From Desulfosudis oleivorans (lineage in GTDB: Bacteria; Desulfobacterota; Desulfobacteria; Desulfobacterales; SURF-7), in NCBI GenBank assembly GCA_020723305.1, contig DYJC01000019.1, positions 1 to 64,000 on the forward strand: a stretch of DNA of 64,000 nt, given 5' to 3'. The notes under the pieces were generated by a model that saw only the letters and a program-made list of their open reading frames with translations, was not told the DNA's origin and did no database searches. This document shows positions 1 to 64,000 of this stretch, one piece after another. The first letter of the stretch is position 1. Every line of letters begins with the position of its first letter. The translations under genes and the position numbers were made by a program.

Positions 1-2
1 GA

Positions 3-1016
3 TTGACATGTTCATTCCGGAAGGGTTACTGCATTTTTAGGACGGCCATGACAATGTGGAATAACTTGGCATTGAATCCATGGACTGATTGCCAAAGGAT
101 CAATGACGATGTATTCGGAAAATTTCATTCTATCCCAGAAGCCTTCATGAAAAACCCTGAGGCTTTCTATCATCATGCTATCGAAAACTTGTCTTCATAT
201 TCATATCAAATGAGTAATGTGTTAGTACCCAGCTTTCCTGGCTTTAGCCCGGAAGACAATCAAAAAGTAAAATACATAATTCTAAGTACTGCAAAGATAG
301 TTATTTTTGCTTTCTTTATTGTCAATTTATTTGTTATTGTAAGAAATAAAAGACTAAGTTTCGCGCCAGCTAAAGCAGACGAGTCAAGCTTATTAAATGA
401 ACTATATTTGCCGCTCATTGCAATTTCTTTACCAATAGTGATTGTTTCTGTGGTAATATTTCCAAGATACCACTACCTTCAAATCCAAGCTATACTTGTG
501 TTCACAATCCTTTTTGGCTATCTTATAAACACCGTAAATTCAGTTATAAACTTGCCAAACTACACTGAAAAAATTATTAAGATTTGCGTCTTTGGCTCGA
601 TAACATTCTTATTACCAAACCTTGCGGTGTCGGGATGGTTTAGTCCGTATCCCACAAGTCGTTTAGAGATTCGGACTCCTATAAAGAACACAATATTAAC
701 GCTCAGAGAAATGCAACTCCCAAAAGACACAAATATTTTGTATCCCGGCGGGATGTTTTTTACTTCTGATCCGTACACGGATGCAAAATTGATTCCCTGT
801 AGTACAAAAAAAGATAATTTTGAAAGATTTTTATCAATTTATAATATAAATGTTATTGTTTGGCCTCATGTTATTAAAACAGACCTAAGATATAAAAGTG
901 ATAAATTCTATGAAAAATTTGTCCGTAACCCAAGAGCGTACAGTTTTATCCCAATAAGGATACCTGAAATACCAATGATCATATTTGCCCATAAAGACTT
1001 GGTCAATTTAGAATAA
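3..1016 (+). CDS. Membrane protein, C-terminal part (5' end probably outside window)
   Basis: The reading frame is open from the first bases, so the true start is probably upstream; an in-frame ATG at 48 is the only good internal candidate. The 337 visible residues contain about four hydrophobic helices (roughly 90-115, 135-155, 158-180 and 190-212) and then a soluble C-terminal domain of about 120 residues. This layout, with a periplasmic-like tail, resembles the C-terminal half of PMT/ArnT-type glycosyltransferases or related polyisoprenyl-linked envelope enzymes, but no diagnostic motif is visible. It is AT-richer than most later genes. Treated as an uncharacterised envelope protein. Confidence 0.55.
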   Translation: MTCSFRKGYCIFRTAMTMWNNLALNPWTDCQRINDDVFGKFHSIPEAFMKNPEAFYHHAIENLSSYSYQMSNVLVPSFPGFSPEDNQKVKYIILSTAKIVIFAFFIVNLFVIVRNKRLSFAPAKADESSLLNELYLPLIAISLPIVIVSVVIFPRYHYLQIQAILVFTILFGYLINTVNSVINLPNYTEKIIKICVFGSITFLLPNLAVSGWFSPYPTSRLEIRTPIKNTILTLREMQLPKDTNILYPGGMFFTSDPYTDAKLIPCSTKKDNFERFLSIYNINVIVWPHVIKTDLRYKSDKFYEKFVRNPRAYSFIPIRIPEIPMIIFAHKDLVNLE

Positions 1017-1783
1017 ATGCTTTTCTTTTACGCTGAAACGCTACCCCAGGCGGTTTCGTTTTTAGCTTCGATGTTTGGATTTGCAAAAGGAGACTGTTAA
1101 TTTAATTTCTTGTCGGACCAAGCTGAATGCCCAAGTGACAAGGGTTTAGGGTTAAAAAGAAGGCGATATTTGGTCTTAAAGCGATGTTTTTGACGTCAAA
1201 AAGAGTATTCTAAGCAAAGAATGCCAGGATCATAAAACCTTTCCGATCCTGAGATTGGTGGATATCAGACCAAACTAACTGATTGAAAATGAATAAAATA
1301 GAAGTTAAAAGTGGGACAGTTTAAGGTCTTAAAACCATCTTTTCGGACAGCAAAAAAGTGGTTTTATAGAGTTAATGAAAACCGGTATTCATTCTTCTTC
1401 GCATGAGCCTATTGGTGCTCTGGGCCACAGTATTTAATTCATTGTTTTTGAATCGTCAGGTAACGTATCTCCAGAAACCGGCAGAAAACGCAACTGTTCA
1501 AGTGCCGGCTCTGTATGGACGCCTGAAGTCAGAGATAGGGGACGGATCGTGATGGTGGATAACGGTGTGTCTGTTTTTAACAGTCGCATACACCCATTTC
1601 GGATTGTCCATATACTGAATCAGGAGGAAGACCGCTGATTCCGGATTTAGGAATGCATGCAGCTTTTCCGGTGCCTGGAAGATTATGTCTACTCGCAATT
1701 AAAAAGCCTCCGAAACAAACTCTTTACAATCCCCATATATATTAGTAAGCATACTCAGGGTATAATGTTGATAGACTATTATT
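1017..1783. other. Intergenic stretch, no supportable gene
   Basis: This 767-bp gap holds only short frames. The longest is a 66-codon minus-strand frame at 1498-1698 with no convincing ribosome-binding site and no family I recognise. No tRNA, terminator or clear promoter was found. It may be decayed sequence between the membrane-protein gene and the small two-gene module that follows. Confidence 0.5.
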
Positions 1784-2008
1784 ATGGAAATAAAATTTTC
1801 ACGACATGCTAAAAGACGGTTGAAACTATATGGAATTTCTGAAGCCACAGTATCTGCTATTCTGGCAAAAATGAAATTGTCTCAGGGCGAACATGAAATT
1901 ATCAAAAATATAGGGCAAAAGTATCCATTAAAAATCATTGTATCTGTCCAAAAGGATACTGTGTCAGTCATAACAAATTACCCGTTGAAGAAAGGAAGAA
2001 AAAAATGA
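1784..2008 (+). CDS. DUF4258-like small protein (toxin-like partner)
   Basis: A 74-residue basic protein. The N-terminal pattern, with a strand then S-R-H-A-K-R-R near residues 6-12 and a following helix, fits DUF4258-type proteins, small RelE-like-fold proteins often found in two-gene toxin-antitoxin-like modules. Its stop overlaps the start of the next gene (ATGA at 2005-2008), so the two are translationally coupled. Toxin activity is an inference from pairing and size; no catalytic residue can be assigned from the sequence alone. Confidence 0.6.
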   Translation: MEIKFSRHAKRRLKLYGISEATVSAILAKMKLSQGEHEIIKNIGQKYPLKIIVSVQKDTVSVITNYPLKKGRKK

Positions 2009-2229
2009 AAGTGCATTACGATAAAGAAGTTGACGCTATCTATATAAAATTGGGAGCTCAAAAACCTGACGGGGTGATTGAAATTTCTGAAGGTGTCAAT
2101 TTGGATACAACTTCTGAAAATAAAATAGTCGGCATCGAAATTCTTCATGCTTCCCAAAAAATGAACATCAAAACAATTCTCTCTTATGAACTTGAAATCG
2201 ATCATAAATTACTGAAAAGGACAGCATAA
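2005..2229 (+). CDS. DUF2283 family small protein (antitoxin-like partner)
   Basis: A 74-residue acidic protein starting in a 4-base overlap with the upstream DUF4258-like gene. The opening M-K-V-H-Y-D-x-E-V-D-A-I-Y-I-K-L and the later D-x-x-x-x-x-K-I-V-G-I-E-I segment are the usual DUF2283 signature. DUF4258-DUF2283 pairs recur in many genomes as a probable toxin-antitoxin arrangement; here the acidic second gene would be the antitoxin. No promoter-autoregulation site was identified. Confidence 0.7.
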   Translation: MKVHYDKEVDAIYIKLGAQKPDGVIEISEGVNLDTTSENKIVGIEILHASQKMNIKTILSYELEIDHKLLKRTA

Positions 2230-2443
2230 TTTCGATTAAAAAATGAGATTTGAATTTTTTTGAAGGCTAACATCTGAGATAGGCAAATCGAATACCTCTA
2301 TAAAATGATATTCCGAAAAGTACATATATCGTTGTTAATTGTATTTTATTTTCAATTTTGGCGATGAAAAGACAGTAAATTCTTACCCAGGATGTTTGGT
2401 TTCGTAATCCCCTGAATTACAGGTTCAAAAAAACATTAGCGGA

Positions 2444-2567
2444 TTCGAGTTGAGCGAAATGAATGATTTTATAGCGGAGTCGTTCACTGTCTGAATGGAT
2501 TAGGGGAGACTCCCCTTATCCATGAGTTTGAACGACGCAGTCTTAAAATTATTCATGGAGCGGAATA
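2444..2567. repeat. MITE-like imperfect inverted repeat, full copy
   Basis: About 124 bp that folds on itself. The outer arms ATGAATGATTTT (2459-2470) and AAAATTATTCAT (2545-2556) are near-complementary. TCGTTCA (2480-2486) faces TGAACGA (2528-2534). The centre is the palindrome GGGGAGACTCCCC inside ATGGAT...ATCCAT. The left 62 bp recur almost exactly at 4103-4164. It has no coding capacity and looks like a small non-autonomous mobile or REP-type element. Confidence 0.65.
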
Positions 2568-2623
2568 AATGCCGGTCATAAAGTTAGCATCAATGAAATT
2601 ACGATTCGCCTTAAAAAACAATA

Positions 2624-2691
2624 CGGGCAATCACAGGGGAATGCGGGCAACCACAAGGGAATGCGGGCAACCACAAGGGTTTGCCCCTACG
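2624..2691. repeat. Three tandem 20-bp units (CGGGCAACCACAAGGG type)
   Basis: Units start at 2624, 2644 and 2664 with an exact 20-bp period; the last runs into TTGCCCCTAC, so GGGCAACC-ACAA-GGGTTTGCCC can form a hairpin. The same family with the same period occurs at 14341-14428. This is a dispersed intergenic repeat rather than a gene part. Confidence 0.8.
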
Positions 2692-2784
2692 AATGCAATG
2701 CGGCACATTATGGATGTTTCGACAAATAAACAATTTGATTTGAAAAAAAGCATGACACCAATAGCAAGAAGGTTGCTCTCGCGT

Positions 2785-3930
2785 TTATGCTCTCTTTCTC
2801 GGCATCATAGACTTCAGAATCCCCGTGTTTGGAGTGTATTTTCTTCCTGCCTTCACGAGAAGATTCAGTTCCTGCAACTCCTTCAGGTCTCTGAGTATGG
2901 TAGCCCTGTTCACGGTGGCATATTTTTTTGCAATGCCCGGGGTAAGTTCTGTAATCTGGTCAACATCAAATTCCCGGTTAACCGGCATATTCAGCATTAC
3001 TTCCCTTTTCCTTTTAAAAGCATCTTTCTTTGTATACTTCACATCAGCGAATGATTCATGTATGTAGTAATGCCAAAAAATGATAAATTGATTATGTTGT
3101 ATAATGTCCAGGTTTTCCTTTAACCCATCACGAAATCCCTGAACTGCATATTTGATAAATCCGGACAGATTTCTATTTTTGCGAGCCATGTCAAGCTGCC
3201 TGTAATATTCAGATCTGGTCAAATTATAATAATTCGATAAGATATGTGAAACGATATTGGGGAGGCCGGTTCTTAACAGGATATAAAATTCCAGCAATCT
3301 TCCTGTCCTTCCATTGCCATCGCCGAAAGGGTGTATCCATTCGATGTAGACATGAGTGATAATCGCTTGAATGACGGATGTAGAAAAATTCCGGCCATCA
3401 TGACAATGAAATTCCCGTTTTATCCATTCACACAATGAATCAACCAATTTGGGAACCAATTTATAGTCCGGTGCCAAGTATCGGCCGACGACACGGTTGT
3501 CGCCTCTGAATCTTCCGGGGATCGCATCAAAGTGACTTCCCAGATTTTTCCCGATCATGCGGTGAAAATCTTGAATCAACTCCGGAGTGATGATTCGAGC
3601 ATTACCATCAACAACAATTTCCCGGAGCAACTCATTGAAAGCATCCAAAATATTTCGCACCTCGATTTCAAGGTATTCTTTGCTCGGCGGCAGTTTCCAT
3701 CCCTCATCCAGTTTCTCAATCTCTTCTTGGCTTAGGGTATTTCCTTCTATGGCGGTAGTGGCTTGTGCCCCTTTTATCAAAGAAACACGAAGTAATTTGT
3801 CCCGGTACTCCGGTTTTAATGGGATGTCAGTTAATGCTTTAACATAAGCGTCACATTCGCCAAGCATGTACGAACAATCGCTGTCTAACTCCCACTCTTT
3901 CTTGAAAGAAATATGTTTATGGGTGTTCAT
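2785..3930 (-). CDS. Fic domain protein (predicted AMPylating enzyme)
   Basis: A 381-residue protein with the complete Fic motif HPFGDGNGR at residues 200-208, so the catalytic His and the phosphate-binding loop are intact. An N-terminal T-x-x-x-E-G motif (residues 58-63) matches the inhibitory helix of class II Fic proteins, so autoinhibition is expected. The C-terminal ~80 residues look like a winged-helix DNA-binding domain, as in the common Fic/DUF4172-type family. Fic enzymes transfer AMP or related groups to target proteins; the target here is unknown. The gene stands alone between two direct copies of a dispersed repeat, which fits acquisition or mobility of the cassette. Confidence 0.9.
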   Translation of the reverse strand: MNTHKHISFKKEWELDSDCSYMLGECDAYVKALTDIPLKPEYRDKLLRVSLIKGAQATTAIEGNTLSQEEIEKLDEGWKLPPSKEYLEIEVRNILDAFNELLREIVVDGNARIITPELIQDFHRMIGKNLGSHFDAIPGRFRGDNRVVGRYLAPDYKLVPKLVDSLCEWIKREFHCHDGRNFSTSVIQAIITHVYIEWIHPFGDGNGRTGRLLEFYILLRTGLPNIVSHILSNYYNLTRSEYYRQLDMARKNRNLSGFIKYAVQGFRDGLKENLDIIQHNQFIIFWHYYIHESFADVKYTKKDAFKRKREVMLNMPVNREFDVDQITELTPGIAKKYATVNRATILRDLKELQELNLLVKAGRKYTPNTGILKSMMPRKRA

Positions 3931-4102
3931 TTTGTCACTTTTTATGTAATTTTAAGTTGATAAAATAACCGTACCATTTGTAGTTTTATGTGTCAATAAA
4001 AATGACAAACTGGCAGAACCGGGAAAAAATAGAGACGCTTCAAATGACCGCTCCCGCCTCTAGTTCACAATTCGGGGGATTAACCGATGAAACAATGACA
4101 GG

Positions 4103-4164
4103 TTCGAGTTGAGCGGAATGAATGATTTTAAAGCGGAGTCGTTCACTGTCTGAATGGATTAGGG
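4103..4164. repeat. Half copy of the MITE-like repeat
   Basis: Matches 2444-2505 at 60 of 62 positions in the same orientation, but lacks the right half of the element. The two copies bracket the Fic gene. This copy lies just beyond the end of the lutBA-like gene (26 bp past its stop codon). Confidence 0.8.
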
Positions 4165-4190
4165 ATCGTTTGGAAAAAACAGCATCCCGT

Positions 4191-6359
4191 TCACCCGTTC
4201 TTCAGGTTATCGGCCACAATTTCCGCAATATGCCTGACTTTAATCCGGCTGTTTTTCTTATCCATTCCCCCGCGAAGCTGGAGCACACAGCCCGGGCAAT
4301 CGGTGACCAGGACATCGGCCCCTGTGGCTTCAACATGATTCAGTTTCTGGCGCAGGATCTCGGATGAAATCTCTGGGAATTCCAGAGAATAGGACCCACC
4401 GAATCCGCAACAGACATCTTCGTCCTTGCAGGGTGCATACTCCAGACCTGCCGTCTTCAGAAGCTCACGGGGCTCCCGGGTTATATTGAGACCCCGGCAT
4501 AAATGGCAGGGGGAATGATAGGCAACCCGTGTTTGATTCTGAATAAAATCTTTGGGTGTCACCTTTAGCACATTGACCATAAATGAACTGAAATCCATCA
4601 ATTTATCATGAAGCATGCGTAGTTTTTCAACCTGCTCCGGCTTTTTGGCCAGTAGCCGGGAATATCCTTCCTTCATATGCGACCCACAGGAGGCGCACAG
4701 CACAAGGATATAATCATAGCGCCAGGGTTCCAGGGCTTCCAGATTTTGAACGGCCACATCCGTTGCGGTTTTCTCTTCGGCCATCATCATGGCAGGAAGG
4801 CCGCAGCAATTTTGACCCATGGGATACTCCATCTGAACCTCGTGGCCGGCCAGAAGCCGGACCAGAGAAACCGCCTGCTCCGGAGAAACGAAATCCACGA
4901 CACATCCCCCGAAAAGTGCTACCCGGAACCTGGGGGTCTGGATCTGTGGCCGAATTTTCGGCCACAGATCCCGGAATGGCTTTTCTGCAAGAGGCGGAAG
5001 GGTTCTGAAATCATGGGCCTTTCCAAAAATAAAAGGCAGGTGCCGCAAGACCCCCGCATCTTTTTTCACGAGGGGTTTTTGAAGGGTGGCGGCCATCCTG
5101 AGCATGGCGTGGAACAGCCTGCGATTTTTCATGACCGCGGACAGGATGATATTTTTGGCGGGTCTTACGCCTTCATCTTCCAGGATATTACCGAATACTT
5201 TTTTGATAAGAAAGGGCAGGTCGATGTTGACCGGGCAAACGGATTTGCAAGCCTGGCAGTTCAAGCAGTTCCGGACAATGGCCCTGGCTTTGTCCTTTCC
5301 ATGATAAAAATAGGTCAGGATCAGTCCGATGGCCCCGATATAGACATGCCCCAGGGTATGACCGCCGACCTTGCCGTATACCGGGCAGACATTGGAGCAG
5401 GCACCGCAGCGGATGCAACGCAGGGCCTCTGAAAAGACTGGATTTTTAGCCAGTTCCAGACGGCCGTTATCCAGGAACACAATGTGAAGAATTTTTTTCC
5501 CCGTGGCTGAGGCTGCACATTCCACGGCCCCGGTTATCCAGGTGACATAAGAGGTCATGGCCTGGCCCGTGGCGTTTTTTGGCAGGACCCAAATGATGCG
5601 GAGCGCCGCAGACAGATCCGGAACCAGTTTTTCCAGACCTACTAAGGCCACATGGACTCTTGGAAGCGTGGTGGTCAGCCTGGCATTTCCTTCATTGCTG
5701 ATGATGCCCAGGGTGCCGGTTTCGGCAATGGCCAAATTGGCGCCACTGATACCCATGTCTGCGTCGAGAAAGACCGGACGGAGTTCTTTTCTGGCCACCT
5801 TGACCATGTGGTCGATATCTTCCAGGTCAACCGGTGTTTTCGTGACGTCACTGAAAAGGGTCCCCACCTGTTGCCTGGACAGGTGAATGGCCGGCATGAC
5901 CATGTGGGAAGGTCCCTCGCTTCGCAATTGAATGATCCACTCCCCAAGATCGGTTTCCGTGACTTTAAACCCTTCGGTTTCCAGGTGGTCATTTAAATGG
6001 GTTTCTTCGGCAGTCATGGATTTGGATTTGACAATGGTTTTGACCCCATTGTCCCTGCCGATTTTTGTGATGATCTCGTTGGCCTCCTGAGCGGTTGCAG
6101 CCAGATGAACAATGGCTCCCGCAGCCTCTGCTCCGGCCTTGAATTGGTCAAAGAGGATTAAAAGTTGTGCCAGGGCCTGGTCCTTACCATCAGTGATCTG
6201 ATCTTTCAATATGTCCAGATTGGTTCCTTCAAAGGCCTTGGCCCTGGACATCTTGTAGGCTGAAGCAAAATTGTCCAGGGCTTTTCGCAGGAATCGGTTT
6301 TTCAGGGCGGCTTTGATCTTTTTTTTGTAAGTCTTCATATTTCCGGCAGTCTGAATCAT
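4191..6359 (-). CDS. LutB-LutA-like fusion: LUD domain, 2x[4Fe-4S], CCG domains
   Basis: A 722-residue fusion. Residues ~30-300 form the LUD domain of LutB/LldF (IAETGTL at 211-217). Two ferredoxin clusters follow (Cys315/318/321/325 and Cys365/368/371/375), then a C-terminal LutA/LldE/GlcF-type region with two CCG motifs (Cys518-519 and Cys650-651), which in the family bind a non-cubane [4Fe-4S] cluster as in HdrB. In Bacillus LutA and LutB are separate L-lactate-oxidising subunits; here one polypeptide carries both. It starts in an ATGA overlap with the lutC-like gene and is the last gene of the operon. Cytoplasmic, probably delivering electrons to a membrane or Hdr-like acceptor. Confidence 0.9.
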   Translation of the reverse strand: MIQTAGNMKTYKKKIKAALKNRFLRKALDNFASAYKMSRAKAFEGTNLDILKDQITDGKDQALAQLLILFDQFKAGAEAAGAIVHLAATAQEANEIITKIGRDNGVKTIVKSKSMTAEETHLNDHLETEGFKVTETDLGEWIIQLRSEGPSHMVMPAIHLSRQQVGTLFSDVTKTPVDLEDIDHMVKVARKELRPVFLDADMGISGANLAIAETGTLGIISNEGNARLTTTLPRVHVALVGLEKLVPDLSAALRIIWVLPKNATGQAMTSYVTWITGAVECAASATGKKILHIVFLDNGRLELAKNPVFSEALRCIRCGACSNVCPVYGKVGGHTLGHVYIGAIGLILTYFYHGKDKARAIVRNCLNCQACKSVCPVNIDLPFLIKKVFGNILEDEGVRPAKNIILSAVMKNRRLFHAMLRMAATLQKPLVKKDAGVLRHLPFIFGKAHDFRTLPPLAEKPFRDLWPKIRPQIQTPRFRVALFGGCVVDFVSPEQAVSLVRLLAGHEVQMEYPMGQNCCGLPAMMMAEEKTATDVAVQNLEALEPWRYDYILVLCASCGSHMKEGYSRLLAKKPEQVEKLRMLHDKLMDFSSFMVNVLKVTPKDFIQNQTRVAYHSPCHLCRGLNITREPRELLKTAGLEYAPCKDEDVCCGFGGSYSLEFPEISSEILRQKLNHVEATGADVLVTDCPGCVLQLRGGMDKKNSRIKVRHIAEIVADNLKNG

Positions 6360-6907
6360 GTTCCCTCCATGATAAGAATGTGGAGTTCCTGAGGGCCGTG
6401 AACCCCGATGGCCAGCACCCGCTCGATATCAGCGGTCCGGCTGGGTCCGGTAATAAAGGCCAGGTATCCCGGCAAGGATTTCATTTTTCCAATCAGGAAG
6501 GCCGAAAGGGATGCGGTATCCGGAACAATCCGGCCGGCCGGGATCCAGGCGATATGGGTTTCACTGAGCATGGTGGCGATCCTTACATCTTCGGAACCGG
6601 AATCCAGGACCAGAGTGCCGGTTTCGGCAATGGCCCGGTCCGCACTGGTAAGCGCCGTATGGATGCCGGATAAATGAGATCTAAGCGGTGGGTGCAGAAT
6701 GGTCAATCCCGAAACACCGCATAATTTTTCAAGCTTTTGCATGTCCTTAGTGCCCACATCGGGAGCGACAATGGTTTTGCCGTTCTGCCGAAGGGTGATA
6801 TCGACGGAATAACGTAAGACCTCTTCCATGCCGGTGACGGTTAAAACCACAGCCTGAACCAGCCCGGCTTTTTCTTTCATGAGGTCAATCAACTCATTTT
6901 GTTCCAT
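6356..6907 (-). CDS. LutC/LldG-like LUD domain protein
   Basis: The frame is open to 7006, but the ATG at 6907 has a well-placed GGAG and avoids overlapping the upstream regulator gene, so a 183-residue product is chosen. It contains the compact LUD core (IAETGTLVLDSGSEDVR) and belongs with LutC/LldG, the third component of LutABC lactate oxidation. It overlaps the fused lutBA-like gene by ATGA, so equal production of the two is likely. No Fe-S motif is present, as expected for LutC. Confidence 0.85.
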   Translation of the reverse strand: MEQNELIDLMKEKAGLVQAVVLTVTGMEEVLRYSVDITLRQNGKTIVAPDVGTKDMQKLEKLCGVSGLTILHPPLRSHLSGIHTALTSADRAIAETGTLVLDSGSEDVRIATMLSETHIAWIPAGRIVPDTASLSAFLIGKMKSLPGYLAFITGPSRTADIERVLAIGVHGPQELHILIMEGT

Positions 6908-6950
6908 TGGATCTCCATTCCGGCTTTTTATGACACCGGCCTTCCCGACA

Positions 6951-7679
6951 TCAACCTTCCTGGGAGAGGCCCTGTCTGATAAAAGCGATGCTGCGTTCTT
7001 CGGCAAAACTTAAGTGCACCATCATGGCTTCCCTTGCTGTATCCTCATCCCTGGCCTCAATAGCCTCAAAAACATTCCGGTGATGCTTGTACAGCATGTG
7101 GTGGTCATCGTCGGTAATATAAACCGCTCGCCAGACCGACTGCTGGAACTCCTTCATGGCGTCAAAAATATTCTGCATCAGGTGGAGCCAGACAATATTG
7201 TGGGTGGCGCGAGCTACAAGGATATGGAAATTGGCATCCAGGTCTTCGGACGGCTGAAGGCCTTCCAGATTACGTTTCATACCGGCAATAACCGTTCCCA
7301 GGCGACGGATATCCTCAGGCAAAGCCCGCTGGGCTGCATAAAAAGCGGTCCACGACTCCAGACATTTTCTGACCTCAATCACATCCAGTGCCCGGTCCTG
7401 CTGCATGCGGATAAGCCCGCTGAGCGGATTATCAGAAGTGGTTTCCACCAGCGACAGGACAACCGTACCCCCCCCCTGGTTGGTCATGATCAGCCCGGAA
7501 GATGCCAAGGCATTCAATGCCTCGCGCACAGAGGGGCGCGACACGCCAAAGGACTCGGCCAGTTCACGTTCCGGAGGCAATTTGTCACCAGGGGAAAAGT
7601 CTCCGCTTAAGATCGAGGCGCGGATCTGGTCTGCAATCTGGGTTGATACTTTTTTGGGTTTTATGGGTTGGAATTTCAT
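6951..7679 (-). CDS. GntR family, FadR subfamily transcriptional regulator (LldR-like)
   Basis: A 242-residue protein with an N-terminal winged helix (PPERELAESFGVSRPSVREALNAL near residues 38-61, the classic GntR signature) and an all-helical FCD effector domain with conserved Asp/His positions. FCD regulators usually sense hydroxy or keto acids. It lies inside the operon it probably controls; two TTGGT-N3-ACCA palindromes near the operon promoter are the expected type of binding site for this subfamily (FadR/LldR/PdhR). Effector inferred as lactate, glycolate or a related acid. Confidence 0.9.
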   Translation of the reverse strand: MKFQPIKPKKVSTQIADQIRASILSGDFSPGDKLPPERELAESFGVSRPSVREALNALASSGLIMTNQGGGTVVLSLVETTSDNPLSGLIRMQQDRALDVIEVRKCLESWTAFYAAQRALPEDIRRLGTVIAGMKRNLEGLQPSEDLDANFHILVARATHNIVWLHLMQNIFDAMKEFQQSVWRAVYITDDDHHMLYKHHRNVFEAIEARDEDTAREAMMVHLSFAEERSIAFIRQGLSQEG

Positions 7680-7762
7680 AACTCAACGTCCGTCATAAAA
7701 GGGTTATTATCAAACCCATTCTTTTATATTGTTTCTATCTGCGAAGCAACTGAAACCAGTGT

Positions 7763-9001
7763 TCAGGTATTCATGCTCTTTGCCAGCAATTCGGTCAGAT
7801 GCATAATCTTGACTTGAGGCAAATGGTCCATCAAGCCCTTTTTCAACTGCAGCAGGCAACCGGGGTTGCCGGTCACCACCGCATCCGCCCCTGTAGCCCG
7901 GATAGTGTCGAGTTTGCGGTGCAGAATCAGGTCGGCCATTTCCGATTTTTCAATATTGTAAGTCCCGCCGCTGCCGCAGCAAGCATCGGCATTTTCCAAT
8001 TCGATGTATGTCAGACCCGGTACAAGCCTGATCAGATCACGCGGCTCTTTTCGGATTCCCTGGCTGTGAGCAATGTGACAGGAATCATGAAAGGTCATTT
8101 TCAGTAAAAGCGGTTTTAAAAGCAATTTAAGCTCATCTGCGTGCATGGCCAGAACCTGGGAGATGTCCCGCACCTTGCTGCTGAATAAAACGGATGAGGC
8201 ATCCTCCAGATAATGGCTGTATTTTTTCAGCTCAGCTCCGCAGCCGCCGCAGTCGGTCACGATAAAGTCCAGATCCGGGCGACTGAAGATATCCACATTT
8301 TTCCGGGCAGTCGTTTTCAAACCCTCCTTATCACCGGCCAGCATGTGTGGTGCACCACAGCACACCTGGTTCTTTGGAGTAATGACCCGGTACCCCAGCA
8401 CTGTCAACAGGTTTATCGTGGCGCGACTTGCCTCACTGAAAATCAGGCTCATGACGCATCCCAGAAAAAATCCGATGGTCCCACGCGTTTCCCCCCTGGC
8501 TTGCATGTCCTCTTTTATGACCCGGCGGAGCGGTTTTTCAGGCAGATCCGGCAGGAGTCCTTCCATCCGCTCCAGGGGTTTTGGGAACATCTTTAGGATC
8601 CCAAGCGTTCTAACCAGCCTTTGCAGACCCATGCGCTGGTAAAACCGAATCGGTACCATGAAAGTTTCCAGCCGTTCCGGATGGGGTAAAAGTTTTCTCA
8701 GAACCATGTCTTCCATAAACCCCATGCGCTTTCCTTCTTTGCGTTCACAGGTAAACTCAGCCACCAGTTCTCCGGCATTGACACCACAGGGGCAAGCCGT
8801 GGCACAGGCCTGGCAGTCCAGGCAGAACGAAAGATATGTAAGGAGCCGATCCGACTGATCCAGATCCCCTTCCCTGAGTTTGCGCAGCAGGGCCACCCGG
8901 CCTCGGGGCGATGCGGTTTCAAGAAAGGTCTCCTTATACGTTGGGCAGGTGGGAAGGCACATACCGCAGCGCATGCAATTGATGAGTTTAATGTAGTCCA
9001 T
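7763..9001 (-). CDS. glcF: GlcF-like Fe-S/CCG subunit of 2-hydroxyacid dehydrogenase
   Basis: A 412-residue protein with two N-terminal [4Fe-4S] motifs (CMRCGMCLPTCP and CLDCQACATACP) followed by two CCG domains (CCGAPHML and CCGSGGTYN), the standard GlcF/LldE/GlpC layout. It would accept electrons from the FAD subunit encoded 7 bp upstream and pass them to the quinone pool or a membrane carrier. Substrate is glycolate or D-lactate by homology; sequence alone does not separate them. The gap to the downstream GntR gene contains only a weak 5-bp hairpin at 7701-7717. Confidence 0.85.
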   Translation of the reverse strand: MDYIKLINCMRCGMCLPTCPTYKETFLETASPRGRVALLRKLREGDLDQSDRLLTYLSFCLDCQACATACPCGVNAGELVAEFTCERKEGKRMGFMEDMVLRKLLPHPERLETFMVPIRFYQRMGLQRLVRTLGILKMFPKPLERMEGLLPDLPEKPLRRVIKEDMQARGETRGTIGFFLGCVMSLIFSEASRATINLLTVLGYRVITPKNQVCCGAPHMLAGDKEGLKTTARKNVDIFSRPDLDFIVTDCGGCGAELKKYSHYLEDASSVLFSSKVRDISQVLAMHADELKLLLKPLLLKMTFHDSCHIAHSQGIRKEPRDLIRLVPGLTYIELENADACCGSGGTYNIEKSEMADLILHRKLDTIRATGADAVVTGNPGCLLQLKKGLMDHLPQVKIMHLTELLAKSMNT

Positions 9002-9008
9002 GATGATT

Positions 9009-10382
9009 CTAAAATATTTTTCCCGGATTCAGTATTCCTTTGGGATCAAACGAATGCTTGATTCCCTGCATGACCCGAATGCCCGATTCTCCTATCAATC
9101 TTGGCAGGTATTTCTTTTTGGCCAGCCCCACCCCGTGCTCTCCGGTAATGGTTCCGCCCATGGATATGGCCGCGTCAAAGATTTCATCAAAAGCCTTGTG
9201 GGCACGGATGATCTCATCTTTGTCCCGTTCATCGGTCAGACAGGTGGGGTGAAGATTGCCATCCCCGGCATGCCCGAAGGTACCGATGATGACATTGTGT
9301 TTTTTTGCAGAATCCTGAATGATTTTCAGCATATCGGCAATGCGGCTTCGGGGCACGGTGGCATCCTCCAGGATAGTGGTCGGTTTCAGCCGCGCCAGGG
9401 CCGAGAGCGCTGTGCGCCGGGCAGTAGCCAGCTTAAGCGCTTCGTTTTCATCTTTTGCGGTCTGAAAAAAAGAACAACCGTATTTTTTGCAGATCACCTC
9501 CACACCAGCAGCTTCTTCCGCAACCACCACGGGGTGGCCGTCCACTTCAATGAGCAATACTGCCTCCACATCCAGGGGCAGCCCGACATGGGCATAATCT
9601 TCAACACATTTGATGGTGACCTTGTCTAAAAATTCCAGGGTGGCCGGAATGATCCTGGCTGCAATAATAGCTGAGACCGCCAGGGCAGCCTGGCGCATTT
9701 CAGGGAAATGCGCCAGCATAGTGGTTTTGACCTGTGGTTTGGGGATAAGTTTTACGGTAATGCCGGTGAAAAATCCCAAGGTACCCTCGGAAGATACCAG
9801 TAGCGGGTTGAGGCGGTAACCGGCCACATCCTTTACTGCCTTGCCGCCTGACCGCAGCAGACTTCCATCTGCCAGGATGGTTGTAAGCCCCATGATATAA
9901 TCGGAAGTCACACCGTATTTCAACCCCCTTAAGCCTCCTGAATTTTCCGCCACATTACCGCCCATAGTGGAAATATTCATGCTGCCCGGATCAGGCGGAT
10001 AGAACAGGCCACGTGCTTCAACCTCGCGGTGCAGGGTGCTGGTGATCACGCCCGGTTCCACGGTGGCGGTCAGGTTTTCCTCATCCACCTCAATGATCCG
10101 GTTCATGCGGCTGGTTTGAACCAGTACCCCGTCGTTACGGGCAATGGCCCCTCCCGACAGGTTGGTGCCTGAACCCCGGGGAGTTACACTGACCCCGGCC
10201 TCGTGGCAGAGGCCCATGATACGGGCGATTTCATCGGCTGTCCCGGGCATCAGGACGACTCCCGGGCGACTCGCAAGTTCAGGGGTTGCGTCATAACCAT
10301 AGACTGCCAGCGACTCCGGGTCCGCGAGGGTGTACGGTTCACCGACAATGGTCTGTAACTCCTTTATGAACAATGGGTTCAT
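9009..10382 (-). CDS. glcD: GlcD/D-lactate dehydrogenase-like FAD-linked oxidase
   Basis: A 457-residue FAD-binding type-4 oxidoreductase with the PP-loop (VTPRGSGTNLSGGA), the conserved GGNVAENSGGLRGLKYG flavin segment and the C-terminal GEHGVG metal or active-site motif. It oxidises a 2-hydroxyacid, probably glycolate or D-lactate, to the oxoacid. It lies between the TRAP permease gene and glcF at short spacing, so uptake and oxidation of the same acid are probably coupled. Length is normal for the family. Confidence 0.9.
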   Translation of the reverse strand: MNPLFIKELQTIVGEPYTLADPESLAVYGYDATPELASRPGVVLMPGTADEIARIMGLCHEAGVSVTPRGSGTNLSGGAIARNDGVLVQTSRMNRIIEVDEENLTATVEPGVITSTLHREVEARGLFYPPDPGSMNISTMGGNVAENSGGLRGLKYGVTSDYIMGLTTILADGSLLRSGGKAVKDVAGYRLNPLLVSSEGTLGFFTGITVKLIPKPQVKTTMLAHFPEMRQAALAVSAIIAARIIPATLEFLDKVTIKCVEDYAHVGLPLDVEAVLLIEVDGHPVVVAEEAAGVEVICKKYGCSFFQTAKDENEALKLATARRTALSALARLKPTTILEDATVPRSRIADMLKIIQDSAKKHNVIIGTFGHAGDGNLHPTCLTDERDKDEIIRAHKAFDEIFDAAISMGGTITGEHGVGLAKKKYLPRLIGESGIRVMQGIKHSFDPKGILNPGKIF

Positions 10383-10391
10383 GGTTATCTT

Positions 10392-11726
10392 TTACCCCAC
10401 TGAAGTCCCGAAAAAAGCCCGTGGTGCCCACAGGATGATTTCCGGCCAGATGATGCAGAGGATCAGTCCGATCCACTGTAAAATAACAAAGGGGATTACA
10501 CCTTTGTAAATGTGGTAGATCGTCATTTCCGGCGGAGCAATACCCTTGAGATAAAACAGGGAATAGCCAAAGGGCGGTGTCAGAAACGCCATCTGCAGGT
10601 TGATGCAGATCAGCATACCGAACCAGAGCTGATTAAAACCAAGCTCCTGGGTAACCGGGATAAAGATCGGGGTGACAATAAGCAGAATCCCCAGCCAGTC
10701 CAGGAAACAGCCCAGGAAAAAGATGATGCCCATCATGACAAAGAGCAGGGCGATGGGGTTGAGCTGAGTACCCAAAAGGAAATTGGCAATGGCATCCCCG
10801 CCGCCCAGACCCATGAAAATTGCCTGAAAGGCATTGCCGCCCAGGAACAGGGTCATAATCATGGAAGTGGTCAGCGTAGTGGACCAGCAGGCCTCCTTGA
10901 TGATTTTCCAGGAAAATTTTTGGTAGAGTACCGCCAGGACAATAGCACCCACACAGCCCAGACCCGCAGCCTCGGTGGGCGTGGCGACTCCGCCGATGAT
11001 GCTGCCCATTACGATTAAAACCAGGACCAGGGGTGGCAGAATGGATATGACGAACATGTTCAGTTTTTCCGCTGCGGAATGATCGGATTCGGTTTCCGGA
11101 GGACCATACTCAGGTTTGACATTACAGAGCACGGCAATGTAAATCACATAAAGACCGGCGAGCAAAAGGCCCGGGGAAAAGGCGGCGGCATAGAGCCAGC
11201 CCACGGAAATCTGGGTGAGGCTGCCATAAACTACCAGCATGATACTTGGCGGGATCAGGATGCCGAGAGTACCTCCGGCACATATGGTTCCTGCAATCAG
11301 GGGGATATGATAGCGAACTTTCATCAGGGCCGGGATGGCAAGCAGGCCGATGGATACCTCGGTGGCACCGACCACGCCGGCAGTGGCAGCAAAGACGGTG
11401 CTGGCCAGGATAACGGCAATGCCCAGTCCGCCGCGAATCCGCCCCATGACCACGTGCATGGTTTCAAAAAGCCGCTTGGCAATGCCTGAAGCATCGAGAA
11501 TCAGGGCCATGAAAATGAACAGGGGAACGGCTACAAGGACATACTCTTCCATGACCCCGTACGCCCGGTTGGCCAACAGACCAAAGACGGCATCGATAGA
11601 CCCACCCCAGCCGATTACGCCAAAAATCACGGCCAGCATGCCTAAGGAAAAGGCCAGGGGATGGCCGAGCATCAGGGTCAGGAAAAGGGTGAAAAACATG
11701 GTGATGGCTAAGGTTTCCGGGTTCAT
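10392..11726 (-). CDS. dctM: TRAP transporter large permease (DctM family)
   Basis: A 444-residue, highly hydrophobic protein with about 12 predicted membrane helices and the GxxxFxxxxxG-rich segments of DctM (for example the GHPLAFSLG start and the CAGGTLGILIPPSIMLVVYG segment). It forms the transport pathway of a Na+-dependent TRAP system with DctQ, whose stop codon overlaps its start (ATGA). The neighbouring glcDF and lut genes suggest a 2-hydroxyacid or oxoacid substrate. Confidence 0.92.
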   Translation of the reverse strand: MNPETLAITMFFTLFLTLMLGHPLAFSLGMLAVIFGVIGWGGSIDAVFGLLANRAYGVMEEYVLVAVPLFIFMALILDASGIAKRLFETMHVVMGRIRGGLGIAVILASTVFAATAGVVGATEVSIGLLAIPALMKVRYHIPLIAGTICAGGTLGILIPPSIMLVVYGSLTQISVGWLYAAAFSPGLLLAGLYVIYIAVLCNVKPEYGPPETESDHSAAEKLNMFVISILPPLVLVLIVMGSIIGGVATPTEAAGLGCVGAIVLAVLYQKFSWKIIKEACWSTTLTTSMIMTLFLGGNAFQAIFMGLGGGDAIANFLLGTQLNPIALLFVMMGIIFFLGCFLDWLGILLIVTPIFIPVTQELGFNQLWFGMLICINLQMAFLTPPFGYSLFYLKGIAPPEMTIYHIYKGVIPFVILQWIGLILCIIWPEIILWAPRAFFGTSVG

Positions 11727-12226
11727 ATATCTTCTCCCTTGAGTTGGTACCAGTCACGGATAAAATTGGCCAATCCCTGAAGCAGCAGCAACAGCAGAGA
11801 GACCGGGATGATGGTTTTAAACGGATACAGCGGGGGTTTCCAGGCGCTCCAGCTATGTTCCCACTGCATCCAGGACTTAGCCGCGTATTCTGTTCCCGCC
11901 CAGAGCATAGCGCCGATAAAGGGTAGAAAAATAACCCAGAAGGTGATCAGCCTAAGCACGAGCTGGGCCTTTGAAGGTAATTGCATGGTGATGATATCGA
12001 TACGCACATGTTTGTCATGAAGATAGGTCACGCCCATTGCCATCATAAAGTGAAATCCATATAAATAGACCGTCATTTCGAATGCCCAGGTGGTAGGAGC
12101 ATTGAAAACCTTGCGCATGCCCACCTCGTAAAACACCACGGCCACCAAGGGAACCAGCATCAGGGCCGTAAACCTTCCGACAGCCGAGTTGACGGCATCC
12201 ACAGCCCGTACAAACTTTTTCAGCAT
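11723..12226 (-). CDS. dctQ: TRAP transporter small permease (DctQ family)
   Basis: A 167-residue inner-membrane protein with four predicted helices and the DctQ-type central segment around WAFEMTVYLYGFHF. It partners with DctM; the genes overlap by four bases. A Rho-independent terminator-like hairpin lies between dctP and this gene, so it should be transcribed at a lower level than dctP. Confidence 0.88.
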   Translation of the reverse strand: MLKKFVRAVDAVNSAVGRFTALMLVPLVAVVFYEVGMRKVFNAPTTWAFEMTVYLYGFHFMMAMGVTYLHDKHVRIDIITMQLPSKAQLVLRLITFWVIFLPFIGAMLWAGTEYAAKSWMQWEHSWSAWKPPLYPFKTIIPVSLLLLLLQGLANFIRDWYQLKGEDI

Positions 12227-12246
12227 GGTAATGTCCTTTCAAAAAG

Positions 12247-12272
12247 CCCCGCAGCATTGAAAGGCTGCGGGG
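12247..12272 (-). terminator. Intra-operon hairpin with U-tract between dctP and dctQ
   Basis: On the minus strand CCCCGCAGC pairs perfectly with GCTGCGGGG around an 8-base loop, followed by C and five T. This is a complete intrinsic-terminator layout within the operon. It would let the periplasmic binding protein be made in excess of the permease, or protect the 3' end of a processed dctP transcript. Confidence 0.8.
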
Positions 12273-12281
12273 ATATCGCGT

Positions 12282-13463
12282 TTATTGAAGCAGTTTTCCC
12301 TTAATCACATCTTCCTGGGGCCAGGGGGCAATCCCTTTGCGCATTTCGCGCCAGGGGGCATAAGCTTTCTTGTATTCTTCCTGGGAATCCAGGACTTTTT
12401 TCACATCCGGGTTTTTTGTCTTTAAATCTTCCAGGTATTTAAACGATACTTTGGCAAACTCCACAATAGTGGCATCATCCATACTTACAAATTCAGCCTT
12501 GGCGCCTATGATTTTCAGGGCCTCGATGTTGAGGTTTTCCTGCCAGGCGTTGGACCACAATTGGGTTTCCTTAGCGCAGATTTCCACAATGGCTTTCAGG
12601 TCATCGGGCAGTTGGTTCCATTTATCCTTGTTGAAGACTACATCAAACTGGCAGGAGGGCTGGTGTACACCCGGTTCGATCACATATTTGGTAATCTCAT
12701 GGTAACCTTGGGGAACGTTCGCTGCCGGTGAGCTGAACTCACAGCCGTCAATGACACCGCGCTCCAGAGCTAGATAGATCTCCGGGCCGGGAAGCGGGGT
12801 GACGGAAACGCCGAGCTGGGTTAAAATGTCCATGTACCAGCCCACGGTTCGGACTTTCATCCCTTTGAAATCTTCCAGCTTGGTTGCTCTTTTGCTGGAG
12901 TGGAGACCCAGTTCCTGGCCGACATTGCCGCAGAAAAAGGGAACGAGGTTGTAACGGCTGTAGAGATCATCCAGCATGGCCTTCCCGCCGCGCTCATAGT
13001 ACCAGATATTGTATCCTTCGTTGTCCAATCCATAAGGCACGGAACCAAAGGCAACAAAGGCTTCGTTTCTACCCTTCCAGTAACCGGGCCAGGAGTGGAA
13101 GGCATCCAGGGTACCCTTGGATGTGGCCTCAAAGATTTCCATGGCCGGGACAATGGCGCCGGTGGTAAAGAGCTTGATTTCCAGGCGACCGCCGCTGGCA
13201 GCCTTGACACTGTCGCAGAAATGCTGGGCAATGTCATGGAATAAAATCCCACCCCAGGGATCACTCATGCGCAGGGTGTATTTTTTAGTCGAGGTTTCCC
13301 ATTTCTTGTTGGACCATTCCTTGGCTCTTTTGTCTTCACCGAATTTTTCGATTTTTTTGGACGGAGCTGCTCCGGGCGCCGGCGGCTGCTGAGCCCATGC
13401 GTTGACCGCAACAAAGGCCATTACCATTAAAACAACGAGTACTGCCATACTAAGTTTTTTCAT
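12282..13463 (-). CDS. dctP: TRAP transporter solute-binding protein (DctP family)
   Basis: A 393-residue exported protein. The signal peptide (MKKLSMAVLVVLMVMAF...AWAQ) is clear and AAGGAG precedes the ATG. The mature part has the DctP core, including the G-V-I-D-G-C-E segment and a tryptophan-rich ligand region. The pattern (PAANVPQGYHE...GVHQP) is closest to the oxoacid/lactate-binding branch typified by TakP, so a lactate, pyruvate or glycolate ligand is plausible. Found in the periplasm, it delivers ligand to DctQM. Confidence 0.88.
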   Translation of the reverse strand: MKKLSMAVLVVLMVMAFVAVNAWAQQPPAPGAAPSKKIEKFGEDKRAKEWSNKKWETSTKKYTLRMSDPWGGILFHDIAQHFCDSVKAASGGRLEIKLFTTGAIVPAMEIFEATSKGTLDAFHSWPGYWKGRNEAFVAFGSVPYGLDNEGYNIWYYERGGKAMLDDLYSRYNLVPFFCGNVGQELGLHSSKRATKLEDFKGMKVRTVGWYMDILTQLGVSVTPLPGPEIYLALERGVIDGCEFSSPAANVPQGYHEITKYVIEPGVHQPSCQFDVVFNKDKWNQLPDDLKAIVEICAKETQLWSNAWQENLNIEALKIIGAKAEFVSMDDATIVEFAKVSFKYLEDLKTKNPDVKKVLDSQEEYKKAYAPWREMRKGIAPWPQEDVIKGKLLQ

Positions 13464-13529
13464 ACCGTTTTCTCCTTTATGGGTTTGGGGTTGCTACGGA
13501 ATTCGAGATACGCGACCATGGCCGGCACC

Positions 13530-13838
13530 TCAAAACTTAAGTTCATCAGGTTGTTTTTTTAGATAAAATTTTCCTTCCGGTGTCTTTCCTACGATATCAC
13601 CCTGAATAAGATCATTCAGGGATCTGGGCCGCAAATCACGCAAGCCCTTGGGCAGATAATTTGCTTTGGCATAGGCAAGGTTGACGGCACTGGTTATATC
13701 CAATGCTTTTTGTTCTGATAATTCCTTTAGTATCCGGGCACCTGTAGTGCGCAGACGCCGGCCGACGATAATCTGGCTGAGGATAAAAGCTCCGATAAAG
13801 AAAACAACGCCCATCAGAATCTGTATCGTTGTTGTCAT
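13530..13838 (-). CDS. Small single-pass membrane protein, first gene of the TRAP/lut operon
   Basis: The frame opens at 13925, but the ATG at 13838 is preceded by AGAGGG at good distance, giving 102 residues. One N-terminal membrane helix (residues ~5-24) is followed by a charged cytoplasmic or periplasmic domain with no family I recognise. Its place as promoter-proximal gene suggests a role in the same transport or oxidation system, but none can be assigned. Confidence 0.6.
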   Translation of the reverse strand: MTTTIQILMGVVFFIGAFILSQIIVGRRLRTTGARILKELSEQKALDITSAVNLAYAKANYLPKGLRDLRPRSLNDLIQGDIVGKTPEGKFYLKKQPDELKF

Positions 13839-13966
13839 GTGATGCCCTCTGATACAGTGAACTGTAAAAACGGAATCATGTTTTCCATCCTTATGGATAG
13901 TATTGCAAGCTGATTCATCATTCAACCATAGAGATGTTATTGAATATATCAGCCCCCATATTCAAA

Positions 13967-13979
13967 TTGGTAATACCAC
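13967..13979. promoter_or_regulatory. Operator O1, FadR/LldR-type palindrome at promoter
   Basis: TTGGTAATACCAC fits the GntR-FadR subfamily half-site pattern TGGT-N3-ACCA. It begins at the last base of the predicted -10 box and covers the expected transcription start, the position of a repressor site. Confidence 0.75.
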
Positions 13980-14007
13980 TATTATTATAAATATATATTC
14001 GTGTCAA
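13979..14007 (-). promoter_or_regulatory. Predicted sigma-70 promoter of the TRAP/glc/lut operon
   Basis: On the minus strand a consensus -35 TTGACA (14007-14002) is followed after 17 bp by TAATAG (13984-13979). The region is very AT-rich. Transcription would start near 13972, about 130 bases before the small membrane-protein gene. Confidence 0.6.
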
Positions 14008-14073
14008 GAAAAAAGTATAACATTAAAAAATTATTATAAAATAAATAGTTTATTTAATAATCAATTGTTATTC

Positions 14074-14090
14074 AATTGGTAATACCAATT
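14074..14090. promoter_or_regulatory. Operator O2, perfect 17-bp palindrome
   Basis: AATTGGTAATACCAATT is a perfect palindrome around AAT and shares TTGGTAATACCA with O1. The centres of O1 and O2 are 109 bp apart. A two-site arrangement with one site upstream and one over the start suggests looping or cooperative control by the operon's own GntR/FadR-type regulator. Confidence 0.75.
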
Positions 14091-14143
14091 AAATACGAAG
14101 ATATATGAAAGAATTAATTTCAAAACTATTCAAAAGCGTCACA

Positions 14144-14222
14144 CCGGCGAAAGTCTGTACCCAGAAAAGAGCCAAAAATACTGGATAGCGCTACGCTTCA
14201 CTGCGTGTCTAGTTTTCGCCGG
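14144..14222. repeat. Imperfect inverted repeat with CCGGCGAAA / TTTTCGCCGG ends
   Basis: The ends CCGGCGAAA (14144-14152) and TTTTCGCCGG (14213-14222) are complementary over about nine bases, with an internal GC-rich hairpin-like centre. The short reading frames across it are repeat artefacts. Probably a REP/MITE-type intergenic element. Confidence 0.6.
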
Positions 14223-14340
14223 AACTACAACAACAGACTTTTGAAATTGGCTCAATATGTAAATCAGAATGAAGTAAATGAATATTGGAGGGATAGAAAA
14301 TGAGAGCCCATAAAATGCCGGACAAGAAACTTGAGTAATT

Positions 14341-14428
14341 CGGGAAACCACAAGGGAATTCGGGCAAGCACAAGGGAATTCGGGCAAGCACAAGGGAATT
14401 CGGGCAACCACAAGGGTTGCCCCTACAT
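14341..14428. repeat. Four tandem 20-bp units, same family as 2624-2691
   Basis: Units start at 14341, 14361, 14381 and 14401; the two middle units are identical. The last closes with GGGTTGCCCCTAC, forming a GGGCAACC-ACAA-GGGTTGCCC hairpin just beyond the acyl-CoA synthetase stop codon, where it could also act as a 3' boundary. Confidence 0.85.
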
Positions 14429-14434
14429 CAACAC

Positions 14435-16282
14435 CTAATAGTGCTCCAGCAGATTCAGCCTTCTGTTTTTCCTGAACTCTTCCTTGATGGTTGTGAATGC
14501 CTCAGTAGTCAAAAGATGATAGGTGGTGTCTCCCCGCTGTCTGAAGTAGACCTTCATATCCGGATATCGTTCCATGTGAAAATGCTGCTGTTTCAGCGGG
14601 CGGATGACAATCTTGTGGGTCTGGGTCACCGGGAACTCATCCAGCACGCGGATAAAATCCGGCATCCACTTCGGGTCCATTCCTCCCTGCTTCTGCTCCT
14701 GGATCAATTCATCATGGATCTGTTTTGGATCAAAAGGTCCGTTCAGTTGTATGGTCACCATCACCTTCTCGTCTGCTACCGCACAAGGTACTCCATACGC
14801 TGCGACCTGCTGAACATTGGCCAGATTCAGAACCGACTGGGCGACATTTTCCGCAGAAAAATTTTCACCGTCCTTCCGGATCCAGTCATCAGTCCGGCCA
14901 TTGAAATACAGATATCGCACATTGTTCACAATCCGGATATGCCCGAGGTCGCCGGAGCGGAAATAGCCGTTTCTGAACTTCTTTTGCGTGGCGGATGGAT
15001 TCTGAAAATACCCGTCAAAAAAAACATTGTCCTCTTTCATTTTCCTTGCAATTTCACCCACCGCCTCATGATAATTCAGAAGGTTTCCTGCGCTGTCAGC
15101 AACCCCCGGCGGGCAGATTTCATCCTGTTCATTCAGGATCACGATCTGGTCTGACGGAACCTCTCCGACACTGTCCGGAGGATCTCCCGGCTGGACAACC
15201 GTCGTGATCGGAGCCTCAGTGGAACCGTAAAGCTCATAGATATGCGTCATCCCCAGATATTGAATCAGCTTTCGGCGATCCACCGGAAGAGCGCCGTTTC
15301 CGTGGGCAATCCGGAACCGGTTTCCGGGATGAGAGGCCAGAGCTTTGGTAACTGCTTCTCCGCTGCCGTATCTCCGTTCCAAGGCAGACAGGATGAAATG
15401 GATCGGCTGCCCTACATAATTCATATAGGTAACCCCATGCTCCAGGATATCGCCCTCAAACGCACTGGCGCTGAATTTGCGTTTCAGCAGAAAACTGCCG
15501 CCGGTTACAACAAGCGGCATAATGCCGAGAAGGATGGAATTGGAATGAAAAAGCGGCATGCAGATATAACCGCGATCACTGGGTTTTAATCCAATGCGCT
15601 TTCGGGTGATCACTCCTGCGCCAAAGCACTTGGCATGGGAACAGGGAACCCCTTTTGGCAGTCCGGTTGTTCCGGAGGTATAAATCACAATCAACGGGCC
15701 GAAAATATCAATAACGGGTTTATGTTTTTTTCCATCCAAAACCGCTGCGCCGGATAATGCATCCGCAATACCCGGAAAAGAATCTTCTCCGGCTGCCGCC
15801 GGGCTGCCGACCTGAAAAATACGAGTTTGATCAAGTGTTCTGATTTCCGGTAAGATCCGTTTGATTTCAGGTGCATTGGATTCATCCACAAGTAGAAGTG
15901 CGGTTCCCGCCTGATTGATGATATTCACCAGCGTATCCCCGCGGAAACCGGTATTAAAACCAAAAAGCACAGACCCGCTCATAGCTGCGCCGAAAAAAGC
16001 GAAAATGAATTCCGGCGTGTTTTCCTGATACATTCCCACAGCCAGTGAATCCTGAGATGTCAAACATCCCTTTTTGATCTGCTCCTGTTTTACGGAAAGA
16101 AACAATGCTGCATAACGCCGGGCTTCGGCACAAGTTTCTGCATAGGTGTATGCCCGTCCTTCGAAAATGAAAAAAACACGATTCCGGCGGAAGGGAGTGG
16201 CGGCCAGAAATTTGAAAATAGACCCTACATTCAGGAATCCGATGGTTTTGCGAAGAATGCTTTTTGCGCTGAACGTTGCCAT
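14435..16282 (-). CDS. Acyl-CoA synthetase, FATP/very-long-chain type
   Basis: The ATG at 16282 has AAGGAG eight bases before it and is preferred over the open frame to 16351; the product is 615 residues. It carries the AMP-binding core YTSGTTGLPKG, the YGSTEA A5 motif and the YFRSGDLG A7 motif, with a C-terminal domain typical of fatty-acid-transport-type synthetases. It activates a carboxylic acid, likely a fatty acid, to its CoA thioester. It stands alone on this strand, and a near-palindromic site in the promoter region suggests local regulation. Confidence 0.88.
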   Translation of the reverse strand: MATFSAKSILRKTIGFLNVGSIFKFLAATPFRRNRVFFIFEGRAYTYAETCAEARRYAALFLSVKQEQIKKGCLTSQDSLAVGMYQENTPEFIFAFFGAAMSGSVLFGFNTGFRGDTLVNIINQAGTALLLVDESNAPEIKRILPEIRTLDQTRIFQVGSPAAAGEDSFPGIADALSGAAVLDGKKHKPVIDIFGPLIVIYTSGTTGLPKGVPCSHAKCFGAGVITRKRIGLKPSDRGYICMPLFHSNSILLGIMPLVVTGGSFLLKRKFSASAFEGDILEHGVTYMNYVGQPIHFILSALERRYGSGEAVTKALASHPGNRFRIAHGNGALPVDRRKLIQYLGMTHIYELYGSTEAPITTVVQPGDPPDSVGEVPSDQIVILNEQDEICPPGVADSAGNLLNYHEAVGEIARKMKEDNVFFDGYFQNPSATQKKFRNGYFRSGDLGHIRIVNNVRYLYFNGRTDDWIRKDGENFSAENVAQSVLNLANVQQVAAYGVPCAVADEKVMVTIQLNGPFDPKQIHDELIQEQKQGGMDPKWMPDFIRVLDEFPVTQTHKIVIRPLKQQHFHMERYPDMKVYFRQRGDTTYHLLTTEAFTTIKEEFRKNRRLNLLEHY

Positions 16283-16343
16283 CCTGTAAACTCCTTGATG
16301 AAAAAAAACTATGATTCCGGGAAGAACCCCAACTATAATAAAA

Positions 16344-16359
16344 CAAACCAATTGGTATG
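16344..16359. promoter_or_regulatory. Near-perfect inverted repeat upstream of acyl-CoA synthetase
   Basis: CAAACCAATTGGTATG is symmetrical at 7 of 8 half-site positions and sits 62-77 bp upstream of the start codon. A TATTAT/TATAGT -10-like element follows on the minus strand. The form fits a TetR-type operator, a family that commonly controls acyl-CoA synthetases; no such regulator is encoded in this window. Confidence 0.5.
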
Positions 16360-16558
16360 TTTGTTTTCAAATGACATGAAACCAACTGCATGTCAACCGG
16401 TGATTTTCGTTCAGAAGAAGACAGGAAGACCCCATGCGGAAACCCGCAACATCTGTTTCCCGGACAGCAAAAAGATTGACAACATCACAGATCTGTTAGT
16501 AGACTGCCGGAACATTTTCATGTATTGAAGTGAACCCCAAAAGCATCAGAGGCATACC

Positions 16559-16918
16559 ATGAGTATTGACGAACAGGAACAATCTATTGACTTTTCCGTG
16601 AATAAAAAAAATTTATACCGCGAAGACTCCATAACCGATCTGAATGTCGCCTCCATCCGAAGGCTCATTCCTGTAAATATCGATGGATCGGAGGATAAAA
16701 GCCGGACTCCGCTATATTTCGGACACACACAATTGATGTCTCCGCAGGGTCCGATCCCGATTCATGCAAGGTTGACAGCCAACAATCTGGAAGAAGCGAT
16801 CGACCAGTTCCCTCAGGCCATGAGTCTGGCTCTGGATGAAATGATGGAAAAAATCATGAAGTTACAGGAGGAGGAACAGAAGAAAAAGGACTCCCGTATC
16901 ATTGTGCCGGGAAGATGA
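16559..16918 (+). CDS. Conserved-looking hypothetical protein
   Basis: A 119-residue soluble protein with an AGAGG ribosome-binding site. The N-terminal half is acidic. The middle contains a segment rich in Pro and Ile (MSPQGPIPIHARL), then a helix (LEEAIDQFPQAMSLALDEMMEKIMKL) and a charged tail. No signal peptide, membrane helix or known motif is visible. It is divergent from the acyl-CoA synthetase and convergent with the TrmO-like gene. Function unknown. Confidence 0.7.
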   Translation: MSIDEQEQSIDFSVNKKNLYREDSITDLNVASIRRLIPVNIDGSEDKSRTPLYFGHTQLMSPQGPIPIHARLTANNLEEAIDQFPQAMSLALDEMMEKIMKLQEEEQKKKDSRIIVPGR

Positions 16919-16942
16919 TCCTCACTCGGGAAGCAGAAAAAA

Positions 16943-17548
16943 TCATTTTCCTTTTCGCATCCCGACCCAGTCCGGAACCCTTATTTCCGAATTTTCGTGC
17001 TGATAAGGGATATAGCATTTAATATCCATAACCGGTGACTGATCCCTTGCATCAATGGACTCGATTTCAATGGTAGTATTCTCAATGGAAAGAATCCTGC
17101 AAAGGGTCAGCCCGATCAGATTGGGTCGAACCGGAGAATGGGTTCCAAACACACCCGTCAATGGATTGCGGGTATCTTTTTTTGGATGAACCTGCATGAT
17201 GCCGCGTTTCTCCGGTGTATCGTTTTCATGAAACCAGAACAAAACATGGATATGGGAAAAACCGTCAAGTCCAAGCATCGCATCTCTGTATTGAGGCTGA
17301 ATCTCAATCCATGACCGATCACCCTCTTTTCTCACCAACCCAATGGAATGTATCACAAAAGAATCGGTCATCTTTTTCCTCCGTACCTCATCCAGCCATC
17401 TTTTCTGCTCTTTCTGATATTTTTCTTCAGTCTGGTGAGGATCAGCCTGATCCAGATTTTCATAATCCGGTTTCCTGCCCCTGATCGACCGGAATAGTGC
17501 TTTCAGCTTTTCCAGATGTCCGGAGTTGTTTGGATCCATGTTGTTCAT
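16943..17548 (-). CDS. trmO: TrmO-like tRNA methyltransferase (YaeB/UPF0066 family)
   Basis: A 201-residue protein. From about residue 65 it has the TrmO fold, with SIGLVRKE at the start and GVFGTHSPVRPNLIGLT as the family signature. TrmO methylates the N6 of t6A37 in tRNA-Thr using S-adenosylmethionine. The ~60-residue charged, probably coiled N-terminal extension is unusual, and the signature differs from the common F-A-T-R-A-P-x-R-P form, so a related SAM-dependent function cannot be excluded. Confidence 0.75.
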   Translation of the reverse strand: MNNMDPNNSGHLEKLKALFRSIRGRKPDYENLDQADPHQTEEKYQKEQKRWLDEVRRKKMTDSFVIHSIGLVRKEGDRSWIEIQPQYRDAMLGLDGFSHIHVLFWFHENDTPEKRGIMQVHPKKDTRNPLTGVFGTHSPVRPNLIGLTLCRILSIENTTIEIESIDARDQSPVMDIKCYIPYQHENSEIRVPDWVGMRKGK

Positions 17549-17574
17549 ATCACACTGAGATGATTCAACCCGGC

Positions 17575-17934
17575 CTACAGGCTGATCACCGCTCCATTAC
17601 AGGAAAGGTCAATCAATTCCGCTCCGGTTGCCAGGCGGGCGCCTTCGATCATATTTTCATCCGTCATCTTCCGGTATTTGGCGCATGGTGTGCAAACCAG
17701 GATCGGGACATTGTTCGCCTGAAGATAGCTTAAATGATCATCCGCACTGTCGCCTGTCGCAGCCCGGATGTTCTCTGCAATTCCCTGCATGGCGATGTTG
17801 ACGCCATCATCCAGAAGAAACACGCTTACATTCTTTCCTGCCTTATGGGCTGCCATTGCCAGAAAAAGTGCGCGTGTTGAGCGATTGGGATTATCGGTTC
17901 CGCATGATAATACAATTACAATATTGTCGGTCAT
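17575..17934 (-). CDS. DsrE-family small protein
   Basis: Start chosen at the ATG at 17934, which has GGGAGGT upstream; the product is 119 residues. It has the DsrE/TusD Rossmann-like pattern (VIVLSCGTDNPNRSTRALFLAMAAHKAGKNVSVFLL). A C-x-x-C (CTPC) is present at about the position where DsrE/TusD proteins carry the sulfur-relay cysteine. Members move sulfane sulfur or act as small redox proteins. It is divergent from the UbiB-like gene 196 bp away. Confidence 0.8.
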   Translation of the reverse strand: MTDNIVIVLSCGTDNPNRSTRALFLAMAAHKAGKNVSVFLLDDGVNIAMQGIAENIRAATGDSADDHLSYLQANNVPILVCTPCAKYRKMTDENMIEGARLATGAELIDLSCNGAVISL

Positions 17935-18129
17935 TTGTTTACCTCCCTTTTTGTTATTAGTTATCGTTACCATCTGGCATATCAGTCATCAAATTCCATG
18001 TCAAAATCTAATCTATGCTCTGTTCAAAATCAAATTTTATCTGGTTTGATATCCAATTTAAAAATAACTGAATTCCACATTTGTCAAATCAACAAAAATA
18101 AGGTAAAGGCTGAAGCAAGGTCAAAAAAT

Positions 18130-20265
18130 ATGAACGTAGAAACCAAAAAAATGCCCCCCAAAAAAAACCGAAGCTCCATACACAGAAAAAAAAAACAGGA
18201 ACCAGCTCCTCTGGTTCCGAGTGTGCGGATGCTCGGAGAAAAAACCATTAAACTGCTGTCCGATACCAAAACATTTACCCAGCAGACGATTCTTCTCTCC
18301 CGCACATTCTTTCCGCTGACTCATTTACTGGCGAGTGATGAAGAGATCACAAACGAAGAGTTATCTATCGTTCTGGATAACATTTTTGAGCAGCTTTACC
18401 AGCACCCTTTGATTCACCAAAGCCGGAAGCTGACACAGTATCTGCGTCAGAACAACCTGATTCCCAATGAAAAAACAACGGAAAAACTGATTCAGTATGT
18501 GATCGATCAGGTGCTGCTTCGAAGTCCGATCAATATCCCGGAGGTTGTGGTTCAGGAATTCTGGACCTTTTTCCATGAGCTGATGCATGCCCCTGAAATT
18601 AAAGGGCTGATGGAACTGAATCTGGATATCATCCGGCTGATTCTGAGAACCTATGAGCCGTTGCTGGTGGAACTGATCAACCTGCTGAAAGAAACAAAAA
18701 GAAACACCAAAACCAAATTTACTGTCCTGCTGACCAAAATCAAGGTGATCCGGCATGACCTTGTCATTATCAAACGTCAGATCAAAGCCATACGCTATGT
18801 AAAGCTTTTTTTCCAGACAGACCCGAAAGATTTTCGAGCCCAGGCGCAGATCATCGCAAAAATGGTTCGCGAATTTGGTCCCTTTTTCATCAAATTGGCA
18901 CAGGTCGCCGCAGCCAATTCGGATTTTCTGCCGGAAGAGATTTCAAAGGAGTTGATGGTTTTTCAGGAAGATGTTCCGCCCATGAGTCCGGAAGAAGTAA
19001 TTGAGACCATTCAGGAGAGTTTTGGAAGACCGGTAAATGAATGTTATTATGGTTTTAATCCGGAAAAACCGTTAAAATCCGGCTCCATTGGTTCGGTATA
19101 CCTTGCCAAAAAACCAGCCATTGAAAACGGAAAGGAGGTTCTGATTCCGGTTATTGTTAAAATCGGAAGAACCCGCCTGGATCGAGAATTTCTAATGGGG
19201 AAGACCGCACTCAACCTTACCATCCTCAGCAGCCAATACTGGGCTCCGCATTCCAAGCTTGCACCTTTCCTGGAAGCGATGCAGCAGCAAGTGGATGAGT
19301 TTATCAAAGGATTTCAGCAGGAACTTGATTTTTTAAAAGAAGCGGCCATTCAGGACCGATTTTACCAGCGCAGCACGGAATCCATTTTCTGGCGCATTCC
19401 CAGAGTATATACGGCAACCCCGCGTATTATTGAAATGGAATATCTTCCCGGGGCTGAGAACGTGATGAGTGCTCTTGCAAAAATACCGCGTAAAAAATAC
19501 AAACGGTTTGCAAGAGATATTGCCGCCCGTCTCTTATATACGGTTCTGCTGCATGTTCTGATATACCGGGAATTTCATGGTGACCTTCACCCGGGGAATG
19601 TTCTGGTAACTCAACCAGGCGAGCTCTTTCTGATCGACTGGGGCAATTGCGTGAATCTGGAAGGAAAGTGGAAACCGTTCTGGGATTATATTGTCGGAGC
19701 GCTTACTGCGGATGTGGCTCTCCTAACCGATTCATTGATCAAAATGAGCGCCGATTCTGAATTGAACCGGAACAGGCAGAATGAAATCGCCGCCACATTG
19801 ACGCAAACATTGGAACGGAAAAAAATCACTCCCCTGAAATGGAACTTCATCCTGCAATTATATAAAGAAAGAACAGCCGGCCTGCACCGGCGCATTCAGG
19901 TGGTCATGCATCTGATGTCCAACACCCAGCATCTCGGGCTGATCATACAAGGCGACTATCTTCATCTGCTTCGTTCCGTGGTCGCGATTGTCGGAACCTA
20001 TGTCCGGATCTATGAAAACCTGCCCAAATACCTGATACCCTTTGATATCATCAAATCCGTTGCATTGTTCCCGACAACTTTTATCTTAGACCGGATGATG
20101 GTGGAGCGGAACCGGATATATCTTACTTTAGCCCAGCGAATCCCCATTCCGGAGATATTGAAACCAGACATGGCACAGGTTTCATCAGCACCGGTTTTTC
20201 TCATGGATCAACCTCTGCCGGCAAAAACCGGAAACCGATATTCCTTTCAAACCAGCGCCATCTGA
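18130..20265 (+). CDS. UbiB/ABC1-family atypical kinase-like protein
   Basis: Start set at 18130, although the frame is open from 17935; 711 residues. The ABC1 core begins near residue 250 with the KxGQ-like motif as KLAQ (255-258), then a nucleotide loop GSIGSVYLAKK (318-328), HGDLHPGN (483-490) and IDWG (502-505) in place of the DFG-like LDFG. The KLAQ and IDWG changes set it apart from classical UbiB. A ~240-residue helical N-terminal region is extra. UbiB-type proteins support quinone synthesis or lipid transport; the next gene is a membrane acyltransferase, so a lipid role is plausible. Confidence 0.85.
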   Translation: MNVETKKMPPKKNRSSIHRKKKQEPAPLVPSVRMLGEKTIKLLSDTKTFTQQTILLSRTFFPLTHLLASDEEITNEELSIVLDNIFEQLYQHPLIHQSRKLTQYLRQNNLIPNEKTTEKLIQYVIDQVLLRSPINIPEVVVQEFWTFFHELMHAPEIKGLMELNLDIIRLILRTYEPLLVELINLLKETKRNTKTKFTVLLTKIKVIRHDLVIIKRQIKAIRYVKLFFQTDPKDFRAQAQIIAKMVREFGPFFIKLAQVAAANSDFLPEEISKELMVFQEDVPPMSPEEVIETIQESFGRPVNECYYGFNPEKPLKSGSIGSVYLAKKPAIENGKEVLIPVIVKIGRTRLDREFLMGKTALNLTILSSQYWAPHSKLAPFLEAMQQQVDEFIKGFQQELDFLKEAAIQDRFYQRSTESIFWRIPRVYTATPRIIEMEYLPGAENVMSALAKIPRKKYKRFARDIAARLLYTVLLHVLIYREFHGDLHPGNVLVTQPGELFLIDWGNCVNLEGKWKPFWDYIVGALTADVALLTDSLIKMSADSELNRNRQNEIAATLTQTLERKKITPLKWNFILQLYKERTAGLHRRIQVVMHLMSNTQHLGLIIQGDYLHLLRSVVAIVGTYVRIYENLPKYLIPFDIIKSVALFPTTFILDRMMVERNRIYLTLAQRIPIPEILKPDMAQVSSAPVFLMDQPLPAKTGNRYSFQTSAI

Positions 20266-20506
20266 ATTCATCCATCAATTGGTCTTCAACCATGTCCGTC
20301 TAGTCATTATTCTATTGAAAATCCGCCTCCGATTGTGTAGGTAACCAGTTCGTTTGTTTTTTTAAAACCAAGGAGATGTTTCAACCGTAGTAAAAAAAAT
20401 TCGTATTCTGATCCTGGCTACCCTGACGAATCCAATATTTTTCCATGTTCAACCAGGAAGGCAATCGGATAACGCATGCACGGTTGTTAAGTAAAGGAAG
20501 TTTGAT

Positions 20507-21409
20507 ATGCTTGATTTTTTACCCGGACGTCTGCGCGGAATATTGTCTTTTTTTCTGATTTCACTCAACACCATCATTATTTTTATTCCCATCATGCTGG
20601 TGGCTATTTTAAAAATGGCTATCCCTGTTTCAAGGGTCCAAGATTTTTTTTCAAAAATTCTGATCTCCATTGCCTCCAGATGGGTGGAATGCAATGCCGG
20701 TATTTTCCGGCTGATGAACAAAATTGAATGGAAAGTGAGCCAAACCGGCGACCTGAAAAACAATGAATGGTGCTTGATCATCTCAAACCATCAATCCTGG
20801 GTCGACATTTTTGTCTTACAGACGATCCTCCTCCATAAGGTTCCCTATATCAAATTCTTTCTGAAAAAAGAGTTGATCTGGGTTCCCCTGATGGGACTTG
20901 CCTGGTGGGCTCTGGATTTTCCGTTTATGAAACGCTACTCCCAAAGTTTTTTAAAAAAGAACCCCCATTTAAAAGGAAAAGATGTTGAGATCACAAGAAA
21001 GGCATGTGAAAAATTCAAGGTCAAACCCATATCCATTATGAATTTTATGGAAGGTACCCGGTTTACGGAAAAGAAACATCAGCAGCAGCAATCCCCATTT
21101 ACCCACCTCCTCCGGCCCAAAGCCGGGGGAATTGCCTTTGTCCTCGGCGCCATGGGAGATTATCTGAACAGCCTCCTCAATATTACCATTGCCTATCCGC
21201 AGGGTATCGGCAGCTTCTGGGACTTCCTCTGCGGAAGGATCACTGAAATCAGGGTTCATATAGAAAAAATGACGATACCGAAAGAGATTTTAGGAGATTA
21301 CGACAACAATCCGGAGTTCCGGATTTTTTTTCAAAACTGGATCAACACCCTGTGGGCGGAAAAAGATCTCCGGATCAAATACCTGCTTGAAAACAACACT
21401 ACAATTTAA
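20507..21409 (+). CDS. Lysophospholipid acyltransferase family protein (YihG/PlsC-like)
   Basis: A 300-residue protein with an N-terminal membrane helix (residues 10-38), the acyltransferase motif NHQSWVD (94-100) and the acceptor motif EGTRF (182-186). These match the 1-acyl-glycerol-3-phosphate acyltransferase branch typified by YihG. It transfers an acyl chain to a lysolipid at the inner membrane. Its TAA stop and the TAA stop of the opposite-strand FMN protein overlap inside TTTAAA at 21405-21410. Confidence 0.88.
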   Translation: MLDFLPGRLRGILSFFLISLNTIIIFIPIMLVAILKMAIPVSRVQDFFSKILISIASRWVECNAGIFRLMNKIEWKVSQTGDLKNNEWCLIISNHQSWVDIFVLQTILLHKVPYIKFFLKKELIWVPLMGLAWWALDFPFMKRYSQSFLKKNPHLKGKDVEITRKACEKFKVKPISIMNFMEGTRFTEKKHQQQQSPFTHLLRPKAGGIAFVLGAMGDYLNSLLNITIAYPQGIGSFWDFLCGRITEIRVHIEKMTIPKEILGDYDNNPEFRIFFQNWINTLWAEKDLRIKYLLENNTTI

Positions 21410-22974
21410 ATGTCATTCGTAAAATCCAGATGAATGAGGAGGTCTGAACGGCCGACCAGCTCCCGGACACTGCGCATGCCGAATCTTTTCAGAATCTGAA
21501 TCAGGTCTTTCCGCCATGCGCTATAGAGATTAACGAGTCGCTGGGTGCCCCATTCAATATCGATTTGAGTTACCAGACCTGGATCAGTAGTCGCAATACC
21601 ACGCGGGCAGCCCCGCCCTGCAGAGCACCGGGAGCACCGGACGCAGCCAAGGGCGATCATTTCCGCAGTTCCGATGACAACACCATCCGCACCCAAGGCA
21701 ATGGCCTTGGCAATATCATGAGCTGTGCGGATTCCGCCGCTTGCGATCAGCACCACTTTCTCCCTGGCGCCTTCATCCACCAGAAATTTATGGACTTTTG
21801 CAATTGCATACTCAATCGGCATGGCGATATTTTTTTTGGCAATGTCCGGAGCTGCACCGGTTCCACCATATCCGCCATCCAGGTGTATGATATGTGTTCC
21901 TGCTGAGTAGCTTCCCACAGCCACCATATCCACATCCGTAGGTGTGGACACCTTGGTGGACAGCAGCGCCCGCCTGTTGATATGCTTGATCCAGTCCAGG
22001 TGTTTCATATGGTCTTCAATGGAATACACGCTATGGAATGGAAAAGGAGAAAACAACGATATGCCGACCACTGCTTCCCGTATTTTGGCAACCGCCGGTG
22101 TATTTTTATCACCCAGCAGATGTCCGCCAAGGCCTGGTTTGGCACCCTGTGCATACTTGAATTCAATAATACGAACACGCTGAATGGTTTCTTCGCGGAC
22201 ACCGAAAAGACCGGTGGCCACCTGCGTAATCATATGGTCATCATACGGTCTCATCCTTTCCATATATCCGCCTTCCCCGGAACAGGAGAAGGTGTTGAAT
22301 GCAGTTGCAGCGCGCACTTTGGAGAGTTGTGTGACATTACTCACCGATCCGAAAGACATACCGCCGCCATACCAGGGAACATCGATCTGAATCTGAGGCC
22401 TGCCGTCATCCCTGTGGTTTAATAAAATACTGGTATCAATCTCATCGTCTTGCAATTCAACCGGCGGTGTTTCCGGAAATTTAAACCGGATACGGTCAAA
22501 CCCGCCTCCGGATTCGCCGACCTGATAATTGTATTCATACTCCGGTGACGGCGGTTCTCCGTTTTCCGCCATTCGCCATGTGGCCAAAAGCATATCTGCC
22601 GGCCACCTGTAATCTCCCAAAGCTTCTATCATTGGATTTTTAACGATTTTCAAAGCCTTTTGAGGGCACTGGGTGATACAATAGTGATCCGTTTTTTCAC
22701 AAGCCTCCCCCGTACACAGATAGCTCTTGGGCATGGCAAAATACCGATAGCCGGGTTTCAGCACATGAACATGATACGGACACAACTCTGCGCATTTGCC
22801 GCATCGAATGCAATCATCACTTCGATAGATGATATATTTTGCAATTTCATTTCGATAACGCGGCAAAGCCGGTTTGATCTCACGACTGATCTGAACCTGC
22901 GGTACACGTGTTTTCAGCGTTTTTTCCGGCAGGATCTCCCTAAGCTCTTTTTCTTGAACCGAAAAGCGTTCCAA
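21406..22974 (-). CDS. Glutamate-synthase-like FMN/Fe-S protein (catalytic paralogue)
   Basis: Start is a TTG at 22974 with AGGAGG six bases before it, giving 522 residues; a GTG at 23043 would add 23 residues without support. It has an N-terminal ferredoxin region (Cys55/58/61/65 plus another Cys group near 87-107), then the glutamate synthase FMN barrel: MSFGSVS, GAKPGLGGHLLGDKN, SPFPFHSVYSIED, DGGYGGTGAAP, and the terminal Cys triad CVRCSRCSAGRGCPRG. These are the GltB catalytic-domain motifs without the amidotransferase and GXGXG parts, which are in the first gene of the operon. It is the last gene of the run and overlaps the preceding gene by 35 bp. Confidence 0.88.
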   Translation of the reverse strand: MERFSVQEKELREILPEKTLKTRVPQVQISREIKPALPRYRNEIAKYIIYRSDDCIRCGKCAELCPYHVHVLKPGYRYFAMPKSYLCTGEACEKTDHYCITQCPQKALKIVKNPMIEALGDYRWPADMLLATWRMAENGEPPSPEYEYNYQVGESGGGFDRIRFKFPETPPVELQDDEIDTSILLNHRDDGRPQIQIDVPWYGGGMSFGSVSNVTQLSKVRAATAFNTFSCSGEGGYMERMRPYDDHMITQVATGLFGVREETIQRVRIIEFKYAQGAKPGLGGHLLGDKNTPAVAKIREAVVGISLFSPFPFHSVYSIEDHMKHLDWIKHINRRALLSTKVSTPTDVDMVAVGSYSAGTHIIHLDGGYGGTGAAPDIAKKNIAMPIEYAIAKVHKFLVDEGAREKVVLIASGGIRTAHDIAKAIALGADGVVIGTAEMIALGCVRCSRCSAGRGCPRGIATTDPGLVTQIDIEWGTQRLVNLYSAWRKDLIQILKRFGMRSVRELVGRSDLLIHLDFTNDI

Positions 22975-24361
22975 ATATCTCCTCCTCAAGCTGTTCAAAA
23001 AACATTGCCCGTCCGACATCTCCGCGAAGACGGCGGGCTTCACGCATTCCCATTGCGCCCATCAATTCGATTAACTGCAAGTGCCAGGCAGCGATCAGAT
23101 TCCGCATCCGTCCGACACCATACGCAAAATTTATATCTTCAAGTCTGGCAGGGCAGATCAGGCCGGGCCTGCAAGAGCTGCAAAGACGGCATTCGAGTGC
23201 GATCATCAGCGGCAGATAGATGGATATCAAATCCGCGCCGCAGAGCAATCCCTTGGCCATATGCTCCGGCAGGGCAAAACCGCCGGAGGCGATAATGGTC
23301 ACTTCATCCCGGATGCCTTCTTTAATAAGCGTTGTATGTATCTCCCGTATCATGTCCTTTATGAATCCGGGTGATTCCACTCCGATCTCATCACCATTGA
23401 AATCAGCAACCGTATGAATCACCTCCACTCCGGATCTCGACAGTTCAACCGTACGGTCAACCCCTTTCGAATCCAGGGCGACTCTGACGGAGATGATCAG
23501 ACCGGGATATTTTTCTTTTAATTCAGCGATGCGGGAAAGCACGTCATCACCATCGGGGATTTCCACCAGCCTTGTTTTCCGTACAACATCAAAAGGTATC
23601 TCCGGCGCATCCGGATTCAGGTGAAAAGCAATATGCGGCAGATAGGCTTCGATACTTTTCATCTGATTGTCATTCAGGGCAGATGGCCATTTGGCGGAAT
23701 CCACAATCGCAATCAGATCGGTCAATTTAACCGCTTCAACAATATAAGACTCCAGTTGAGGAAGTGTAAACTCCGCAGGATTCATATCCACAATCATCGG
23801 CATGGGTATATCTATGACCGCCGGCAATCCGGATATTTTCTGATCTGAATCGAATGTAAGGTAGGATGGTTTTTTCCCGATATCAACGGAAGTACTGATA
23901 TACTCTCTTCCATGGATTCCATCCCGTGTAGGCCGGACAATTTCAGACATGTCCGTCCACATGGAATCAAATCCATGCCCCGCAAATCTCCCCCTGTATC
24001 CTGCTCCGGAAACCGGCACAGCGGCTGTTTCGGCCTGTTGCCAGGTGATATGAATGATTTCCGGGGTCCAGTAATGATTTCCCAGCTTCTTGTATTCTGA
24101 ATTGATGGTCAGGCACAGAAGATCTTTGGTGCAGTTCTGAACGCAGGAGAAACAGCCCATGCATTCAAAAAACAGAAAATCGGAATGTTTAAGATTCCGG
24201 ATATACGCGGCTTCCTGCCGATGGCGATCATAGACACAGGCTTTTTTCACACAGTTATGGCACCGGGCGCAGTCTTCACGCCAGTCTACAATACCGTGTT
24301 TCCCGATACGCGGCAACCGGGGAGGAACAGGGGTTGTTTTGATATGATATTTTTCAGGCAT
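22940..24361 (-). CDS. Degenerate glutamate-synthase-like Fe-S paralogue
   Basis: A 473-residue protein with the same overall plan as its neighbour: two N-terminal ferredoxin-type clusters (CARCHNC...C and CMGCFSCVQNC), an alpha/beta barrel-like region, and a C-terminal Cys group (CRLCSSCRPGLICPAR) following IIASGGFALPEHMAKGLLCGAD. The family motifs MSFG, GAKPG, SPPPHHDIYS-like and DGGTGASP-like are missing. It keeps the scaffold and iron-sulfur clusters but probably not glutamate synthase catalysis, so a structural or electron-transfer partner of the catalytic paralogue is inferred. It lies 13 bp after metF. Confidence 0.75.
   Translation of the reverse strand: MPEKYHIKTTPVPPRLPRIGKHGIVDWREDCARCHNCVKKACVYDRHRQEAAYIRNLKHSDFLFFECMGCFSCVQNCTKDLLCLTINSEYKKLGNHYWTPEIIHITWQQAETAAVPVSGAGYRGRFAGHGFDSMWTDMSEIVRPTRDGIHGREYISTSVDIGKKPSYLTFDSDQKISGLPAVIDIPMPMIVDMNPAEFTLPQLESYIVEAVKLTDLIAIVDSAKWPSALNDNQMKSIEAYLPHIAFHLNPDAPEIPFDVVRKTRLVEIPDGDDVLSRIAELKEKYPGLIISVRVALDSKGVDRTVELSRSGVEVIHTVADFNGDEIGVESPGFIKDMIREIHTTLIKEGIRDEVTIIASGGFALPEHMAKGLLCGADLISIYLPLMIALECRLCSSCRPGLICPARLEDINFAYGVGRMRNLIAAWHLQLIELMGAMGMREARRLRGDVGRAMFFEQLEEEIFGTLFGSRKRA
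22981..22986 (-). promoter_or_regulatory. Strong ribosome-binding site fixing a TTG start
   Basis: AGGAGG on the minus strand lies inside the end of the preceding gene, six bases before TTG at 22974. No ATG or GTG lies at a comparable distance, so TTG is the likely start. Confidence 0.8.
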
Positions 24362-24374
24362 TTTTTTCTCTATT

Positions 24375-25280
24375 TTATTTTTCTAATGAAGCAATAATTT
24401 CAGATACACGTTTCTCCTTACCTCCGGAAAGAAGGTGGATTCCTTTCACACCATCCATCTTCTTCATTTTCCGGATGGTCTCAAGGCAGATATTCAGACC
24501 CTCTTTTTTTTGAGCCCCCTTGTCTCCTGCTTTCTTCAGCCGTTCAATAATACTGTCCGGTATGGACAGATCCATATAGTGATCTCTTAAGGTTTCTGCT
24601 TCCTGATACCCTGAGAGCGGCATGACGCCTGCCAGGATGGCTGTGTTTTCGGTTATCTTCTGATTGCGGGCCTGTTCGAGCCATCTTTCAAATGCTTCCA
24701 CATCAAACACCGCCTGGGTCTGGATAAATTCAGCGCCTGCTTCAACTTTTTTTGCCAGTCTCAGGATGTTCAGCTCCAGCGGTTTCATGTCCGGGCCGGC
24801 TACCGCGCCGATCAGAACCGGAAAATCGCCTTTTATTGCTGTTCCATCCAGAAGAACATGTTGATCCCGCATCTGTTTTACAGCGGCAATGAGCTGGATG
24901 GAATCGATATCATACACATTTGCAGATTCAGGACTTCCGGTAAGTGCCTGATGGTGGCCGGAAAGACACAGTACATTCCGGATACCCAGGGCGCATGCTC
25001 CCAGAAGATCCGACTGGATAGCGATGCGGTTCCTGTCGCGGGTGACAATCTGGTACACCGGTTCCATCCCGGCCTTGACCAGCACCAGAGATCCGGCAAG
25101 GCTGGAGAGTAAAGGGCCGTGAGGATTATCCGCCACATTCACAGCAGTGATACCGTTTCCAAAAGAAGAGATGGCTGCTTCGATTTCCAAAATAGCGGTA
25201 CTTGCCTGTGGAAGAAGCTCTGCGGTGACGATGAAGTCTCCTGCGGCTATCTTTTTTGCTAGCCGGCTGTCATGTTTCAT
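24375..25280 (-). CDS. metF: Methylenetetrahydrofolate reductase
   Basis: A 301-residue MetF TIM barrel. The N-terminal glutamate (FIVTAELLPQ) that positions the folate, the NVADNPHGP segment and the GAEFIQTQAVFDVEAF segment are present. The flavin-site motif reads CLSGHH where acetogens usually have C-L-T-G-D-H. It interconverts methylene-THF and methyl-THF. It sits next to metV, mvhD and hdrABC homologues, the set seen for the MetFV-HdrABC-MvhD complex of acetogens, rather than with methionine genes. Confidence 0.92.
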   Translation of the reverse strand: MKHDSRLAKKIAAGDFIVTAELLPQASTAILEIEAAISSFGNGITAVNVADNPHGPLLSSLAGSLVLVKAGMEPVYQIVTRDRNRIAIQSDLLGACALGIRNVLCLSGHHQALTGSPESANVYDIDSIQLIAAVKQMRDQHVLLDGTAIKGDFPVLIGAVAGPDMKPLELNILRLAKKVEAGAEFIQTQAVFDVEAFERWLEQARNQKITENTAILAGVMPLSGYQEAETLRDHYMDLSIPDSIIERLKKAGDKGAQKKEGLNICLETIRKMKKMDGVKGIHLLSGGKEKRVSEIIASLEK

Positions 25281-25283
25281 ATA

Positions 25284-25685
25284 TTACTCCTGTGATCTTT
25301 CTGTATCCTGTAAAATATTATCTTTCAGTTTCTCTATTGCTGCTTTGATCTGCCCGACATCTTCTTCATTTTTCCGGACGACGATCATACGTCCCTTGCC
25401 AAGGCCCGTCTCTTCCAGCATGGAATCAACTGCCATCGCTCTTTTCCGTGCCCGAAGGTTTCCTTCCAGAAATTTACACTCATCCTGCCCGCATGTAACC
25501 AGCAAAACACCATCCGAGCCTTTCTCAAATGCTTTCAGCAGATAAAGCAAATTCACTTTCCCGGAGCATGGCAAGCTGACGGTTTGAATCTGATGATCTC
25601 CCTGGCCATTTCCGTTGATTTCAATCTGTTTCCGGAGCAGGTCGGTATCCAGGCAGTTTGAGCAGTAAAATATGTGTATCTTCAT
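25284..25685 (-). CDS. MvhD/FlpD-like Fe-S electron-transfer subunit (second copy)
   Basis: ATG at 25685 is used (a TTG lies two codons upstream); 133 residues. The motif order matches MvhD: an N-terminal C-x-x-C (FYCSNC), then PCSGKVNLLYLLKAFEKGSDGVLLVTCGQDECKFLEGN with the C..C/C pattern that binds a [2Fe-2S] cluster in MvhD. It would pass electrons between HdrA and MetFV or another partner. It is placed between metV and metF and has cysteine, not selenocysteine, in the first motif. Confidence 0.8.
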   Translation of the reverse strand: MKIHIFYCSNCLDTDLLRKQIEINGNGQGDHQIQTVSLPCSGKVNLLYLLKAFEKGSDGVLLVTCGQDECKFLEGNLRARKRAMAVDSMLEETGLGKGRMIVVRKNEEDVGQIKAAIEKLKDNILQDTERSQE

Positions 25686-25703
25686 GATCAATATCCAGGT
25701 TGT

Positions 25704-26372
25704 TTAAATTCTGTGATCCTCACGGACAATAACCCGACATCCCCCGCCAAGGCTTGGTGCCCAATTTTTGGGTGGTACAATCCTTTTGAGTCTGTCCAAT
25801 TGGCCGATGCTTTTCAATCGTTGATAAATAAGCTGCCATCCACATGGCCGGTCCGGGCGAACCTCGCAGCGATCTTCCCGGGAACCCCCGCAGGGGCCGT
25901 TCAGCATATGTTTGGCGCATCGCGTAACCGGGCAAATCCCCCCATACTGGTCCAATACGCAGGCCCCGCAGGCAGCACACTTCTCCGCCCAGATGCCTCT
26001 CTCTTCAAGAATGCCGATAAACGACGTATTGAGTCCGGCATAGACGGGTTTTGCAGGATACCGTTCGGCAATGGCCTGAACACCGGCTCCACACCCCAGG
26101 GAAAGAACAACATCGTTTCTTTCAACCGCCTTTGCAGCTTCTTCTATGAATACATTGTCACACTGCCTTTCAATTGTGAGTTCTTCGATTTCAAACGAAA
26201 GATTCTTCGCTCTTGAGGCAATTCGCAGTGCGGAACTGATAATGCTGACCTCTCGTTCTCCTCCGGCAAGACATACGGTTACGCATGTGCCGCATCCCAA
26301 TACCAGAATTTTTTTATGGCCTTCAAGGATATCGACAAGTTCCGGTATGGTTTTTCTTTCTGCTACGATCAT
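25704..26372 (-). CDS. metV: MetV, zinc/Fe-S partner of methylenetetrahydrofolate reductase
   Basis: A 222-residue protein of the MTHFR C-terminal family. The N-terminal half has a Rossmann-like pattern (KILVLGCGTCVTVCLAGGE), and the C-terminal half has a Cys-rich zinc or cluster domain (CAACGACVLDQYGGICPVTRC then GPCGG). MetV pairs with MetF in acetogens and is needed for electron input there. It starts in an ATGA overlap with the selenoprotein-type mvhD gene, which implies tight co-expression. Confidence 0.88.
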   Translation of the reverse strand: MIVAERKTIPELVDILEGHKKILVLGCGTCVTVCLAGGEREVSIISSALRIASRAKNLSFEIEELTIERQCDNVFIEEAAKAVERNDVVLSLGCGAGVQAIAERYPAKPVYAGLNTSFIGILEERGIWAEKCAACGACVLDQYGGICPVTRCAKHMLNGPCGGSREDRCEVRPDRPCGWQLIYQRLKSIGQLDRLKRIVPPKNWAPSLGGGCRVIVREDHRI

Positions 26373-26842
26373 GGTTGGATCTCCTGTTCGATCATTGCAT
26401 CCGGTACGGATGGGGATGCATCGGCCTGATGTAAAGGATTGGGGCCGAGACTACGGATGGTTTCGATCATATTTTTGATGTGCTCGACAAAATGACGAGC
26501 GTCTGCTGCACCGATATTGATCATCCGCAAACGCTCCATTTCAAAACCGGCCTCGGACAGTATCTGACGGGTGTAGTTCACCCGGCGTTTGGCCATTAAA
26601 TTACCTTCAATAAAATGGCAGCTTCCTTCTTCACATCCGGCAACAAGGACGCCGTCCGCACCGTTTTCAAATGCTTTCATGAAATATTCAACTTCCAGCT
26701 TGCCGGTACAGGGCGTGCGGATAATCCGGATATTCGTCGGGTATTGAAGTCGCATGGAACCTGACAGGTCCGCAGAGGAATACGCTCAGTAATGGCAGCA
26801 AAAGGCGATTATTTTGGGTTCAAACGGGTTTTGGTTCATCAT
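26369..26842 (-). CDS. MvhD-like subunit with in-frame UGA, predicted selenoprotein
   Basis: Translation from ATG at 26842 gives MMNQNPFEPKIIAFCCHY, then UGA at 26788-26786, then AYSSADLSGSMRLQYPTNIRIIR and so on, 157 residues to the stop at 26369. Normal MvhD proteins read F-C-C-N-W-C-S-Y-A-G-A-D-L here, so the UGA falls exactly on a conserved cysteine and the homology continues on both sides. The rest has TPCTGKLEVEYFMKAFENGADGVLVAGCEEGSCHFIEGN. VhuD of Methanococcus, a member of this family, is a known selenoprotein. An internal ATG at 26755 would give a truncated protein. It lies 13 bp after hdrA. Confidence 0.85.
26756..26771 (-). promoter_or_regulatory. Candidate bacterial SECIS hairpin after UGA
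   Basis: Starting 14 bases after the UGA, GGACCU pairs with AGG(U)UCC, with one bulged U, around the loop GUC. A short stem with G and U in the apical loop at this distance is the expected form of a bacterial SECIS read by SelB. The fold is hand-drawn and unverified. Confidence 0.55.
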
Positions 26843-26855
26843 ATTTCTCTTTTAC

Positions 26856-29800
26856 CTAATTGGGTAACTCTTTATTTTTGTGAAACAGTTCATCCAGCAT
26901 GGCGATAAAATGTTTTGTCTCAAAATGGTTGAGCTGGATTGCACGGGCAGGACACTCTGATGCGCAGATCCCGCATCCCATGCATTTGGCGGCTGCAATC
27001 TCGCCTTTATGATCTTTATTCATAAATGGTGCACCATAGGGGCACGAATGAACACAGGTCATACATGAAATACACTTGCTCTGGTCAACTCTTGAAACCT
27101 GGGCGCCCACCTCAAGATGCGTCTTGGAAAGCACCGTAGCTGCTCGCGCCGCCGCAGCTCGGGCCTGGGAGATGTTTTCGTCCATAAACTTGGGTGAGTG
27201 GGCCAGACCGCAGAGGAATATCCCCTCGTTTGCAAAATCAACCGGCCGGAGTTTCATATGTGCTTCCACATAAAAACCATTGGCATTGAGCGGAACCTTG
27301 AGCATATTTGAAAGCAAGCGGTTGCCTGAAAGTGGTGTGATGCCGGTACTCAACACCACCTGGTCCGTTTCGATTTCAATGGTTTCCGGAAAATCCGGGC
27401 TGTCAATGGTGACCAGAAGTTGGGTGCCGTTTGTCACAACCGGCGGTTTTTCCTTGTCATAGCGGATAAACACCACTCCGGCCTTGCGGGCTTCTTTGTA
27501 ATATGTTTCACGGAATCCATAGGTGCGGATATCCCGATACAGGACAAAGATATTGGTGTCCGGGTTCTGTTTTTTTATGGAAAGGGCGTTTTTGATTGCC
27601 ATGGAGCAGCAGAGACGGCTACAGTATTCCCGTTCATCATTGCGCGAGCCCACACATTGAATCATGATAATGTTCTGGGCGGATGTATCGAACGTATGAT
27701 CATAGAGGCGTTTTTCAAGCACTGTCTGGGTGATGACATGATCCGATTCTGCGGCAAGAAATTCGGTTGTTCCTGCCGGGTCCGCACCGGTGGCGACAAT
27801 AACGGCTCCGCAAGGCACATCCATACTGTTACCGTTCCGGGCAAGAGTCATCCTGAATTTTCCCACATGGCCGGCAATACCGGTGACCTCTGTTTCCAGA
27901 TGAAGCTTGACCTGTGGATGGTTTTTCACTTGTTGGATCAGATCGTTTGTAAAGCCTGCGATGTCATGATGTTCCAGCGTACCGTGAATGGTGTGCAGAT
28001 GGCCGCCAAGCTGTCCGGTCTTTTCAACAAGATGCACCTTGAATCCCTGGTTGGCCAGTGACAGCGCCGCAGTCATTCCGCTGAGTCCGCCACCGATCAC
28101 AAGACCCTCCTGGTTTATGGCAAGGGATTCTCCGATCTGCGGCTTGAGCAGACGCGCCCTCGCCAGGGACATGCGTACCAGTTCAATCGCTTTTTCCGTT
28201 GCGGCTTCCGGCTCGGAAGCATGAACCCAGGAACACTGATCCCGGATATTGGCCAGGTCAAAGAGATATGGATTCAACCCGGCTTCACGCAACGTTTCCC
28301 GGAACAGGGGTTCGTGAGTCCGGGGTGTGCAGGAGGCCACTACAATGCGGTTGAGCCGGTGTTGTATGATGGCTTCCTTGACCTCGGACAGGCTGGCATC
28401 GGAACAGGCATACATGGTATGGGTTGCCAGAACCACATCAGGATCATTGGAAACAGCGCTGGTCACTTTTTCCACATCCACCGTGGAGGCGATGTTAATG
28501 CCGCAGTGGCATACAAACACTCCGATTCTGGGCATTTCATCCGTTATGTCATGCTCTTCCGGATATTCTCTTTTGGTCACCAGCTTATTCCGGACCTCGG
28601 ACAGTTGTTCCATGGACATGGAGGCAGCAGCACTCGCCTGGGTAACGGTTTCCGGGATATCTTTTGGTTCCTGAAATGCACCTGCCACAAATACACCGGG
28701 AAGTGATGTCTGTAATGGATTGAGACGGTCTGTTGCGCAAAATCCGAATTCATTCAGACGGATACCCAGGCGGGAGATCGTTTCAGATACGGCTGGTTTG
28801 GGGTCCAGGCCCACGGATAACACGACCATGTCAAACGCTTCTTCTTTACGTTCAAGATGATCCCCGATAAAACTCAGTATGAGATTTCTTGTTTTTGGGT
28901 TCTCTACAACCCTTGAGGGCATGCTCTTCATATAATGAATGTTGCCCTGTGCTTTTGCGCGTTCATAATACTGGTCAAAGTCTTTTCCAAATGCACGGAT
29001 ATCCATATAAAAGATGGTTACATCCAGCCCGTCCACATGTTCGCAAGCAACCATGGCCTGCTTGGTGGTTGCCATGCAGCAGATAGAGGAGCAGTATTCA
29101 TTGTGGCATTTTGAATCCCGTGAACCCACACACTGAATAAAGGCAATTCGTTTTACTTCCTTTTTGTCGGATGGCCGGATGACGTGTCCATGGTAAGGTC
29201 CTGCCGCAGAAAGCATCCGTTCAAACTGAACACTGGTGAGGACATTCGCATATCTTCCGAAACCGAATTCTCCCTTGGTTTTTGCATCAAACTCCTGGAA
29301 ACCGGGAGCCAGAATGATCGAACCGATGTCCAGGGTGATGATCTTCTCCTGCATATTATGAACAATGGCTTTCTTTTCACAGGCTTCTGCACATGCGTTG
29401 CATTCGGAGCAGAGGGCACAATTCAGGCATCTTTCACATTCTGCGAGGGCATCTTCTTCGGAAAAACAGGTTTCAATTTCGGAAAAATCTTTGATACGTT
29501 GGGCTACGGGCAGCTCTTTTGCTGTGGCACGCGGTTTTTTGATGATACCTTTTTCAGAGGGTAGAAGTTCATCGGAAATTGGGTTGAGTGTATCCTGGAA
29601 CCGGAAAATTTCTGCTTCTCCACCGCGGATATACCCGTCAATGGATTCTGCAGCCCGTTTTCCGGCTGCAACCGCCTCGATGACTGTGGCTGCACCGGTT
29701 ACAATATCTCCACCTGCAAATACGCCCGGTATTTTCGTTATACCGTTATGATCGGCTTCGATATTTCCCCATTTATTCACAGCAAGATTGGATGCGGATT

Positions 29801-31325
29801 CCGTCAAACAGGTATCCGGTTCGCTGCCTATGGCCAGAATCAATTTGTCTGCGGCCATCTCAAATTCAGAACCCTGGATGGGGATAGGTTTGCGACGACC
29901 GGAGTCATCGGGTTCCCCCAGTTTCATCCGGATACATCTGACCTTATCAAGTTTATTGTTTCCGCTACTGATACATTCAACAGGTGCTGTCAGAAATTCA
30001 AAATGAACACCTTCCTCGACAGCATGGTTGATCTCTTCCTGTATGGCAGGAAGTTCTTTTTCACTTCTGCGGTATACAATGCTGACCTTTTCCGCACCCA
30101 GACGAATGGCAGTGCAAGCTGCATCCATGGCAACATCACCACCGCCTACAACAATGACATCTCCTTTGAGTACGGGTTTTTCATTATCCGTACTTGCCTT
30201 CCGGAGAAATGCAAGACCCTGTTCCACGCCTTCAAGGGTCTCTCCTTCTATCTTAAGAGAAACACCTTTTTGAGTGCCGATACCGATAAATACAGCATCA
30301 TACTCCTTGGTTATTTTTTCAAAGGAGATATCTTTCCCGATCGTGGTGTTATAAATAAAGGTGACCCCTTTTCGCCGGATCAGTTCAACTTCATAGTCCA
30401 GTATATTGACCGGAAGACGGTATTCCGGAATTCCCCACCGGAGCATACCACCTGCTGCCGGAGATGCCTCATATACGGTTACCGCATACCCCCGATCCGC
30501 AAGGTCCTGCGCAGTTGTGAGTCCGGAAGGTCCGGCGCCGATCACCGCAACTTTTTTTGCATCCGGGGCCGGCGTTTTCTCTACCGGGAGGGAGAGTTCG
30601 CCGGATTCGATCATCTCCATCTCTTTATCCGAGGCAAACCGTTTCAGTTGGCGTATGGCCACTGCTGAATCCAGACTGCTTCTTGTACAGGTGGCTTCAC
30701 AGGGATGGGTGCATACACGGCCGCATATGGCGGACAGGGGATTTCTTTCCCGGATCATTGCAACCGCTTTGGCATACTCTTTCTTCTTGATAAGCTGGAC
30801 ATATCCCTGCACATTGATATTGGCCGGGCAGGCGATTTTACAGGGTGCATGACCGAGTTTTTGAATTCCGACAACATTGGGTATGGCCTGGGCAGAGTAT
30901 TTGGCAATGGCCTTTCTGGTTCCCAGATTCCGGTTGAACCTGTCTGGAATATCCACCGGGCAGACCCGGATGCAGTCACCGCAGTCATTACAGATTTTTT
31001 CATCGACATAACGGGGAGATTGTTTGACCGAAGCGGTGAAATGGCCTGGCTCACCCTCGATTTTCATCAGTTCTGAATGGGTCAGGATATTGATATTCAA
31101 ATTGCGGAAGCATTCCACAAGTTTGGGGGAGACAATACAGGTAGCGCAATCACCTGTGGGGAATGTTTTGTCCAGATGAGACATCATGCCGCCGATAGCG
31201 GCAGAACGTTCAACAAGATAAACCTTGAAACCGGCGTTGGCAAGATCAAGGGATGCCTGAACACCGGCAATCCCGCCGCCTTGCACCAGAACAGCACCGA
31301 TTTTTTTATTTTCCTTTGTTACCAT
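26856..31325 (-). CDS. Giant HdrA with inserted NfnB/GltD-like domain and second HdrA unit
   Basis: Start ATG 31325 (GGAAGTGGA upstream); 1489 residues. Order: an HdrA FAD domain (GGGIAG 16-21; Cys112-122 cluster); an inserted GltD/NfnB-like module (~155-570; FAD GAGPSG 263-268, NADPH-type GGGDVAMD 394-401); a seven-Cys ladder (630-649); the rest of the first HdrA; a second HdrA (VCHCG 938-942; GGGLSG 1078-1083; QCVGSR 1223-1228); and a C-terminal 2x[4Fe-4S] ferredoxin (Cys1418-1428 and 1448-1458). HdrA is the flavin-bifurcating core of HdrABC; the insert would add a pyridine-nucleotide site. Adjacent hdrB, hdrC, mvhD and metFV support a soluble electron-bifurcating assembly. Confidence 0.88.
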   Translation of the reverse strand: MVTKENKKIGAVLVQGGGIAGVQASLDLANAGFKVYLVERSAAIGGMMSHLDKTFPTGDCATCIVSPKLVECFRNLNINILTHSELMKIEGEPGHFTASVKQSPRYVDEKICNDCGDCIRVCPVDIPDRFNRNLGTRKAIAKYSAQAIPNVVGIQKLGHAPCKIACPANINVQGYVQLIKKKEYAKAVAMIRERNPLSAICGRVCTHPCEATCTRSSLDSAVAIRQLKRFASDKEMEMIESGELSLPVEKTPAPDAKKVAVIGAGPSGLTTAQDLADRGYAVTVYEASPAAGGMLRWGIPEYRLPVNILDYEVELIRRKGVTFIYNTTIGKDISFEKITKEYDAVFIGIGTQKGVSLKIEGETLEGVEQGLAFLRKASTDNEKPVLKGDVIVVGGGDVAMDAACTAIRLGAEKVSIVYRRSEKELPAIQEEINHAVEEGVHFEFLTAPVECISSGNNKLDKVRCIRMKLGEPDDSGRRKPIPIQGSEFEMAADKLILAIGSEPDTCLTESASNLAVNKWGNIEADHNGITKIPGVFAGGDIVTGAATVIEAVAAGKRAAESIDGYIRGGEAEIFRFQDTLNPISDELLPSEKGIIKKPRATAKELPVAQRIKDFSEIETCFSEEDALAECERCLNCALCSECNACAEACEKKAIVHNMQEKIITLDIGSIILAPGFQEFDAKTKGEFGFGRYANVLTSVQFERMLSAAGPYHGHVIRPSDKKEVKRIAFIQCVGSRDSKCHNEYCSSICCMATTKQAMVACEHVDGLDVTIFYMDIRAFGKDFDQYYERAKAQGNIHYMKSMPSRVVENPKTRNLILSFIGDHLERKEEAFDMVVLSVGLDPKPAVSETISRLGIRLNEFGFCATDRLNPLQTSLPGVFVAGAFQEPKDIPETVTQASAAASMSMEQLSEVRNKLVTKREYPEEHDITDEMPRIGVFVCHCGINIASTVDVEKVTSAVSNDPDVVLATHTMYACSDASLSEVKEAIIQHRLNRIVVASCTPRTHEPLFRETLREAGLNPYLFDLANIRDQCSWVHASEPEAATEKAIELVRMSLARARLLKPQIGESLAINQEGLVIGGGLSGMTAALSLANQGFKVHLVEKTGQLGGHLHTIHGTLEHHDIAGFTNDLIQQVKNHPQVKLHLETEVTGIAGHVGKFRMTLARNGNSMDVPCGAVIVATGADPAGTTEFLAAESDHVITQTVLEKRLYDHTFDTSAQNIIMIQCVGSRNDEREYCSRLCCSMAIKNALSIKKQNPDTNIFVLYRDIRTYGFRETYYKEARKAGVVFIRYDKEKPPVVTNGTQLLVTIDSPDFPETIEIETDQVVLSTGITPLSGNRLLSNMLKVPLNANGFYVEAHMKLRPVDFANEGIFLCGLAHSPKFMDENISQARAAAARAATVLSKTHLEVGAQVSRVDQSKCISCMTCVHSCPYGAPFMNKDHKGEIAAAKCMGCGICASECPARAIQLNHFETKHFIAMLDELFHKNKELPN

Positions 31326-31377
31326 AATATTCCACTTCCCTTGCAAATACTTGAAGGCTCCATACAGGTACAACCGA

Positions 31378-32253
31378 TTAAACAGTTGCGGCTATGGCCT
31401 TTACAACCGGTGATGGGGAGACCACAAGTTTTTCCAGACCCAACTCCTTCCGGGAAAGTCCTAAGCATAAACCCATCAATTGTGTAATATATAAAACCGG
31501 CATGTCATACTGTTTTCCGGTTTGCTGTTTGATATCCATCTGCCGGAGGTCGAGATTCACCTGGCATAACGGACAAGCAACTGCGATACATTCCGCTTCA
31601 ACGGCCTTAGCCATTCCAATGATGGAATCCGAAAAGCTCACCACAAGATCCGACCTTGTCGTCAGCGAAAGACTGTTTCCGCAGCATTCAACTTTATAAG
31701 GCCAGTCCAGACTCTCTCCTCCCATGGCCCTGATCAGGTTATCCATGGATTGAGGATTTTCCGGGTCATCAAAATTGGTGATTTCCTGCGGGCGAACCAG
31801 AAGACACCCATAATAGGAAGCAACCCGGAGTCCGTTCAGGGAATATGTAAATGCATTTTGTAATGACTCTTTTCCATAGTCTTCCAGAAGCACTTCCATC
31901 ATATGTTTTATTTCAACAGATCCATCATAATCCCGGCCAATCGCATTTCTGACCTTTTTACGCATTTCCGGATGATTTTTGACTTCATGGTTTGCCGTCT
32001 TTAATCTGTTGTAACAGGCTGCGCAATTTACAACTATATCCAGCCCCATGTCCTTGGCCAGTATCAGGTTTGCAGCGGAAAGCGATGCAGCCAGAACACG
32101 ATCCGTCTGATGGCCGGGTGTGGAGCCGCAACAGGACCAGCCCTTGATTTCAATAAAATCAATACCCAGGGCGCGTGCGACCGCAATGCTGGAAGAATGC
32201 TGGTCTCGGGCGGATGATTCCGCTGAACAACCGGGATAATATGCATATTTCAT
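31378..32253 (-). CDS. hdrB: HdrB-like CCG subunit
   Basis: A 291-residue protein starting MKYAYYPGCSAESSARDQHSS, a typical HdrB opening, with two CCG motifs (CCGSTPGH near residue 42 and CCGNSLSLTTRSD near 190). Each supplies cysteines for a non-cubane [4Fe-4S] cluster that in methanogens cleaves CoM-S-S-CoB. In a bacterial MetFV setting the disulfide substrate may be absent and the subunit may serve electron transfer. It starts in an ATGA overlap with hdrC. Confidence 0.88.
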   Translation of the reverse strand: MKYAYYPGCSAESSARDQHSSSIAVARALGIDFIEIKGWSCCGSTPGHQTDRVLAASLSAANLILAKDMGLDIVVNCAACYNRLKTANHEVKNHPEMRKKVRNAIGRDYDGSVEIKHMMEVLLEDYGKESLQNAFTYSLNGLRVASYYGCLLVRPQEITNFDDPENPQSMDNLIRAMGGESLDWPYKVECCGNSLSLTTRSDLVVSFSDSIIGMAKAVEAECIAVACPLCQVNLDLRQMDIKQQTGKQYDMPVLYITQLMGLCLGLSRKELGLEKLVVSPSPVVKAIAATV

Positions 32254-32819
32254 GATAAACGACCCTTGTTTTGCCTGGTTTTTCTGAAAATTCTTCTGAC
32301 TCTTTTTCGATTGGCACCCAATGACGGCAGCAATGCAATCTTTTTCTTTTGCATAATAATGGGCAGCTTATCCGTATCCCGCATATACGATGATGTGCCA
32401 ATTTTATAGGCTGTCATCAATGCAAGATCGTAGGTTCGTCCGAAAATTTCCACGGTTTTCAGAAATGCATTGTTGAATAAAGGAACATTCCCCTCCGGTA
32501 TTACCGCCTTCTTTTGAATGACGAGCGCACGCAGTGCATCCATAACCGAAACCATATCAATACCCATTGGGCATCTTGCAAAACAGGTTTCGCATGAGAC
32601 ACATGTCCAGATGAGATCGCTGGTCAAAAGCTCATCTCCGGCACCTAACTGCAGGCGTCTGATCAGTTCAGAAGGTGGTGATTGAACATGAGCTGAAACC
32701 GTGCAACCGCAAGAACATTTTTTACATTGATAACAAACAGCAAGGTCTATACCGGATATTTCTCTGATTTGATTCAGCAGGTTTTTGCCGGTTTGACCTT
32801 TTGTGATTCTGATTGTCAT
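32250..32819 (-). CDS. hdrC: HdrC-like ferredoxin subunit
   Basis: A 189-residue protein with two [4Fe-4S] motifs, CYQCKKCSCGCTV near residue 34 and CVSCETCFARCPMG near 72, in the order normal for HdrC. The first motif has C-T-V where most HdrC have C-P. It links HdrA clusters to HdrB. The gene overlaps hdrB by four bases and is separated from the amidotransferase gene upstream by 127 bp that contain a repeat. Confidence 0.87.
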   Translation of the reverse strand: MTIRITKGQTGKNLLNQIREISGIDLAVCYQCKKCSCGCTVSAHVQSPPSELIRRLQLGAGDELLTSDLIWTCVSCETCFARCPMGIDMVSVMDALRALVIQKKAVIPEGNVPLFNNAFLKTVEIFGRTYDLALMTAYKIGTSSYMRDTDKLPIIMQKKKIALLPSLGANRKRVRRIFRKTRQNKGRLS

Positions 32820-32840
32820 GGTGACCCTCTCTTACAGCTT

Positions 32841-32934
32841 GTTGGGTTTCGCCCCTTTTTCTAAACGATTTATTCCTGTAGGTTGGGTTGAGGTACGAAA
32901 CCCAACAAATCAGGGTGGGCTCAACCCAACCTAC
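32841..32934. repeat. GTAGGTTGGGTT-type nested inverted repeat inside the operon
   Basis: GTAGGTTGGGTTGAG (32878-32892) and CTCAACCCAACCTAC (32920-32934) are a perfect 15-bp inverted pair. A second pair, GTTGGGTTTCG at 32841 and CGAAACCCAAC near 32896, interleaves with it. This is a dispersed GTTGGGTTTCG/CAACCCAACCTAC palindrome seen in many bacterial genomes. Transcribed, it would form a stable hairpin between the amidotransferase gene and hdrC and could set relative expression. Confidence 0.75.
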
Positions 32935-32946
32935 TTCATTTAAAAA

Positions 32947-35595
32947 CTAATTATAAAGATCCCCCACGGTTTCCTGCTCTTTCATGGCTTTCTCTTTTTG
33001 AGCAATAGCCTTACCGACTGCCGATGGAACTACTTTCCGGTATACCTTTTCAGGTGGCTGCAATCGGCCGTCAACCGTCAATAGATCATTAACCTTTATT
33101 CCAAAAAGGCGCTCGTTTTCTTCCAGATAGGGCAAGATCAATTCCCAATCCTCCTGGGTAAGGGAAAGATACACCCCTCCATTCAGTTGCCCGTCAACGC
33201 ATACTCTGTAGGGATCACGAATAAATATCGCACCGCCTGAAGCAAGGGAAAACATGTTGCTGCCCGGGTACGGTTCAGGCAGGGGTATGATGTTCCCTTC
33301 ATCGTCAAACCGGATGGCATTCAGGATAACAAAGCCGCCGCCTTGGTTGGGATTACCGGCCATAAATGATTCCGCCAGGAAATCAAGGGAGGTTCCGTTG
33401 ATGATAACCCTTGGCTTTCCTACCGAATTAATGAGTGGCCTTCCGGCAGCATTGCCCATTATATAGACCTCTCCCCCCTTGGCTCCGTACATGAAGGTCT
33501 GCCCGGTATCACCATAAATTACCATCTTACCGCGCTTGATGATCTGACCCAGTTGATCCTGAGCATTTCCATGAACGGTTATGATCAGACCACAAATCCC
33601 GGATCCCAGGTAATCTCCTGAACTTCCATATACATCGATGGACACCTCATCCGTGCCGGGGCCTAAGCCGCATCCGATATAGCGCTGGCCTGAGCAGTCA
33701 TAACAGATAAATTTACGCCAGCCCTTCATATATGCATCGACGAGAAGTGCGGCATCACATTCATTCCCCTCCGGAGGGAAGATATCGGCGTGAATAACAA
33801 GGGTTGTTTCATCTGCCTTTGGCGCCCGCAGCAATGTACGGGTCGGATAATCAATCAACCGATGGGTAACACCGCTGCCGGTTTCCTCATCAAATTTGGG
33901 AAGACTGCCGAAAAGCATATCCAGTTCAATACGGATAATATGAAGGATATGACTCCGTTTTTTCAAACCGGTCGAGTATCTCCGGTCATTGAGCAGTGTC
34001 AGTACCTCGATCGCCGTTTTTAATATCCTGGGATTTTTCGCTGCTTCCCTGATGGCCCGGCACACGGCCAGGACATTCGCAAAACTGAAGTCCGGCATAT
34101 GATCCCGTATATAATCAAAAGCGGACTTTCCTTTACCTGCTTCCAGGAGGGCTTTTAGGTTATCTTTATGATCCGGCTGAAGCTCAGGCGATATTTCTTT
34201 TGTAAAATCAAACGGCTCGACAGGAGCCGGCATGCCTACCGGACTGCCGAATTTATCGGTACAGGTTATCCGGATTTTTCCGGAAGCATCCGGTTCAAGG
34301 TTGAATATAAACGCGCCACCATCTGTATAACTTCCACCACGGGCATTCCAGTACCGGTCCGCAACCGGGCATATCCGTTTATCATCTTTTGCCAGACTGA
34401 AAAGCGTGGCGTCAATTGCCTGTTTTTCAGAACCGATCAGGCCGACCTGTACTTCTCCATCCGACAATGCAAACACCTGGGGCCTCAGCATGGACGTATC
34501 GGTAATTCCCAGCAACTGAAGTCTGTTCTGACGGGAAATATTCCGGGCGATGATAAAAAACCACGGCCCATCTGGAGAACCATGAATATGGGTCGCCTGT
34601 ATGGCTCTGTAAATTTTTTGCTTATCCTCAGGAAGATGGTCAAAATCCAGTTCAGTGGTCGGAGCAAGCGCCTCGATAATATACTCCAGAGGATATTTAT
34701 AGGTCCGGCTGAGAAGATCAAACATCAATGCGGAAACCTCCGTATCGGTGATAAACTGCGGATAAATATGACGCTGGAGAAGATATTCTGAAACAGAATG
34801 ATAATTTGCAAAATCACCGTTATGAACAAGGGCCATATTCATGCCGGCAAATGGATGCGCGCCCCCGGGATGCCACACCCGGCCTTTTGTAGGAAACCGC
34901 TGATGTGCAATCCAAACATGAGCGGCCAGTTCTTCGATTTTGTAATATTGAACAATTGCTTCCGCAAATCCGACCACCTTTAAAATCATGATGTTTCTGC
35001 CATGGGACATGACAAAAGCTTTTTGATCGGTCAGCGATGCATAAAATTCCTGGTTCAGCTTAAAGCTGTTTTGATTGATGAACTCCTCTTCCGCTTCCTC
35101 TTTGTCGAACTTTTCCAGTCCGTTTTCTTTGATGAAAATGTCGAGAACAGCAGGTTTTACGCGGACAAAATAACGCCAGACATCCGGCGGTTTCACTTCC
35201 AGCCCCTGTACGGTTGTCCAGTCGTCAACCTTTTCAAGCTCTGCTTTTTTTTCAACATCAAAAAAGGGGGTGATATATTTTTCTTCCAGTTCAGATCGGA
35301 CGTCGGAATAGAGATATGCCACATGGATCATATAGTGATGCTCAAGGACTTCCCGGCTGACTCCGAGTTGTTCCGGGACCAAGCCGACAGCGGCGATACC
35401 GCCGCCTTTTCCATTCCCGCGATTATGCATCAATCTTGAAGGTTCGTAGATATGACGCCCGGGAACCGGCTCCGTGCAGCAAAAGCCCACAACACCGCAA
35501 CCACCTTCTTCCGCGTTTTTGGTGATGTCCGGAACATCCATTCCATCAACAAGTTTCCTTTTTGATTCCACAAATTTTTGTATTCTATCCATCAT
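32947..35595 (-). CDS. Glutamate-synthase-like amidotransferase fused to GXGXG domain
   Basis: ATG at 35595, nine bases after GGAG, is chosen over GTG at 35610; 882 residues. The class II amidotransferase begins at Cys33 (GGCGVVGF); the ~32 residues before it look like the propeptide removed in GltB, so Cys33 would become the N-terminal nucleophile. HQRFPT, HNGDFAN and DTEV motifs follow. The C-terminal ~250 residues form the GXGXG beta-helix (GCGLGPGTDE, GDTGQTFMYGAKGGEVYIMGNAAG). The FMN barrel normally between them is encoded by the last two genes of the run. It releases ammonia from glutamine for a partner. First gene after the tandem leader. Confidence 0.85.
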   Translation of the reverse strand: MMDRIQKFVESKRKLVDGMDVPDITKNAEEGGCGVVGFCCTEPVPGRHIYEPSRLMHNRGNGKGGGIAAVGLVPEQLGVSREVLEHHYMIHVAYLYSDVRSELEEKYITPFFDVEKKAELEKVDDWTTVQGLEVKPPDVWRYFVRVKPAVLDIFIKENGLEKFDKEEAEEEFINQNSFKLNQEFYASLTDQKAFVMSHGRNIMILKVVGFAEAIVQYYKIEELAAHVWIAHQRFPTKGRVWHPGGAHPFAGMNMALVHNGDFANYHSVSEYLLQRHIYPQFITDTEVSALMFDLLSRTYKYPLEYIIEALAPTTELDFDHLPEDKQKIYRAIQATHIHGSPDGPWFFIIARNISRQNRLQLLGITDTSMLRPQVFALSDGEVQVGLIGSEKQAIDATLFSLAKDDKRICPVADRYWNARGGSYTDGGAFIFNLEPDASGKIRITCTDKFGSPVGMPAPVEPFDFTKEISPELQPDHKDNLKALLEAGKGKSAFDYIRDHMPDFSFANVLAVCRAIREAAKNPRILKTAIEVLTLLNDRRYSTGLKKRSHILHIIRIELDMLFGSLPKFDEETGSGVTHRLIDYPTRTLLRAPKADETTLVIHADIFPPEGNECDAALLVDAYMKGWRKFICYDCSGQRYIGCGLGPGTDEVSIDVYGSSGDYLGSGICGLIITVHGNAQDQLGQIIKRGKMVIYGDTGQTFMYGAKGGEVYIMGNAAGRPLINSVGKPRVIINGTSLDFLAESFMAGNPNQGGGFVILNAIRFDDEGNIIPLPEPYPGSNMFSLASGGAIFIRDPYRVCVDGQLNGGVYLSLTQEDWELILPYLEENERLFGIKVNDLLTVDGRLQPPEKVYRKVVPSAVGKAIAQKEKAMKEQETVGDLYN

Positions 35596-35670
35596 TGTAA
35601 TATACTCCACATTATTTGTGGCAGAACCTGCATTCCAGTAAGCAAAACAGCCTCAATCGTCCAAAATAGC

Positions 35671-35707
35671 AAAAAAAAAGTCTATCCATAATGAATATGG
35701 GATAGAC
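35671..35707 (-). terminator. Intrinsic terminator of leader copy A
   Basis: On the minus strand GTCTATCC (35707-35700) pairs with GGATAGAC (35687-35680), followed by nine T (35679-35671). Confidence 0.85.
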
Positions 35708-35800
35708 GCATTTGTCTTTATCGCAATAATCGAACAGGTTCACACACCATTGTGTTTTACAATTCGATTCTACATTGGTTACTATCTGCTTCCAAAATAG
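35671..35800 (-). ncRNA. Leader element copy A with terminator (candidate riboswitch/attenuator)
   Basis: Second in transcription order and nearer the operon. Over ~118 bases it matches copy B closely, including non-stem bases such as ACACAATGG and GCGATAAAGACAAATGCG. A GATAG (minus strand, near 35787) can pair with CTATC in the 5' arm of the terminator, so an alternative fold could block termination. It ends in an intrinsic terminator followed by nine U, 85 nt before the gene start. I recognise no Rfam class. Confidence 0.6.
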
Positions 35801-35838
35801 AAAAAAAAACGTCTATCCATGATGATATGGGATAGACG
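35801..35838 (-). terminator. Intrinsic terminator of leader copy B
   Basis: On the minus strand CGTCTATCC (35838-35830) pairs with GGATAGACG (35818-35810), followed by nine T (35809-35801). Confidence 0.85.
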
Positions 35839-35920
35839 CATTTGTCTTTATCGCGATAATCGAACCATTAAACACTCCATTGTGTTTTACGGTTCGGTTC
35901 TAAATTTGGTCACTATCTAC
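35801..35920 (-). ncRNA. Leader element copy B with terminator (candidate riboswitch/attenuator)
   Basis: First in transcription order. Predicted parts: AGATAG (35918-35913), which can pair with CTATC of the terminator arm; a stem CGAACCGT/ATGGTTCG enclosing the hairpin AAACAC-AATGGA-GTGTTT; a conserved single-stranded AAAGACAAATGCG; then a terminator. Compared with copy A the outer stem changes from CGAACC/GGTTCG to CGAATT/TGTTCG, partly compensatory. The layout is that of a metabolite-sensing or protein-sensing attenuator. Confidence 0.6.
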
Positions 35921-35946
35921 TTTCTATTTAACAGCTTGTCAATATA

Positions 35947-35974
35947 TTTATACAATAATTTTCCGGCATCCCAA
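35947..35974 (-). promoter_or_regulatory. Predicted promoter of the Hdr/MetFV/GOGAT-like operon
   Basis: Minus strand TTGGGA (35974-35969), 16-bp spacer, TATAAA (35952-35947). It lies between the nadE stop and leader copy B and would start transcription just before the tandem leader. A TTGACA at 35942-35937 could form an alternative promoter with a weaker -10. Confidence 0.45.
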
Positions 35975-36022
35975 CAATTTCAATGCAATAAAAAATATTC
36001 GTGCCCGGAAAGGAGTTTCATT

Positions 36023-36865
36023 TTATCGGGAATCCTGAACAAGCGCCTCACGACCGATGCTTTGAGGATCTCTCCTTTTAAATTCAGACCGGATATGACG
36101 AACGATCACCGGATGATCCCTGTTTTCCTCTTCCCCCTTCAAATACCGAATCAAAATTTGATCAACCATTGTATAATCGGTAACACCGATCTGATCAAAA
36201 TCGCTGGTTGTAATCCCAAGACCATCCGTAGGCAAAGCGTCAATGCAAGCCTGAAGTGCATCGGCCTTTGATATTTCATTCCGGCTGCGATATTGATCTA
36301 CCAGGAATTGAGACAGACCATACACCTCTGTTTTCCATAGGTACTGGATAAATCCGTAATTTCCAACATCTCCGTGAAGCGTCCAGAAACCCAAAAGCAG
36401 CTCCGTATAGTTATCGGTTGATAACACCATTCCCTTTTCGTAGTGTGCAAGATCAAAAAGGTAAACCATCCGTAATCGTGCCTTGATATTTCCCCTTCTG
36501 ATTTTTTCATCATACGATTCCAAGTGCTTTCGATGGCTGTCCGACATCAGGTTTTTGTAGAGATTCTGAAAAGCAACCGTCAGATCCTCCTGTCGAAAAT
36601 GAGTACAGAAATTTTCACCGATTTTTCTTGCCCGTATGATTTCATGATCTGTATTGGTTTCAATGGGGATGCTTCTTCCGATCAGAGGCATTCCGGGAAA
36701 CTGTTTTACTATCTCGGAAGCGATCACACAGGTCAATGCGCTGTCAATACCTCCTGAAAGTCCGATCACCAGAGATTGAATCCCGGTATTCTTTTTCAGA
36801 TATTCTACGGCTGTGTCCAGAATATTGTCGTATATGGTCTTGTAGTTGGTTCGAATGGAAAACAT
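36023..36865 (-). CDS. nadE: NAD(+) synthetase, ammonia-dependent type
   Basis: A 280-residue N-type ATP pyrophosphatase with the P-loop SGGIDSALT near residue 38, the STDNYTELLLGFWTLHGDVG active-site segment, and no glutaminase domain. It converts nicotinic acid adenine dinucleotide, ATP and ammonia to NAD. AGGAG precedes the ATG. It is upstream of the amidotransferase operon but separated from it by a promoter and the tandem leader, so probably an independent unit. Confidence 0.92.
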   Translation of the reverse strand: MFSIRTNYKTIYDNILDTAVEYLKKNTGIQSLVIGLSGGIDSALTCVIASEIVKQFPGMPLIGRSIPIETNTDHEIIRARKIGENFCTHFRQEDLTVAFQNLYKNLMSDSHRKHLESYDEKIRRGNIKARLRMVYLFDLAHYEKGMVLSTDNYTELLLGFWTLHGDVGNYGFIQYLWKTEVYGLSQFLVDQYRSRNEISKADALQACIDALPTDGLGITTSDFDQIGVTDYTMVDQILIRYLKGEEENRDHPVIVRHIRSEFKRRDPQSIGREALVQDSR

Positions 36866-37022
36866 GATTCATCTCTCCTGCCTGGTAATCGTCATCCGGA
36901 TTATATGATCCATGGACGCATCTCTGAATTCATCCCTCCCAATATTTATACCATCTTATTTTTTTGAAATAAACTGTTTTTCATGGTAGTCTTGAAACAG
37001 GATAATATTTTAAGGAGTCTAT

Positions 37023-37496
37023 ATGCCCATTAACCTGATCGCTGCCATGTCCCTGAATCGCGTAATCGGAAAGAATAATAAAATTCCATGGAAAATCCCG
37101 GGAGAACAAAAATTGTTTCAGCGGATAACATTGAGTCACACCATTGTCATGGGAAGAAAAACATTTGAATCCATCGGCCACCCTCTGCCCGGACGCACCA
37201 ATATCGTATTAACCCATCAAAAAGGATATACCCTTCCCGGATGTATTGTCATCAATCATTTTTCAGAGGCAATTGAAGCTGCGGATCAAAAAAATATTTT
37301 TATCATCGGAGGGGGAAAAATATTCGAACTTTTTCTACCCTTTGCGGATCAAATATATCTGTCGATCATACAAAAAGAATTTGAGGGTGATGCTTATTTC
37401 CCTAGATTTTCCAGAGATGACTTTCAAGTCCTGAACGAAGAACAGATAGATGCGACTATCCCTTACACGTTTATTCATTTTAAAAAAAAGCATTAA
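37023..37496 (+). CDS. folA: Dihydrofolate reductase
   Basis: A 157-residue protein with the complete DHFR pattern: INLIAAMSLNRVIGKNNKIPWKIPGE at the start, MGRKTFESIGHPLPGRTNIVLT, and IIGGGKIFE. It reduces dihydrofolate with NADPH. AAGGAG lies five bases before the ATG. Its closeness to a THF-dependent C1 operon is suggestive, but it is on the opposite strand. A strong terminator follows. Confidence 0.95.
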   Translation: MPINLIAAMSLNRVIGKNNKIPWKIPGEQKLFQRITLSHTIVMGRKTFESIGHPLPGRTNIVLTHQKGYTLPGCIVINHFSEAIEAADQKNIFIIGGGKIFELFLPFADQIYLSIIQKEFEGDAYFPRFSRDDFQVLNEEQIDATIPYTFIHFKKKH

Positions 37497-37536
37497 CCTG
37501 AACCAAAGTACGAATTTTTCAGCTCAAATAAAAAAA

Positions 37537-37567
37537 GGGGTATCGGATTGATCCGCCCCTTTTTTTT
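37537..37567. terminator. Bidirectional intrinsic terminator
   Basis: GGGG (37537-37540) and CCCC (37556-37559) enclose CGGAT-TG-ATCCG, flanked by an A-run on the left and eight T on the right. It serves folA on the plus strand and the histone-like gene on the minus strand. Confidence 0.88.
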
Positions 37568-37595
37568 AGGTTATACCGTAACTGTAATTTTCAAC

Positions 37596-38027
37596 TTATT
37601 TTTTTACGTAAATACCTTTTGCTCCGCTCTTGATATCTCCCCGTTTTTTGGCCTTATAAACAAGGTTGGATATCTTTTTTGCATCATAACCTGTTTTGCT
37701 GATCAAGGTTTCAACATTAACCCCACTCTTGCTTTTCTGGATAATGTCAACAACGGTTTCAATAGCGGTTGAAGCATTCGCATCTTCTTTTGGATTTACT
37801 TTTTGATTTGAGGTTGTTTTCCTGGCTGGAGTTTTTTTCGATACTGCTTTCTTTTTTGACGGGGCTTTTTTTGCAACCGCTTTCTTGACATTCTTCTTTG
37901 TCACACTCTTTGAAGAGATTGCCGATTTTGCGGCTTTATCCAGCGCCTTCCCCAATTGTTCGACTTTGGACATAAGTCTTTGCAACTCTTTTTTAATCGC
38001 CATCAGGTTATCTTTAAGATTGTTCAT
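37596..38027 (-). CDS. Histone H1-like Lys/Ala-rich protein with C-terminal winged-helix-like domain
   Basis: Start at ATG 38027, with AAGGAGG upstream; 143 residues. A helical N-terminal region (1-45) is followed by a long Lys/Ala/Ser/Pro tail (about 50-90) like bacterial H1/Hc1 proteins. A C-terminal ~55-residue domain (STAIETVVDIIQKSKSGVNVETLISKTGYDAKKISNLVYKAKKRGDIK) fits a small winged-helix or DNA-binding fold. It is 26 bp downstream of HU on the same strand and is probably cotranscribed as a chromatin-protein pair. Confidence 0.75.
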   Translation of the reverse strand: MNNLKDNLMAIKKELQRLMSKVEQLGKALDKAAKSAISSKSVTKKNVKKAVAKKAPSKKKAVSKKTPARKTTSNQKVNPKEDANASTAIETVVDIIQKSKSGVNVETLISKTGYDAKKISNLVYKAKKRGDIKSGAKGIYVKK

Positions 38028-38053
38028 GGGTTCAGATTCCTCCTTTTCATTGC

Positions 38054-38329
38054 TTAAGGGTCTACTCTTTCTTTCAATTCTTTTCCACACTTAAAAAACG
38101 GCAGCTTTTTAGGTGATACTTTTACAATCGCTCCGGTTTTGGGATTTCTGCCTACATATGCTTTGTATTCCTTCACATAGAAAGAACACAAACCACGGAT
38201 TTCCACTCGTCCTCCTTCTGCTAAAGTATCCGCCATCCGATCAAAAAAAATGTCAACAATCGTTCCTGCTTCTGACTTTGAAATTCCGGCTTTTTCTTTG
38301 AGATTACTGATCAGTTCCATCTTGTTCAT
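38054..38329 (-). CDS. HU/IHF family DNA-binding protein
   Basis: A 91-residue protein with the HU fold: MNKMELISNLKEKAGISKSEAGTIVDIFFDRMADTLAEGGRVEIRGLCSFYVKEYKAYVGRNPKTGAIVKVSPKKLPFFKCGKELKERV, including the RNPKTG beta-arm. An IHF-like assignment is possible, but HU/IHF cannot be separated by eye. It has a strong predicted promoter about 100 bp upstream. Confidence 0.93.
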   Translation of the reverse strand: MNKMELISNLKEKAGISKSEAGTIVDIFFDRMADTLAEGGRVEIRGLCSFYVKEYKAYVGRNPKTGAIVKVSPKKLPFFKCGKELKERVDP

Positions 38330-38432
38330 CTGTCTATCTCCCGACTCAGGTATTCACTATTTATGTCAATTTGGGGTTTATCAATCGTTTCCTTATCTTC
38401 TGTACATGGTTATCATCTTTTTCGTTTTGACA

Positions 38433-38461
38433 ATATTATTTATATGTTGTCATTTTGTCAA
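38433..38461 (-). promoter_or_regulatory. Near-consensus sigma-70 promoter for HU gene
   Basis: Minus strand TTGACA (38461-38456), 17-bp spacer, TAATAT (38438-38433). This predicts a 5' leader of roughly 95 bases before the HU start codon. Confidence 0.75.
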
Positions 38462-38593
38462 GCGATTACCGAATAATATTGATGGATTAAATTTTTTTCT
38501 CCCCCTTCCCTTGCATACGACTTCTGCTGAAATCAGTATAAACCCTTGCCGGTAAAGCCTTTGCCTTGAAGATGATAAAGAAGGAATGCTGGA

Positions 38594-39412
38594 TCAGGTT
38601 CCTGAAAAATTCGGTTTTCTCTTCTCGGTGAATGCAGTAACCGCCTCGAAAAGATCGTTTGACGGAATGATATTGGAGCTCATGGAAGCAACATACTTTA
38701 GTCCATCCTCAACTGTTTTTCCAATACCATAATTCAGAACATCCTTTGCTGCCATCACAGCCAGAGGAGAACATCCGGCGATCTCATGGGCCATTTTTTC
38801 AGCCTCCTGAAAAAGGGTGTCCTTATCCGGATATACATGGTTCACAAGGTTAACCTCTTTTGCATATTGCGCATCAATATCCTTTGCAGTAAAGGCCAGC
38901 TCCCGTGCAATGCCCTGCCCTACTATATTCGGAAGACGCTGCAGTACGCCTACATCTGCAACAAAACCCACCTTTGCCTCTCGTAAAGAAAATGAGGCTG
39001 TTTCCGTGCAAAGTCTGATATCACAGGCGGTAATCATATCCAGACCGGCTCCAATACATTTTCCATGCACAGCGGCGATGATGGGTTTCCTGCATTTTTC
39101 AAGACAGGTCAATCCATCCTGCAATTTATATATTTTCTTCAGCAACTGAAGTTTCAAACCACCCATCTGCTCCTTAACCATGAGCTCAGGAAGTTCGGGC
39201 ATCATCCCAATCAGATCGATCCCTGCACAAAATATGGGTGCTTTTGAAGCAACAATCACCACCCGGATATTGTCATCTTCATCCATATCTGCGCAGATTG
39301 GGATTAATTCCTCCCAAGCAGGCGGATGCATGGCATTCAATTTTTCCGGCCGATTCAGATATACCCAGGCTATAGGTGGTTTTTTTTCCACTAAATAGTA
39401 TTGATAATCCAT
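38594..39412 (-). CDS. Enoyl-CoA hydratase/isomerase family protein
   Basis: A 272-residue crotonase-fold protein: RPEKLNAMHP near the start, APIFCAGIDL oxyanion-hole segment, then HGKCIGAGLDMITACDIRLCTE, the second oxyanion motif. One acidic catalytic position of classical hydratases appears in EAKVGFVADVGVLQRLP, where the aspartate of V-A-D-V-G fits the dienoyl-CoA isomerase branch. GGAG precedes the ATG. Beta-oxidation or anaerobic aromatic/fatty-acid degradation is likely; substrate unknown. Confidence 0.88.
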   Translation of the reverse strand: MDYQYYLVEKKPPIAWVYLNRPEKLNAMHPPAWEELIPICADMDEDDNIRVVIVASKAPIFCAGIDLIGMMPELPELMVKEQMGGLKLQLLKKIYKLQDGLTCLEKCRKPIIAAVHGKCIGAGLDMITACDIRLCTETASFSLREAKVGFVADVGVLQRLPNIVGQGIARELAFTAKDIDAQYAKEVNLVNHVYPDKDTLFQEAEKMAHEIAGCSPLAVMAAKDVLNYGIGKTVEDGLKYVASMSSNIIPSNDLFEAVTAFTEKRKPNFSGT

Positions 39413-39495
39413 CTTTTTTCTCCTTAACGATATAATAAAACAGTTTGGCTTTCATTCAGTTACTCTTGAAACCAAAATGAAGGAATGAAGACCAT

Positions 39496-39648
39496 CTATT
39501 TTTGAACTTCTCCCGTAACTGTTTCAGGACTTACTTGGATATGCTCCGTATAAATAACGTGAGCAGTTTTGGTTGCCAATGCAATCAGGTATATCGTAAT
39601 GATCACGACTACAATGATATGAAATTTTTCTTTGATCTTTTCAATCAT
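39496..39648 (-). CDS. Small single-helix membrane protein
   Basis: ATG at 39648 with AAGGA upstream gives 50 residues: a short basic N-terminus, one hydrophobic helix (residues ~10-30) and a polar tail. No family recognised. It lies 83 bp beyond the enoyl-CoA hydratase start on the same strand and may precede it in one transcript. Confidence 0.5.
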   Translation of the reverse strand: MIEKIKEKFHIIVVVIITIYLIALATKTAHVIYTEHIQVSPETVTGEVQK

Positions 39649-39840
39649 GGCCTGTTCCTTGTTTGTTGTTGTCAATCGAATTGTCGAACAATCGAGTGAC
39701 TGTCCGAAGTTCAATAAATCATTTCATATACATAAACCGAACCGGTATTTTTATCAAGTGATCGGTTTAAACAGGTACACCCCGACATACTCTTTCTGAT
39801 AACAAACATCGTTTGCGAATTCAAGTGAATGTAAATAAAA

Positions 39841-39880
39841 AGAGGTGCATCACCATTGTCAACTCATGTGATGCACCTCT
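39841..39880 (-). terminator. Strong intrinsic terminator after porin gene
   Basis: AGAGGTGCATCAC (39841-39853) and GTGATGCACCTCT (39868-39880) form a perfect 13-bp stem; the minus-strand transcript then reads TTTTATTT. It ends the PstS-like/porin unit. Confidence 0.85.
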
Positions 39881-39909
39881 TTCAGAAAGGTAAAAGAGGT
39901 CAATTGAAC

Positions 39910-41397
39910 TTAAAAACTGTATGTGACCTTTGCGGCTCCCAGATACCAGTCTTCTTCATACTGGCTGCCTGCAACACCGCCGATTGGATCCGGATTGTCC
40001 GCCCCATAGATTACGGCCGTGCCGTTCATTACATGGCCTTCCAGTTTCAATACCCAGTTTTCATTAATATCAAAACGGGTAGTCAGACAATAATCTTTAG
40101 ACCAGGCACGATGCTTAGGTTCCAAACCTCCATAGTTTACATACCTTGTCTCTCCATCTTTATCATCCTTGTTCCGGTAATATTCGGAATAATAAAGTCC
40201 CAATTCAAACCAGTACGTAAACCGATAGGAAAGGCTTCCGTAATATCCGACTGCGTCAAACTCAGGAACGTTCAGCATGCCTGCTGGTGTTCTGTAATAA
40301 TCTTTCCAGATCGTATTTTGAATATTCACATTATATGTTGTCTGCATATATTCTGCCGCAACAATCAGGTTTCTCCAGGTATACTCCATGGAACCGGTCA
40401 GTGTTCTGGCTCTCACTTGGAATAAAGTGGGATACGTCTCTGTTACAGTTCCCCCCAACCCGGAAGTTGTATTGTTATTCACATCCGTATAAAAGGCTCC
40501 TAAACCAGCGGCATCAAGCTGTGTCAGCGCAGCTTGATAAGCTTGCTGAGTTGGCGTTAACAATGAAGCTGGAACACCTCTTAATGGCACCAACTGTTGA
40601 TAAGCTGCCGCATCACTTCTTATTGCATTTAGATCGATGTATGTGTTTGCGGCTGCCTTAAAATCGTAACCCCAAAAGGTTCCACCGATAACCAGGCCGT
40701 CGAGCGGTGTATTCCACTTTACTGAATCTGAGAAAGTTTCATCCACATTCACAGAGTCTAATTCAACGTCCGTAATGTGGTAATATTTCTTTAATCCACC
40801 CGGAATCTGATCTTTTAACAATTTTGCCGGCCCACCGGTAACAGGCATATTCATGGAACCATACTGCAAGTCATAAGAAAAAGAACCAGCCTTGTTTGCG
40901 GGAATTTCACCGTACATCCCGGCGCCCTGAATCAGAGCGGAAGTTTCCCGCCAGGCTTCGTTGTAAACACCTTGGGGGAGAAAGATGGGTGTACGGAGCA
41001 TATCCACGTCACGGGATTCATTGTATAGTCCGTTAACCCACTTCATATTACCGGCGCGTACGCCCATCCAGTCACGCCATCTATAGTCGGCGATGGCCCA
41101 GTCAAGTACCACGTCGTTGTTTCCGATGGTTCCCATGTCACGGGCAAAAAACTGGACACCCAGACGAAGTTTTTCCGTTACATCACTGGAAAAGTTGATG
41201 CCCATTTCATTAAACTGGGTTGTCCCTTTTTCCGTATCGGCAAAAAAGTTGTTTTCATCACTTTGAAGGTAACCCTGAGAAATAAAACCATGCATTTCGA
41301 TACCGCCTAAATCATCAAATTCCATAGCCTGAACCTGGTTTGCTAACCCAGACAGGACAATAATCATGACAAGAAATAATTTTTTCATAATATTCAT
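39910..41397 (-). CDS. Outer-membrane porin-like beta-barrel protein
   Basis: Start ATG 41397 behind GAGGAGG; 495 residues. The signal peptide (MNIMKKLFLVMIIVLSGLANQVQA) is followed by alternating-strand sequence rich in Trp/Tyr and ending TYSF, the C-terminal aromatic expected for BAM insertion. The opening GIEMHGFISQGYLQSDENN is seen in DUF1302-like or alginate-export-type barrels of deltaproteobacteria. Substrate unknown. It follows a PstS-like exported protein gene, so the pair may act together in uptake. Confidence 0.8.
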   Translation of the reverse strand: MNIMKKLFLVMIIVLSGLANQVQAMEFDDLGGIEMHGFISQGYLQSDENNFFADTEKGTTQFNEMGINFSSDVTEKLRLGVQFFARDMGTIGNNDVVLDWAIADYRWRDWMGVRAGNMKWVNGLYNESRDVDMLRTPIFLPQGVYNEAWRETSALIQGAGMYGEIPANKAGSFSYDLQYGSMNMPVTGGPAKLLKDQIPGGLKKYYHITDVELDSVNVDETFSDSVKWNTPLDGLVIGGTFWGYDFKAAANTYIDLNAIRSDAAAYQQLVPLRGVPASLLTPTQQAYQAALTQLDAAGLGAFYTDVNNNTTSGLGGTVTETYPTLFQVRARTLTGSMEYTWRNLIVAAEYMQTTYNVNIQNTIWKDYYRTPAGMLNVPEFDAVGYYGSLSYRFTYWFELGLYYSEYYRNKDDKDGETRYVNYGGLEPKHRAWSKDYCLTTRFDINENWVLKLEGHVMNGTAVIYGADNPDPIGGVAGSQYEEDWYLGAAKVTYSF

Positions 41398-41480
41398 TAT
41401 TCGGCCTCCTCGTTTCACTTCTTTGACTCCTGAAAATACTTTGATCGGAGTTATATGTCCATAGGGAATTGTCATTTTTT

Positions 41481-41924
41481 TTAAAATTGAATCGTAAGAA
41501 CTTTTATATCGTCTGTAATCTGGCTGGTAGAAGCATAACCGACCGCACCCTTGGTACCTGCAACAAATTCGAGCATGTCTTTCTCTGTTTGAAAAGATTT
41601 TGGTATTCTGCTCTTTCCAGTAAAGATTTGCTTTTTCCAGTACCGTGAGTATTGTTCCGGTGTTCTTTTGATAAATTTTTTCAAAAATGCCTTATGGATT
41701 TCATCACCATTCGGAAGCGTCGCAAAATTTATCTTCTGATTATCATTCCAACTCGTTACTTTCCCGATGAAAATATTTTTTACATCTTCTTCTTTCAATG
41801 AATCTGCCGATACGCTTTTATTTGTTATAATTACAACATCATCCGCACCTCCTGTACACGGAAATAAAAGAAAAATTCCGACAATAAAAGCCGTTACTAA
41901 TCCTGTGATTTTATGAAAATTCAT
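41481..41924 (-). CDS. Small PstS-like periplasmic phosphate-binding-type protein
   Basis: A 147-residue exported protein with signal peptide (residues 1-27) and GGGAGAG ribosome-binding site. The mature part matches the short PBP-like (phosphate ABC substrate-binding) family: VIITNKSVSADSLKEEDVKNIFIGKVTSWNDNQKI and GTKGAVGYAS. It is half the length of PstS, covers one lobe, and no pst permease is nearby. Ligand unproved. The porin gene follows 83 bp later. Confidence 0.82.
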   Translation of the reverse strand: MNFHKITGLVTAFIVGIFLLFPCTGGADDVVIITNKSVSADSLKEEDVKNIFIGKVTSWNDNQKINFATLPNGDEIHKAFLKKFIKRTPEQYSRYWKKQIFTGKSRIPKSFQTEKDMLEFVAGTKGAVGYASTSQITDDIKVLTIQF

Positions 41925-42389
41925 AATTGCTCTCCCTGTCTGCCTGATTGTTGATACGACAAAAAAAAATTGAATCCATCACAAACAACGCCTGCATCCA
42001 CCACACTTGTTTCTGACTTTTACTTTTTATATCGAACCCCTAACACGATATAAAGTGGATGTAAATATAAAAAACCACATTATAATGTATGTCTTATAAA
42101 AATTCTTTAAAAGGCTTTTCTGAAAATAACGATGGTTCAGGAAAGCGGACAGGAAGGGTATTAAATTAGAGATAAAGCGATTACCTGTTGTCCGGGGTTC
42201 TTTCCTTGCCTTGTTAAAAAACCTGTGATAATACCTAAAAAAAGAGCAGTGCATATTAAAATTAACAATTTCGAAAAGTTAGCCAAAAAGTTCGTTCTTA
42301 CCATTCATGACGATGAATCATGATCGATAATAATCGCGGCTGACATGTCTTATTCAATACTATTATCCTATTTTTACAAGAGGTTGGAT
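41925..42389. other. Divergent intergenic region
   Basis: AT-rich 465-bp stretch between the PstS-like gene (minus) and the TPR gene (plus). A 75-codon minus-strand frame at 42027-42254 lacks coding character. TATAAT-like hexamers occur on both strands around 42078-42084, so divergent promoters are likely here, but no -35 partner is convincing. Confidence 0.5.
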
Positions 42390-45300
42390 ATGATCAGATA
42401 TTTTTCAGTACTCGCTGTTTTTTTTACAGTCTTTCATATCACGTTTTTTCATGCAAACATCTCGCAGGCGCAAACGGAAAAACAGTTAACTGCAAAAGAC
42501 TGGCTGAAACAAGGTATTCTCATGGGGAAAAAAGGGAATTTTGATCAAGCCATAGAATGTTTCAACCGATCTCTGGAAATAAACCCCCGCCTGGATAAAG
42601 CATATCAAAATCGGGGAATCGCATGGAGTAAAAAAGGAAATTTCAAACGTGCCATCGCGGATTTTAACATGGCACTGGAAATCAATCCGAGAAATACGGC
42701 CGTTTCCCACTATAAACGAATTGCATTGGAGGATCAAAAAAAAGAAGCCCCTGCCGTCAAACCAAATGAAGAACTCAATGTTGAGGACTGGTTTGAGCAA
42801 GGAGTCGCTTTTCATCAGAAAAATGATTTTCAAAATGCCATTACCGCCTTGAGCGTTGCCATTGATATCGCGCCTCTATCTGCAAAAGCCTATCGGGAAA
42901 GAGGAGTTGTCTGGGATAAAAAAGGGGATTACAAGCAGGCAATCAACGATTACAGCAAGACCCTGGAAATCGATCCTCAAGACAGTAAAATCTACTGCTA
43001 CCGTGGGGTTGCAAAAGATAAACTGGGTGAACTGGATCAAGCTATTGAAGACTACAATCAGGCATTATCCATCAACCCAAAATATGTTGAGGCCTATACA
43101 TACCGAGGGATTGCATGGTTCAAGAAGGGGGATTTTGATCAGGCGATTGAGGATTACAGCAAGGCCATCTCCATCAACCCTGAATATGATGATGCCTATA
43201 GTTTTAGAGGACTGGCATGGATCAAAAAAGGGAATGCGGAAAAAGCTCTCATCGACTACAAAAAAGCGATTCAGATCAATCCCAATGCCGCAAAAGCGCT
43301 TAATTTCAGAAGCCTTGAGTTGGGAGAAAAGGGTGACATGAACCGCGCTGTCAAGGATATAAACACCGCCCTAACCATCCATCCGAAAGTTGAACAGGAG
43401 AGTAAGGAAAAAAAAGTTGCAAAATCATCTCAAGAAAGCCTTTCAGCCGGTGACTTGGTCGGGATCGGGATAGCCAAATTCGAAAAAGGCGATTACGACG
43501 AAGCCCTGACAATCTTTAATCAGGCACTTTCCATTAATACGTTGCATCCGGATGCATTGATCTACAGGGGAATGGTCTATATACAAAAAGGCAAATATAA
43601 CGATGCCATTGCGGATTTGGATAAAGTGATTTCCATCCAACCACGTTCCTATCCGGCCAATTTGCAGCTTGGAATTGCATGGGCGAAGAAAAAAGACCAT
43701 GCAAAAGCCATTGATCATTTCAGTAAAGCGCTTCAGGAAAATCCGGATTCCCCAGAAGCGTATACGTATCGGGGATCGAGCTTTGCTGAGCAGGATGATC
43801 CGGATCGCGCCATGAAGGACTATGATCAAGCGCTATTGATCGACCCACTCTATACACAAGCATTAACGCAAAGAGGAATTCTCTGGGGGAAGATGGGTGA
43901 TCTGGATAAGGCTGTATCGGATTACAACAAGGCGCTTTCCATCAGCCGAGGAGATACGGTTGAAAAAACAACGGTCATTCCTGCCCAGAACAAAGAGGTT
44001 TCTTCGGCGGTTGAAAAAACTACGGTCATTCCTGTCCAGAACAAAGAGGTTTCTTCGGAGCAGGCAAAAAACGCTTTTAATTCAGGAATTGCATCGGGGA
44101 AAAAGGGTGATCTGGATGATGCAGTCAAACAGTTTACCAAAGCAATCGAAATCGATCCTACTTTTTCAAAAGCGTATTTCAACCGCGGAATGTTGCTCAG
44201 TCAAAAGGAAAACCATATTCAGGCGATCGAAGATTTTACGAAAGCCATTGATATCCAACCTCAGTATTCAAAAGCGTATGTTGAAAGAGGAATCGCACGG
44301 AACAAATTAAACGATTATGAACAGGCGATCACTGACTTCAACAAGGCAATCGAGTTATCTCCAAAGTCTGATGATGCCTATTTCAACAGGGGTTTTTCCT
44401 ATCAGAAAAAAGATAATCCGGAACTGGCCTTAACGGACTTTAATAAGACGATCTCCATCAACAGGAGATACCCGGAGGCATACAACCAGCGAGGAATTAT
44501 TTTAAATAAAAATGGCGATTTCACAGCGGCTCTTGAAGATTATAATACCGCGATTGAGTTGAAACCGGAATATGGTGCTGCCTATTTTAACCGGGGATTT
44601 CTTCACCTTGGTCAAAACTCACTGGATAAGGCGATTGATGATTTTTCCCGGGCCATTGAGCTGTCTCCGACACTTGCCATATCCTATATCCAGAGAGGTG
44701 TTGCATGGAATAAAAAAGGGAAATTCGATGCAGCTCTCGCGGACATTAACAAAGGCCTTGAATTAACCCCCGAGGATCCTGAGGCTTATTATAACAGGGG
44801 TGTTATTTTCAGTGAAAAAAAGAATTATGAACGTGCCCTGATGGATTTCAGCACAGCCCTGAAAATCAATCCCGATTATGCGGAAGTATACAACAGCAGA
44901 GGGGATATCTTTAGTGAAAAAAATGATACAACAAGAGCAATGAAAGATTTCAACATTGCCCTGAAACTGAATCCGAATTTTGCAGATGCCTATTGCAACC
45001 GGGGTATTCTCTGGAGCCGAAAAAATAATGATGATAAAGCCTTACTGGATTTCAACAAGGCCATTTCCATTGATCCCAACCTTTCAAAAGCATATTATCA
45101 CAGAGGTATAGCCCTGAACAGCAAAGGGCTCTACTACCCGGCTATTGCGGACTACAATAAAGCCATACAATTGAATCCACAATTCTCAAAAGCATATAAT
45201 CAACGAGGCATCGCATGGGATAATAAAAATAATCTGAAACAGGCGATTGAAGACTATACAAAAGCCCTGGAAATCGACCCGAAATATGCTGCCGGATACT

Positions 45301-46067
45301 TTAACCGTGGACTTGCATGGAGCAAACAAGAGAATCATGACAAGGCCATTGAGGATTTCAATCAGGCGATTACCATTATCCCGAATCATGCTCTGACCTA
45401 TCTTCAAAGAGGTATCAGCTGGAAAAAAAAGGAAGAATATGACAAAGCCATAAACGATTTCAACAAAGCCCTTGAGCTTGACCCGCTTTATGCCAATGCA
45501 TTTTTACAACGCGGTATCGCGTGGGGACTGAAAAACAACTATAAAAAGGCTATCGAGGATTACACAGAGGCGATTGAGATACAACCACTACTGGCTGAAG
45601 CCTATTATAACAGAGGTCTTGCCTGGGATTACCTTGGCAACAAAGAAAAAGCCATGGCCGACAGCGCCAAGGCAGCATCTCTTGACTCCCGTTTTGCAAC
45701 AACCTCATATGATCATTCTGTTGAGGCGGGCAAGGAAGATACCGGAACAAAAAAGACCAAACCCGTCAACATCAGCAAAGATGCAAAAGAATTTTTTAAC
45801 AAGGGGCTTGCCTGGGATAAGCAGGGAAAATATGACGAAGCCATCGAGGATTTCAACAAGGCTATTAGACTAGACCCGAATTTCGCCTCTGCATATTTTT
45901 ACAAGGGGCTTGCCCAGTATAACAAAGGTGAACTGAAAACAGCCCTAACGGATTTTCAGAGAGCTCTGAATCTTGATCCGGAGAACAGTGAATATAAAAA
46001 AATTGTGTCCAGCCTGAATGCCAAAATGAAGCAGAATGCATCTCCGCCAAAGGACAATGGGTCCTGA
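42390..46067 (+). CDS. Very long exported TPR-repeat protein
   Basis: ATG at 42390 follows AGAGG; 1225 residues. A signal peptide (MIRYFSVLAVFFTVFHITFFHANISQAQ) leads into about 30 tetratricopeptide repeats of 34 residues with the pattern A-Y-x-x-R-G-x-A-W-x-K-K-G-x-x-x-x-A-I-x-D-Y-x-K-A-I-x-I-x-P. Two non-TPR linkers break the array (near residues 355-372 and 523-560), the second with a 17-residue tandem duplication. It probably forms a superhelical periplasmic or surface scaffold; partners unknown. It converges on the LUD gene 10 bp away. Confidence 0.85.
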   Translation: MIRYFSVLAVFFTVFHITFFHANISQAQTEKQLTAKDWLKQGILMGKKGNFDQAIECFNRSLEINPRLDKAYQNRGIAWSKKGNFKRAIADFNMALEINPRNTAVSHYKRIALEDQKKEAPAVKPNEELNVEDWFEQGVAFHQKNDFQNAITALSVAIDIAPLSAKAYRERGVVWDKKGDYKQAINDYSKTLEIDPQDSKIYCYRGVAKDKLGELDQAIEDYNQALSINPKYVEAYTYRGIAWFKKGDFDQAIEDYSKAISINPEYDDAYSFRGLAWIKKGNAEKALIDYKKAIQINPNAAKALNFRSLELGEKGDMNRAVKDINTALTIHPKVEQESKEKKVAKSSQESLSAGDLVGIGIAKFEKGDYDEALTIFNQALSINTLHPDALIYRGMVYIQKGKYNDAIADLDKVISIQPRSYPANLQLGIAWAKKKDHAKAIDHFSKALQENPDSPEAYTYRGSSFAEQDDPDRAMKDYDQALLIDPLYTQALTQRGILWGKMGDLDKAVSDYNKALSISRGDTVEKTTVIPAQNKEVSSAVEKTTVIPVQNKEVSSEQAKNAFNSGIASGKKGDLDDAVKQFTKAIEIDPTFSKAYFNRGMLLSQKENHIQAIEDFTKAIDIQPQYSKAYVERGIARNKLNDYEQAITDFNKAIELSPKSDDAYFNRGFSYQKKDNPELALTDFNKTISINRRYPEAYNQRGIILNKNGDFTAALEDYNTAIELKPEYGAAYFNRGFLHLGQNSLDKAIDDFSRAIELSPTLAISYIQRGVAWNKKGKFDAALADINKGLELTPEDPEAYYNRGVIFSEKKNYERALMDFSTALKINPDYAEVYNSRGDIFSEKNDTTRAMKDFNIALKLNPNFADAYCNRGILWSRKNNDDKALLDFNKAISIDPNLSKAYYHRGIALNSKGLYYPAIADYNKAIQLNPQFSKAYNQRGIAWDNKNNLKQAIEDYTKALEIDPKYAAGYFNRGLAWSKQENHDKAIEDFNQAITIIPNHALTYLQRGISWKKKEEYDKAINDFNKALELDPLYANAFLQRGIAWGLKNNYKKAIEDYTEAIEIQPLLAEAYYNRGLAWDYLGNKEKAMADSAKAASLDSRFATTSYDHSVEAGKEDTGTKKTKPVNISKDAKEFFNKGLAWDKQGKYDEAIEDFNKAIRLDPNFASAYFYKGLAQYNKGELKTALTDFQRALNLDPENSEYKKIVSSLNAKMKQNASPPKDNGS
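43957..44058 (+). repeat. Two 51-bp tandem copies in the TPR gene linker
   Basis: Copies at 43957-44007 and 44008-44058 match at 49 of 51 bases and encode VEKTTVIPAQNKEVSSA-like units. The length is a multiple of three, so the frame is kept. A recent in-frame duplication in a linker between TPR blocks. Confidence 0.9.
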
Positions 46068-46077
46068 TGTCGAGCAA

Positions 46078-46725
46078 TCAGTATCCCAGTGCCTGATTGA
46101 TCAGAACAACAGAGATGTCCGTGAGCAGTGGTTTTCGATGCAGGATGGTGGTAATATTACAGATCCTGGAATCCGTGTTGCAATCAACGCAGATTCCGCT
46201 CTTTGCACAGGGCGTATCCATATTCAGACTCCTCGCCCGCATGGGTGCCGCAACATCATGGACTCTTTTGATTGCCTGATCCAGATCCATTGTCACCTTG
46301 TTCATTCCAGCCACGATAATCACTTTTCCGGGACCAAATGACATGGCGTTTGTCCGGTTGCCGATCCCATCGACATTTACAATTTCTCCTGTCAGGGAGA
46401 TCGCATTGGCGCTGCATACAAAACAGTCACAACCCGCCTGCTGCTTCCTTCGGGTTACCTGTTCTTCAAAGCTCAGCCCTGGTTCCAGATGATCAATGAC
46501 GATTTTCCCTTCTGCGCGTACCATATCATGGAGGCCTAAAGACCGGGTGGTATCCGAGCCGCCAAATCCAAACCGTTCACATCCTGCAAACATTTTCAGC
46601 AGCAGGGCGCGTGCTTCTTCTATCGTATCCACAAAATGGGCATCAAACCGGTGCTTTTTCAGATTCCCAACGCAAGCTTCTCCCCATTTTTTCCATAGCC
46701 AGTTTTGATACTGTTCTTTCCCCAC
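46078..46725 (-). CDS. Stand-alone LUD domain protein
   Basis: GTG start at 46725 with AGAGG upstream; 215 residues. A DUF162/LUD protein: FGFGGSDTTRSLGL near residue 52, then VDGIGNRTNAMSFGPGKVIIVAGMNKV, and a C-terminal Cys set (CAKSGICVDCNTDSRIC) absent from LutC that may bind a metal or cluster. It starts 1 bp after the upstream methyltransferase gene, so cotranscription is likely. It differs from the lut-like operon proteins at 4191-6907. Confidence 0.82.
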   Translation of the reverse strand: MGKEQYQNWLWKKWGEACVGNLKKHRFDAHFVDTIEEARALLLKMFAGCERFGFGGSDTTRSLGLHDMVRAEGKIVIDHLEPGLSFEEQVTRRKQQAGCDCFVCSANAISLTGEIVNVDGIGNRTNAMSFGPGKVIIVAGMNKVTMDLDQAIKRVHDVAAPMRARSLNMDTPCAKSGICVDCNTDSRICNITTILHRKPLLTDISVVLINQALGY

Positions 46726-46726
46726 G

Positions 46727-47449
46727 TTATCCTCTTTCAGGCTGCTTGGTAAAATACAGAACCAGGCTTTTTCCCACGATTGGATTTAGAAGCCTGTCGA
46801 TAAATCTGGTAATCAATGGCTTTTTCATGATGTCCCAGGTCAGAAACCGTTTATACAGATTCACAGCAAAAGAGTCTTCCCTGGTCGGTCCGACAAAACA
46901 TTTCAGCCACCAGTAGGGCGAGTGCAGGCTGTGTGCAAAATGCATTGCCCAGTTCCGGACACCTTCTTTTTCCAATCTGTCTATCAACTGCTTTTTGGTA
47001 TAAATCCGCACATGCCCCTGGTTGGCATTATAATATTCATCGGAAAGCGCCCAGCATATTCTCTCCGGGAAATACCTTGGCACACTGACCACAAGGGTTT
47101 TTCCTGGTTTCAATATCCGGATGATTTCTTTCATGGCAACCTGATCTTCCGGAATATGTTCCAGAACTTCCGAGCAGATTACCAGGTCAAAAAAATTATC
47201 CTGAAACGGAAGATTGGTAATATCCGCTGCAGAAACGATCCATTTTCCACCTCCATGTTCACCTAATGCATCGTGGTAGCGAAGGCGTTCCCTGGCCTCG
47301 CACAGATCCGTAAAATTCAAGTCCGCCCCCACCACGGTTATCTTTTCAAATCGGTATGCCTCACAGGTATGCCGTCCTGACCCGCAGCCGATATCCAGAA
47401 TCCGGTACCCGGGTTTGATATCCAGTTTCTTAAAATCCACGGTAATCAT
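46727..47449 (-). CDS. Class I SAM-dependent methyltransferase
   Basis: A 240-residue protein with the SAM motif I ILDIGCGSGRHTCEA near residue 20, VVGADL (motif II), and LVICSEVLEHIPE (motif IV). A ubiquinone/menaquinone-type or natural-product methyltransferase fold; acceptor unknown. The start lies inside the end of the glycosyltransferase gene (20-bp overlap) behind a strong GGGAGGTGA, so the genes are translationally coupled and may act on the same glycolipid or polysaccharide. Confidence 0.85.
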   Translation of the reverse strand: MITVDFKKLDIKPGYRILDIGCGSGRHTCEAYRFEKITVVGADLNFTDLCEARERLRYHDALGEHGGGKWIVSAADITNLPFQDNFFDLVICSEVLEHIPEDQVAMKEIIRILKPGKTLVVSVPRYFPERICWALSDEYYNANQGHVRIYTKKQLIDRLEKEGVRNWAMHFAHSLHSPYWWLKCFVGPTREDSFAVNLYKRFLTWDIMKKPLITRFIDRLLNPIVGKSLVLYFTKQPERG

Positions 47450-48686
47450 TCATCACCTCCCGGTATACACGAACGGTTTTCTCAGCCGCAGCTCTCCATG
47501 TGAATTGTTCCTGCATTCTTTTATACCCGGCATCTCCGATCTTCCGGGCATACTCCGGGTGATCAAGCAGGTTGCAGATCGCTCCTGCAAGGGCCTGGTA
47601 ATCAGCCGGGGGCACCAGTATGCCGGCATCTCCCACCACTTCCGGCAATGCACCGCCGGTTGTGCTGATAACCGGCACACCGCAGGCCATGGCTTCACCA
47701 ACAGGCAACCCGAATCCCTCATACACCGATGGGACAACCGCCATAGCTGCTTTTGCATATTGTCTGACAAATTCTTCATGATCGATCCGGCCGGTAAAGG
47801 TAACATATTTTCCGATCCGAAGGTTTTGAATCAGTTTCACAATCCCGCCGTTTTTCTTTGGCGTTCCAACCACAATCAGGCGGATTGCTCTTTTTTTCAC
47901 GATCTCGGCGACTGCCTGCAAAAGATAGTACAGCCCTTTTAACGGCGTGTCTGAACTGTTGGTTACAATAATCCTATTTTTTTCTCTCTCAATTTCAGGA
48001 ACCGGATAAAAACGATGAATATCGATACCATTTGGAACCACCTGAAAATTGTTCGCGGGTATGGAAAAATCTTTCTGAATATCCTTTTTTGCACATTCCG
48101 ATACCGTGATAATCCGGGGGAGTCGTTTTGAAACCCGCTTCTGCATCTCTACAAATGAATACCACCGAAGATGCTTGAGTTTTTTCCAGGGAGACCGGAC
48201 ACTTTGAATCGCAATCTCACGATCAACCGTGATGGGATGGTGGATGGTTGCAACGGTTGGAATAAATTTGTTAATGGCCCAGACACCATAGGACAGGCTT
48301 TGATTATCATGAACAATATCATATTCATGAAACCGGTTCCATAAAAACTGAAGCGCGCGGAATCCAAAGGTATAGGTCTCCGGGAACCCCATGGTGGATA
48401 CACCGATCCACTCAACCAGATTAATTGGATTCCACAACTCCTGTAAGGATGGAATCCGAAACAGATCTTCGGGATTATACAGATCCAGACAGGGAAGCAT
48501 GGTCAGCTTGATATCATCATCCAACAGCGGATCAGGCGGGCCGGCAACGACTTCTACCCGATGTCCCAGGTCTGCCAGGGCCCGGCTCAAATTCCGGATA
48601 TAGACACCCTGACCGCCTGAATGCGGATTGCTGCGATAGCTTAACAGACAGATTCTAAGTGATTTTTTGCTGCCGGCAGACGACAT
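47430..48686 (-). CDS. GT4-family glycosyltransferase
   Basis: A 418-residue GT-B enzyme: N-terminal SYRSNPHSGGQGVYIRNLSRALADLGHRVEVV, central PNGIDIHRF donor-site region, and the C-terminal EGFGLPVGEAMACGVPVIST motif with the EX7E glutamates. Transfers a sugar from an activated donor, probably to an envelope glycan. First gene of a three-gene set with a methyltransferase and a LUD protein. Confidence 0.9.
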   Translation of the reverse strand: MSSAGSKKSLRICLLSYRSNPHSGGQGVYIRNLSRALADLGHRVEVVAGPPDPLLDDDIKLTMLPCLDLYNPEDLFRIPSLQELWNPINLVEWIGVSTMGFPETYTFGFRALQFLWNRFHEYDIVHDNQSLSYGVWAINKFIPTVATIHHPITVDREIAIQSVRSPWKKLKHLRWYSFVEMQKRVSKRLPRIITVSECAKKDIQKDFSIPANNFQVVPNGIDIHRFYPVPEIEREKNRIIVTNSSDTPLKGLYYLLQAVAEIVKKRAIRLIVVGTPKKNGGIVKLIQNLRIGKYVTFTGRIDHEEFVRQYAKAAMAVVPSVYEGFGLPVGEAMACGVPVISTTGGALPEVVGDAGILVPPADYQALAGAICNLLDHPEYARKIGDAGYKRMQEQFTWRAAAEKTVRVYREVMNDYRGF

Positions 48687-49135
48687 ATCCGGATTCCCCC
48701 TATCGCCTGACCAGACTGTTGGTAACCTTTATACAGATCATGTTATGATCCTGAACGATTGCACATGAACTTCCTTTGTTCGCTTTCGCTTTTCTTTTCA
48801 TCCAGATTGAGCTTGCCTGCTAATAAACCGATTGAGCCGGGAAAAAACAAATCCAGATTCAGCCGTTTCAAATACCGCTACCAGGCAATATCCGTCAAGT
48901 TTTTTTTATGATAAAATGGTTAATCGGCTGGATGCGTCCACAATCGGGGAATCAGAAAAGTATGATGAGCAGATTATTGCAGAACGTGCCTATAAAGAAT
49001 TTACAGCTGGAAGGATTGAAAAGTTTCGTCATTCCGGGCTTGACCCGGAATCCAGCATTTTTCTTGGTGTTGCGCTACTGGATGCTGGATCGATGTCCGG
49101 CATGACACAAGGAAATATCATAGATGAATCGAATC
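48687..49135. other. Intergenic region with REP element and possible gene remnant
   Basis: A 449-bp gap. A plus-strand frame at 48832-49164 reads DEQIIAERAYKEFTAGRIEKF and then enters translated REP sequence (FRHSGLDPESS), a common repeat artefact. The first part faintly resembles a short antitoxin-type N-terminus, so a truncated remnant is possible. Confidence 0.45.
49031..49088. repeat. REP/BIME element
   Basis: ATTCCGGG (49031-49038) and CCCGGAAT (49044-49051) form one stem, and CCAGCAT (49052-49058) and ATGCTGG (49082-49088) a second. This is the familiar C-A-T-T-C-C-G-G-G-C-T-T-G-A-C-C-C-G-G-A-A-T palindrome family of proteobacteria. Confidence 0.8.
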
Positions 49136-50128
49136 TTAAAAATTATACCCAATGGAAAGATTGACAGACCTCGATTCCCAGTTGACTTCATTCAATGTTG
49201 ACCGGGTTGCTCCGCCGCCTGACCAGAACAGGGTGTCTGTTCCCGGGTCTGTATTCCATATCTGCCATCCATACATCAATCCGATCAACCAGCGTTCAGC
49301 GATTATGCGGTTGATACCGACAGTGATGCTCATGCCCTTGCCTTCCGCCTCATGCATAAAGCTTACCGGATGGGCAAAATCATCTCTCAGGTTCCAATCG
49401 GCATAAGCTTGAAAGGAAGCACGATGATATTCAATGGAAGATATCATATGTATCTGATAGATGATTTCACAGTCAAGATCAAACCCGATAAAAAGGGTCC
49501 GCCAATTCGCTTCATAAGTGCTGTTCAGTCCGGAGATTCCCTTCCGGGAGTATGAAATAAGATCGCCTGATGATGAAATGGTCTGAATCCCATCTGTCTG
49601 CCTGACCTTCTGTGTATGATAGGATAGCCCGAAATGTGGGGCAACAAGAAATCGGTTTTGGAAAAAATCAAGCTGGTAACCGAGCCCGATGCTCATATCC
49701 TGGATTTCATCCGAGAGGCTTGACTCAGACTGAGAGTAAATTGAATTTCTGTTATTTTCCTGATAATCCGAGTCCGTTCCCTTTCCTTCAGCAATTTTTC
49801 CAAAGCTGACGGAAACCTTTGAGTACAGTTTATTCATCACAGCCTTTGCATCTAAACCTGCCTCATAGATCGTCAAATTATCATACTGAAGCTCTGATAA
49901 AATATTCGGTGAATAATCCGGCGCGGCAATGCTCCAGTTCAGGTTTCCTTTCCGATAACCGGATCGGGTATCCAGGCGTATATTTTTTGAATACCCGAAG
50001 GAATCCTCATAAATATCTGCTGCCTGAACAGTCTGGAAATCGATCTGAAACAGCAAGGCAACCCCAAAAAATATTACCCATTGCAGGATAACAGACGCTG
50101 TTTTTTTCATGGTCATGTTTTGTTTCAC
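49136..50128 (-). CDS. Outer-membrane beta-barrel protein, omptin-like fold possible
   Basis: GTG at 50128 is chosen because AGGAGA lies ten bases before it; the nearest ATG is 22 bases away. 330 residues. A signal peptide ends near VQA, then repeated amphipathic strands ending in SIGYNF, with a C-terminal Phe. The strand pattern (LNWSIA, ILSELQYDNLTIYEAGL, LIGLMYGWQIWN) is like a family of unassigned outer-membrane proteins related to omptins; the omptin catalytic residues are not evident. It follows the large lipoprotein gene by 117 bp. Confidence 0.7.
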   Translation of the reverse strand: MKQNMTMKKTASVILQWVIFFGVALLFQIDFQTVQAADIYEDSFGYSKNIRLDTRSGYRKGNLNWSIAAPDYSPNILSELQYDNLTIYEAGLDAKAVMNKLYSKVSVSFGKIAEGKGTDSDYQENNRNSIYSQSESSLSDEIQDMSIGLGYQLDFFQNRFLVAPHFGLSYHTQKVRQTDGIQTISSSGDLISYSRKGISGLNSTYEANWRTLFIGFDLDCEIIYQIHMISSIEYHRASFQAYADWNLRDDFAHPVSFMHEAEGKGMSITVGINRIIAERWLIGLMYGWQIWNTDPGTDTLFWSGGGATRSTLNEVNWESRSVNLSIGYNF

Positions 50129-50138
50129 AATAAAAAGA

Positions 50139-50144
50139 TCTCCT
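50139..50144 (-). promoter_or_regulatory. Ribosome-binding site fixing a GTG start
   Basis: AGGAGA ten bases before GTG at 50128, in a place with no suitable ATG. Confidence 0.65.
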
Positions 50145-50245
50145 GAAGTGATTCCGGGGAAAATGCTTCCAGCGAGGCCTGAAATGAAGAAGTGTTGTAT
50201 GGGAAAACAGGATGACTCCTGTTTTCCCATTGCTGCGAAACCCGA

Positions 50246-52633
50246 TTACTGAACGGTGGTACCTCCGATAACCAGAAGCTTAACACCTCCGGTCCCGGCA
50301 GGTAATTCTGCATCAGCAACCGTTGAAGGATCTCCGATCAAGTCGGTTACTGTTGAATCATATGTCAGGGTTGGGGGATCAATCGCCGTGATCGCGAGTG
50401 CGTTCGCTGCCGCCGGCGGGCTGTCAAGACTCTCCATGATCAGGGCTTCCTCAGCAGCCTTGATGACATAATCCGTGCCTGCTGAAGTTACGACTGTGCC
50501 GTCTGCAATATTGAAAACGGGGGTCCACTCGCCGGCATTCTCATTAAACGCCCAAGGAATATGGAGGTCGAATCCATTGTATTCAATATTAAACTTCTTC
50601 CCGTTGCTCGGTACATTGGCCTCTCCGCTCGACCAGTTGACATCATTGGCATTGGAGTGGGTATAGGTCATAACGAGGGGAGGATCAAAGGCCACATAGT
50701 TGCCATTCTCATCTTTTAAGGTGGTAAAATGCTGCCACTGATTGTTTCCGGTCTGCCAGGAGTAGTATATGTCCTCATCATGTGCCTGCCACCAGTTTTC
50801 TGCGGTAAGGGAAGAGTTGGTCACCAGGGGCATTATTTGGTATCCCCAGTTGTAGTTTGAATTTTCCGGAATTGTAAGCCCTTCTGAAAAAAGGACTTCC
50901 TCTCCCGAGGCATTGGTTTCTTTCAGAATAAGCTCTGAAGTATCAAAAAAATAGGTCTGAATTGGCCGATTCTGCTGCTGCCAGAATGCAGATTGTGCGT
51001 CCTGAGCGCCGGCAAGCACCGCGTTGGTAATTGGAAGATCCAGTGCAAAATTACCATAATATAATGTCAGGTCTGAAACATCACCCGGATAGATGGTCTG
51101 TTCCTTATGGTATTTAATTACGCTAGCGCCGGTTGGAGTCGTGGCATTCCCCTCATCATCCTTATACAAACGCCCCAGGGGCAGAAATGCCCTCATGGAC
51201 TCGCACCATCCTCCGCTCCATTCATCAAATGTGACCTCACCTCCGTCTGCATATTCAATCTGACCGTTTTGATTGTTTCGCGTCCCGATGATATTGAATG
51301 TACTTCCATCCCAGGCGATGATTGCATCCGAGCCGTTATTCCAGTAGGATATTTCCACATCTTCAAGCTCTGCAAGCGTGATGGTGGCGGCCGTATGTTT
51401 TTTCAAGACCCCTCTTTTTTTCACCACCGTATATGTGGCACCGGTATCCGGACGGGTGACCGTATCGCCATCGTTGATTTCAACCCCATAAGGTGCCCAT
51501 AGTCCATGATACCCCACGTAGGCATGACCACCATCTGCAAGCTGAATCGGAAATCCGGAAGATCTGATCACCGCAGCGCCTGTATCTTCCCGGAAAAGTT
51601 TGTATCTGAAAATCCGGTGGGAAAGATCGTTTTTGTCATAGACCAGTGTATCTCCGCCAACCTCTTGTATTTTAAAATAGTTTTCATTAAAAGCAACCAG
51701 AGAGGTATCTTCCTCTTCTACCAGGCCGTCCGGTCGATTTTCCCTGATATAACTGTAAATATAGGCATTTCCCTCAGAAAGGTCGGAGCTGGCAAGAACC
51801 CTCGCCTGGCGTCTTTCTTCATAGTCACCTCCACCGTCCATATCTTCCACATACTCAATAGCAACCTGGCCATCGGCATTCGCACCGATGCTGATTGCCA
51901 TCTGGAATGTTTCAGGCCCTACGGAACCATCTGGTTCAAGCATGTTCCCCTTGAAATGAGCCTCCAGTTCACCATAGGGATATCCATCACCCGTCTCACG
52001 GGTTACGATGAACCGGCCCCGGATCAGCATGGGCATACCACCTTTTCCATCAGCTTCTTCCAGCCAGATATTTACATACATGGGTGCGGTCTCACTTGCC
52101 CGTGTAACATCCAGGGTCATTTCCTGATATGACTCGGTTTCCGTGGATGTGGATGTGGCACCTCCCTGGCTCTGGCCGGTTTCCTCGATTGGTTTAACCA
52201 GGGCCTTGTAAGGTCCGTAATTTACATAATCCGGGTAGTTGGTCTGATCCATGATGCTGAGAATGTCGTTAACCATGGTCAGTGCATCGGTTCCGTCTTC
52301 CACCCAGGTCTGTTTTGCCAGATTGGAATAGTCGGTTCCGGCATCATTGTATGCGAATGCTTTCCGTAAACCGGCACTGGTTGTTGTGCCATCTTCATCT
52401 GTCAGGGAGACCCGATCCGGAAGACTCAGCGCGCTGACCTCCCTGCTGTTGGTCTCAACCGCTGTTCCGCTGCTACCGCTGCTGCTTCCCCCGCATCCGG
52501 TAAATGAGACCAGGCATAAAACCATGGATAATAAAATGAACACAGAATAAACAGTTTTTCGTGCAGCAGAATACATCCGGACTTTTCTTTCCGTTGTATT
52601 CTCTTTGATTCCTGAAAGTTTGCTTTGACGCAT
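50246..52633 (-). CDS. Large lipoprotein of unknown function
   Basis: ATG 52633 with AAGGAG; 795 residues. A type II signal (VFILLSMVLCLVSFTGCGGS) places the lipidated Cys at residue 47, followed by a Gly/Ser tether. The rest is soluble, acidic and rich in Trp/Tyr/Asp with many short beta-like segments (for example WSGGWCESMRAFLPLGRLYKDDEGN). No domain is recognised. Upstream of the beta-barrel gene on the same strand; the pair may form an outer-membrane complex. Confidence 0.7.
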   Translation of the reverse strand: MRQSKLSGIKENTTERKVRMYSAARKTVYSVFILLSMVLCLVSFTGCGGSSSGSSGTAVETNSREVSALSLPDRVSLTDEDGTTTSAGLRKAFAYNDAGTDYSNLAKQTWVEDGTDALTMVNDILSIMDQTNYPDYVNYGPYKALVKPIEETGQSQGGATSTSTETESYQEMTLDVTRASETAPMYVNIWLEEADGKGGMPMLIRGRFIVTRETGDGYPYGELEAHFKGNMLEPDGSVGPETFQMAISIGANADGQVAIEYVEDMDGGGDYEERRQARVLASSDLSEGNAYIYSYIRENRPDGLVEEEDTSLVAFNENYFKIQEVGGDTLVYDKNDLSHRIFRYKLFREDTGAAVIRSSGFPIQLADGGHAYVGYHGLWAPYGVEINDGDTVTRPDTGATYTVVKKRGVLKKHTAATITLAELEDVEISYWNNGSDAIIAWDGSTFNIIGTRNNQNGQIEYADGGEVTFDEWSGGWCESMRAFLPLGRLYKDDEGNATTPTGASVIKYHKEQTIYPGDVSDLTLYYGNFALDLPITNAVLAGAQDAQSAFWQQQNRPIQTYFFDTSELILKETNASGEEVLFSEGLTIPENSNYNWGYQIMPLVTNSSLTAENWWQAHDEDIYYSWQTGNNQWQHFTTLKDENGNYVAFDPPLVMTYTHSNANDVNWSSGEANVPSNGKKFNIEYNGFDLHIPWAFNENAGEWTPVFNIADGTVVTSAGTDYVIKAAEEALIMESLDSPPAAANALAITAIDPPTLTYDSTVTDLIGDPSTVADAELPAGTGGVKLLVIGGTTVQ

Positions 52634-53350
52634 AGTGATCTCCTTTTTTTGATTTTGCATACCCTCTTCAACATGAAGAAAAAAACAGACCTTATGAAAA
52701 AAATCCATCTGACTGCAGGACATGAATCCTTTACCAACCAGAATCAAGGCCGGGTTTAAAGTCACTGCCTGCGCTTTATTGATCTATCGGTTTCGTTTGT
52801 TGGATTCAAAAATGAAAAGCAAAGACTAAAGAGCAACCGAACAGCATGAAACAACGCTTACGGCCGATGCAGCATCCACTGAAAATCAAAAGCTACCGGT
52901 TCCCATCTCAAAAAGAACATTTCGCTGTAAATTTGATTACGATTGGTACTTGAATCATCAAAAATCAGGCCAAGTCGCAGCTTTGATTAAAAAAAAAATT
53001 TATAATTATCAATTCAAATAGTTATAAAAATCCCTCTGTTTATACCATTCAGGATATTCCGTACATCTGTATTGTCTTACAGGACATTCATCCTGAAGAA
53101 GAGGACAGACAGAACATTTTCTTTTATTACCATACAGTTAAAAAACAAATCCTGTGTCTTGCATGACAGACAACCCCGGCAGTCTATCATTTGGGTCCAT
53201 CCGATTCCGTGTGGACATGCATATGAAAAATGAATATATTGTCGGAAAATCTTTTGAATGATGGTTTCAGGAAAATGTTGACAAATTATCCAATTTCCTG
53301 AATGTTCAACAGCGTATTTTCGAACGGATACCCATTTCAAGGAGTGAATC
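52634..53350. other. Long intergenic region before porGDAB, possible broken Cys-rich gene
   Basis: A 717-bp stretch. On the minus strand a frame read from ~53340 down to ~53080 contains ACPHGIGWTQMIDCRGCLSCKTQD, and a shifted frame then reads RKCSVCPLLQDECPVRQYRC. These could be halves of one small Cys-rich protein broken by a frameshift, but there is no start site and the evidence is weak. The remainder shows nothing. Confidence 0.35.
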
Positions 53351-53911
53351 ATGAGCGATGATGTAATCAAAATCAGGTGGCATGGCCGGGGCGGCCAGGG
53401 AGCAATCACTGCAGCGAAAATTGTGGCTAACGCCGCATTCGAATGCGGATACAACGGTGTTGTCATGACTCCCACATTTGGTACGGAAAGAAGAGGCGCA
53501 CCGGTTCTCACCTCATTAAAAATATCCAGAAACAAGATATATGATCTTTCCCCGATCTCGGAACCGGATATGATCGTTGTATTGGACCATCTTCTTCTGG
53601 AGGAGCCCGGTGTAATAAACGGCCTGAAATCCGACGGCATAATCATTGTGAATTCTCCCAAAAAGCCTGCGGATCATGCGGTCAACGGAAAAAAAATCGC
53701 CACGGCAGATGTCACATCCATTGCTGTCGAAGCCGGACTCAAACAAGGTATTGTGAACTCCGGTATTATTGGAGCCTTTGCCAAAGCAAGCGGACTGATT
53801 GAACTGAATATATTGCTTAAAAAAATCAAAGAAGAGTTCCATGACAAAAAACCTTCGGAAAATGCTGAATCCGCCAGGCTGACATTCAGCAAAACCGATA
53901 TGGGAGGCTGA
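53351..53911 (+). CDS. porG: 2-oxoacid:ferredoxin oxidoreductase gamma subunit
   Basis: A 186-residue protein with the gamma-subunit pattern KIRWHGRGGQGAITAAKIVANAAFECGYNGVVMTPTFGTERRGAPV. It binds CoA-side elements of the pyruvate or ketoisovalerate oxidoreductase heterotetramer. AAGGAG lies six bases before the ATG. First gene of porGDAB; three bases separate it from porD. Confidence 0.93.
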   Translation: MSDDVIKIRWHGRGGQGAITAAKIVANAAFECGYNGVVMTPTFGTERRGAPVLTSLKISRNKIYDLSPISEPDMIVVLDHLLLEEPGVINGLKSDGIIIVNSPKKPADHAVNGKKIATADVTSIAVEAGLKQGIVNSGIIGAFAKASGLIELNILLKKIKEEFHDKKPSENAESARLTFSKTDMGG

Positions 53912-53914
53912 TAA

Positions 53915-54220
53915 ATGAAAAACGATAAATACGGACGCTTTACATCCCACAGCGAACCCGGACCCGGGGATGGCGGGCGCACCGGTTCCTGGAGAGTTGT
54001 GAGACCGGTAATTGATCTTGCCAAATGTATTCCGGTAAAATCCAATAAAATGTCTTGTTTTACCTGCTGGCTCTATTGTCCGGACAACGTGATCACCCGA
54101 ACCATACCGCCGACGATCGACTATGAATACTGTAAAGGCTGTGAGATATGCGCGGAAGAATGCCCTGCAGATGCAATCACCATGGTGGAAGAAGCTGAAT
54201 TTGTGAAAAAGGAGAAGTAA
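53915..54220 (+). CDS. porD: 2-oxoacid:ferredoxin oxidoreductase delta (ferredoxin) subunit
   Basis: A 101-residue ferredoxin-like subunit. The second cluster motif is standard (CKGCEICAEECPADA), the first is CFTCWLYCPDN, lacking one usual Cys of a CxxCxxCxxxCP box unless the upstream Cys in IDLAKCIP is used. It would carry electrons from TPP chemistry to free ferredoxin. Confidence 0.9.
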   Translation: MKNDKYGRFTSHSEPGPGDGGRTGSWRVVRPVIDLAKCIPVKSNKMSCFTCWLYCPDNVITRTIPPTIDYEYCKGCEICAEECPADAITMVEEAEFVKKEK

Positions 54221-54224
54221 TCCC

Positions 54225-55418
54225 ATGCATATTATTGAATCCGGCAATGTCGCGGCAGCCACCGGGGTTAAACTCGCCAGAACCGAAGTCATTGCCGCCT
54301 ACCCCATCACACCGCAAACCCCGCTTACGGAAAAATTATCCGAATTGGTTGATTCCGGAAAAATGAAAGCGGAATATATACCGGTTGAAAGCGAGCACAG
54401 TGCACTTGCTGTCTGCATCGCAGCATCCAGTGCCGGATCAAGGGCATTTACAGCCACCAGCGCCAACGGACTTCTCTATATGAGTGAACAGATCCACTGG
54501 GCAGCAGGCGCCAGGCTTCCCATTGTTATGTGTGTGGTCAATCGGGGAATCGGCGCACCCTGGACCGTCTGGAATGACCACCAGGATGCCATATCCCAGC
54601 GGGATGCCGGATGGATTCAGCTTTATGCATGTGACCACCAGCAGATCATCGACACAGTCATCCAGGCCTTTCATATTGCTGAAACCGTAAGAATACCGGT
54701 CATGGTCTGCTATGACGGATATCTTCTCTCCCATACCTATATGCCGTTTGAGATACCGGAGCAGGATGCGGTTGACGCATTTCTTCCCAAATTCTCACCA
54801 TCCTATTTTCTGGATCCGAAAAATCCGGCCAATCTCAACACTGTCACCCTGCCGGACATAAGGCCGGATGTCAGAGGCAACATGGCACCCGGATATATGG
54901 AGATCCGGAACAATCTTCATACGGATATGAGGAAAACAATCTCTGTTGTGGAAGAGATGGACCGGAAATATCAGAAAACAGTTGGTCGTGGCGGCAATCC
55001 CCTGATTGAAAAATACCGGTGTGAGGATGCGGACTTCATTGCAGTATGTCTGGGCTCCCTCTCCTATCAGTTGCGGGATGTGGTGGATACCCTCCGCGGA
55101 GAAGGAATCAAAACCGGTGTTGCCGGAATTCGTCTATACAGGCCATTTCCGGACAAAACCGTTGCTGCCGAATTTGTCAATGCAAAGGGGTTGATTGTGT
55201 TTGAAAAAGCCCTGAGCTATGGAAATCAGGGAGCCCTGTATTCGGACATCAAATCCGCTCTCTACCGGAATGACAACAGACCCTTTGTTCACAACTACAT
55301 CCTGGGTCTAGGCGGCAGAGAGATCAAGACGCCGGATCTTCTCCATGCTTTCCGGATCTCGTGTACGGATTTCCGGAAAATCGGTGATGACCCGCAATGG
55401 ATCGGATTGAAACTTTAA
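54225..55418 (+). CDS. porA: 2-oxoacid:ferredoxin oxidoreductase alpha subunit
   Basis: A 397-residue alpha subunit with the opening GNVAAATGVKLARTEVIAAYPITPQTPLTEKLSELV and the SEHSALAVCIAASSAGSRAFTATSANGLLYMSEQIHWAAG segment of pyruvate/ketoisovalerate oxidoreductases. AAGGAG precedes the ATG. Pyruvate is the most likely substrate in a Wood-Ljungdahl organism, but VOR-type specificity is not excluded. Confidence 0.93.
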   Translation: MHIIESGNVAAATGVKLARTEVIAAYPITPQTPLTEKLSELVDSGKMKAEYIPVESEHSALAVCIAASSAGSRAFTATSANGLLYMSEQIHWAAGARLPIVMCVVNRGIGAPWTVWNDHQDAISQRDAGWIQLYACDHQQIIDTVIQAFHIAETVRIPVMVCYDGYLLSHTYMPFEIPEQDAVDAFLPKFSPSYFLDPKNPANLNTVTLPDIRPDVRGNMAPGYMEIRNNLHTDMRKTISVVEEMDRKYQKTVGRGGNPLIEKYRCEDADFIAVCLGSLSYQLRDVVDTLRGEGIKTGVAGIRLYRPFPDKTVAAEFVNAKGLIVFEKALSYGNQGALYSDIKSALYRNDNRPFVHNYILGLGGREIKTPDLLHAFRISCTDFRKIGDDPQWIGLKL

Positions 55419-55450
55419 TTCAATAAACTTTATGTTTTAGGAAAACGAAT

Positions 55451-56350
55451 ATGACCCAAAAAACTACTATACTCACGCTTCCTGAAGAAGAGCTGGTTCA
55501 TCCTGGCAACCGGGCTTGTGCCGGTTGCGGCCTGAGCATTATTTACCGGATCGGGCTGAAAGCCCTGGGAAGAGATACCATTCTCGTCGTACCGCCAAGC
55601 TGTCTGACCGTACTCCAGGGACTCTACCCGATCGCAGCGACTCAACTCCCCTGTCTGAACGTAACCTTTGCATCAACCGCTGCTGCCGCAACCGGTGTTC
55701 TCGGTGCACTTCGCGCTCAAGGCAGGAAAAAAACAACCGTGGCTGCATGGGCCGGGGACGGTGGCACCAGCGATATCGGAATTCAAGCCCTTTCCGGAGC
55801 CTGTGAACGGGGTGAGAATTTCATCTTCATCTGTTATGATAACGAGGCATACATGAATACCGGGGTTCAGCGATCCGGAACCACTCCCCAGGGAGTCATC
55901 ACAACCACTACGCCGATCCGGGGCAAACTCCAGAAAAAAAAAGAAGTCCCGGCGATCATCGCTGCCCACGGAATTGATTATGTCGCAACGGCTTCGGCAG
56001 CCTATCCCCTGGATCTTTACGATAAAATCAAAAAAGCCAAAACAATATCCGGCCCCAAATATATCCATGTTCATTGCCCGTGCCCGGCCGGCTGGGGATT
56101 TGATCCAAGGTATACGGTAAAAATCGGAAAACTTGCCGTGGAAACCGGACTGTATGACCTCTATGAAATCGAAAAGGGTAAATTTCAACTGACCGGCCCA
56201 TCCCGGAAGCTGGATAACAAAAAAAGAAAACCGGTTTCGGAATATTTTAAAACCCAGTCCCGGTTTAAGGCATTGTCAAAGAAGAGGATTCAGGAAATTC
56301 AGCAGTCCATTGATGAGAAATGGGAAAGATACCAGGATCAGGCAGGATAG
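55451..56350 (+). CDS. porB: 2-oxoacid:ferredoxin oxidoreductase beta (TPP) subunit
   Basis: A 299-residue beta subunit with CAGCGLSIIYRIGLKALG at the start and the TPP motif GDGGTSDIGIQALSGACERGENFIFICYDNEAYMNTG. The final Cys of a fourth cluster ligand set lies in HCPCPAGWGF. Completes porGDAB. Converges on the response-regulator gene 63 bp away with no obvious terminator. Confidence 0.93.
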   Translation: MTQKTTILTLPEEELVHPGNRACAGCGLSIIYRIGLKALGRDTILVVPPSCLTVLQGLYPIAATQLPCLNVTFASTAAAATGVLGALRAQGRKKTTVAAWAGDGGTSDIGIQALSGACERGENFIFICYDNEAYMNTGVQRSGTTPQGVITTTTPIRGKLQKKKEVPAIIAAHGIDYVATASAAYPLDLYDKIKKAKTISGPKYIHVHCPCPAGWGFDPRYTVKIGKLAVETGLYDLYEIEKGKFQLTGPSRKLDNKKRKPVSEYFKTQSRFKALSKKRIQEIQQSIDEKWERYQDQAG

Positions 56351-56413
56351 AACTTCGGGAACAAAATTCAGGCTTCAGGTCAAGAGTGTTTTGATCTGTT
56401 GATGATGATTTTT

Positions 56414-56797
56414 CTACTCCTTTGTATTTTTCTTCTCCAATGCCGATGAGATTTTTTTTAACAACTCCTCCAGCTTTACCGGCTTGAGCACGTAGTCAAA
56501 GGCTCCGAACTTTATACCCTCGATGCCGGTTTCAACCGAGGCATGACCGGTCAGCAGAATGATTTCCGTCTGCGGGTGCTCCTTTTTGATTGACCTCATG
56601 GCTTCGATGCCGTCCATGCCACCAGGCATTTTAATATCCATGATCACAACATCGAACTCCCTGCTCTTTATATTTTCCAGTGCTTCCTCACCACTACGCA
56701 CGCCGATTGCATCAACATCACGTTTTTTTAAACGACTGACCAGGGTCTCAACAAAATCCTCCTCGTCATCGACCACCAATATACTGAAATGCCGCAT
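56414..56797 (-). CDS. Stand-alone receiver (response regulator) 1
   Basis: A 127-residue CheY-like receiver: acidic pair in VVDDEED, phosphoacceptor Asp in DVVIMDIKMPGG (near residue 54), Thr in LLTGHA and Lys in YVLKPVKLEEL. No output domain. AAGGAG precedes the ATG. Last gene of the DASS transporter/kinase run; it is a paralogue of the receiver encoded two genes upstream. Confidence 0.92.
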   Translation of the reverse strand: MRHFSILVVDDEEDFVETLVSRLKKRDVDAIGVRSGEEALENIKSREFDVVIMDIKMPGGMDGIEAMRSIKKEHPQTEIILLTGHASVETGIEGIKFGAFDYVLKPVKLEELLKKISSALEKKNTKE

Positions 56798-56819
56798 AGT
56801 ATTCTCCTTGGACTAGTCC

Positions 56820-58481
56820 TTACTTTTTTTCCGGTATAATAATTGGAATATTGACGTTAAAAGTTGTTCCTCTTCCTTCCGTGCTGACAAAGGTAAGACT
56901 GCCTCCCAGTTTTTCCATGATGGTATAACTAATCCAGAGGCCCATTCCCATTCCCTGGCCTTCTTGCTTAGTAGTAAAAAAAGGCTCGAATATTTTTTTC
57001 TGCTTCTCTTTGGGTATACCCGGGCCATTGTCGATGATGCGGACAATAATCATAAATGTTGTTTTCTCACTCGTTACTCTGATGATTCCATCCTTCCCTA
57101 CTGCATCGATCGCATTGGACAACAGGTTCATGAAAACCTGTTGAAGCTGACCCTGATCACTGGCGATGATGGGCAAATCTTCCATTGACTCCATTGTGAT
57201 CCGGATATTATTGAGACGGGCATAGTTCTCCAGCAATGCGATCGTTTGATGAAGGGTGTCATTTACATCCACATCTTCCAGCCGCGGTTCCATTCTCCTT
57301 GCATAACCCAACATACTGTGTACGACTTTTCGGGCTCTTTCCACATGGGCTTCAATTTTTTTAACCGATTTTTTCAACTCTTGAATGTTGTTGCTGTTCT
57401 GGAATTCCTCCTCTTCCAGAAGGTCCTCCATCCATCCGGTTTTCTGAATAATGACTGCCAGCGGATTATTGATTTCATGAGCAATCCCGGCAGCCATTTT
57501 CCCCAGTGCCGCCAGCTTGTCGGACTGTACCAGTTGAGCATTCATGCGGCTCATCTTCAAATCAGCCGATTCAAGCTGATGGACTGTCTGCCGGGTGGAA
57601 AAAATGGTAGCAATGATAATGATCAAAACACCAATAGCCATTACTCCGATTTCAATATTGCGTGTATTGACAAGTCCTTTGGTTTCTTCGGCCTTTTCTT
57701 CACTGATAATCAATAACCATTTGTCGTTGGCAAGCCAGCTCCCGGCAAATAGACGCGGATGCTTGTCTCCTCTTTCAAACCCCAGAAGGGTCGTGCCCCG
57801 TCCAAACAGATTCGGGTCTATACTGGATCGATCCAGAATTTTGCTATTGAATCTTGGGGGTGTCTGGTAAATGCCCTCCCGGTTCATAATATAGGCATCA
57901 CCGGTTCTGCCGATCTGGGCCGACCGGACAATACCCTCAAAGATATTGGAATCAATGGTTGCCCGGAGAATCCAGACCGAGTCGTTTTCCTGCCGCCGGA
58001 CAGCGATAATAAAATGCGGTATATTCCGGTAACCCATATAGACATCGCTGATATATAATCCCTTGCTCATCACTTCCGCAAACCAGTGCTGAGAATGGTA
58101 ATCATATCCCTTCAAATTGAACGGCCCCACATATGCCCTCTGCATACCGGAAGCGTCGATAACCCCAAGATCCGTGAATGCACCCGCCCGCTGGTTCATG
58201 ATTTTAAATATCTGGGCCAGTTTGTTTTCCTGAAGAATAATGTCAAAAAGGTGCGTATCGGCCATGGACGAAAGAATAGCTGTCCGCTCTTGCAAAAACA
58301 GATCAACCGACTCTGCCTGAGCGCGGGACCGGTATCTCATCTGCGCTTCGATTTTATCCTGGTACATGCCGGCAAATTGAAAATAAATGATTATGCCGGT
58401 CAACAACAGCGGAATAAAAGCGATCAACAGGCAGGTTATAATAATTTTTTGTTGAAATCTTACATAAATAGCTGTTTTCAT
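56820..58481 (-). CDS. Membrane sensor histidine kinase with extracytoplasmic dCache-like domain
   Basis: A 553-residue kinase. TM1 (~15-35), a ~250-residue periplasmic sensor with Cache-type patterns, TM2 (~280-297), then the His box [13 protein letters not shown], the N box [14 protein letters not shown] and the G boxes DNGPGIP and [18 protein letters not shown]. It is flanked by two single-domain receivers and follows a DASS transporter gene, so it may sense the transported di- or tricarboxylate. Confidence 0.92.
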
Positions 58482-58570
58482 ATCATATCTCGCATTTTCC
58501 CACTTTAGTAAAAAAAGGCGGTTCTGATTTGTTTACCCTGATGGATATGACCGCCGATTCCATGATATTT

Positions 58571-59035
58571 TTACTCCTCGTCCTCATTATCCTGTTGGAA
58601 AACACGACCGGGAAATCGAATCAGATCCTTGATTTTTGCCTTACGGATTTTTTCTTCATGCTGATTCTTTTTCTCAAAGGCCTCGCCGATCTTGGCCATC
58701 AGTTCTTCAAACTTGATGGGTTTAAGCAGATAGTCGAACGCGCCTTGCTTCATCCCCTCAATGCTGGTCTCCACCGAGGCATGCCCGGTAAGAAGGATAA
58801 CCTCCATCAACGGCGCCTTGAGTTTCATCTCCCGTTGCGCCTGGATTCCGTCCATACCTCCCGGCATCCGGACATCCAGAACCACCACGTCAAAACGCCG
58901 GCTGTCCAGGAGTCTCAAAGCCTCTTCAGCGCTGGTCACTCCCACCGTATCGATATTGTGCTTTTGCATTCGTTTGACGATTGTCTCCAGAAAATCCACC
59001 TCGTCGTCCACGATCAAAATACTGAAGTAATCCAT
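58571..59035 (-). CDS. Stand-alone receiver (response regulator) 2
   Basis: A 154-residue CheY-like receiver (ILIVDDEVDF, DVVVLDVRMPGGMDG, LLTGHAS, YLLKPIKFEEL) with a ~30-residue charged C-terminal tail and no DNA-binding domain. AAGGGGAG precedes the ATG. About half identical by eye to receiver 1 in the core, suggesting duplication. 25 bp after the DASS gene. Confidence 0.92.
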   Translation of the reverse strand: MDYFSILIVDDEVDFLETIVKRMQKHNIDTVGVTSAEEALRLLDSRRFDVVVLDVRMPGGMDGIQAQREMKLKAPLMEVILLTGHASVETSIEGMKQGAFDYLLKPIKFEELMAKIGEAFEKKNQHEEKIRKAKIKDLIRFPGRVFQQDNEDEE

Positions 59036-59060
59036 ATATATCTCCCCTTGGGATCAGTTT

Positions 59061-60728
59061 TTAGAACGGCCATTCCAGGAAACGCCAGTAGCCGAACAAT
59101 GCCCATCCCCAAAGCACCATCCATGAAAGAATGGTTATGGGCAGTCCGAACTTGACAAAATCCATAACATCCAGCAGACGTTCGCCGGTTTCAGGGTCAC
59201 GCCCCATACCAAAACAGATAGCGTTATTGGGTGTACTCACCACCAGCACATTGGCAAAGGAAGAGGAAAAAGCACAGACCAGCCCCACCTTCCAGATACT
59301 GACTCCTGCCAGGGTCGCCATGGGCAGAACTACGGGCCCGAGAACCGCCACCGTAGCACCGTCTCTTATGACGTTGGTCATAGTACCGGTGAGCAAGCTC
59401 ACGCCCATCAAAAGTCCTTCGCCGCTGGTGAGGAATCCGGGCAGAGAATCCACAAAGGCCGATGCCAGCCACAAACCTCCGCCGGAAACCTTGAGGCCCA
59501 CGCCGATAGCGCTGGCCGCAGCATACAAGCCCACCACGTCAAAGGCAACGCCCTCATGGACATCCTCCCAGGTTAAAATGCGTACCAGGAACATGGCCAT
59601 GACAGTGCAGAGGGTAGGTCCACCCAGACCGGCATGTTCACCGATAATCAACCAGGCTGCTACCAGCAGTACCAGAATCACTGCCATGATAGCTTCTTTG
59701 CCTCCGAATCCGGGCATACGGGCCACTTCAGCACGAACCACTTCACTCGGGTTTATTTCCGGAACGCGGAAGCGCGGTTTGCAGCGGATATACATATAGG
59801 CACCGATGACACAGGACATGACCGGTACAAAGGCCATACCGGTTTTCATCCATTGCAAAAAAGTGATGGGTGAACCGTAGTCCATCAGGTACCCCACCAT
59901 GATGGCGTTTCGCCCGCCGGCTGCCGGAGAGCCAGGCCCGCCGGCATTGGCCGCAAAAGTAAGGCCCAGAAGTAAAAAGATCCCCAGGGCGGGATCCTTA
60001 TCCACTCCGTTCATCTTGCAGGTCACCTTGTAAATCCCCATTAGGACAGGAATCAGCAGGGCAACCAGGGCATGCTCGGGCAGGAAGCTGGATGCAATGG
60101 AGAGCATGGGTAAAAAGATAAACGCAAAAGCTTTTGTGCTGCGGATGCGGCTTAGCAGGATCAGACCGATACGCTTGTCAAGGCCGGTTTTGGCCACACC
60201 GACAGCTACAGCCAGGATGCCGAAAACAAAGAAAACCGCATCGGACATGTAAGCTTTGGAAATGTCGTTGATAGGCAACACAGCGAACAGATAGAGCAAT
60301 ACTGCCACCAGCATGTCGGTAGCACCGATAGGCAGAGCTTCTGTGCCCCATAGAAATGCAGATAAAAAAAGAATCAATACCATCACCTTGGCTATCCGGG
60401 CCACCTGGTCAACGGTGAGCAGGGTCTGTTTCCCATGGCTGCCGTGATCACTCTGAACCCCGGCCAGGCCATTCTGGGCTGTTTTATAGGCATCAGGCCT
60501 CAGCTTCTGATTGACCGTATCCATGATGGTTTTACAGCCTTTCCCCAACTGATAGCCGGATGGATTCTCCTTGGAAACCATATCCAGCATGGCCTGGGTA
60601 GGAGGCATCACAGCAAGGGCAATGAAGACAATTGCCGCTGCCAATATCAACAACGGCTTGTAACCCGGCTTGCTTTGCCAACTCCAGCCATACTCCATGG
60701 GCACAGTACTCTCATCTTTGTGGACCAT
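59061..60728 (-). CDS. DASS (SLC13) family sodium/anion symporter
   Basis: Start at the second ATG (60728), which has GGAGG at usable spacing; 555 residues. It has about 11-12 membrane helices, the ATEALPIGAT-like segment near TM4, the AANAGGPGSPAAGGRNAI hairpin loop and the second NVIRDGATVAVLGPVVLP and TPNNAICFG segments of DASS transporters. An ~70-residue polar insertion follows TM1. Substrates are typically Na+-coupled dicarboxylates, sulfate or citrate. Confidence 0.88.
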   Translation of the reverse strand: MVHKDESTVPMEYGWSWQSKPGYKPLLILAAAIVFIALAVMPPTQAMLDMVSKENPSGYQLGKGCKTIMDTVNQKLRPDAYKTAQNGLAGVQSDHGSHGKQTLLTVDQVARIAKVMVLILFLSAFLWGTEALPIGATDMLVAVLLYLFAVLPINDISKAYMSDAVFFVFGILAVAVGVAKTGLDKRIGLILLSRIRSTKAFAFIFLPMLSIASSFLPEHALVALLIPVLMGIYKVTCKMNGVDKDPALGIFLLLGLTFAANAGGPGSPAAGGRNAIMVGYLMDYGSPITFLQWMKTGMAFVPVMSCVIGAYMYIRCKPRFRVPEINPSEVVRAEVARMPGFGGKEAIMAVILVLLVAAWLIIGEHAGLGGPTLCTVMAMFLVRILTWEDVHEGVAFDVVGLYAAASAIGVGLKVSGGGLWLASAFVDSLPGFLTSGEGLLMGVSLLTGTMTNVIRDGATVAVLGPVVLPMATLAGVSIWKVGLVCAFSSSFANVLVVSTPNNAICFGMGRDPETGERLLDVMDFVKFGLPITILSWMVLWGWALFGYWRFLEWPF

Positions 60729-61618
60729 CATTCCTCCATGCTACAACAACGCAACAGACACGCAATCCAATATTTTCCTTCTTTTATATCAACTTTCGGG
60801 TTTGAATAAAAGCTTTGTGTGCGGGAACGCTATCTATCCGAAATATTTGTGCTTTGAATAATCCCATTTCACGGCTGAAAGCTGCTCTCACATAAAACCC
60901 GAACATTATGTTTTATTTTTTTTTCATCCTTACATTCGTCCAGGATCTCCCGGGACAAAGCCATGATAAACATTTTCAAATCCGATATCATCAGCAAGGG
61001 GTATGCCAATCGGGATCAAAAATAGTGAGGTCTAAGGGCTATCAAGTATGTCCCATATACCCCAAACTGCGATTTTCGATGAAAAACAAAACCATATGAT
61101 TTCATGAAAATTATTTTAATTATATCTGCTTATAATTGACATCCTACAGAATTCAATACAGAATCCAAATGGATGTCAATTATATTTACACAATGTAAAG
61201 AATTCAGCAACAGGTACTCTCCATGGGTACGGTAATAAAGCACGCTGAAATCTGTGAGGAGCAGCCGCGTAACGGAACATTCTACCTTGACTCATTCCCT
61301 GATCCTTTTAAGATTTGGAGATAGTGAACATCTTCTGGGTCAAGCAAACAGGAGAGCTTCTGTTCTTGATATCGTTGTTCATTTTTTCATTTAGTCAACA
61401 ACTCAAAAAACATTTAGTTAATTAAATGATTATGATGATAATGAAACAAAATAATTTTATAATATATTGATTATAATATAATATTATAGTCATATATGAT
61501 CCATAACATTAAAATTAAATCATGTTGACAAATTCCATTATTCAAGATAGTCGTTCAAACAGCGTGGAGTTGCCCCCTTGTCAATGCCTTTGAAAATTTT
61601 CAAATATATGGGATCGGG
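60729..61618. other. Long divergent regulatory region
   Basis: An AT-rich 890-bp gap between the DASS operon (minus) and the MerR gene (plus). Apart from the inverted repeat at 61131-61184 no structured element was found. A 63-codon frame at 60908-61099 has no ribosome-binding site or family match. Promoters for both units are expected here. Confidence 0.5.
61131..61184. promoter_or_regulatory. Perfect 14-bp inverted repeat carrying TTGACA on both strands
   Basis: TATAATTGACATCC (61131-61144) and GGATGTCAATTATA (61171-61184) are exact reverse complements across a 26-bp gap. Each arm contains TTGACA, read rightward at 61136 and leftward at 61179, so the arms could be -35 boxes of two opposed promoters or paired sites of one dimeric regulator. 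Confidence 0.6.
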
Positions 61619-62332
61619 ATGAAAATCAGCGAACTTTCACAGCGAACCGGCGTTTCAAAAGAAACCATCCATCACTATATCCATGTCGGTCTTCTTCGCA
61701 AACCGAGAAAAACAAAAGAGAATGTCGCCAACTACAGCGAGAGCTACCTGGAGCGGATTCGCATCATCAAAAAACTCCGGGATGATTACTTTTTGCCTCT
61801 TCCGGTAATCAAAGACCTGATCAAGAAACAAAAAACCCATTCGCGATCGGAAAAACATGCTTTTCAGTTTTTAAGCGAATACTTCCGCCCCGTTGATCGG
61901 CTATTGAGCGATGCGGTTATCGGCACCGAAAATTTTCAAAAAGCCACCGGATTGAGTAAAAAATGGCTGGCCAAAATGGAAAGCTGGGGGATTATCAAGG
62001 CCGACAAACGGACCGGTGATCCGGTCTATTCCTATGATGATGTGGCTATCGGTAAACTGCTGGTCGATCTCGAACGTATCGGACTGGGGCCCCAAAATGG
62101 TTTTGATCCGGAAGCGTTACGGCCTGCGGCCGATTTATTCCGCAAACTGGTGCAAAAAGATGTCAGGCGCTTCATGCGGCTTCTTGGCCAGGGAACCATC
62201 TCTGAAGAGTCCCTGCGTGAAAAAGGCGATCAGGCCAGAGAAATCATGTGTCTTTTCTTCTATCACATTTACCGTAAATTCGTGCTGGAGGAGTATAGCA
62301 ACTACTTTAAGTCGGAAAGGAGATTGGAATGA
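61619..62332 (+). CDS. MerR family transcriptional regulator
   Basis: A 237-residue protein with a MerR winged helix (MKISELSQRTGVSKETIHHYIHVGLLRKPRKTKENVANYSESYLERIRIIKKL) and a ~160-residue all-helical effector part that has a second helix-turn-helix-like segment (FQKATGLSKKWLAKMESWGIIKADKRTG). No metal-binding Cys pattern, so an organic effector is likely. It overlaps the binding-protein gene by ATGA and probably regulates the importer operon that it heads. Confidence 0.87.
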   Translation: MKISELSQRTGVSKETIHHYIHVGLLRKPRKTKENVANYSESYLERIRIIKKLRDDYFLPLPVIKDLIKKQKTHSRSEKHAFQFLSEYFRPVDRLLSDAVIGTENFQKATGLSKKWLAKMESWGIIKADKRTGDPVYSYDDVAIGKLLVDLERIGLGPQNGFDPEALRPAADLFRKLVQKDVRRFMRLLGQGTISEESLREKGDQAREIMCLFFYHIYRKFVLEEYSNYFKSERRLE

Positions 62333-63657
62333 AATCGATCAGAGCGCTGTTTCCGTCCGTAATCTATTTTTGTCTGCTTTGCCTCTATATTATCAGCGGT
62401 TTGGATACTGAGCCGGCCATTGCCTTTACACCGCTTAAAGCCGATTTTTCCACCTATGACCCCAACAAGCCGGAAATTATCAGCGGGGATACGATCAAGG
62501 TCGGATTGCTTGAACCATTTTCCGGTCAAAGCGCGGCTGCCGGCGAAATCTCCAACTGGCTGCTGGGATGGGTCGTACACGATATCAATTCCCAGGGCGG
62601 GATCATGGTCGACGGTAAAATGAAAATGATTCAGGTGATCAAAGGTGATACTGCCACTCAACCGGTAGTAGCCAAGCGGGCGCTCCAGCGGCTGATTTTG
62701 AAAGACAAGGTGGATCTTTTCGTCGGAACAGCCGGCAGTCATATCGCCATCATCGGCAATCAGATGGCTGAAAAATACCAGAAAATATTTATGAACTACT
62801 CCGCCTATTCCGTTCATCTGATGAATGCCCAGAATTTCAATCGCTATACCTTCCGAACCTGTTCTACTACGGACATCAATGCCAAAGCCCTGGCCTACTA
62901 TTTCTCCAAAACACCCATCCGTAAGTTTTATATCCTTTGCCAGGACTACAGCTATGGGCAAGATTTCGGCGCATCCATTAAAAAGGCTTTGGAAGAATTT
63001 GTTCCGGATGCGGAAATCGTGGGTGAGGTCTACCATCCTTTATGGTTGAAAGATTTCGCCCCTTATCTGAGCAAAGTGCAAGCTTCCGGCGCCGAGATGA
63101 TCATCTCATCGGACTGGCCTCCGGACAGTTGGAACCTCATGTTGGCCATCGATCAGATGGGCATGAATATTCCGGTCAGCGGACAATTTTTTGATGACCC
63201 CAGAATGAGTCAGAACCTGAAAAACAAAAAAGCAGGCTTAGGCAATACGGTTGTCAATTTTCATCTCTGTAACGTGGAAACGGAACTGAACAGCCGTTTC
63301 AATAAGATTTTTCATGATCGTTACAAAGATAATGAAAAAGTACAAATCGCCTGGCCCAGCGGCGTCGTTGGCGGAGTGATCGGGCATTTCTACTGGCTAT
63401 TTGATGTCATCCAGAGAGCGGGGACCATGAACACCGAAAAAATCATCAGCACCTGGGAAGGCGATACCTACGAATCCTTCTCCGGCAAATTGACCATGCG
63501 CAAATGCGATCACCAGGCAGTTATGGATATGTTTGTTTCCCCCCTGGTTTCCCCCTCCAAATGGTCAAAGACCGGAGACGGTCTCGGTTATCAGGATCAC
63601 GGCATCCGCATCCCGTCCGACATTGTCATATCGCCGTGTCCGGAGGGGCTTAAATAG
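62329..63657 (+). CDS. livK: Branched-chain-amino-acid-type ABC transporter substrate-binding protein
   Basis: A 442-residue exported type I periplasmic binding protein. AAAGGAG precedes the ATG, then a signal peptide (residues 1-~30). The mature part opens IKVGLLEPFSGQSAAAGE, the Leu/Ile/Val-binding fold. This branch (with D-S-Q-G-G-I-M-V-D-like loops and VKRALQRLI) includes proteins for urea, amides, aromatic acids and other ligands, so amino acids are only one option. Confidence 0.85.
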   Translation: MKSIRALFPSVIYFCLLCLYIISGLDTEPAIAFTPLKADFSTYDPNKPEIISGDTIKVGLLEPFSGQSAAAGEISNWLLGWVVHDINSQGGIMVDGKMKMIQVIKGDTATQPVVAKRALQRLILKDKVDLFVGTAGSHIAIIGNQMAEKYQKIFMNYSAYSVHLMNAQNFNRYTFRTCSTTDINAKALAYYFSKTPIRKFYILCQDYSYGQDFGASIKKALEEFVPDAEIVGEVYHPLWLKDFAPYLSKVQASGAEMIISSDWPPDSWNLMLAIDQMGMNIPVSGQFFDDPRMSQNLKNKKAGLGNTVVNFHLCNVETELNSRFNKIFHDRYKDNEKVQIAWPSGVVGGVIGHFYWLFDVIQRAGTMNTEKIISTWEGDTYESFSGKLTMRKCDHQAVMDMFVSPLVSPSKWSKTGDGLGYQDHGIRIPSDIVISPCPEGLK

Positions 63658-63660
63658 AGT

Positions 63661-64000
63661 ATGGATGCGATAGCAGTCATGCTGATTACCCAGGGAATAC
63701 ACGGTCTGGCCTATGGAATGCTGCTGTTCCTGGTTGCTTCCGGTTTCACCCTGATCTTTGGGATGATGGGGATTTTAAATATCGCTCATGCCTCCTTTTT
63801 TATGCTGGCCGCATATTTCGCTTTTCAGATTATGCAATGGAGCGGAAGTTTCTGGCTCGCGCTTTTATTGGCGCCGATCGCCATTGCTGGTCTTGGCATC
63901 TTGATGGAACGATTGATGCTGCGCCAAATTCGCAAATTCAAACTGGGAAAAGCAGTTGTCCTGTTTGAACTGATGCTTACGGTCGGCATCATGGTTTGCA
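63661..64000 (+). CDS. livH: LivH-like ABC transporter permease, cut by window end
   Basis: 113 residues of the N-terminal part from ATG at 63661, three bases after the binding-protein stop: ITQGIHGLAYGMLLFLVASGFTLIFGMMGILNIAHASFFMLAAY, the LivH signature, then further membrane helices. Completes with the rest of the importer outside the window. GGAGGGG lies upstream. Confidence 0.92.
   Translation, partial: MDAIAVMLITQGIHGLAYGMLLFLVASGFTLIFGMMGILNIAHASFFMLAAYFAFQIMQWSGSFWLALLLAPIAIAGLGILMERLMLRQIRKFKLGKAVVLFELMLTVGIMVC

Follow-up and report, generated by a model that had tools for sequence, protein, structure and literature searches.

The ten genes at positions 21406-35610 of the window, the 64,000-nucleotide stretch of Desulfosudis oleivorans DNA analysed here, probably encode a single large glutamate synthase (GOGAT) belonging to a modular type, widespread and so far undescribed, that receives electrons through MvhD-type adaptors without a separate GltD subunit. 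Glutamate synthase is one of the chief routes by which nitrogen enters biomass; it usually draws its electrons from NAD(P)H, via GltD, or from ferredoxin. Three of the encoded proteins, P9, P10 and P1, form one unit, and the window carries the largest form of it, with HdrABC. The preliminary description had proposed an Hdr-linked, glutamate-forming assembly; the Hdr/MetFV and GOGAT parts do belong together and probably deliver electrons to a site where glutamate forms, but the core is the GOGAT unit. As that description had also stated, the combination appears to be new: our search of the open-access literature found no published account of these ten genes together.

Organization of the ten-gene run

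ORF calls placed all ten genes on the minus strand in the layout described before, and Pfam and NCBIfam matches agreed with the names proposed for their products (MetF, MetV, HdrABC, MvhD and GltB-type parts). The run opens with P1 (32947-35610, 887 amino acids), a class-II glutamine amidotransferase joined to a GXGXG domain (GltB domains 1 and 3). It is followed by an HdrC-like protein with a 4Fe-4S dicluster domain (32250-32819, 189 amino acids) and an HdrB-like protein with two CCG stretches (31378-32253, 291 amino acids), both assigned by Pfam/NCBIfam, and by HdrA (26856-31373, a 1505-aa ORF). Two MvhD proteins come next, where a single one had been claimed; MvhD1 (26369-26842) and MvhD2 (25284-25691, 135 amino acids) each gave a FlpD match and are separated by MetV (25704-26372, 222 amino acids), identified by a DUF5981 match and an NGPCGG motif in the translation. 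A MetF-like flavoprotein (24375-25280, 301 amino acids, MTHFR match) precedes the last two genes, for P9 (22940-24361, 473 amino acids) and P10 (21406-23043, a 545-aa ORF with a Glu_synthase match of 303 bits). Both had been described as GltB-type FMN/Fe-S proteins and both match Glu_synthase, but P9 lacks the FMN/2-oxoglutarate segment. The P10 frame overlaps P9 by 104 bp, and its true start is uncertain.

The 127-bp gap between P1 and HdrC bears a repeat, as noted before, in the form of a palindrome at 32839-32934 (no strand assigned). With no more than one mismatch allowed, its 15-nt arm is found at 13 places in the genome and nowhere in a reversed control, so we regard it as a dispersed repeat that is probably without function for the operon. 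Reading the gap as an operon boundary was rejected, as the gap holds this dispersed repeat.

In HdrA, Pfam confirmed the GltD-type module reported earlier, with Fer4_20 at residues 175-254 and Pyr_redox_2 at 273-571, within an insertion spanning about 175-582; a second HdrA-like domain covers about 1087-1505. Among the 17 loci with all ten genes, the protein measures 1,474-1,506 amino acids in 16 and is two frames in L166. The module itself is not new. HdrL of Desulfobacterium autotrophicum is a GltD-inserted HdrA followed by mvhD (PMC2702500), and type III HdrA proteins with such an insert are reported from methane-metabolising archaea (PMC12054007); the window's HdrA has the inserted GltD domain that marks this class. 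A GOGAT context is not described in the sections of these two papers drawn on here. The MvhD1 frame, in turn, extends upstream past an in-frame TGA (26789-26791, in CCHYUAY) to about 26842. This TGA aligns with a Cys of the orthologues, and the genome has a tRNA-Sec (73.3 bits, above the cut-off); on these signals, the first MvhD is a predicted selenoprotein.

Residues and predicted folds of P1, P9 and P10

The GXGXG domain of P1 scored above its cut-off (PF01493, 48.9 bits), and the amidotransferase match fell slightly below (26.8 bits against a cut-off of 27). The predicted structure (pLDDT 83) matched glutamate synthase, GlmS and PurF, with low TM-scores, and because this fold supports it we keep the putative amidotransferase assignment despite the Pfam score. 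The catalytic Cys38 lies in EGGCGV behind a propeptide-like N-terminal stretch. A pattern search found it in 132 of 138 homologue rows, duplicates included; it was seen by eye in L134 too, and the remaining five rows are cut before the site. C38, R238, N264, G265 and D289 were invariant in 45 sequences, and we take C38 to be the glutaminase nucleophile and the other four to bind glutamine, with roles transferred from GlmS and PurF. By its residues, P1 thus has both the N-terminal Cys and the glutamine-binding positions expected of a class-II glutaminase.

P10 appears to be the catalytic FMN/Fe-S module of GltB. GEGG, the AKPG Lys with the Arg after it, and GGTGA are all conserved in it, and the FMN-barrel Lys and Arg and the Fe-S Cys cluster were retained in each of 12 rows under comparison and in 95% or more of 58; presumably the Lys and Arg are ligands of 2-oxoglutarate and the cluster cysteines ligands of the Fe-S centre. 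One site changes from Gln to His, as also occurs in the archaeal-type enzyme, and PFHS stands near FMN where canonical GOGATs have PHHD. P9 has eight invariant N-terminal Cys and the motif SEIVRPTRDGIHGREYI; its missing FMN/2-oxoglutarate segment rules it out as a second catalytic GltB, and we describe it as a non-catalytic FMN-barrel paralogue. In VIA-align, the P9 model (pLDDT 80) had glutamate synthases as its top seven rows (Z 21.1-22.7), the seventh (21.1) nearly tied with the row after it, flavocytochrome b2 (20.2); in Foldseek, other FMN barrels came out ahead of glutamate synthase.

A conserved unit with proposed exchangeable electron inputs

Complete sets of all ten genes were found in 17 loci, counting the window, with an unchanged circular order and in MAGs labelled as seven phyla (taxon names from MAG titles). 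The run is therefore beyond chance, and the conserved order rules out the GOGAT parts as chance neighbours. The P9-P10-P1 unit is far more widespread. Among 297 sampled genomes of the phylum, it was strong in 77, counting as unit-bearing those with a P9 match at E of about 1e-60 or better; seven genomes with fused frames of 1,924-2,567 aa were left out of this set, and G044 and G116 (79 and 62% complete), with a strong P1 and no P9, were counted as being without the unit. In 50 of the 52 phylum-sample loci that were fetched, the three genes adjoined one another in order over 5.4-7.2 kb, with P9 and P10 sharing one map label in 13 of the 50; the exceptions were L084, which has the window order, and L092, with no P1 on its 5.6-kb contig. 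P9 and P10 are one frame in L118, L125, L128, L129, L131 and L132, and all three proteins are fused in L135 and L136. A scan confirmed at least 566 relatives of P1.

The genes next to the unit vary. Upstream sequence reached 2 kb or more in 46 phylum-sample loci. Among these, mvhD lay within 3.6 kb upstream in 40, an FAD-linked oxidase replaced it upstream in the other six, and mvhD together with metF and/or metV stood upstream in 35. By contrast, hdr was linked in only eight. The preliminary description would have been weakened by GOGAT-like genes occurring equally often without hdr/metFV, and in part this is what we found: hdr is mostly absent from these loci, but mvhD with metF or metV is common. 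No GltD-like gene appeared in any of the 42 Hdr-free loci (no hdr as far as the fetched contig reaches), as far as these were fetched, some on short contigs. MetF is absent from some unit members, and Hdr and MetF are missing in many, with P9-P10-P1 constant. Because Hdr is rarely linked and P9-P10-P1 is constant, we see the core as a GOGAT unit and read its electrons as arriving through exchangeable inputs, rather than the run as an Hdr/MetFV enzyme with added GOGAT parts.

Other GOGATs and linked nitrogen genes

The window's genome has a second GOGAT operon, C34, encoding a divergent amidotransferase, an FMN protein and a GXGXG-GltD protein. The C34 amidotransferase has an N-terminal Met-Cys and scored E 0.053 in Pfam, nothing of note in NCBIfam and, by blastp, an E of 2e-14 against the archaeal-type amidotransferase of G056. 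Other GOGATs were rarer in genomes with the unit (13 of 77 unit-bearing versus 157 of 220 other genomes), both for canonical enzymes (10/77 versus 86/220) and for the C34 type (3/77 versus 77/220). Canonical GOGATs were counted at PF01645 scores of at least 430 bits among matches listed down to about 313 bits, so that weaker ones may escape; with hand-added proteins of 334-391 bits, the contrast was 16/77 versus 169/220 (Fisher test, without phylogenetic correction). Glu_synthase proteins of 450-473 aa (334-358 bits) in unit-bearing G086, G110 and G180 were not counted as GOGATs. Within the 14 families holding both kinds of genome, other GOGATs occurred in 7 of 41 unit-bearing and 27 of 42 remaining genomes, and in six favourable mixed families (f49, f54, f64, f68, f71, f86) in 0 of 21 versus 15 of 15. 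Sixty-three of the 220 unit-free genomes had no high-scoring GOGAT of either counted kind, six of them carrying the fused form; doing without is therefore tolerated.

Another GOGAT was present in 5 of 11 fetched Hdr-linked genomes, the window's included, versus 3 of 40 fetched Hdr-free ones, and in 7/13 versus 6/64 when genomes with unfetched loci were included (Fisher test, without phylogenetic correction). Given the 5 of 11, most glutamate may come from a source other than the ten-gene form. Glutamine synthetase (GlnA) was encoded in 18 of 46 loci at more than 200 summed bits, or in 20 with two weak matches (50 and 60 bits). CarAB is also among the nitrogen genes linked to unit loci, and ten-gene loci have Amt and P-II (L172) or NrpR (L167) as neighbours.

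Proposed electron path and alternative readings

Beyond the observed gene content, its kept order, the catalytic residues of P1 and P10, the loss of MetF Asp120, the linkage to nitrogen genes and the depletion of other GOGATs, we infer a physical complex, its electron path, direction and donor, and any bifurcation at HdrA. P1 would hydrolyse glutamine, and P10, with its FMN, would join the ammonia released by P1 to 2-oxoglutarate and itself reduce the resulting compound to glutamate. P9 would act as an Fe-S relay descended from a P10-like barrel, and MvhD-type adaptors would pass electrons to P9/P10 without a separate GltD subunit. In the window, the electron source would most likely be NAD(P)H at the GltD module within HdrA, from where electrons could run through the HdrABC flavin/Fe-S core to selenoprotein MvhD1, MetV, the altered MetF and MvhD2. 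If confirmed, the unit ties nitrogen assimilation to anaerobic energy metabolism.

A further-reaching version, which we consider possible but somewhat unlikely, makes the ten-gene complex an electron-bifurcating glutamate synthase: HdrA would split NAD(P)H electrons equally between the making of glutamate, which the hydrolysis of glutamine would pull along, and either ferredoxin or a substrate of HdrB, and the Hdr-free form, with its MetF folate residues kept, would be a glutamate synthase able to draw electrons from methyl-THF. Judged by gene content, the bifurcation-type parts of the window are the HdrA core and HdrBC only. If this version holds, nitrogen assimilation helps to pay for low-potential electrons.

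We think it unlikely that the GOGAT and the Hdr/MetFV oxidoreductase are separate enzymes that share an operon for anaerobic nitrogen limitation and no common electron path. In L086, L186 and L189, MetF/MetV are encoded on the opposite side of P1, as separate enzymes would allow. However, mvhD sits just upstream in most loci, the ten-gene circular order is kept across the seven labelled phyla, and a GOGAT unit with no nearby GltD needs MvhD/MetV, the oxidase, ferredoxin or a distant gene.

MetF bears on another reading, that the run is a Moorella 6S-type methylene-THF reductase that recruited GOGAT-like flavin/Fe-S carriers and whose amidotransferase is vestigial. The match to the MetFV-HdrABC-MvhD complex claimed earlier holds by Pfam and NCBIfam: all six subunit types of the Moorella enzyme (PMC8515935) are present and adjacent in the window, and CdhC, a Wood-Ljungdahl pathway marker, is also encoded in the genome. 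Unlike the 6S enzyme, the window adds P1, P9, P10, a second MvhD and the GltD insert in HdrA. Its MetF keeps the catalytic Glu28 (E in 72 of 75 MetF rows, the window's among them) and has His where the folate-binding Asp120 stands. This Asp is replaced by Y, H or F in 20 of 20 MetF of the window's clade (FastTree tree, local support values only), and kept in 39 of 40 from loci without Hdr; eight records under double locus ids were removed from the MetF-row, Hdr-free and ANTAR-leader counts. In E. coli MTHFR, D120N lowers kcat to 0.3%, as reported in a passage of PMC11094777. Seven other MTHFR-family genes occur in the genome, five of them with GD at the Asp120 site. With P1's glutaminase residues invariant and Hdr and MetF lacking in many carriers of the constant P9-P10-P1, we hold a 6S-type reductase to be quite unlikely. 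The THF use suggested before is likewise unlikely in the window; with Asp120 lost, MetF of the window's clade probably carries electrons rather than reducing methylene-THF. If the glutamate synthase reading is confirmed, a methylene-THF reductase has been reused as an electron carrier, and metF-metV-hdrA clusters do not always indicate the Wood-Ljungdahl pathway or a bifurcating methylene-THF reductase.

Finally, a glutamine-dependent reductive aminase with an acceptor other than 2-oxoglutarate, perhaps in a C1-N reaction on folate, is very doubtful: PFHS in P10, the frequent upstream MetF/MetV and the Asp120 kept in Hdr-free loci would suit it, but the unit is complementary to known GOGATs, its linkage to GlnA, CarAB, Amt, P-II and NrpR fits glutamate/glutamine supply, some members have no MetF and in others the FAD oxidase replaces MvhD/MetFV.

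Relation to known systems

As in the window, the FMN/Fe-S part of the archaeal-type split glutamate synthase is on its own gene, and GGHL and the C-x2-C-x2-C cysteines of P10 recur in the 515-aa FMN protein of G056. Unlike that type, the window joins amidotransferase and GXGXG in one 887-aa protein, and the unit adds P9 and has MvhD/MetV/MetF/Hdr or the FAD oxidase in place of a separate GltD. A proposed precedent for a GOGAT with an exchanged electron-input subunit is the putative, unproven F420-dependent glutamate synthase of methanogens and ANME archaea, outlined in parts of PMC3087415 and PMC9012536, which combines an FrhB-like F420 subunit with GltB parts; the unit here has MvhD, MetV/MetF or Hdr instead. 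The MTHFR groups distinguished in the relevant section of PMC8515935 (MetF alone, 2S, 3S, 6S and the NuoEFG-linked X type) include none with GltB parts.

An ANTAR-target-like leader

Upstream of P1, on the minus strand at 35660-35925, lies a leader of two tandem 130-nt copies with a two-hairpin and terminator layout. At Rfam gathering scores it matched nothing, one match falling far below, and it was rejected as a known Rfam element. It resembles ANTAR antiterminator targets. In ANTAR target RNAs, as characterized in part of PMC3369931, a terminator follows two small hexaloop hairpins (A1, G4), and nitrogen genes lie downstream; the window's leader differs in that the element is duplicated and in that T replaces the G4 of the second loop. 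Scans for ANTAR-type leaders used rules set after the motif had been seen. A first scan gave 9 of 105 operons, duplicates included, and 0 in seven control loops. In the second scan, leaders with two A1/G4 hexaloops and a terminator were found upstream of 10 of 95 operons, among both forms.

A ten-gene operon with glutamate synthase-like components

Ten adjacent genes occupy positions 21406-35610 of the window on the minus strand (genome, 5.4 Mb), and the names that the preliminary description had given them were borne out by Pfam and NCBIfam matches. Their transcription order is P1 (an amidotransferase and GXGXG protein), HdrC, HdrB, HdrA (with a GltD insert), MvhD1, MetV, MvhD2, MetF, P9 and P10, the last two being Glu_synthase-family proteins. 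MvhD1 is a predicted selenoprotein, since an in-frame TGA within CCHY(U)AY aligns with a Cys in its orthologues and a tRNA-Sec is found in the genome. A palindromic repeat lies at 32839-32934; its arm, GTAGGTTGGGTTGAG, occurs 13 times genome-wide with at most one mismatch (reversed control, 0). An NAD synthase gene (36023-36865) precedes P1 in the same orientation, and inspection of the stretch examined beside P1 in the congener (L152) revealed no ORF of NAD synthase length.

HdrA-GltD fusions (PMC2702500, PMC12054007) and MetFV-HdrABC-MvhD enzymes (PMC8515935, PMC7325909, PMC6085437, PMC7483475) are already published. Seep-SRB1g has HdrABC adjoining metF (PMC10553843), and an FrhB-like input subunit is described for putative F420-dependent glutamate synthases (PMC3087415, PMC9012536). 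Within the portions of the open-access literature covered, no work was found joining MetFV, MvhD or Hdr with glutamate synthase (GOGAT) parts. We regard the system as a probable variant form of glutamate synthase.

P9, P10 and P1 form a conserved unit

P9 was present in 77 of 297 evenly drawn genomes of the phylum (match at E ~1e-60 or better), and the P1 match set overlapped closely. We mapped 60 loci, 52 from this sample and 8 from relatives. P9, P10 and P1 were contiguous, in fixed order and within 5.4-7.2 kb in 50 of the 52. Two loci differed: in L084 the genes are ordered as in the window, and L092, a contig of 5.6 kb, lacks P1. P9 and P10 share a single frame in L118, L125, L128, L129, L131 and L132, and all three proteins share one of ~2,530 aa in L135 and L136. 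This fixed order, together with the fusions, argues for a single enzyme.

The P1 Cys motif was recovered by pattern in 132 of 138 rows and by eye in L134, the other five rows being truncated so that they do not include it. Its distance from the chosen start is some 28-39 residues in most rows; GltB has a cleaved propeptide, which the stretch before the P1 Cys resembles. The Gln-site residues of P1 are invariant in 45 sequences, and P10 retains GEGG, the AKPG Lys, the next Arg and GGTGA. P9 is probably a relay, because it lacks the FMN/2-oxoglutarate segment and keeps both eight N-terminal Cys (invariant in 45 sequences) and a predicted GOGAT barrel fold (Z 22.7 over 296 residues, rmsd 3.4).

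Other modules may take the place of GltD

We tallied upstream genes in the 46 phylum-sample loci whose upstream sequence spans at least 2 kb, leaving out five with shorter flanks and L084. Within 3.6 kb, mvhD, metV and metF occurred together in 27 loci, mvhD with metV in five, mvhD with metF in three and mvhD alone in five; six had an FAD-linked oxidase, assigned FAD_binding_4 and 4Fe-4S dicluster domains by Pfam in two. Hdr genes were linked to the unit in 8/46, and none of the 42 Hdr-free loci had a GltD-like gene over the stretch covered, which includes some short contigs. The separate GltD, the usual NAD(P)H-side subunit, is therefore missing from the neighbourhood, and another module occupies its place wherever visible.

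The oxidase replaces MvhD/MetFV before P9-P10-P1 in L098, L107, L111, L134, L135 and L136, where the unit is possibly a GOGAT fed by a hydroxyacid. A class-I glutamine amidotransferase-like gene (Pfam basis for L143) immediately precedes the operon-starting mvhD in L104, L106, L117, L143, L172 and L175.

Nitrogen context

A GlnA match above 200 bits occurs in 18 of the 46 loci, CarAB and PurF lie downstream of P1 in several, Amt and P-II precede the ten-gene set in L172, and NrpR is upstream in L167. Of the 77 genomes that have the unit, 13 also have another GOGAT, vs 157 of the 220 that lack the unit; in the 14 families holding both kinds, the counts are 7/41 unit-bearing vs 27/42 unit-free genomes.

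The operon leader (35660-35925) consists of two tandem 130-nt copies that share 87% identity over an 82-nt part. Both contain small hairpins and an intrinsic terminator. The congener has a single copy and L169 a related element, and no Rfam family matched at the gathering score. Leaders with two hairpins, their hexaloops carrying A1 and G4, and a T-run after them stand upstream of 10/95 operons of both forms, against one match in total for 15 control loop classes; in the window's duplicated leader the second loop deviates. This arrangement of hexaloops and T-run is that of ANTAR targets, which are tied to nitrogen metabolism (PMC3369931), and the window's leader likely acts by ANTAR-type attenuation. 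By four lines, chemistry, neighbours, displacement and regulation, the unit is probably a glutamate synthase. An extra Glu_synthase-family protein of 529-531 aa is encoded at L167:3267-4853, adjoined by the NrpR nitrogen repressor, and at L127:4780-6375.

MetF, a proposed electron path and a possible second role

MetF Asp120 is kept in 39 of 40 loci without Hdr and 6 of 12 other Hdr-linked loci, and is replaced by Tyr, His or Phe in 20/20 of the window's clade. Asp120 binds the pterin, and kcat of the E. coli enzyme falls to 0.3% in Asp120Asn (PMC11094777, PMC9900621). The genome has eight MTHFR-family genes, and Wood-Ljungdahl function would have no need of the ten-gene MetF, since five of the seven others retain GD at the site and CdhC is found. 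With Asp120 lost in the clade and those genes available, this MetF is more likely an electron-carrying flavoprotein. Scored against the MetF of an Hdr-free operon, two of the family (L233, L235) reach 386-418 bits.

In the proposed mechanism, P1 would cleave glutamine, ammonia would travel to P10 in a channel postulated by analogy with GOGAT, and glutamate would be made at the FMN of P10. The most likely electron source would be NAD(P)H, bound at HdrA's GltD module, a use proposed in published work for GltD-bearing HdrA (PMC12054007); the electrons would run from HdrA through MvhD1, MetV, MetF and MvhD2 to P9. HdrA might also reduce ferredoxin or a substrate of HdrB.

A second GOGAT operon on contig C34 (L144, G000:C34:104000-121000) encodes a 387-aa divergent amidotransferase, a 544-aa FMN protein (found in 80/297 phylum genomes) and a 776-aa GXGXG-GltD fusion. 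Among genomes with examined loci, another GOGAT occurred in 5/11 Hdr-linked vs 3/40 Hdr-free (Fisher 0.008, hand-compiled). This coexistence and excess fit the ten-gene form having a second role. CarA- and CarB-size ORFs follow the C34 operon, and a glnA is some 11 kb off. A gene sharing 62% identity with the C34 amidotransferase follows P10 by ~65 bp in the congener, and is among the neighbours that speak for a glutamate synthase.

Distribution across phyla

A P1-alignment scan of named species genomes confirmed at least 566 relatives. Among the best 80 of these, fourteen loci (L155, L158, L159, L160, L164, L165, L166, L167, L172, L175, L181, L215, L219, L231) hold the full set in the order mvhD-metF-P9-P10-P1-hdrC-hdrB-hdrA-mvhD-metV. 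Their record titles, whose labels may be wrong, include MAGs of Limisphaerales, Phycisphaerales, Sedimentisphaerales, Ignavibacteriae, Syntrophobacterales, Armatimonadota, Myxococcales and Bryobacterales. The identical ten genes are present, circularly permuted, in the window, L103 (same record as L152) and L084. HdrA carries the GltD insert in 16 of 17 complete loci and is split over two frames in L166.

In a P1 FastTree, the window's clade (32/130 rows, local support 100) joins rows labelled Planctomycetota, Verrucomicrobiota, Ignavibacteriota, Chloroflexota, Latescibacterota and Desulfobacterota, an indication that the cassette has moved between phyla. In genome G005 (L122), the strand opposite the ten-gene locus carries, a few kb away, a 1,518-aa GltB-like and a 485-aa GltD-like ORF.
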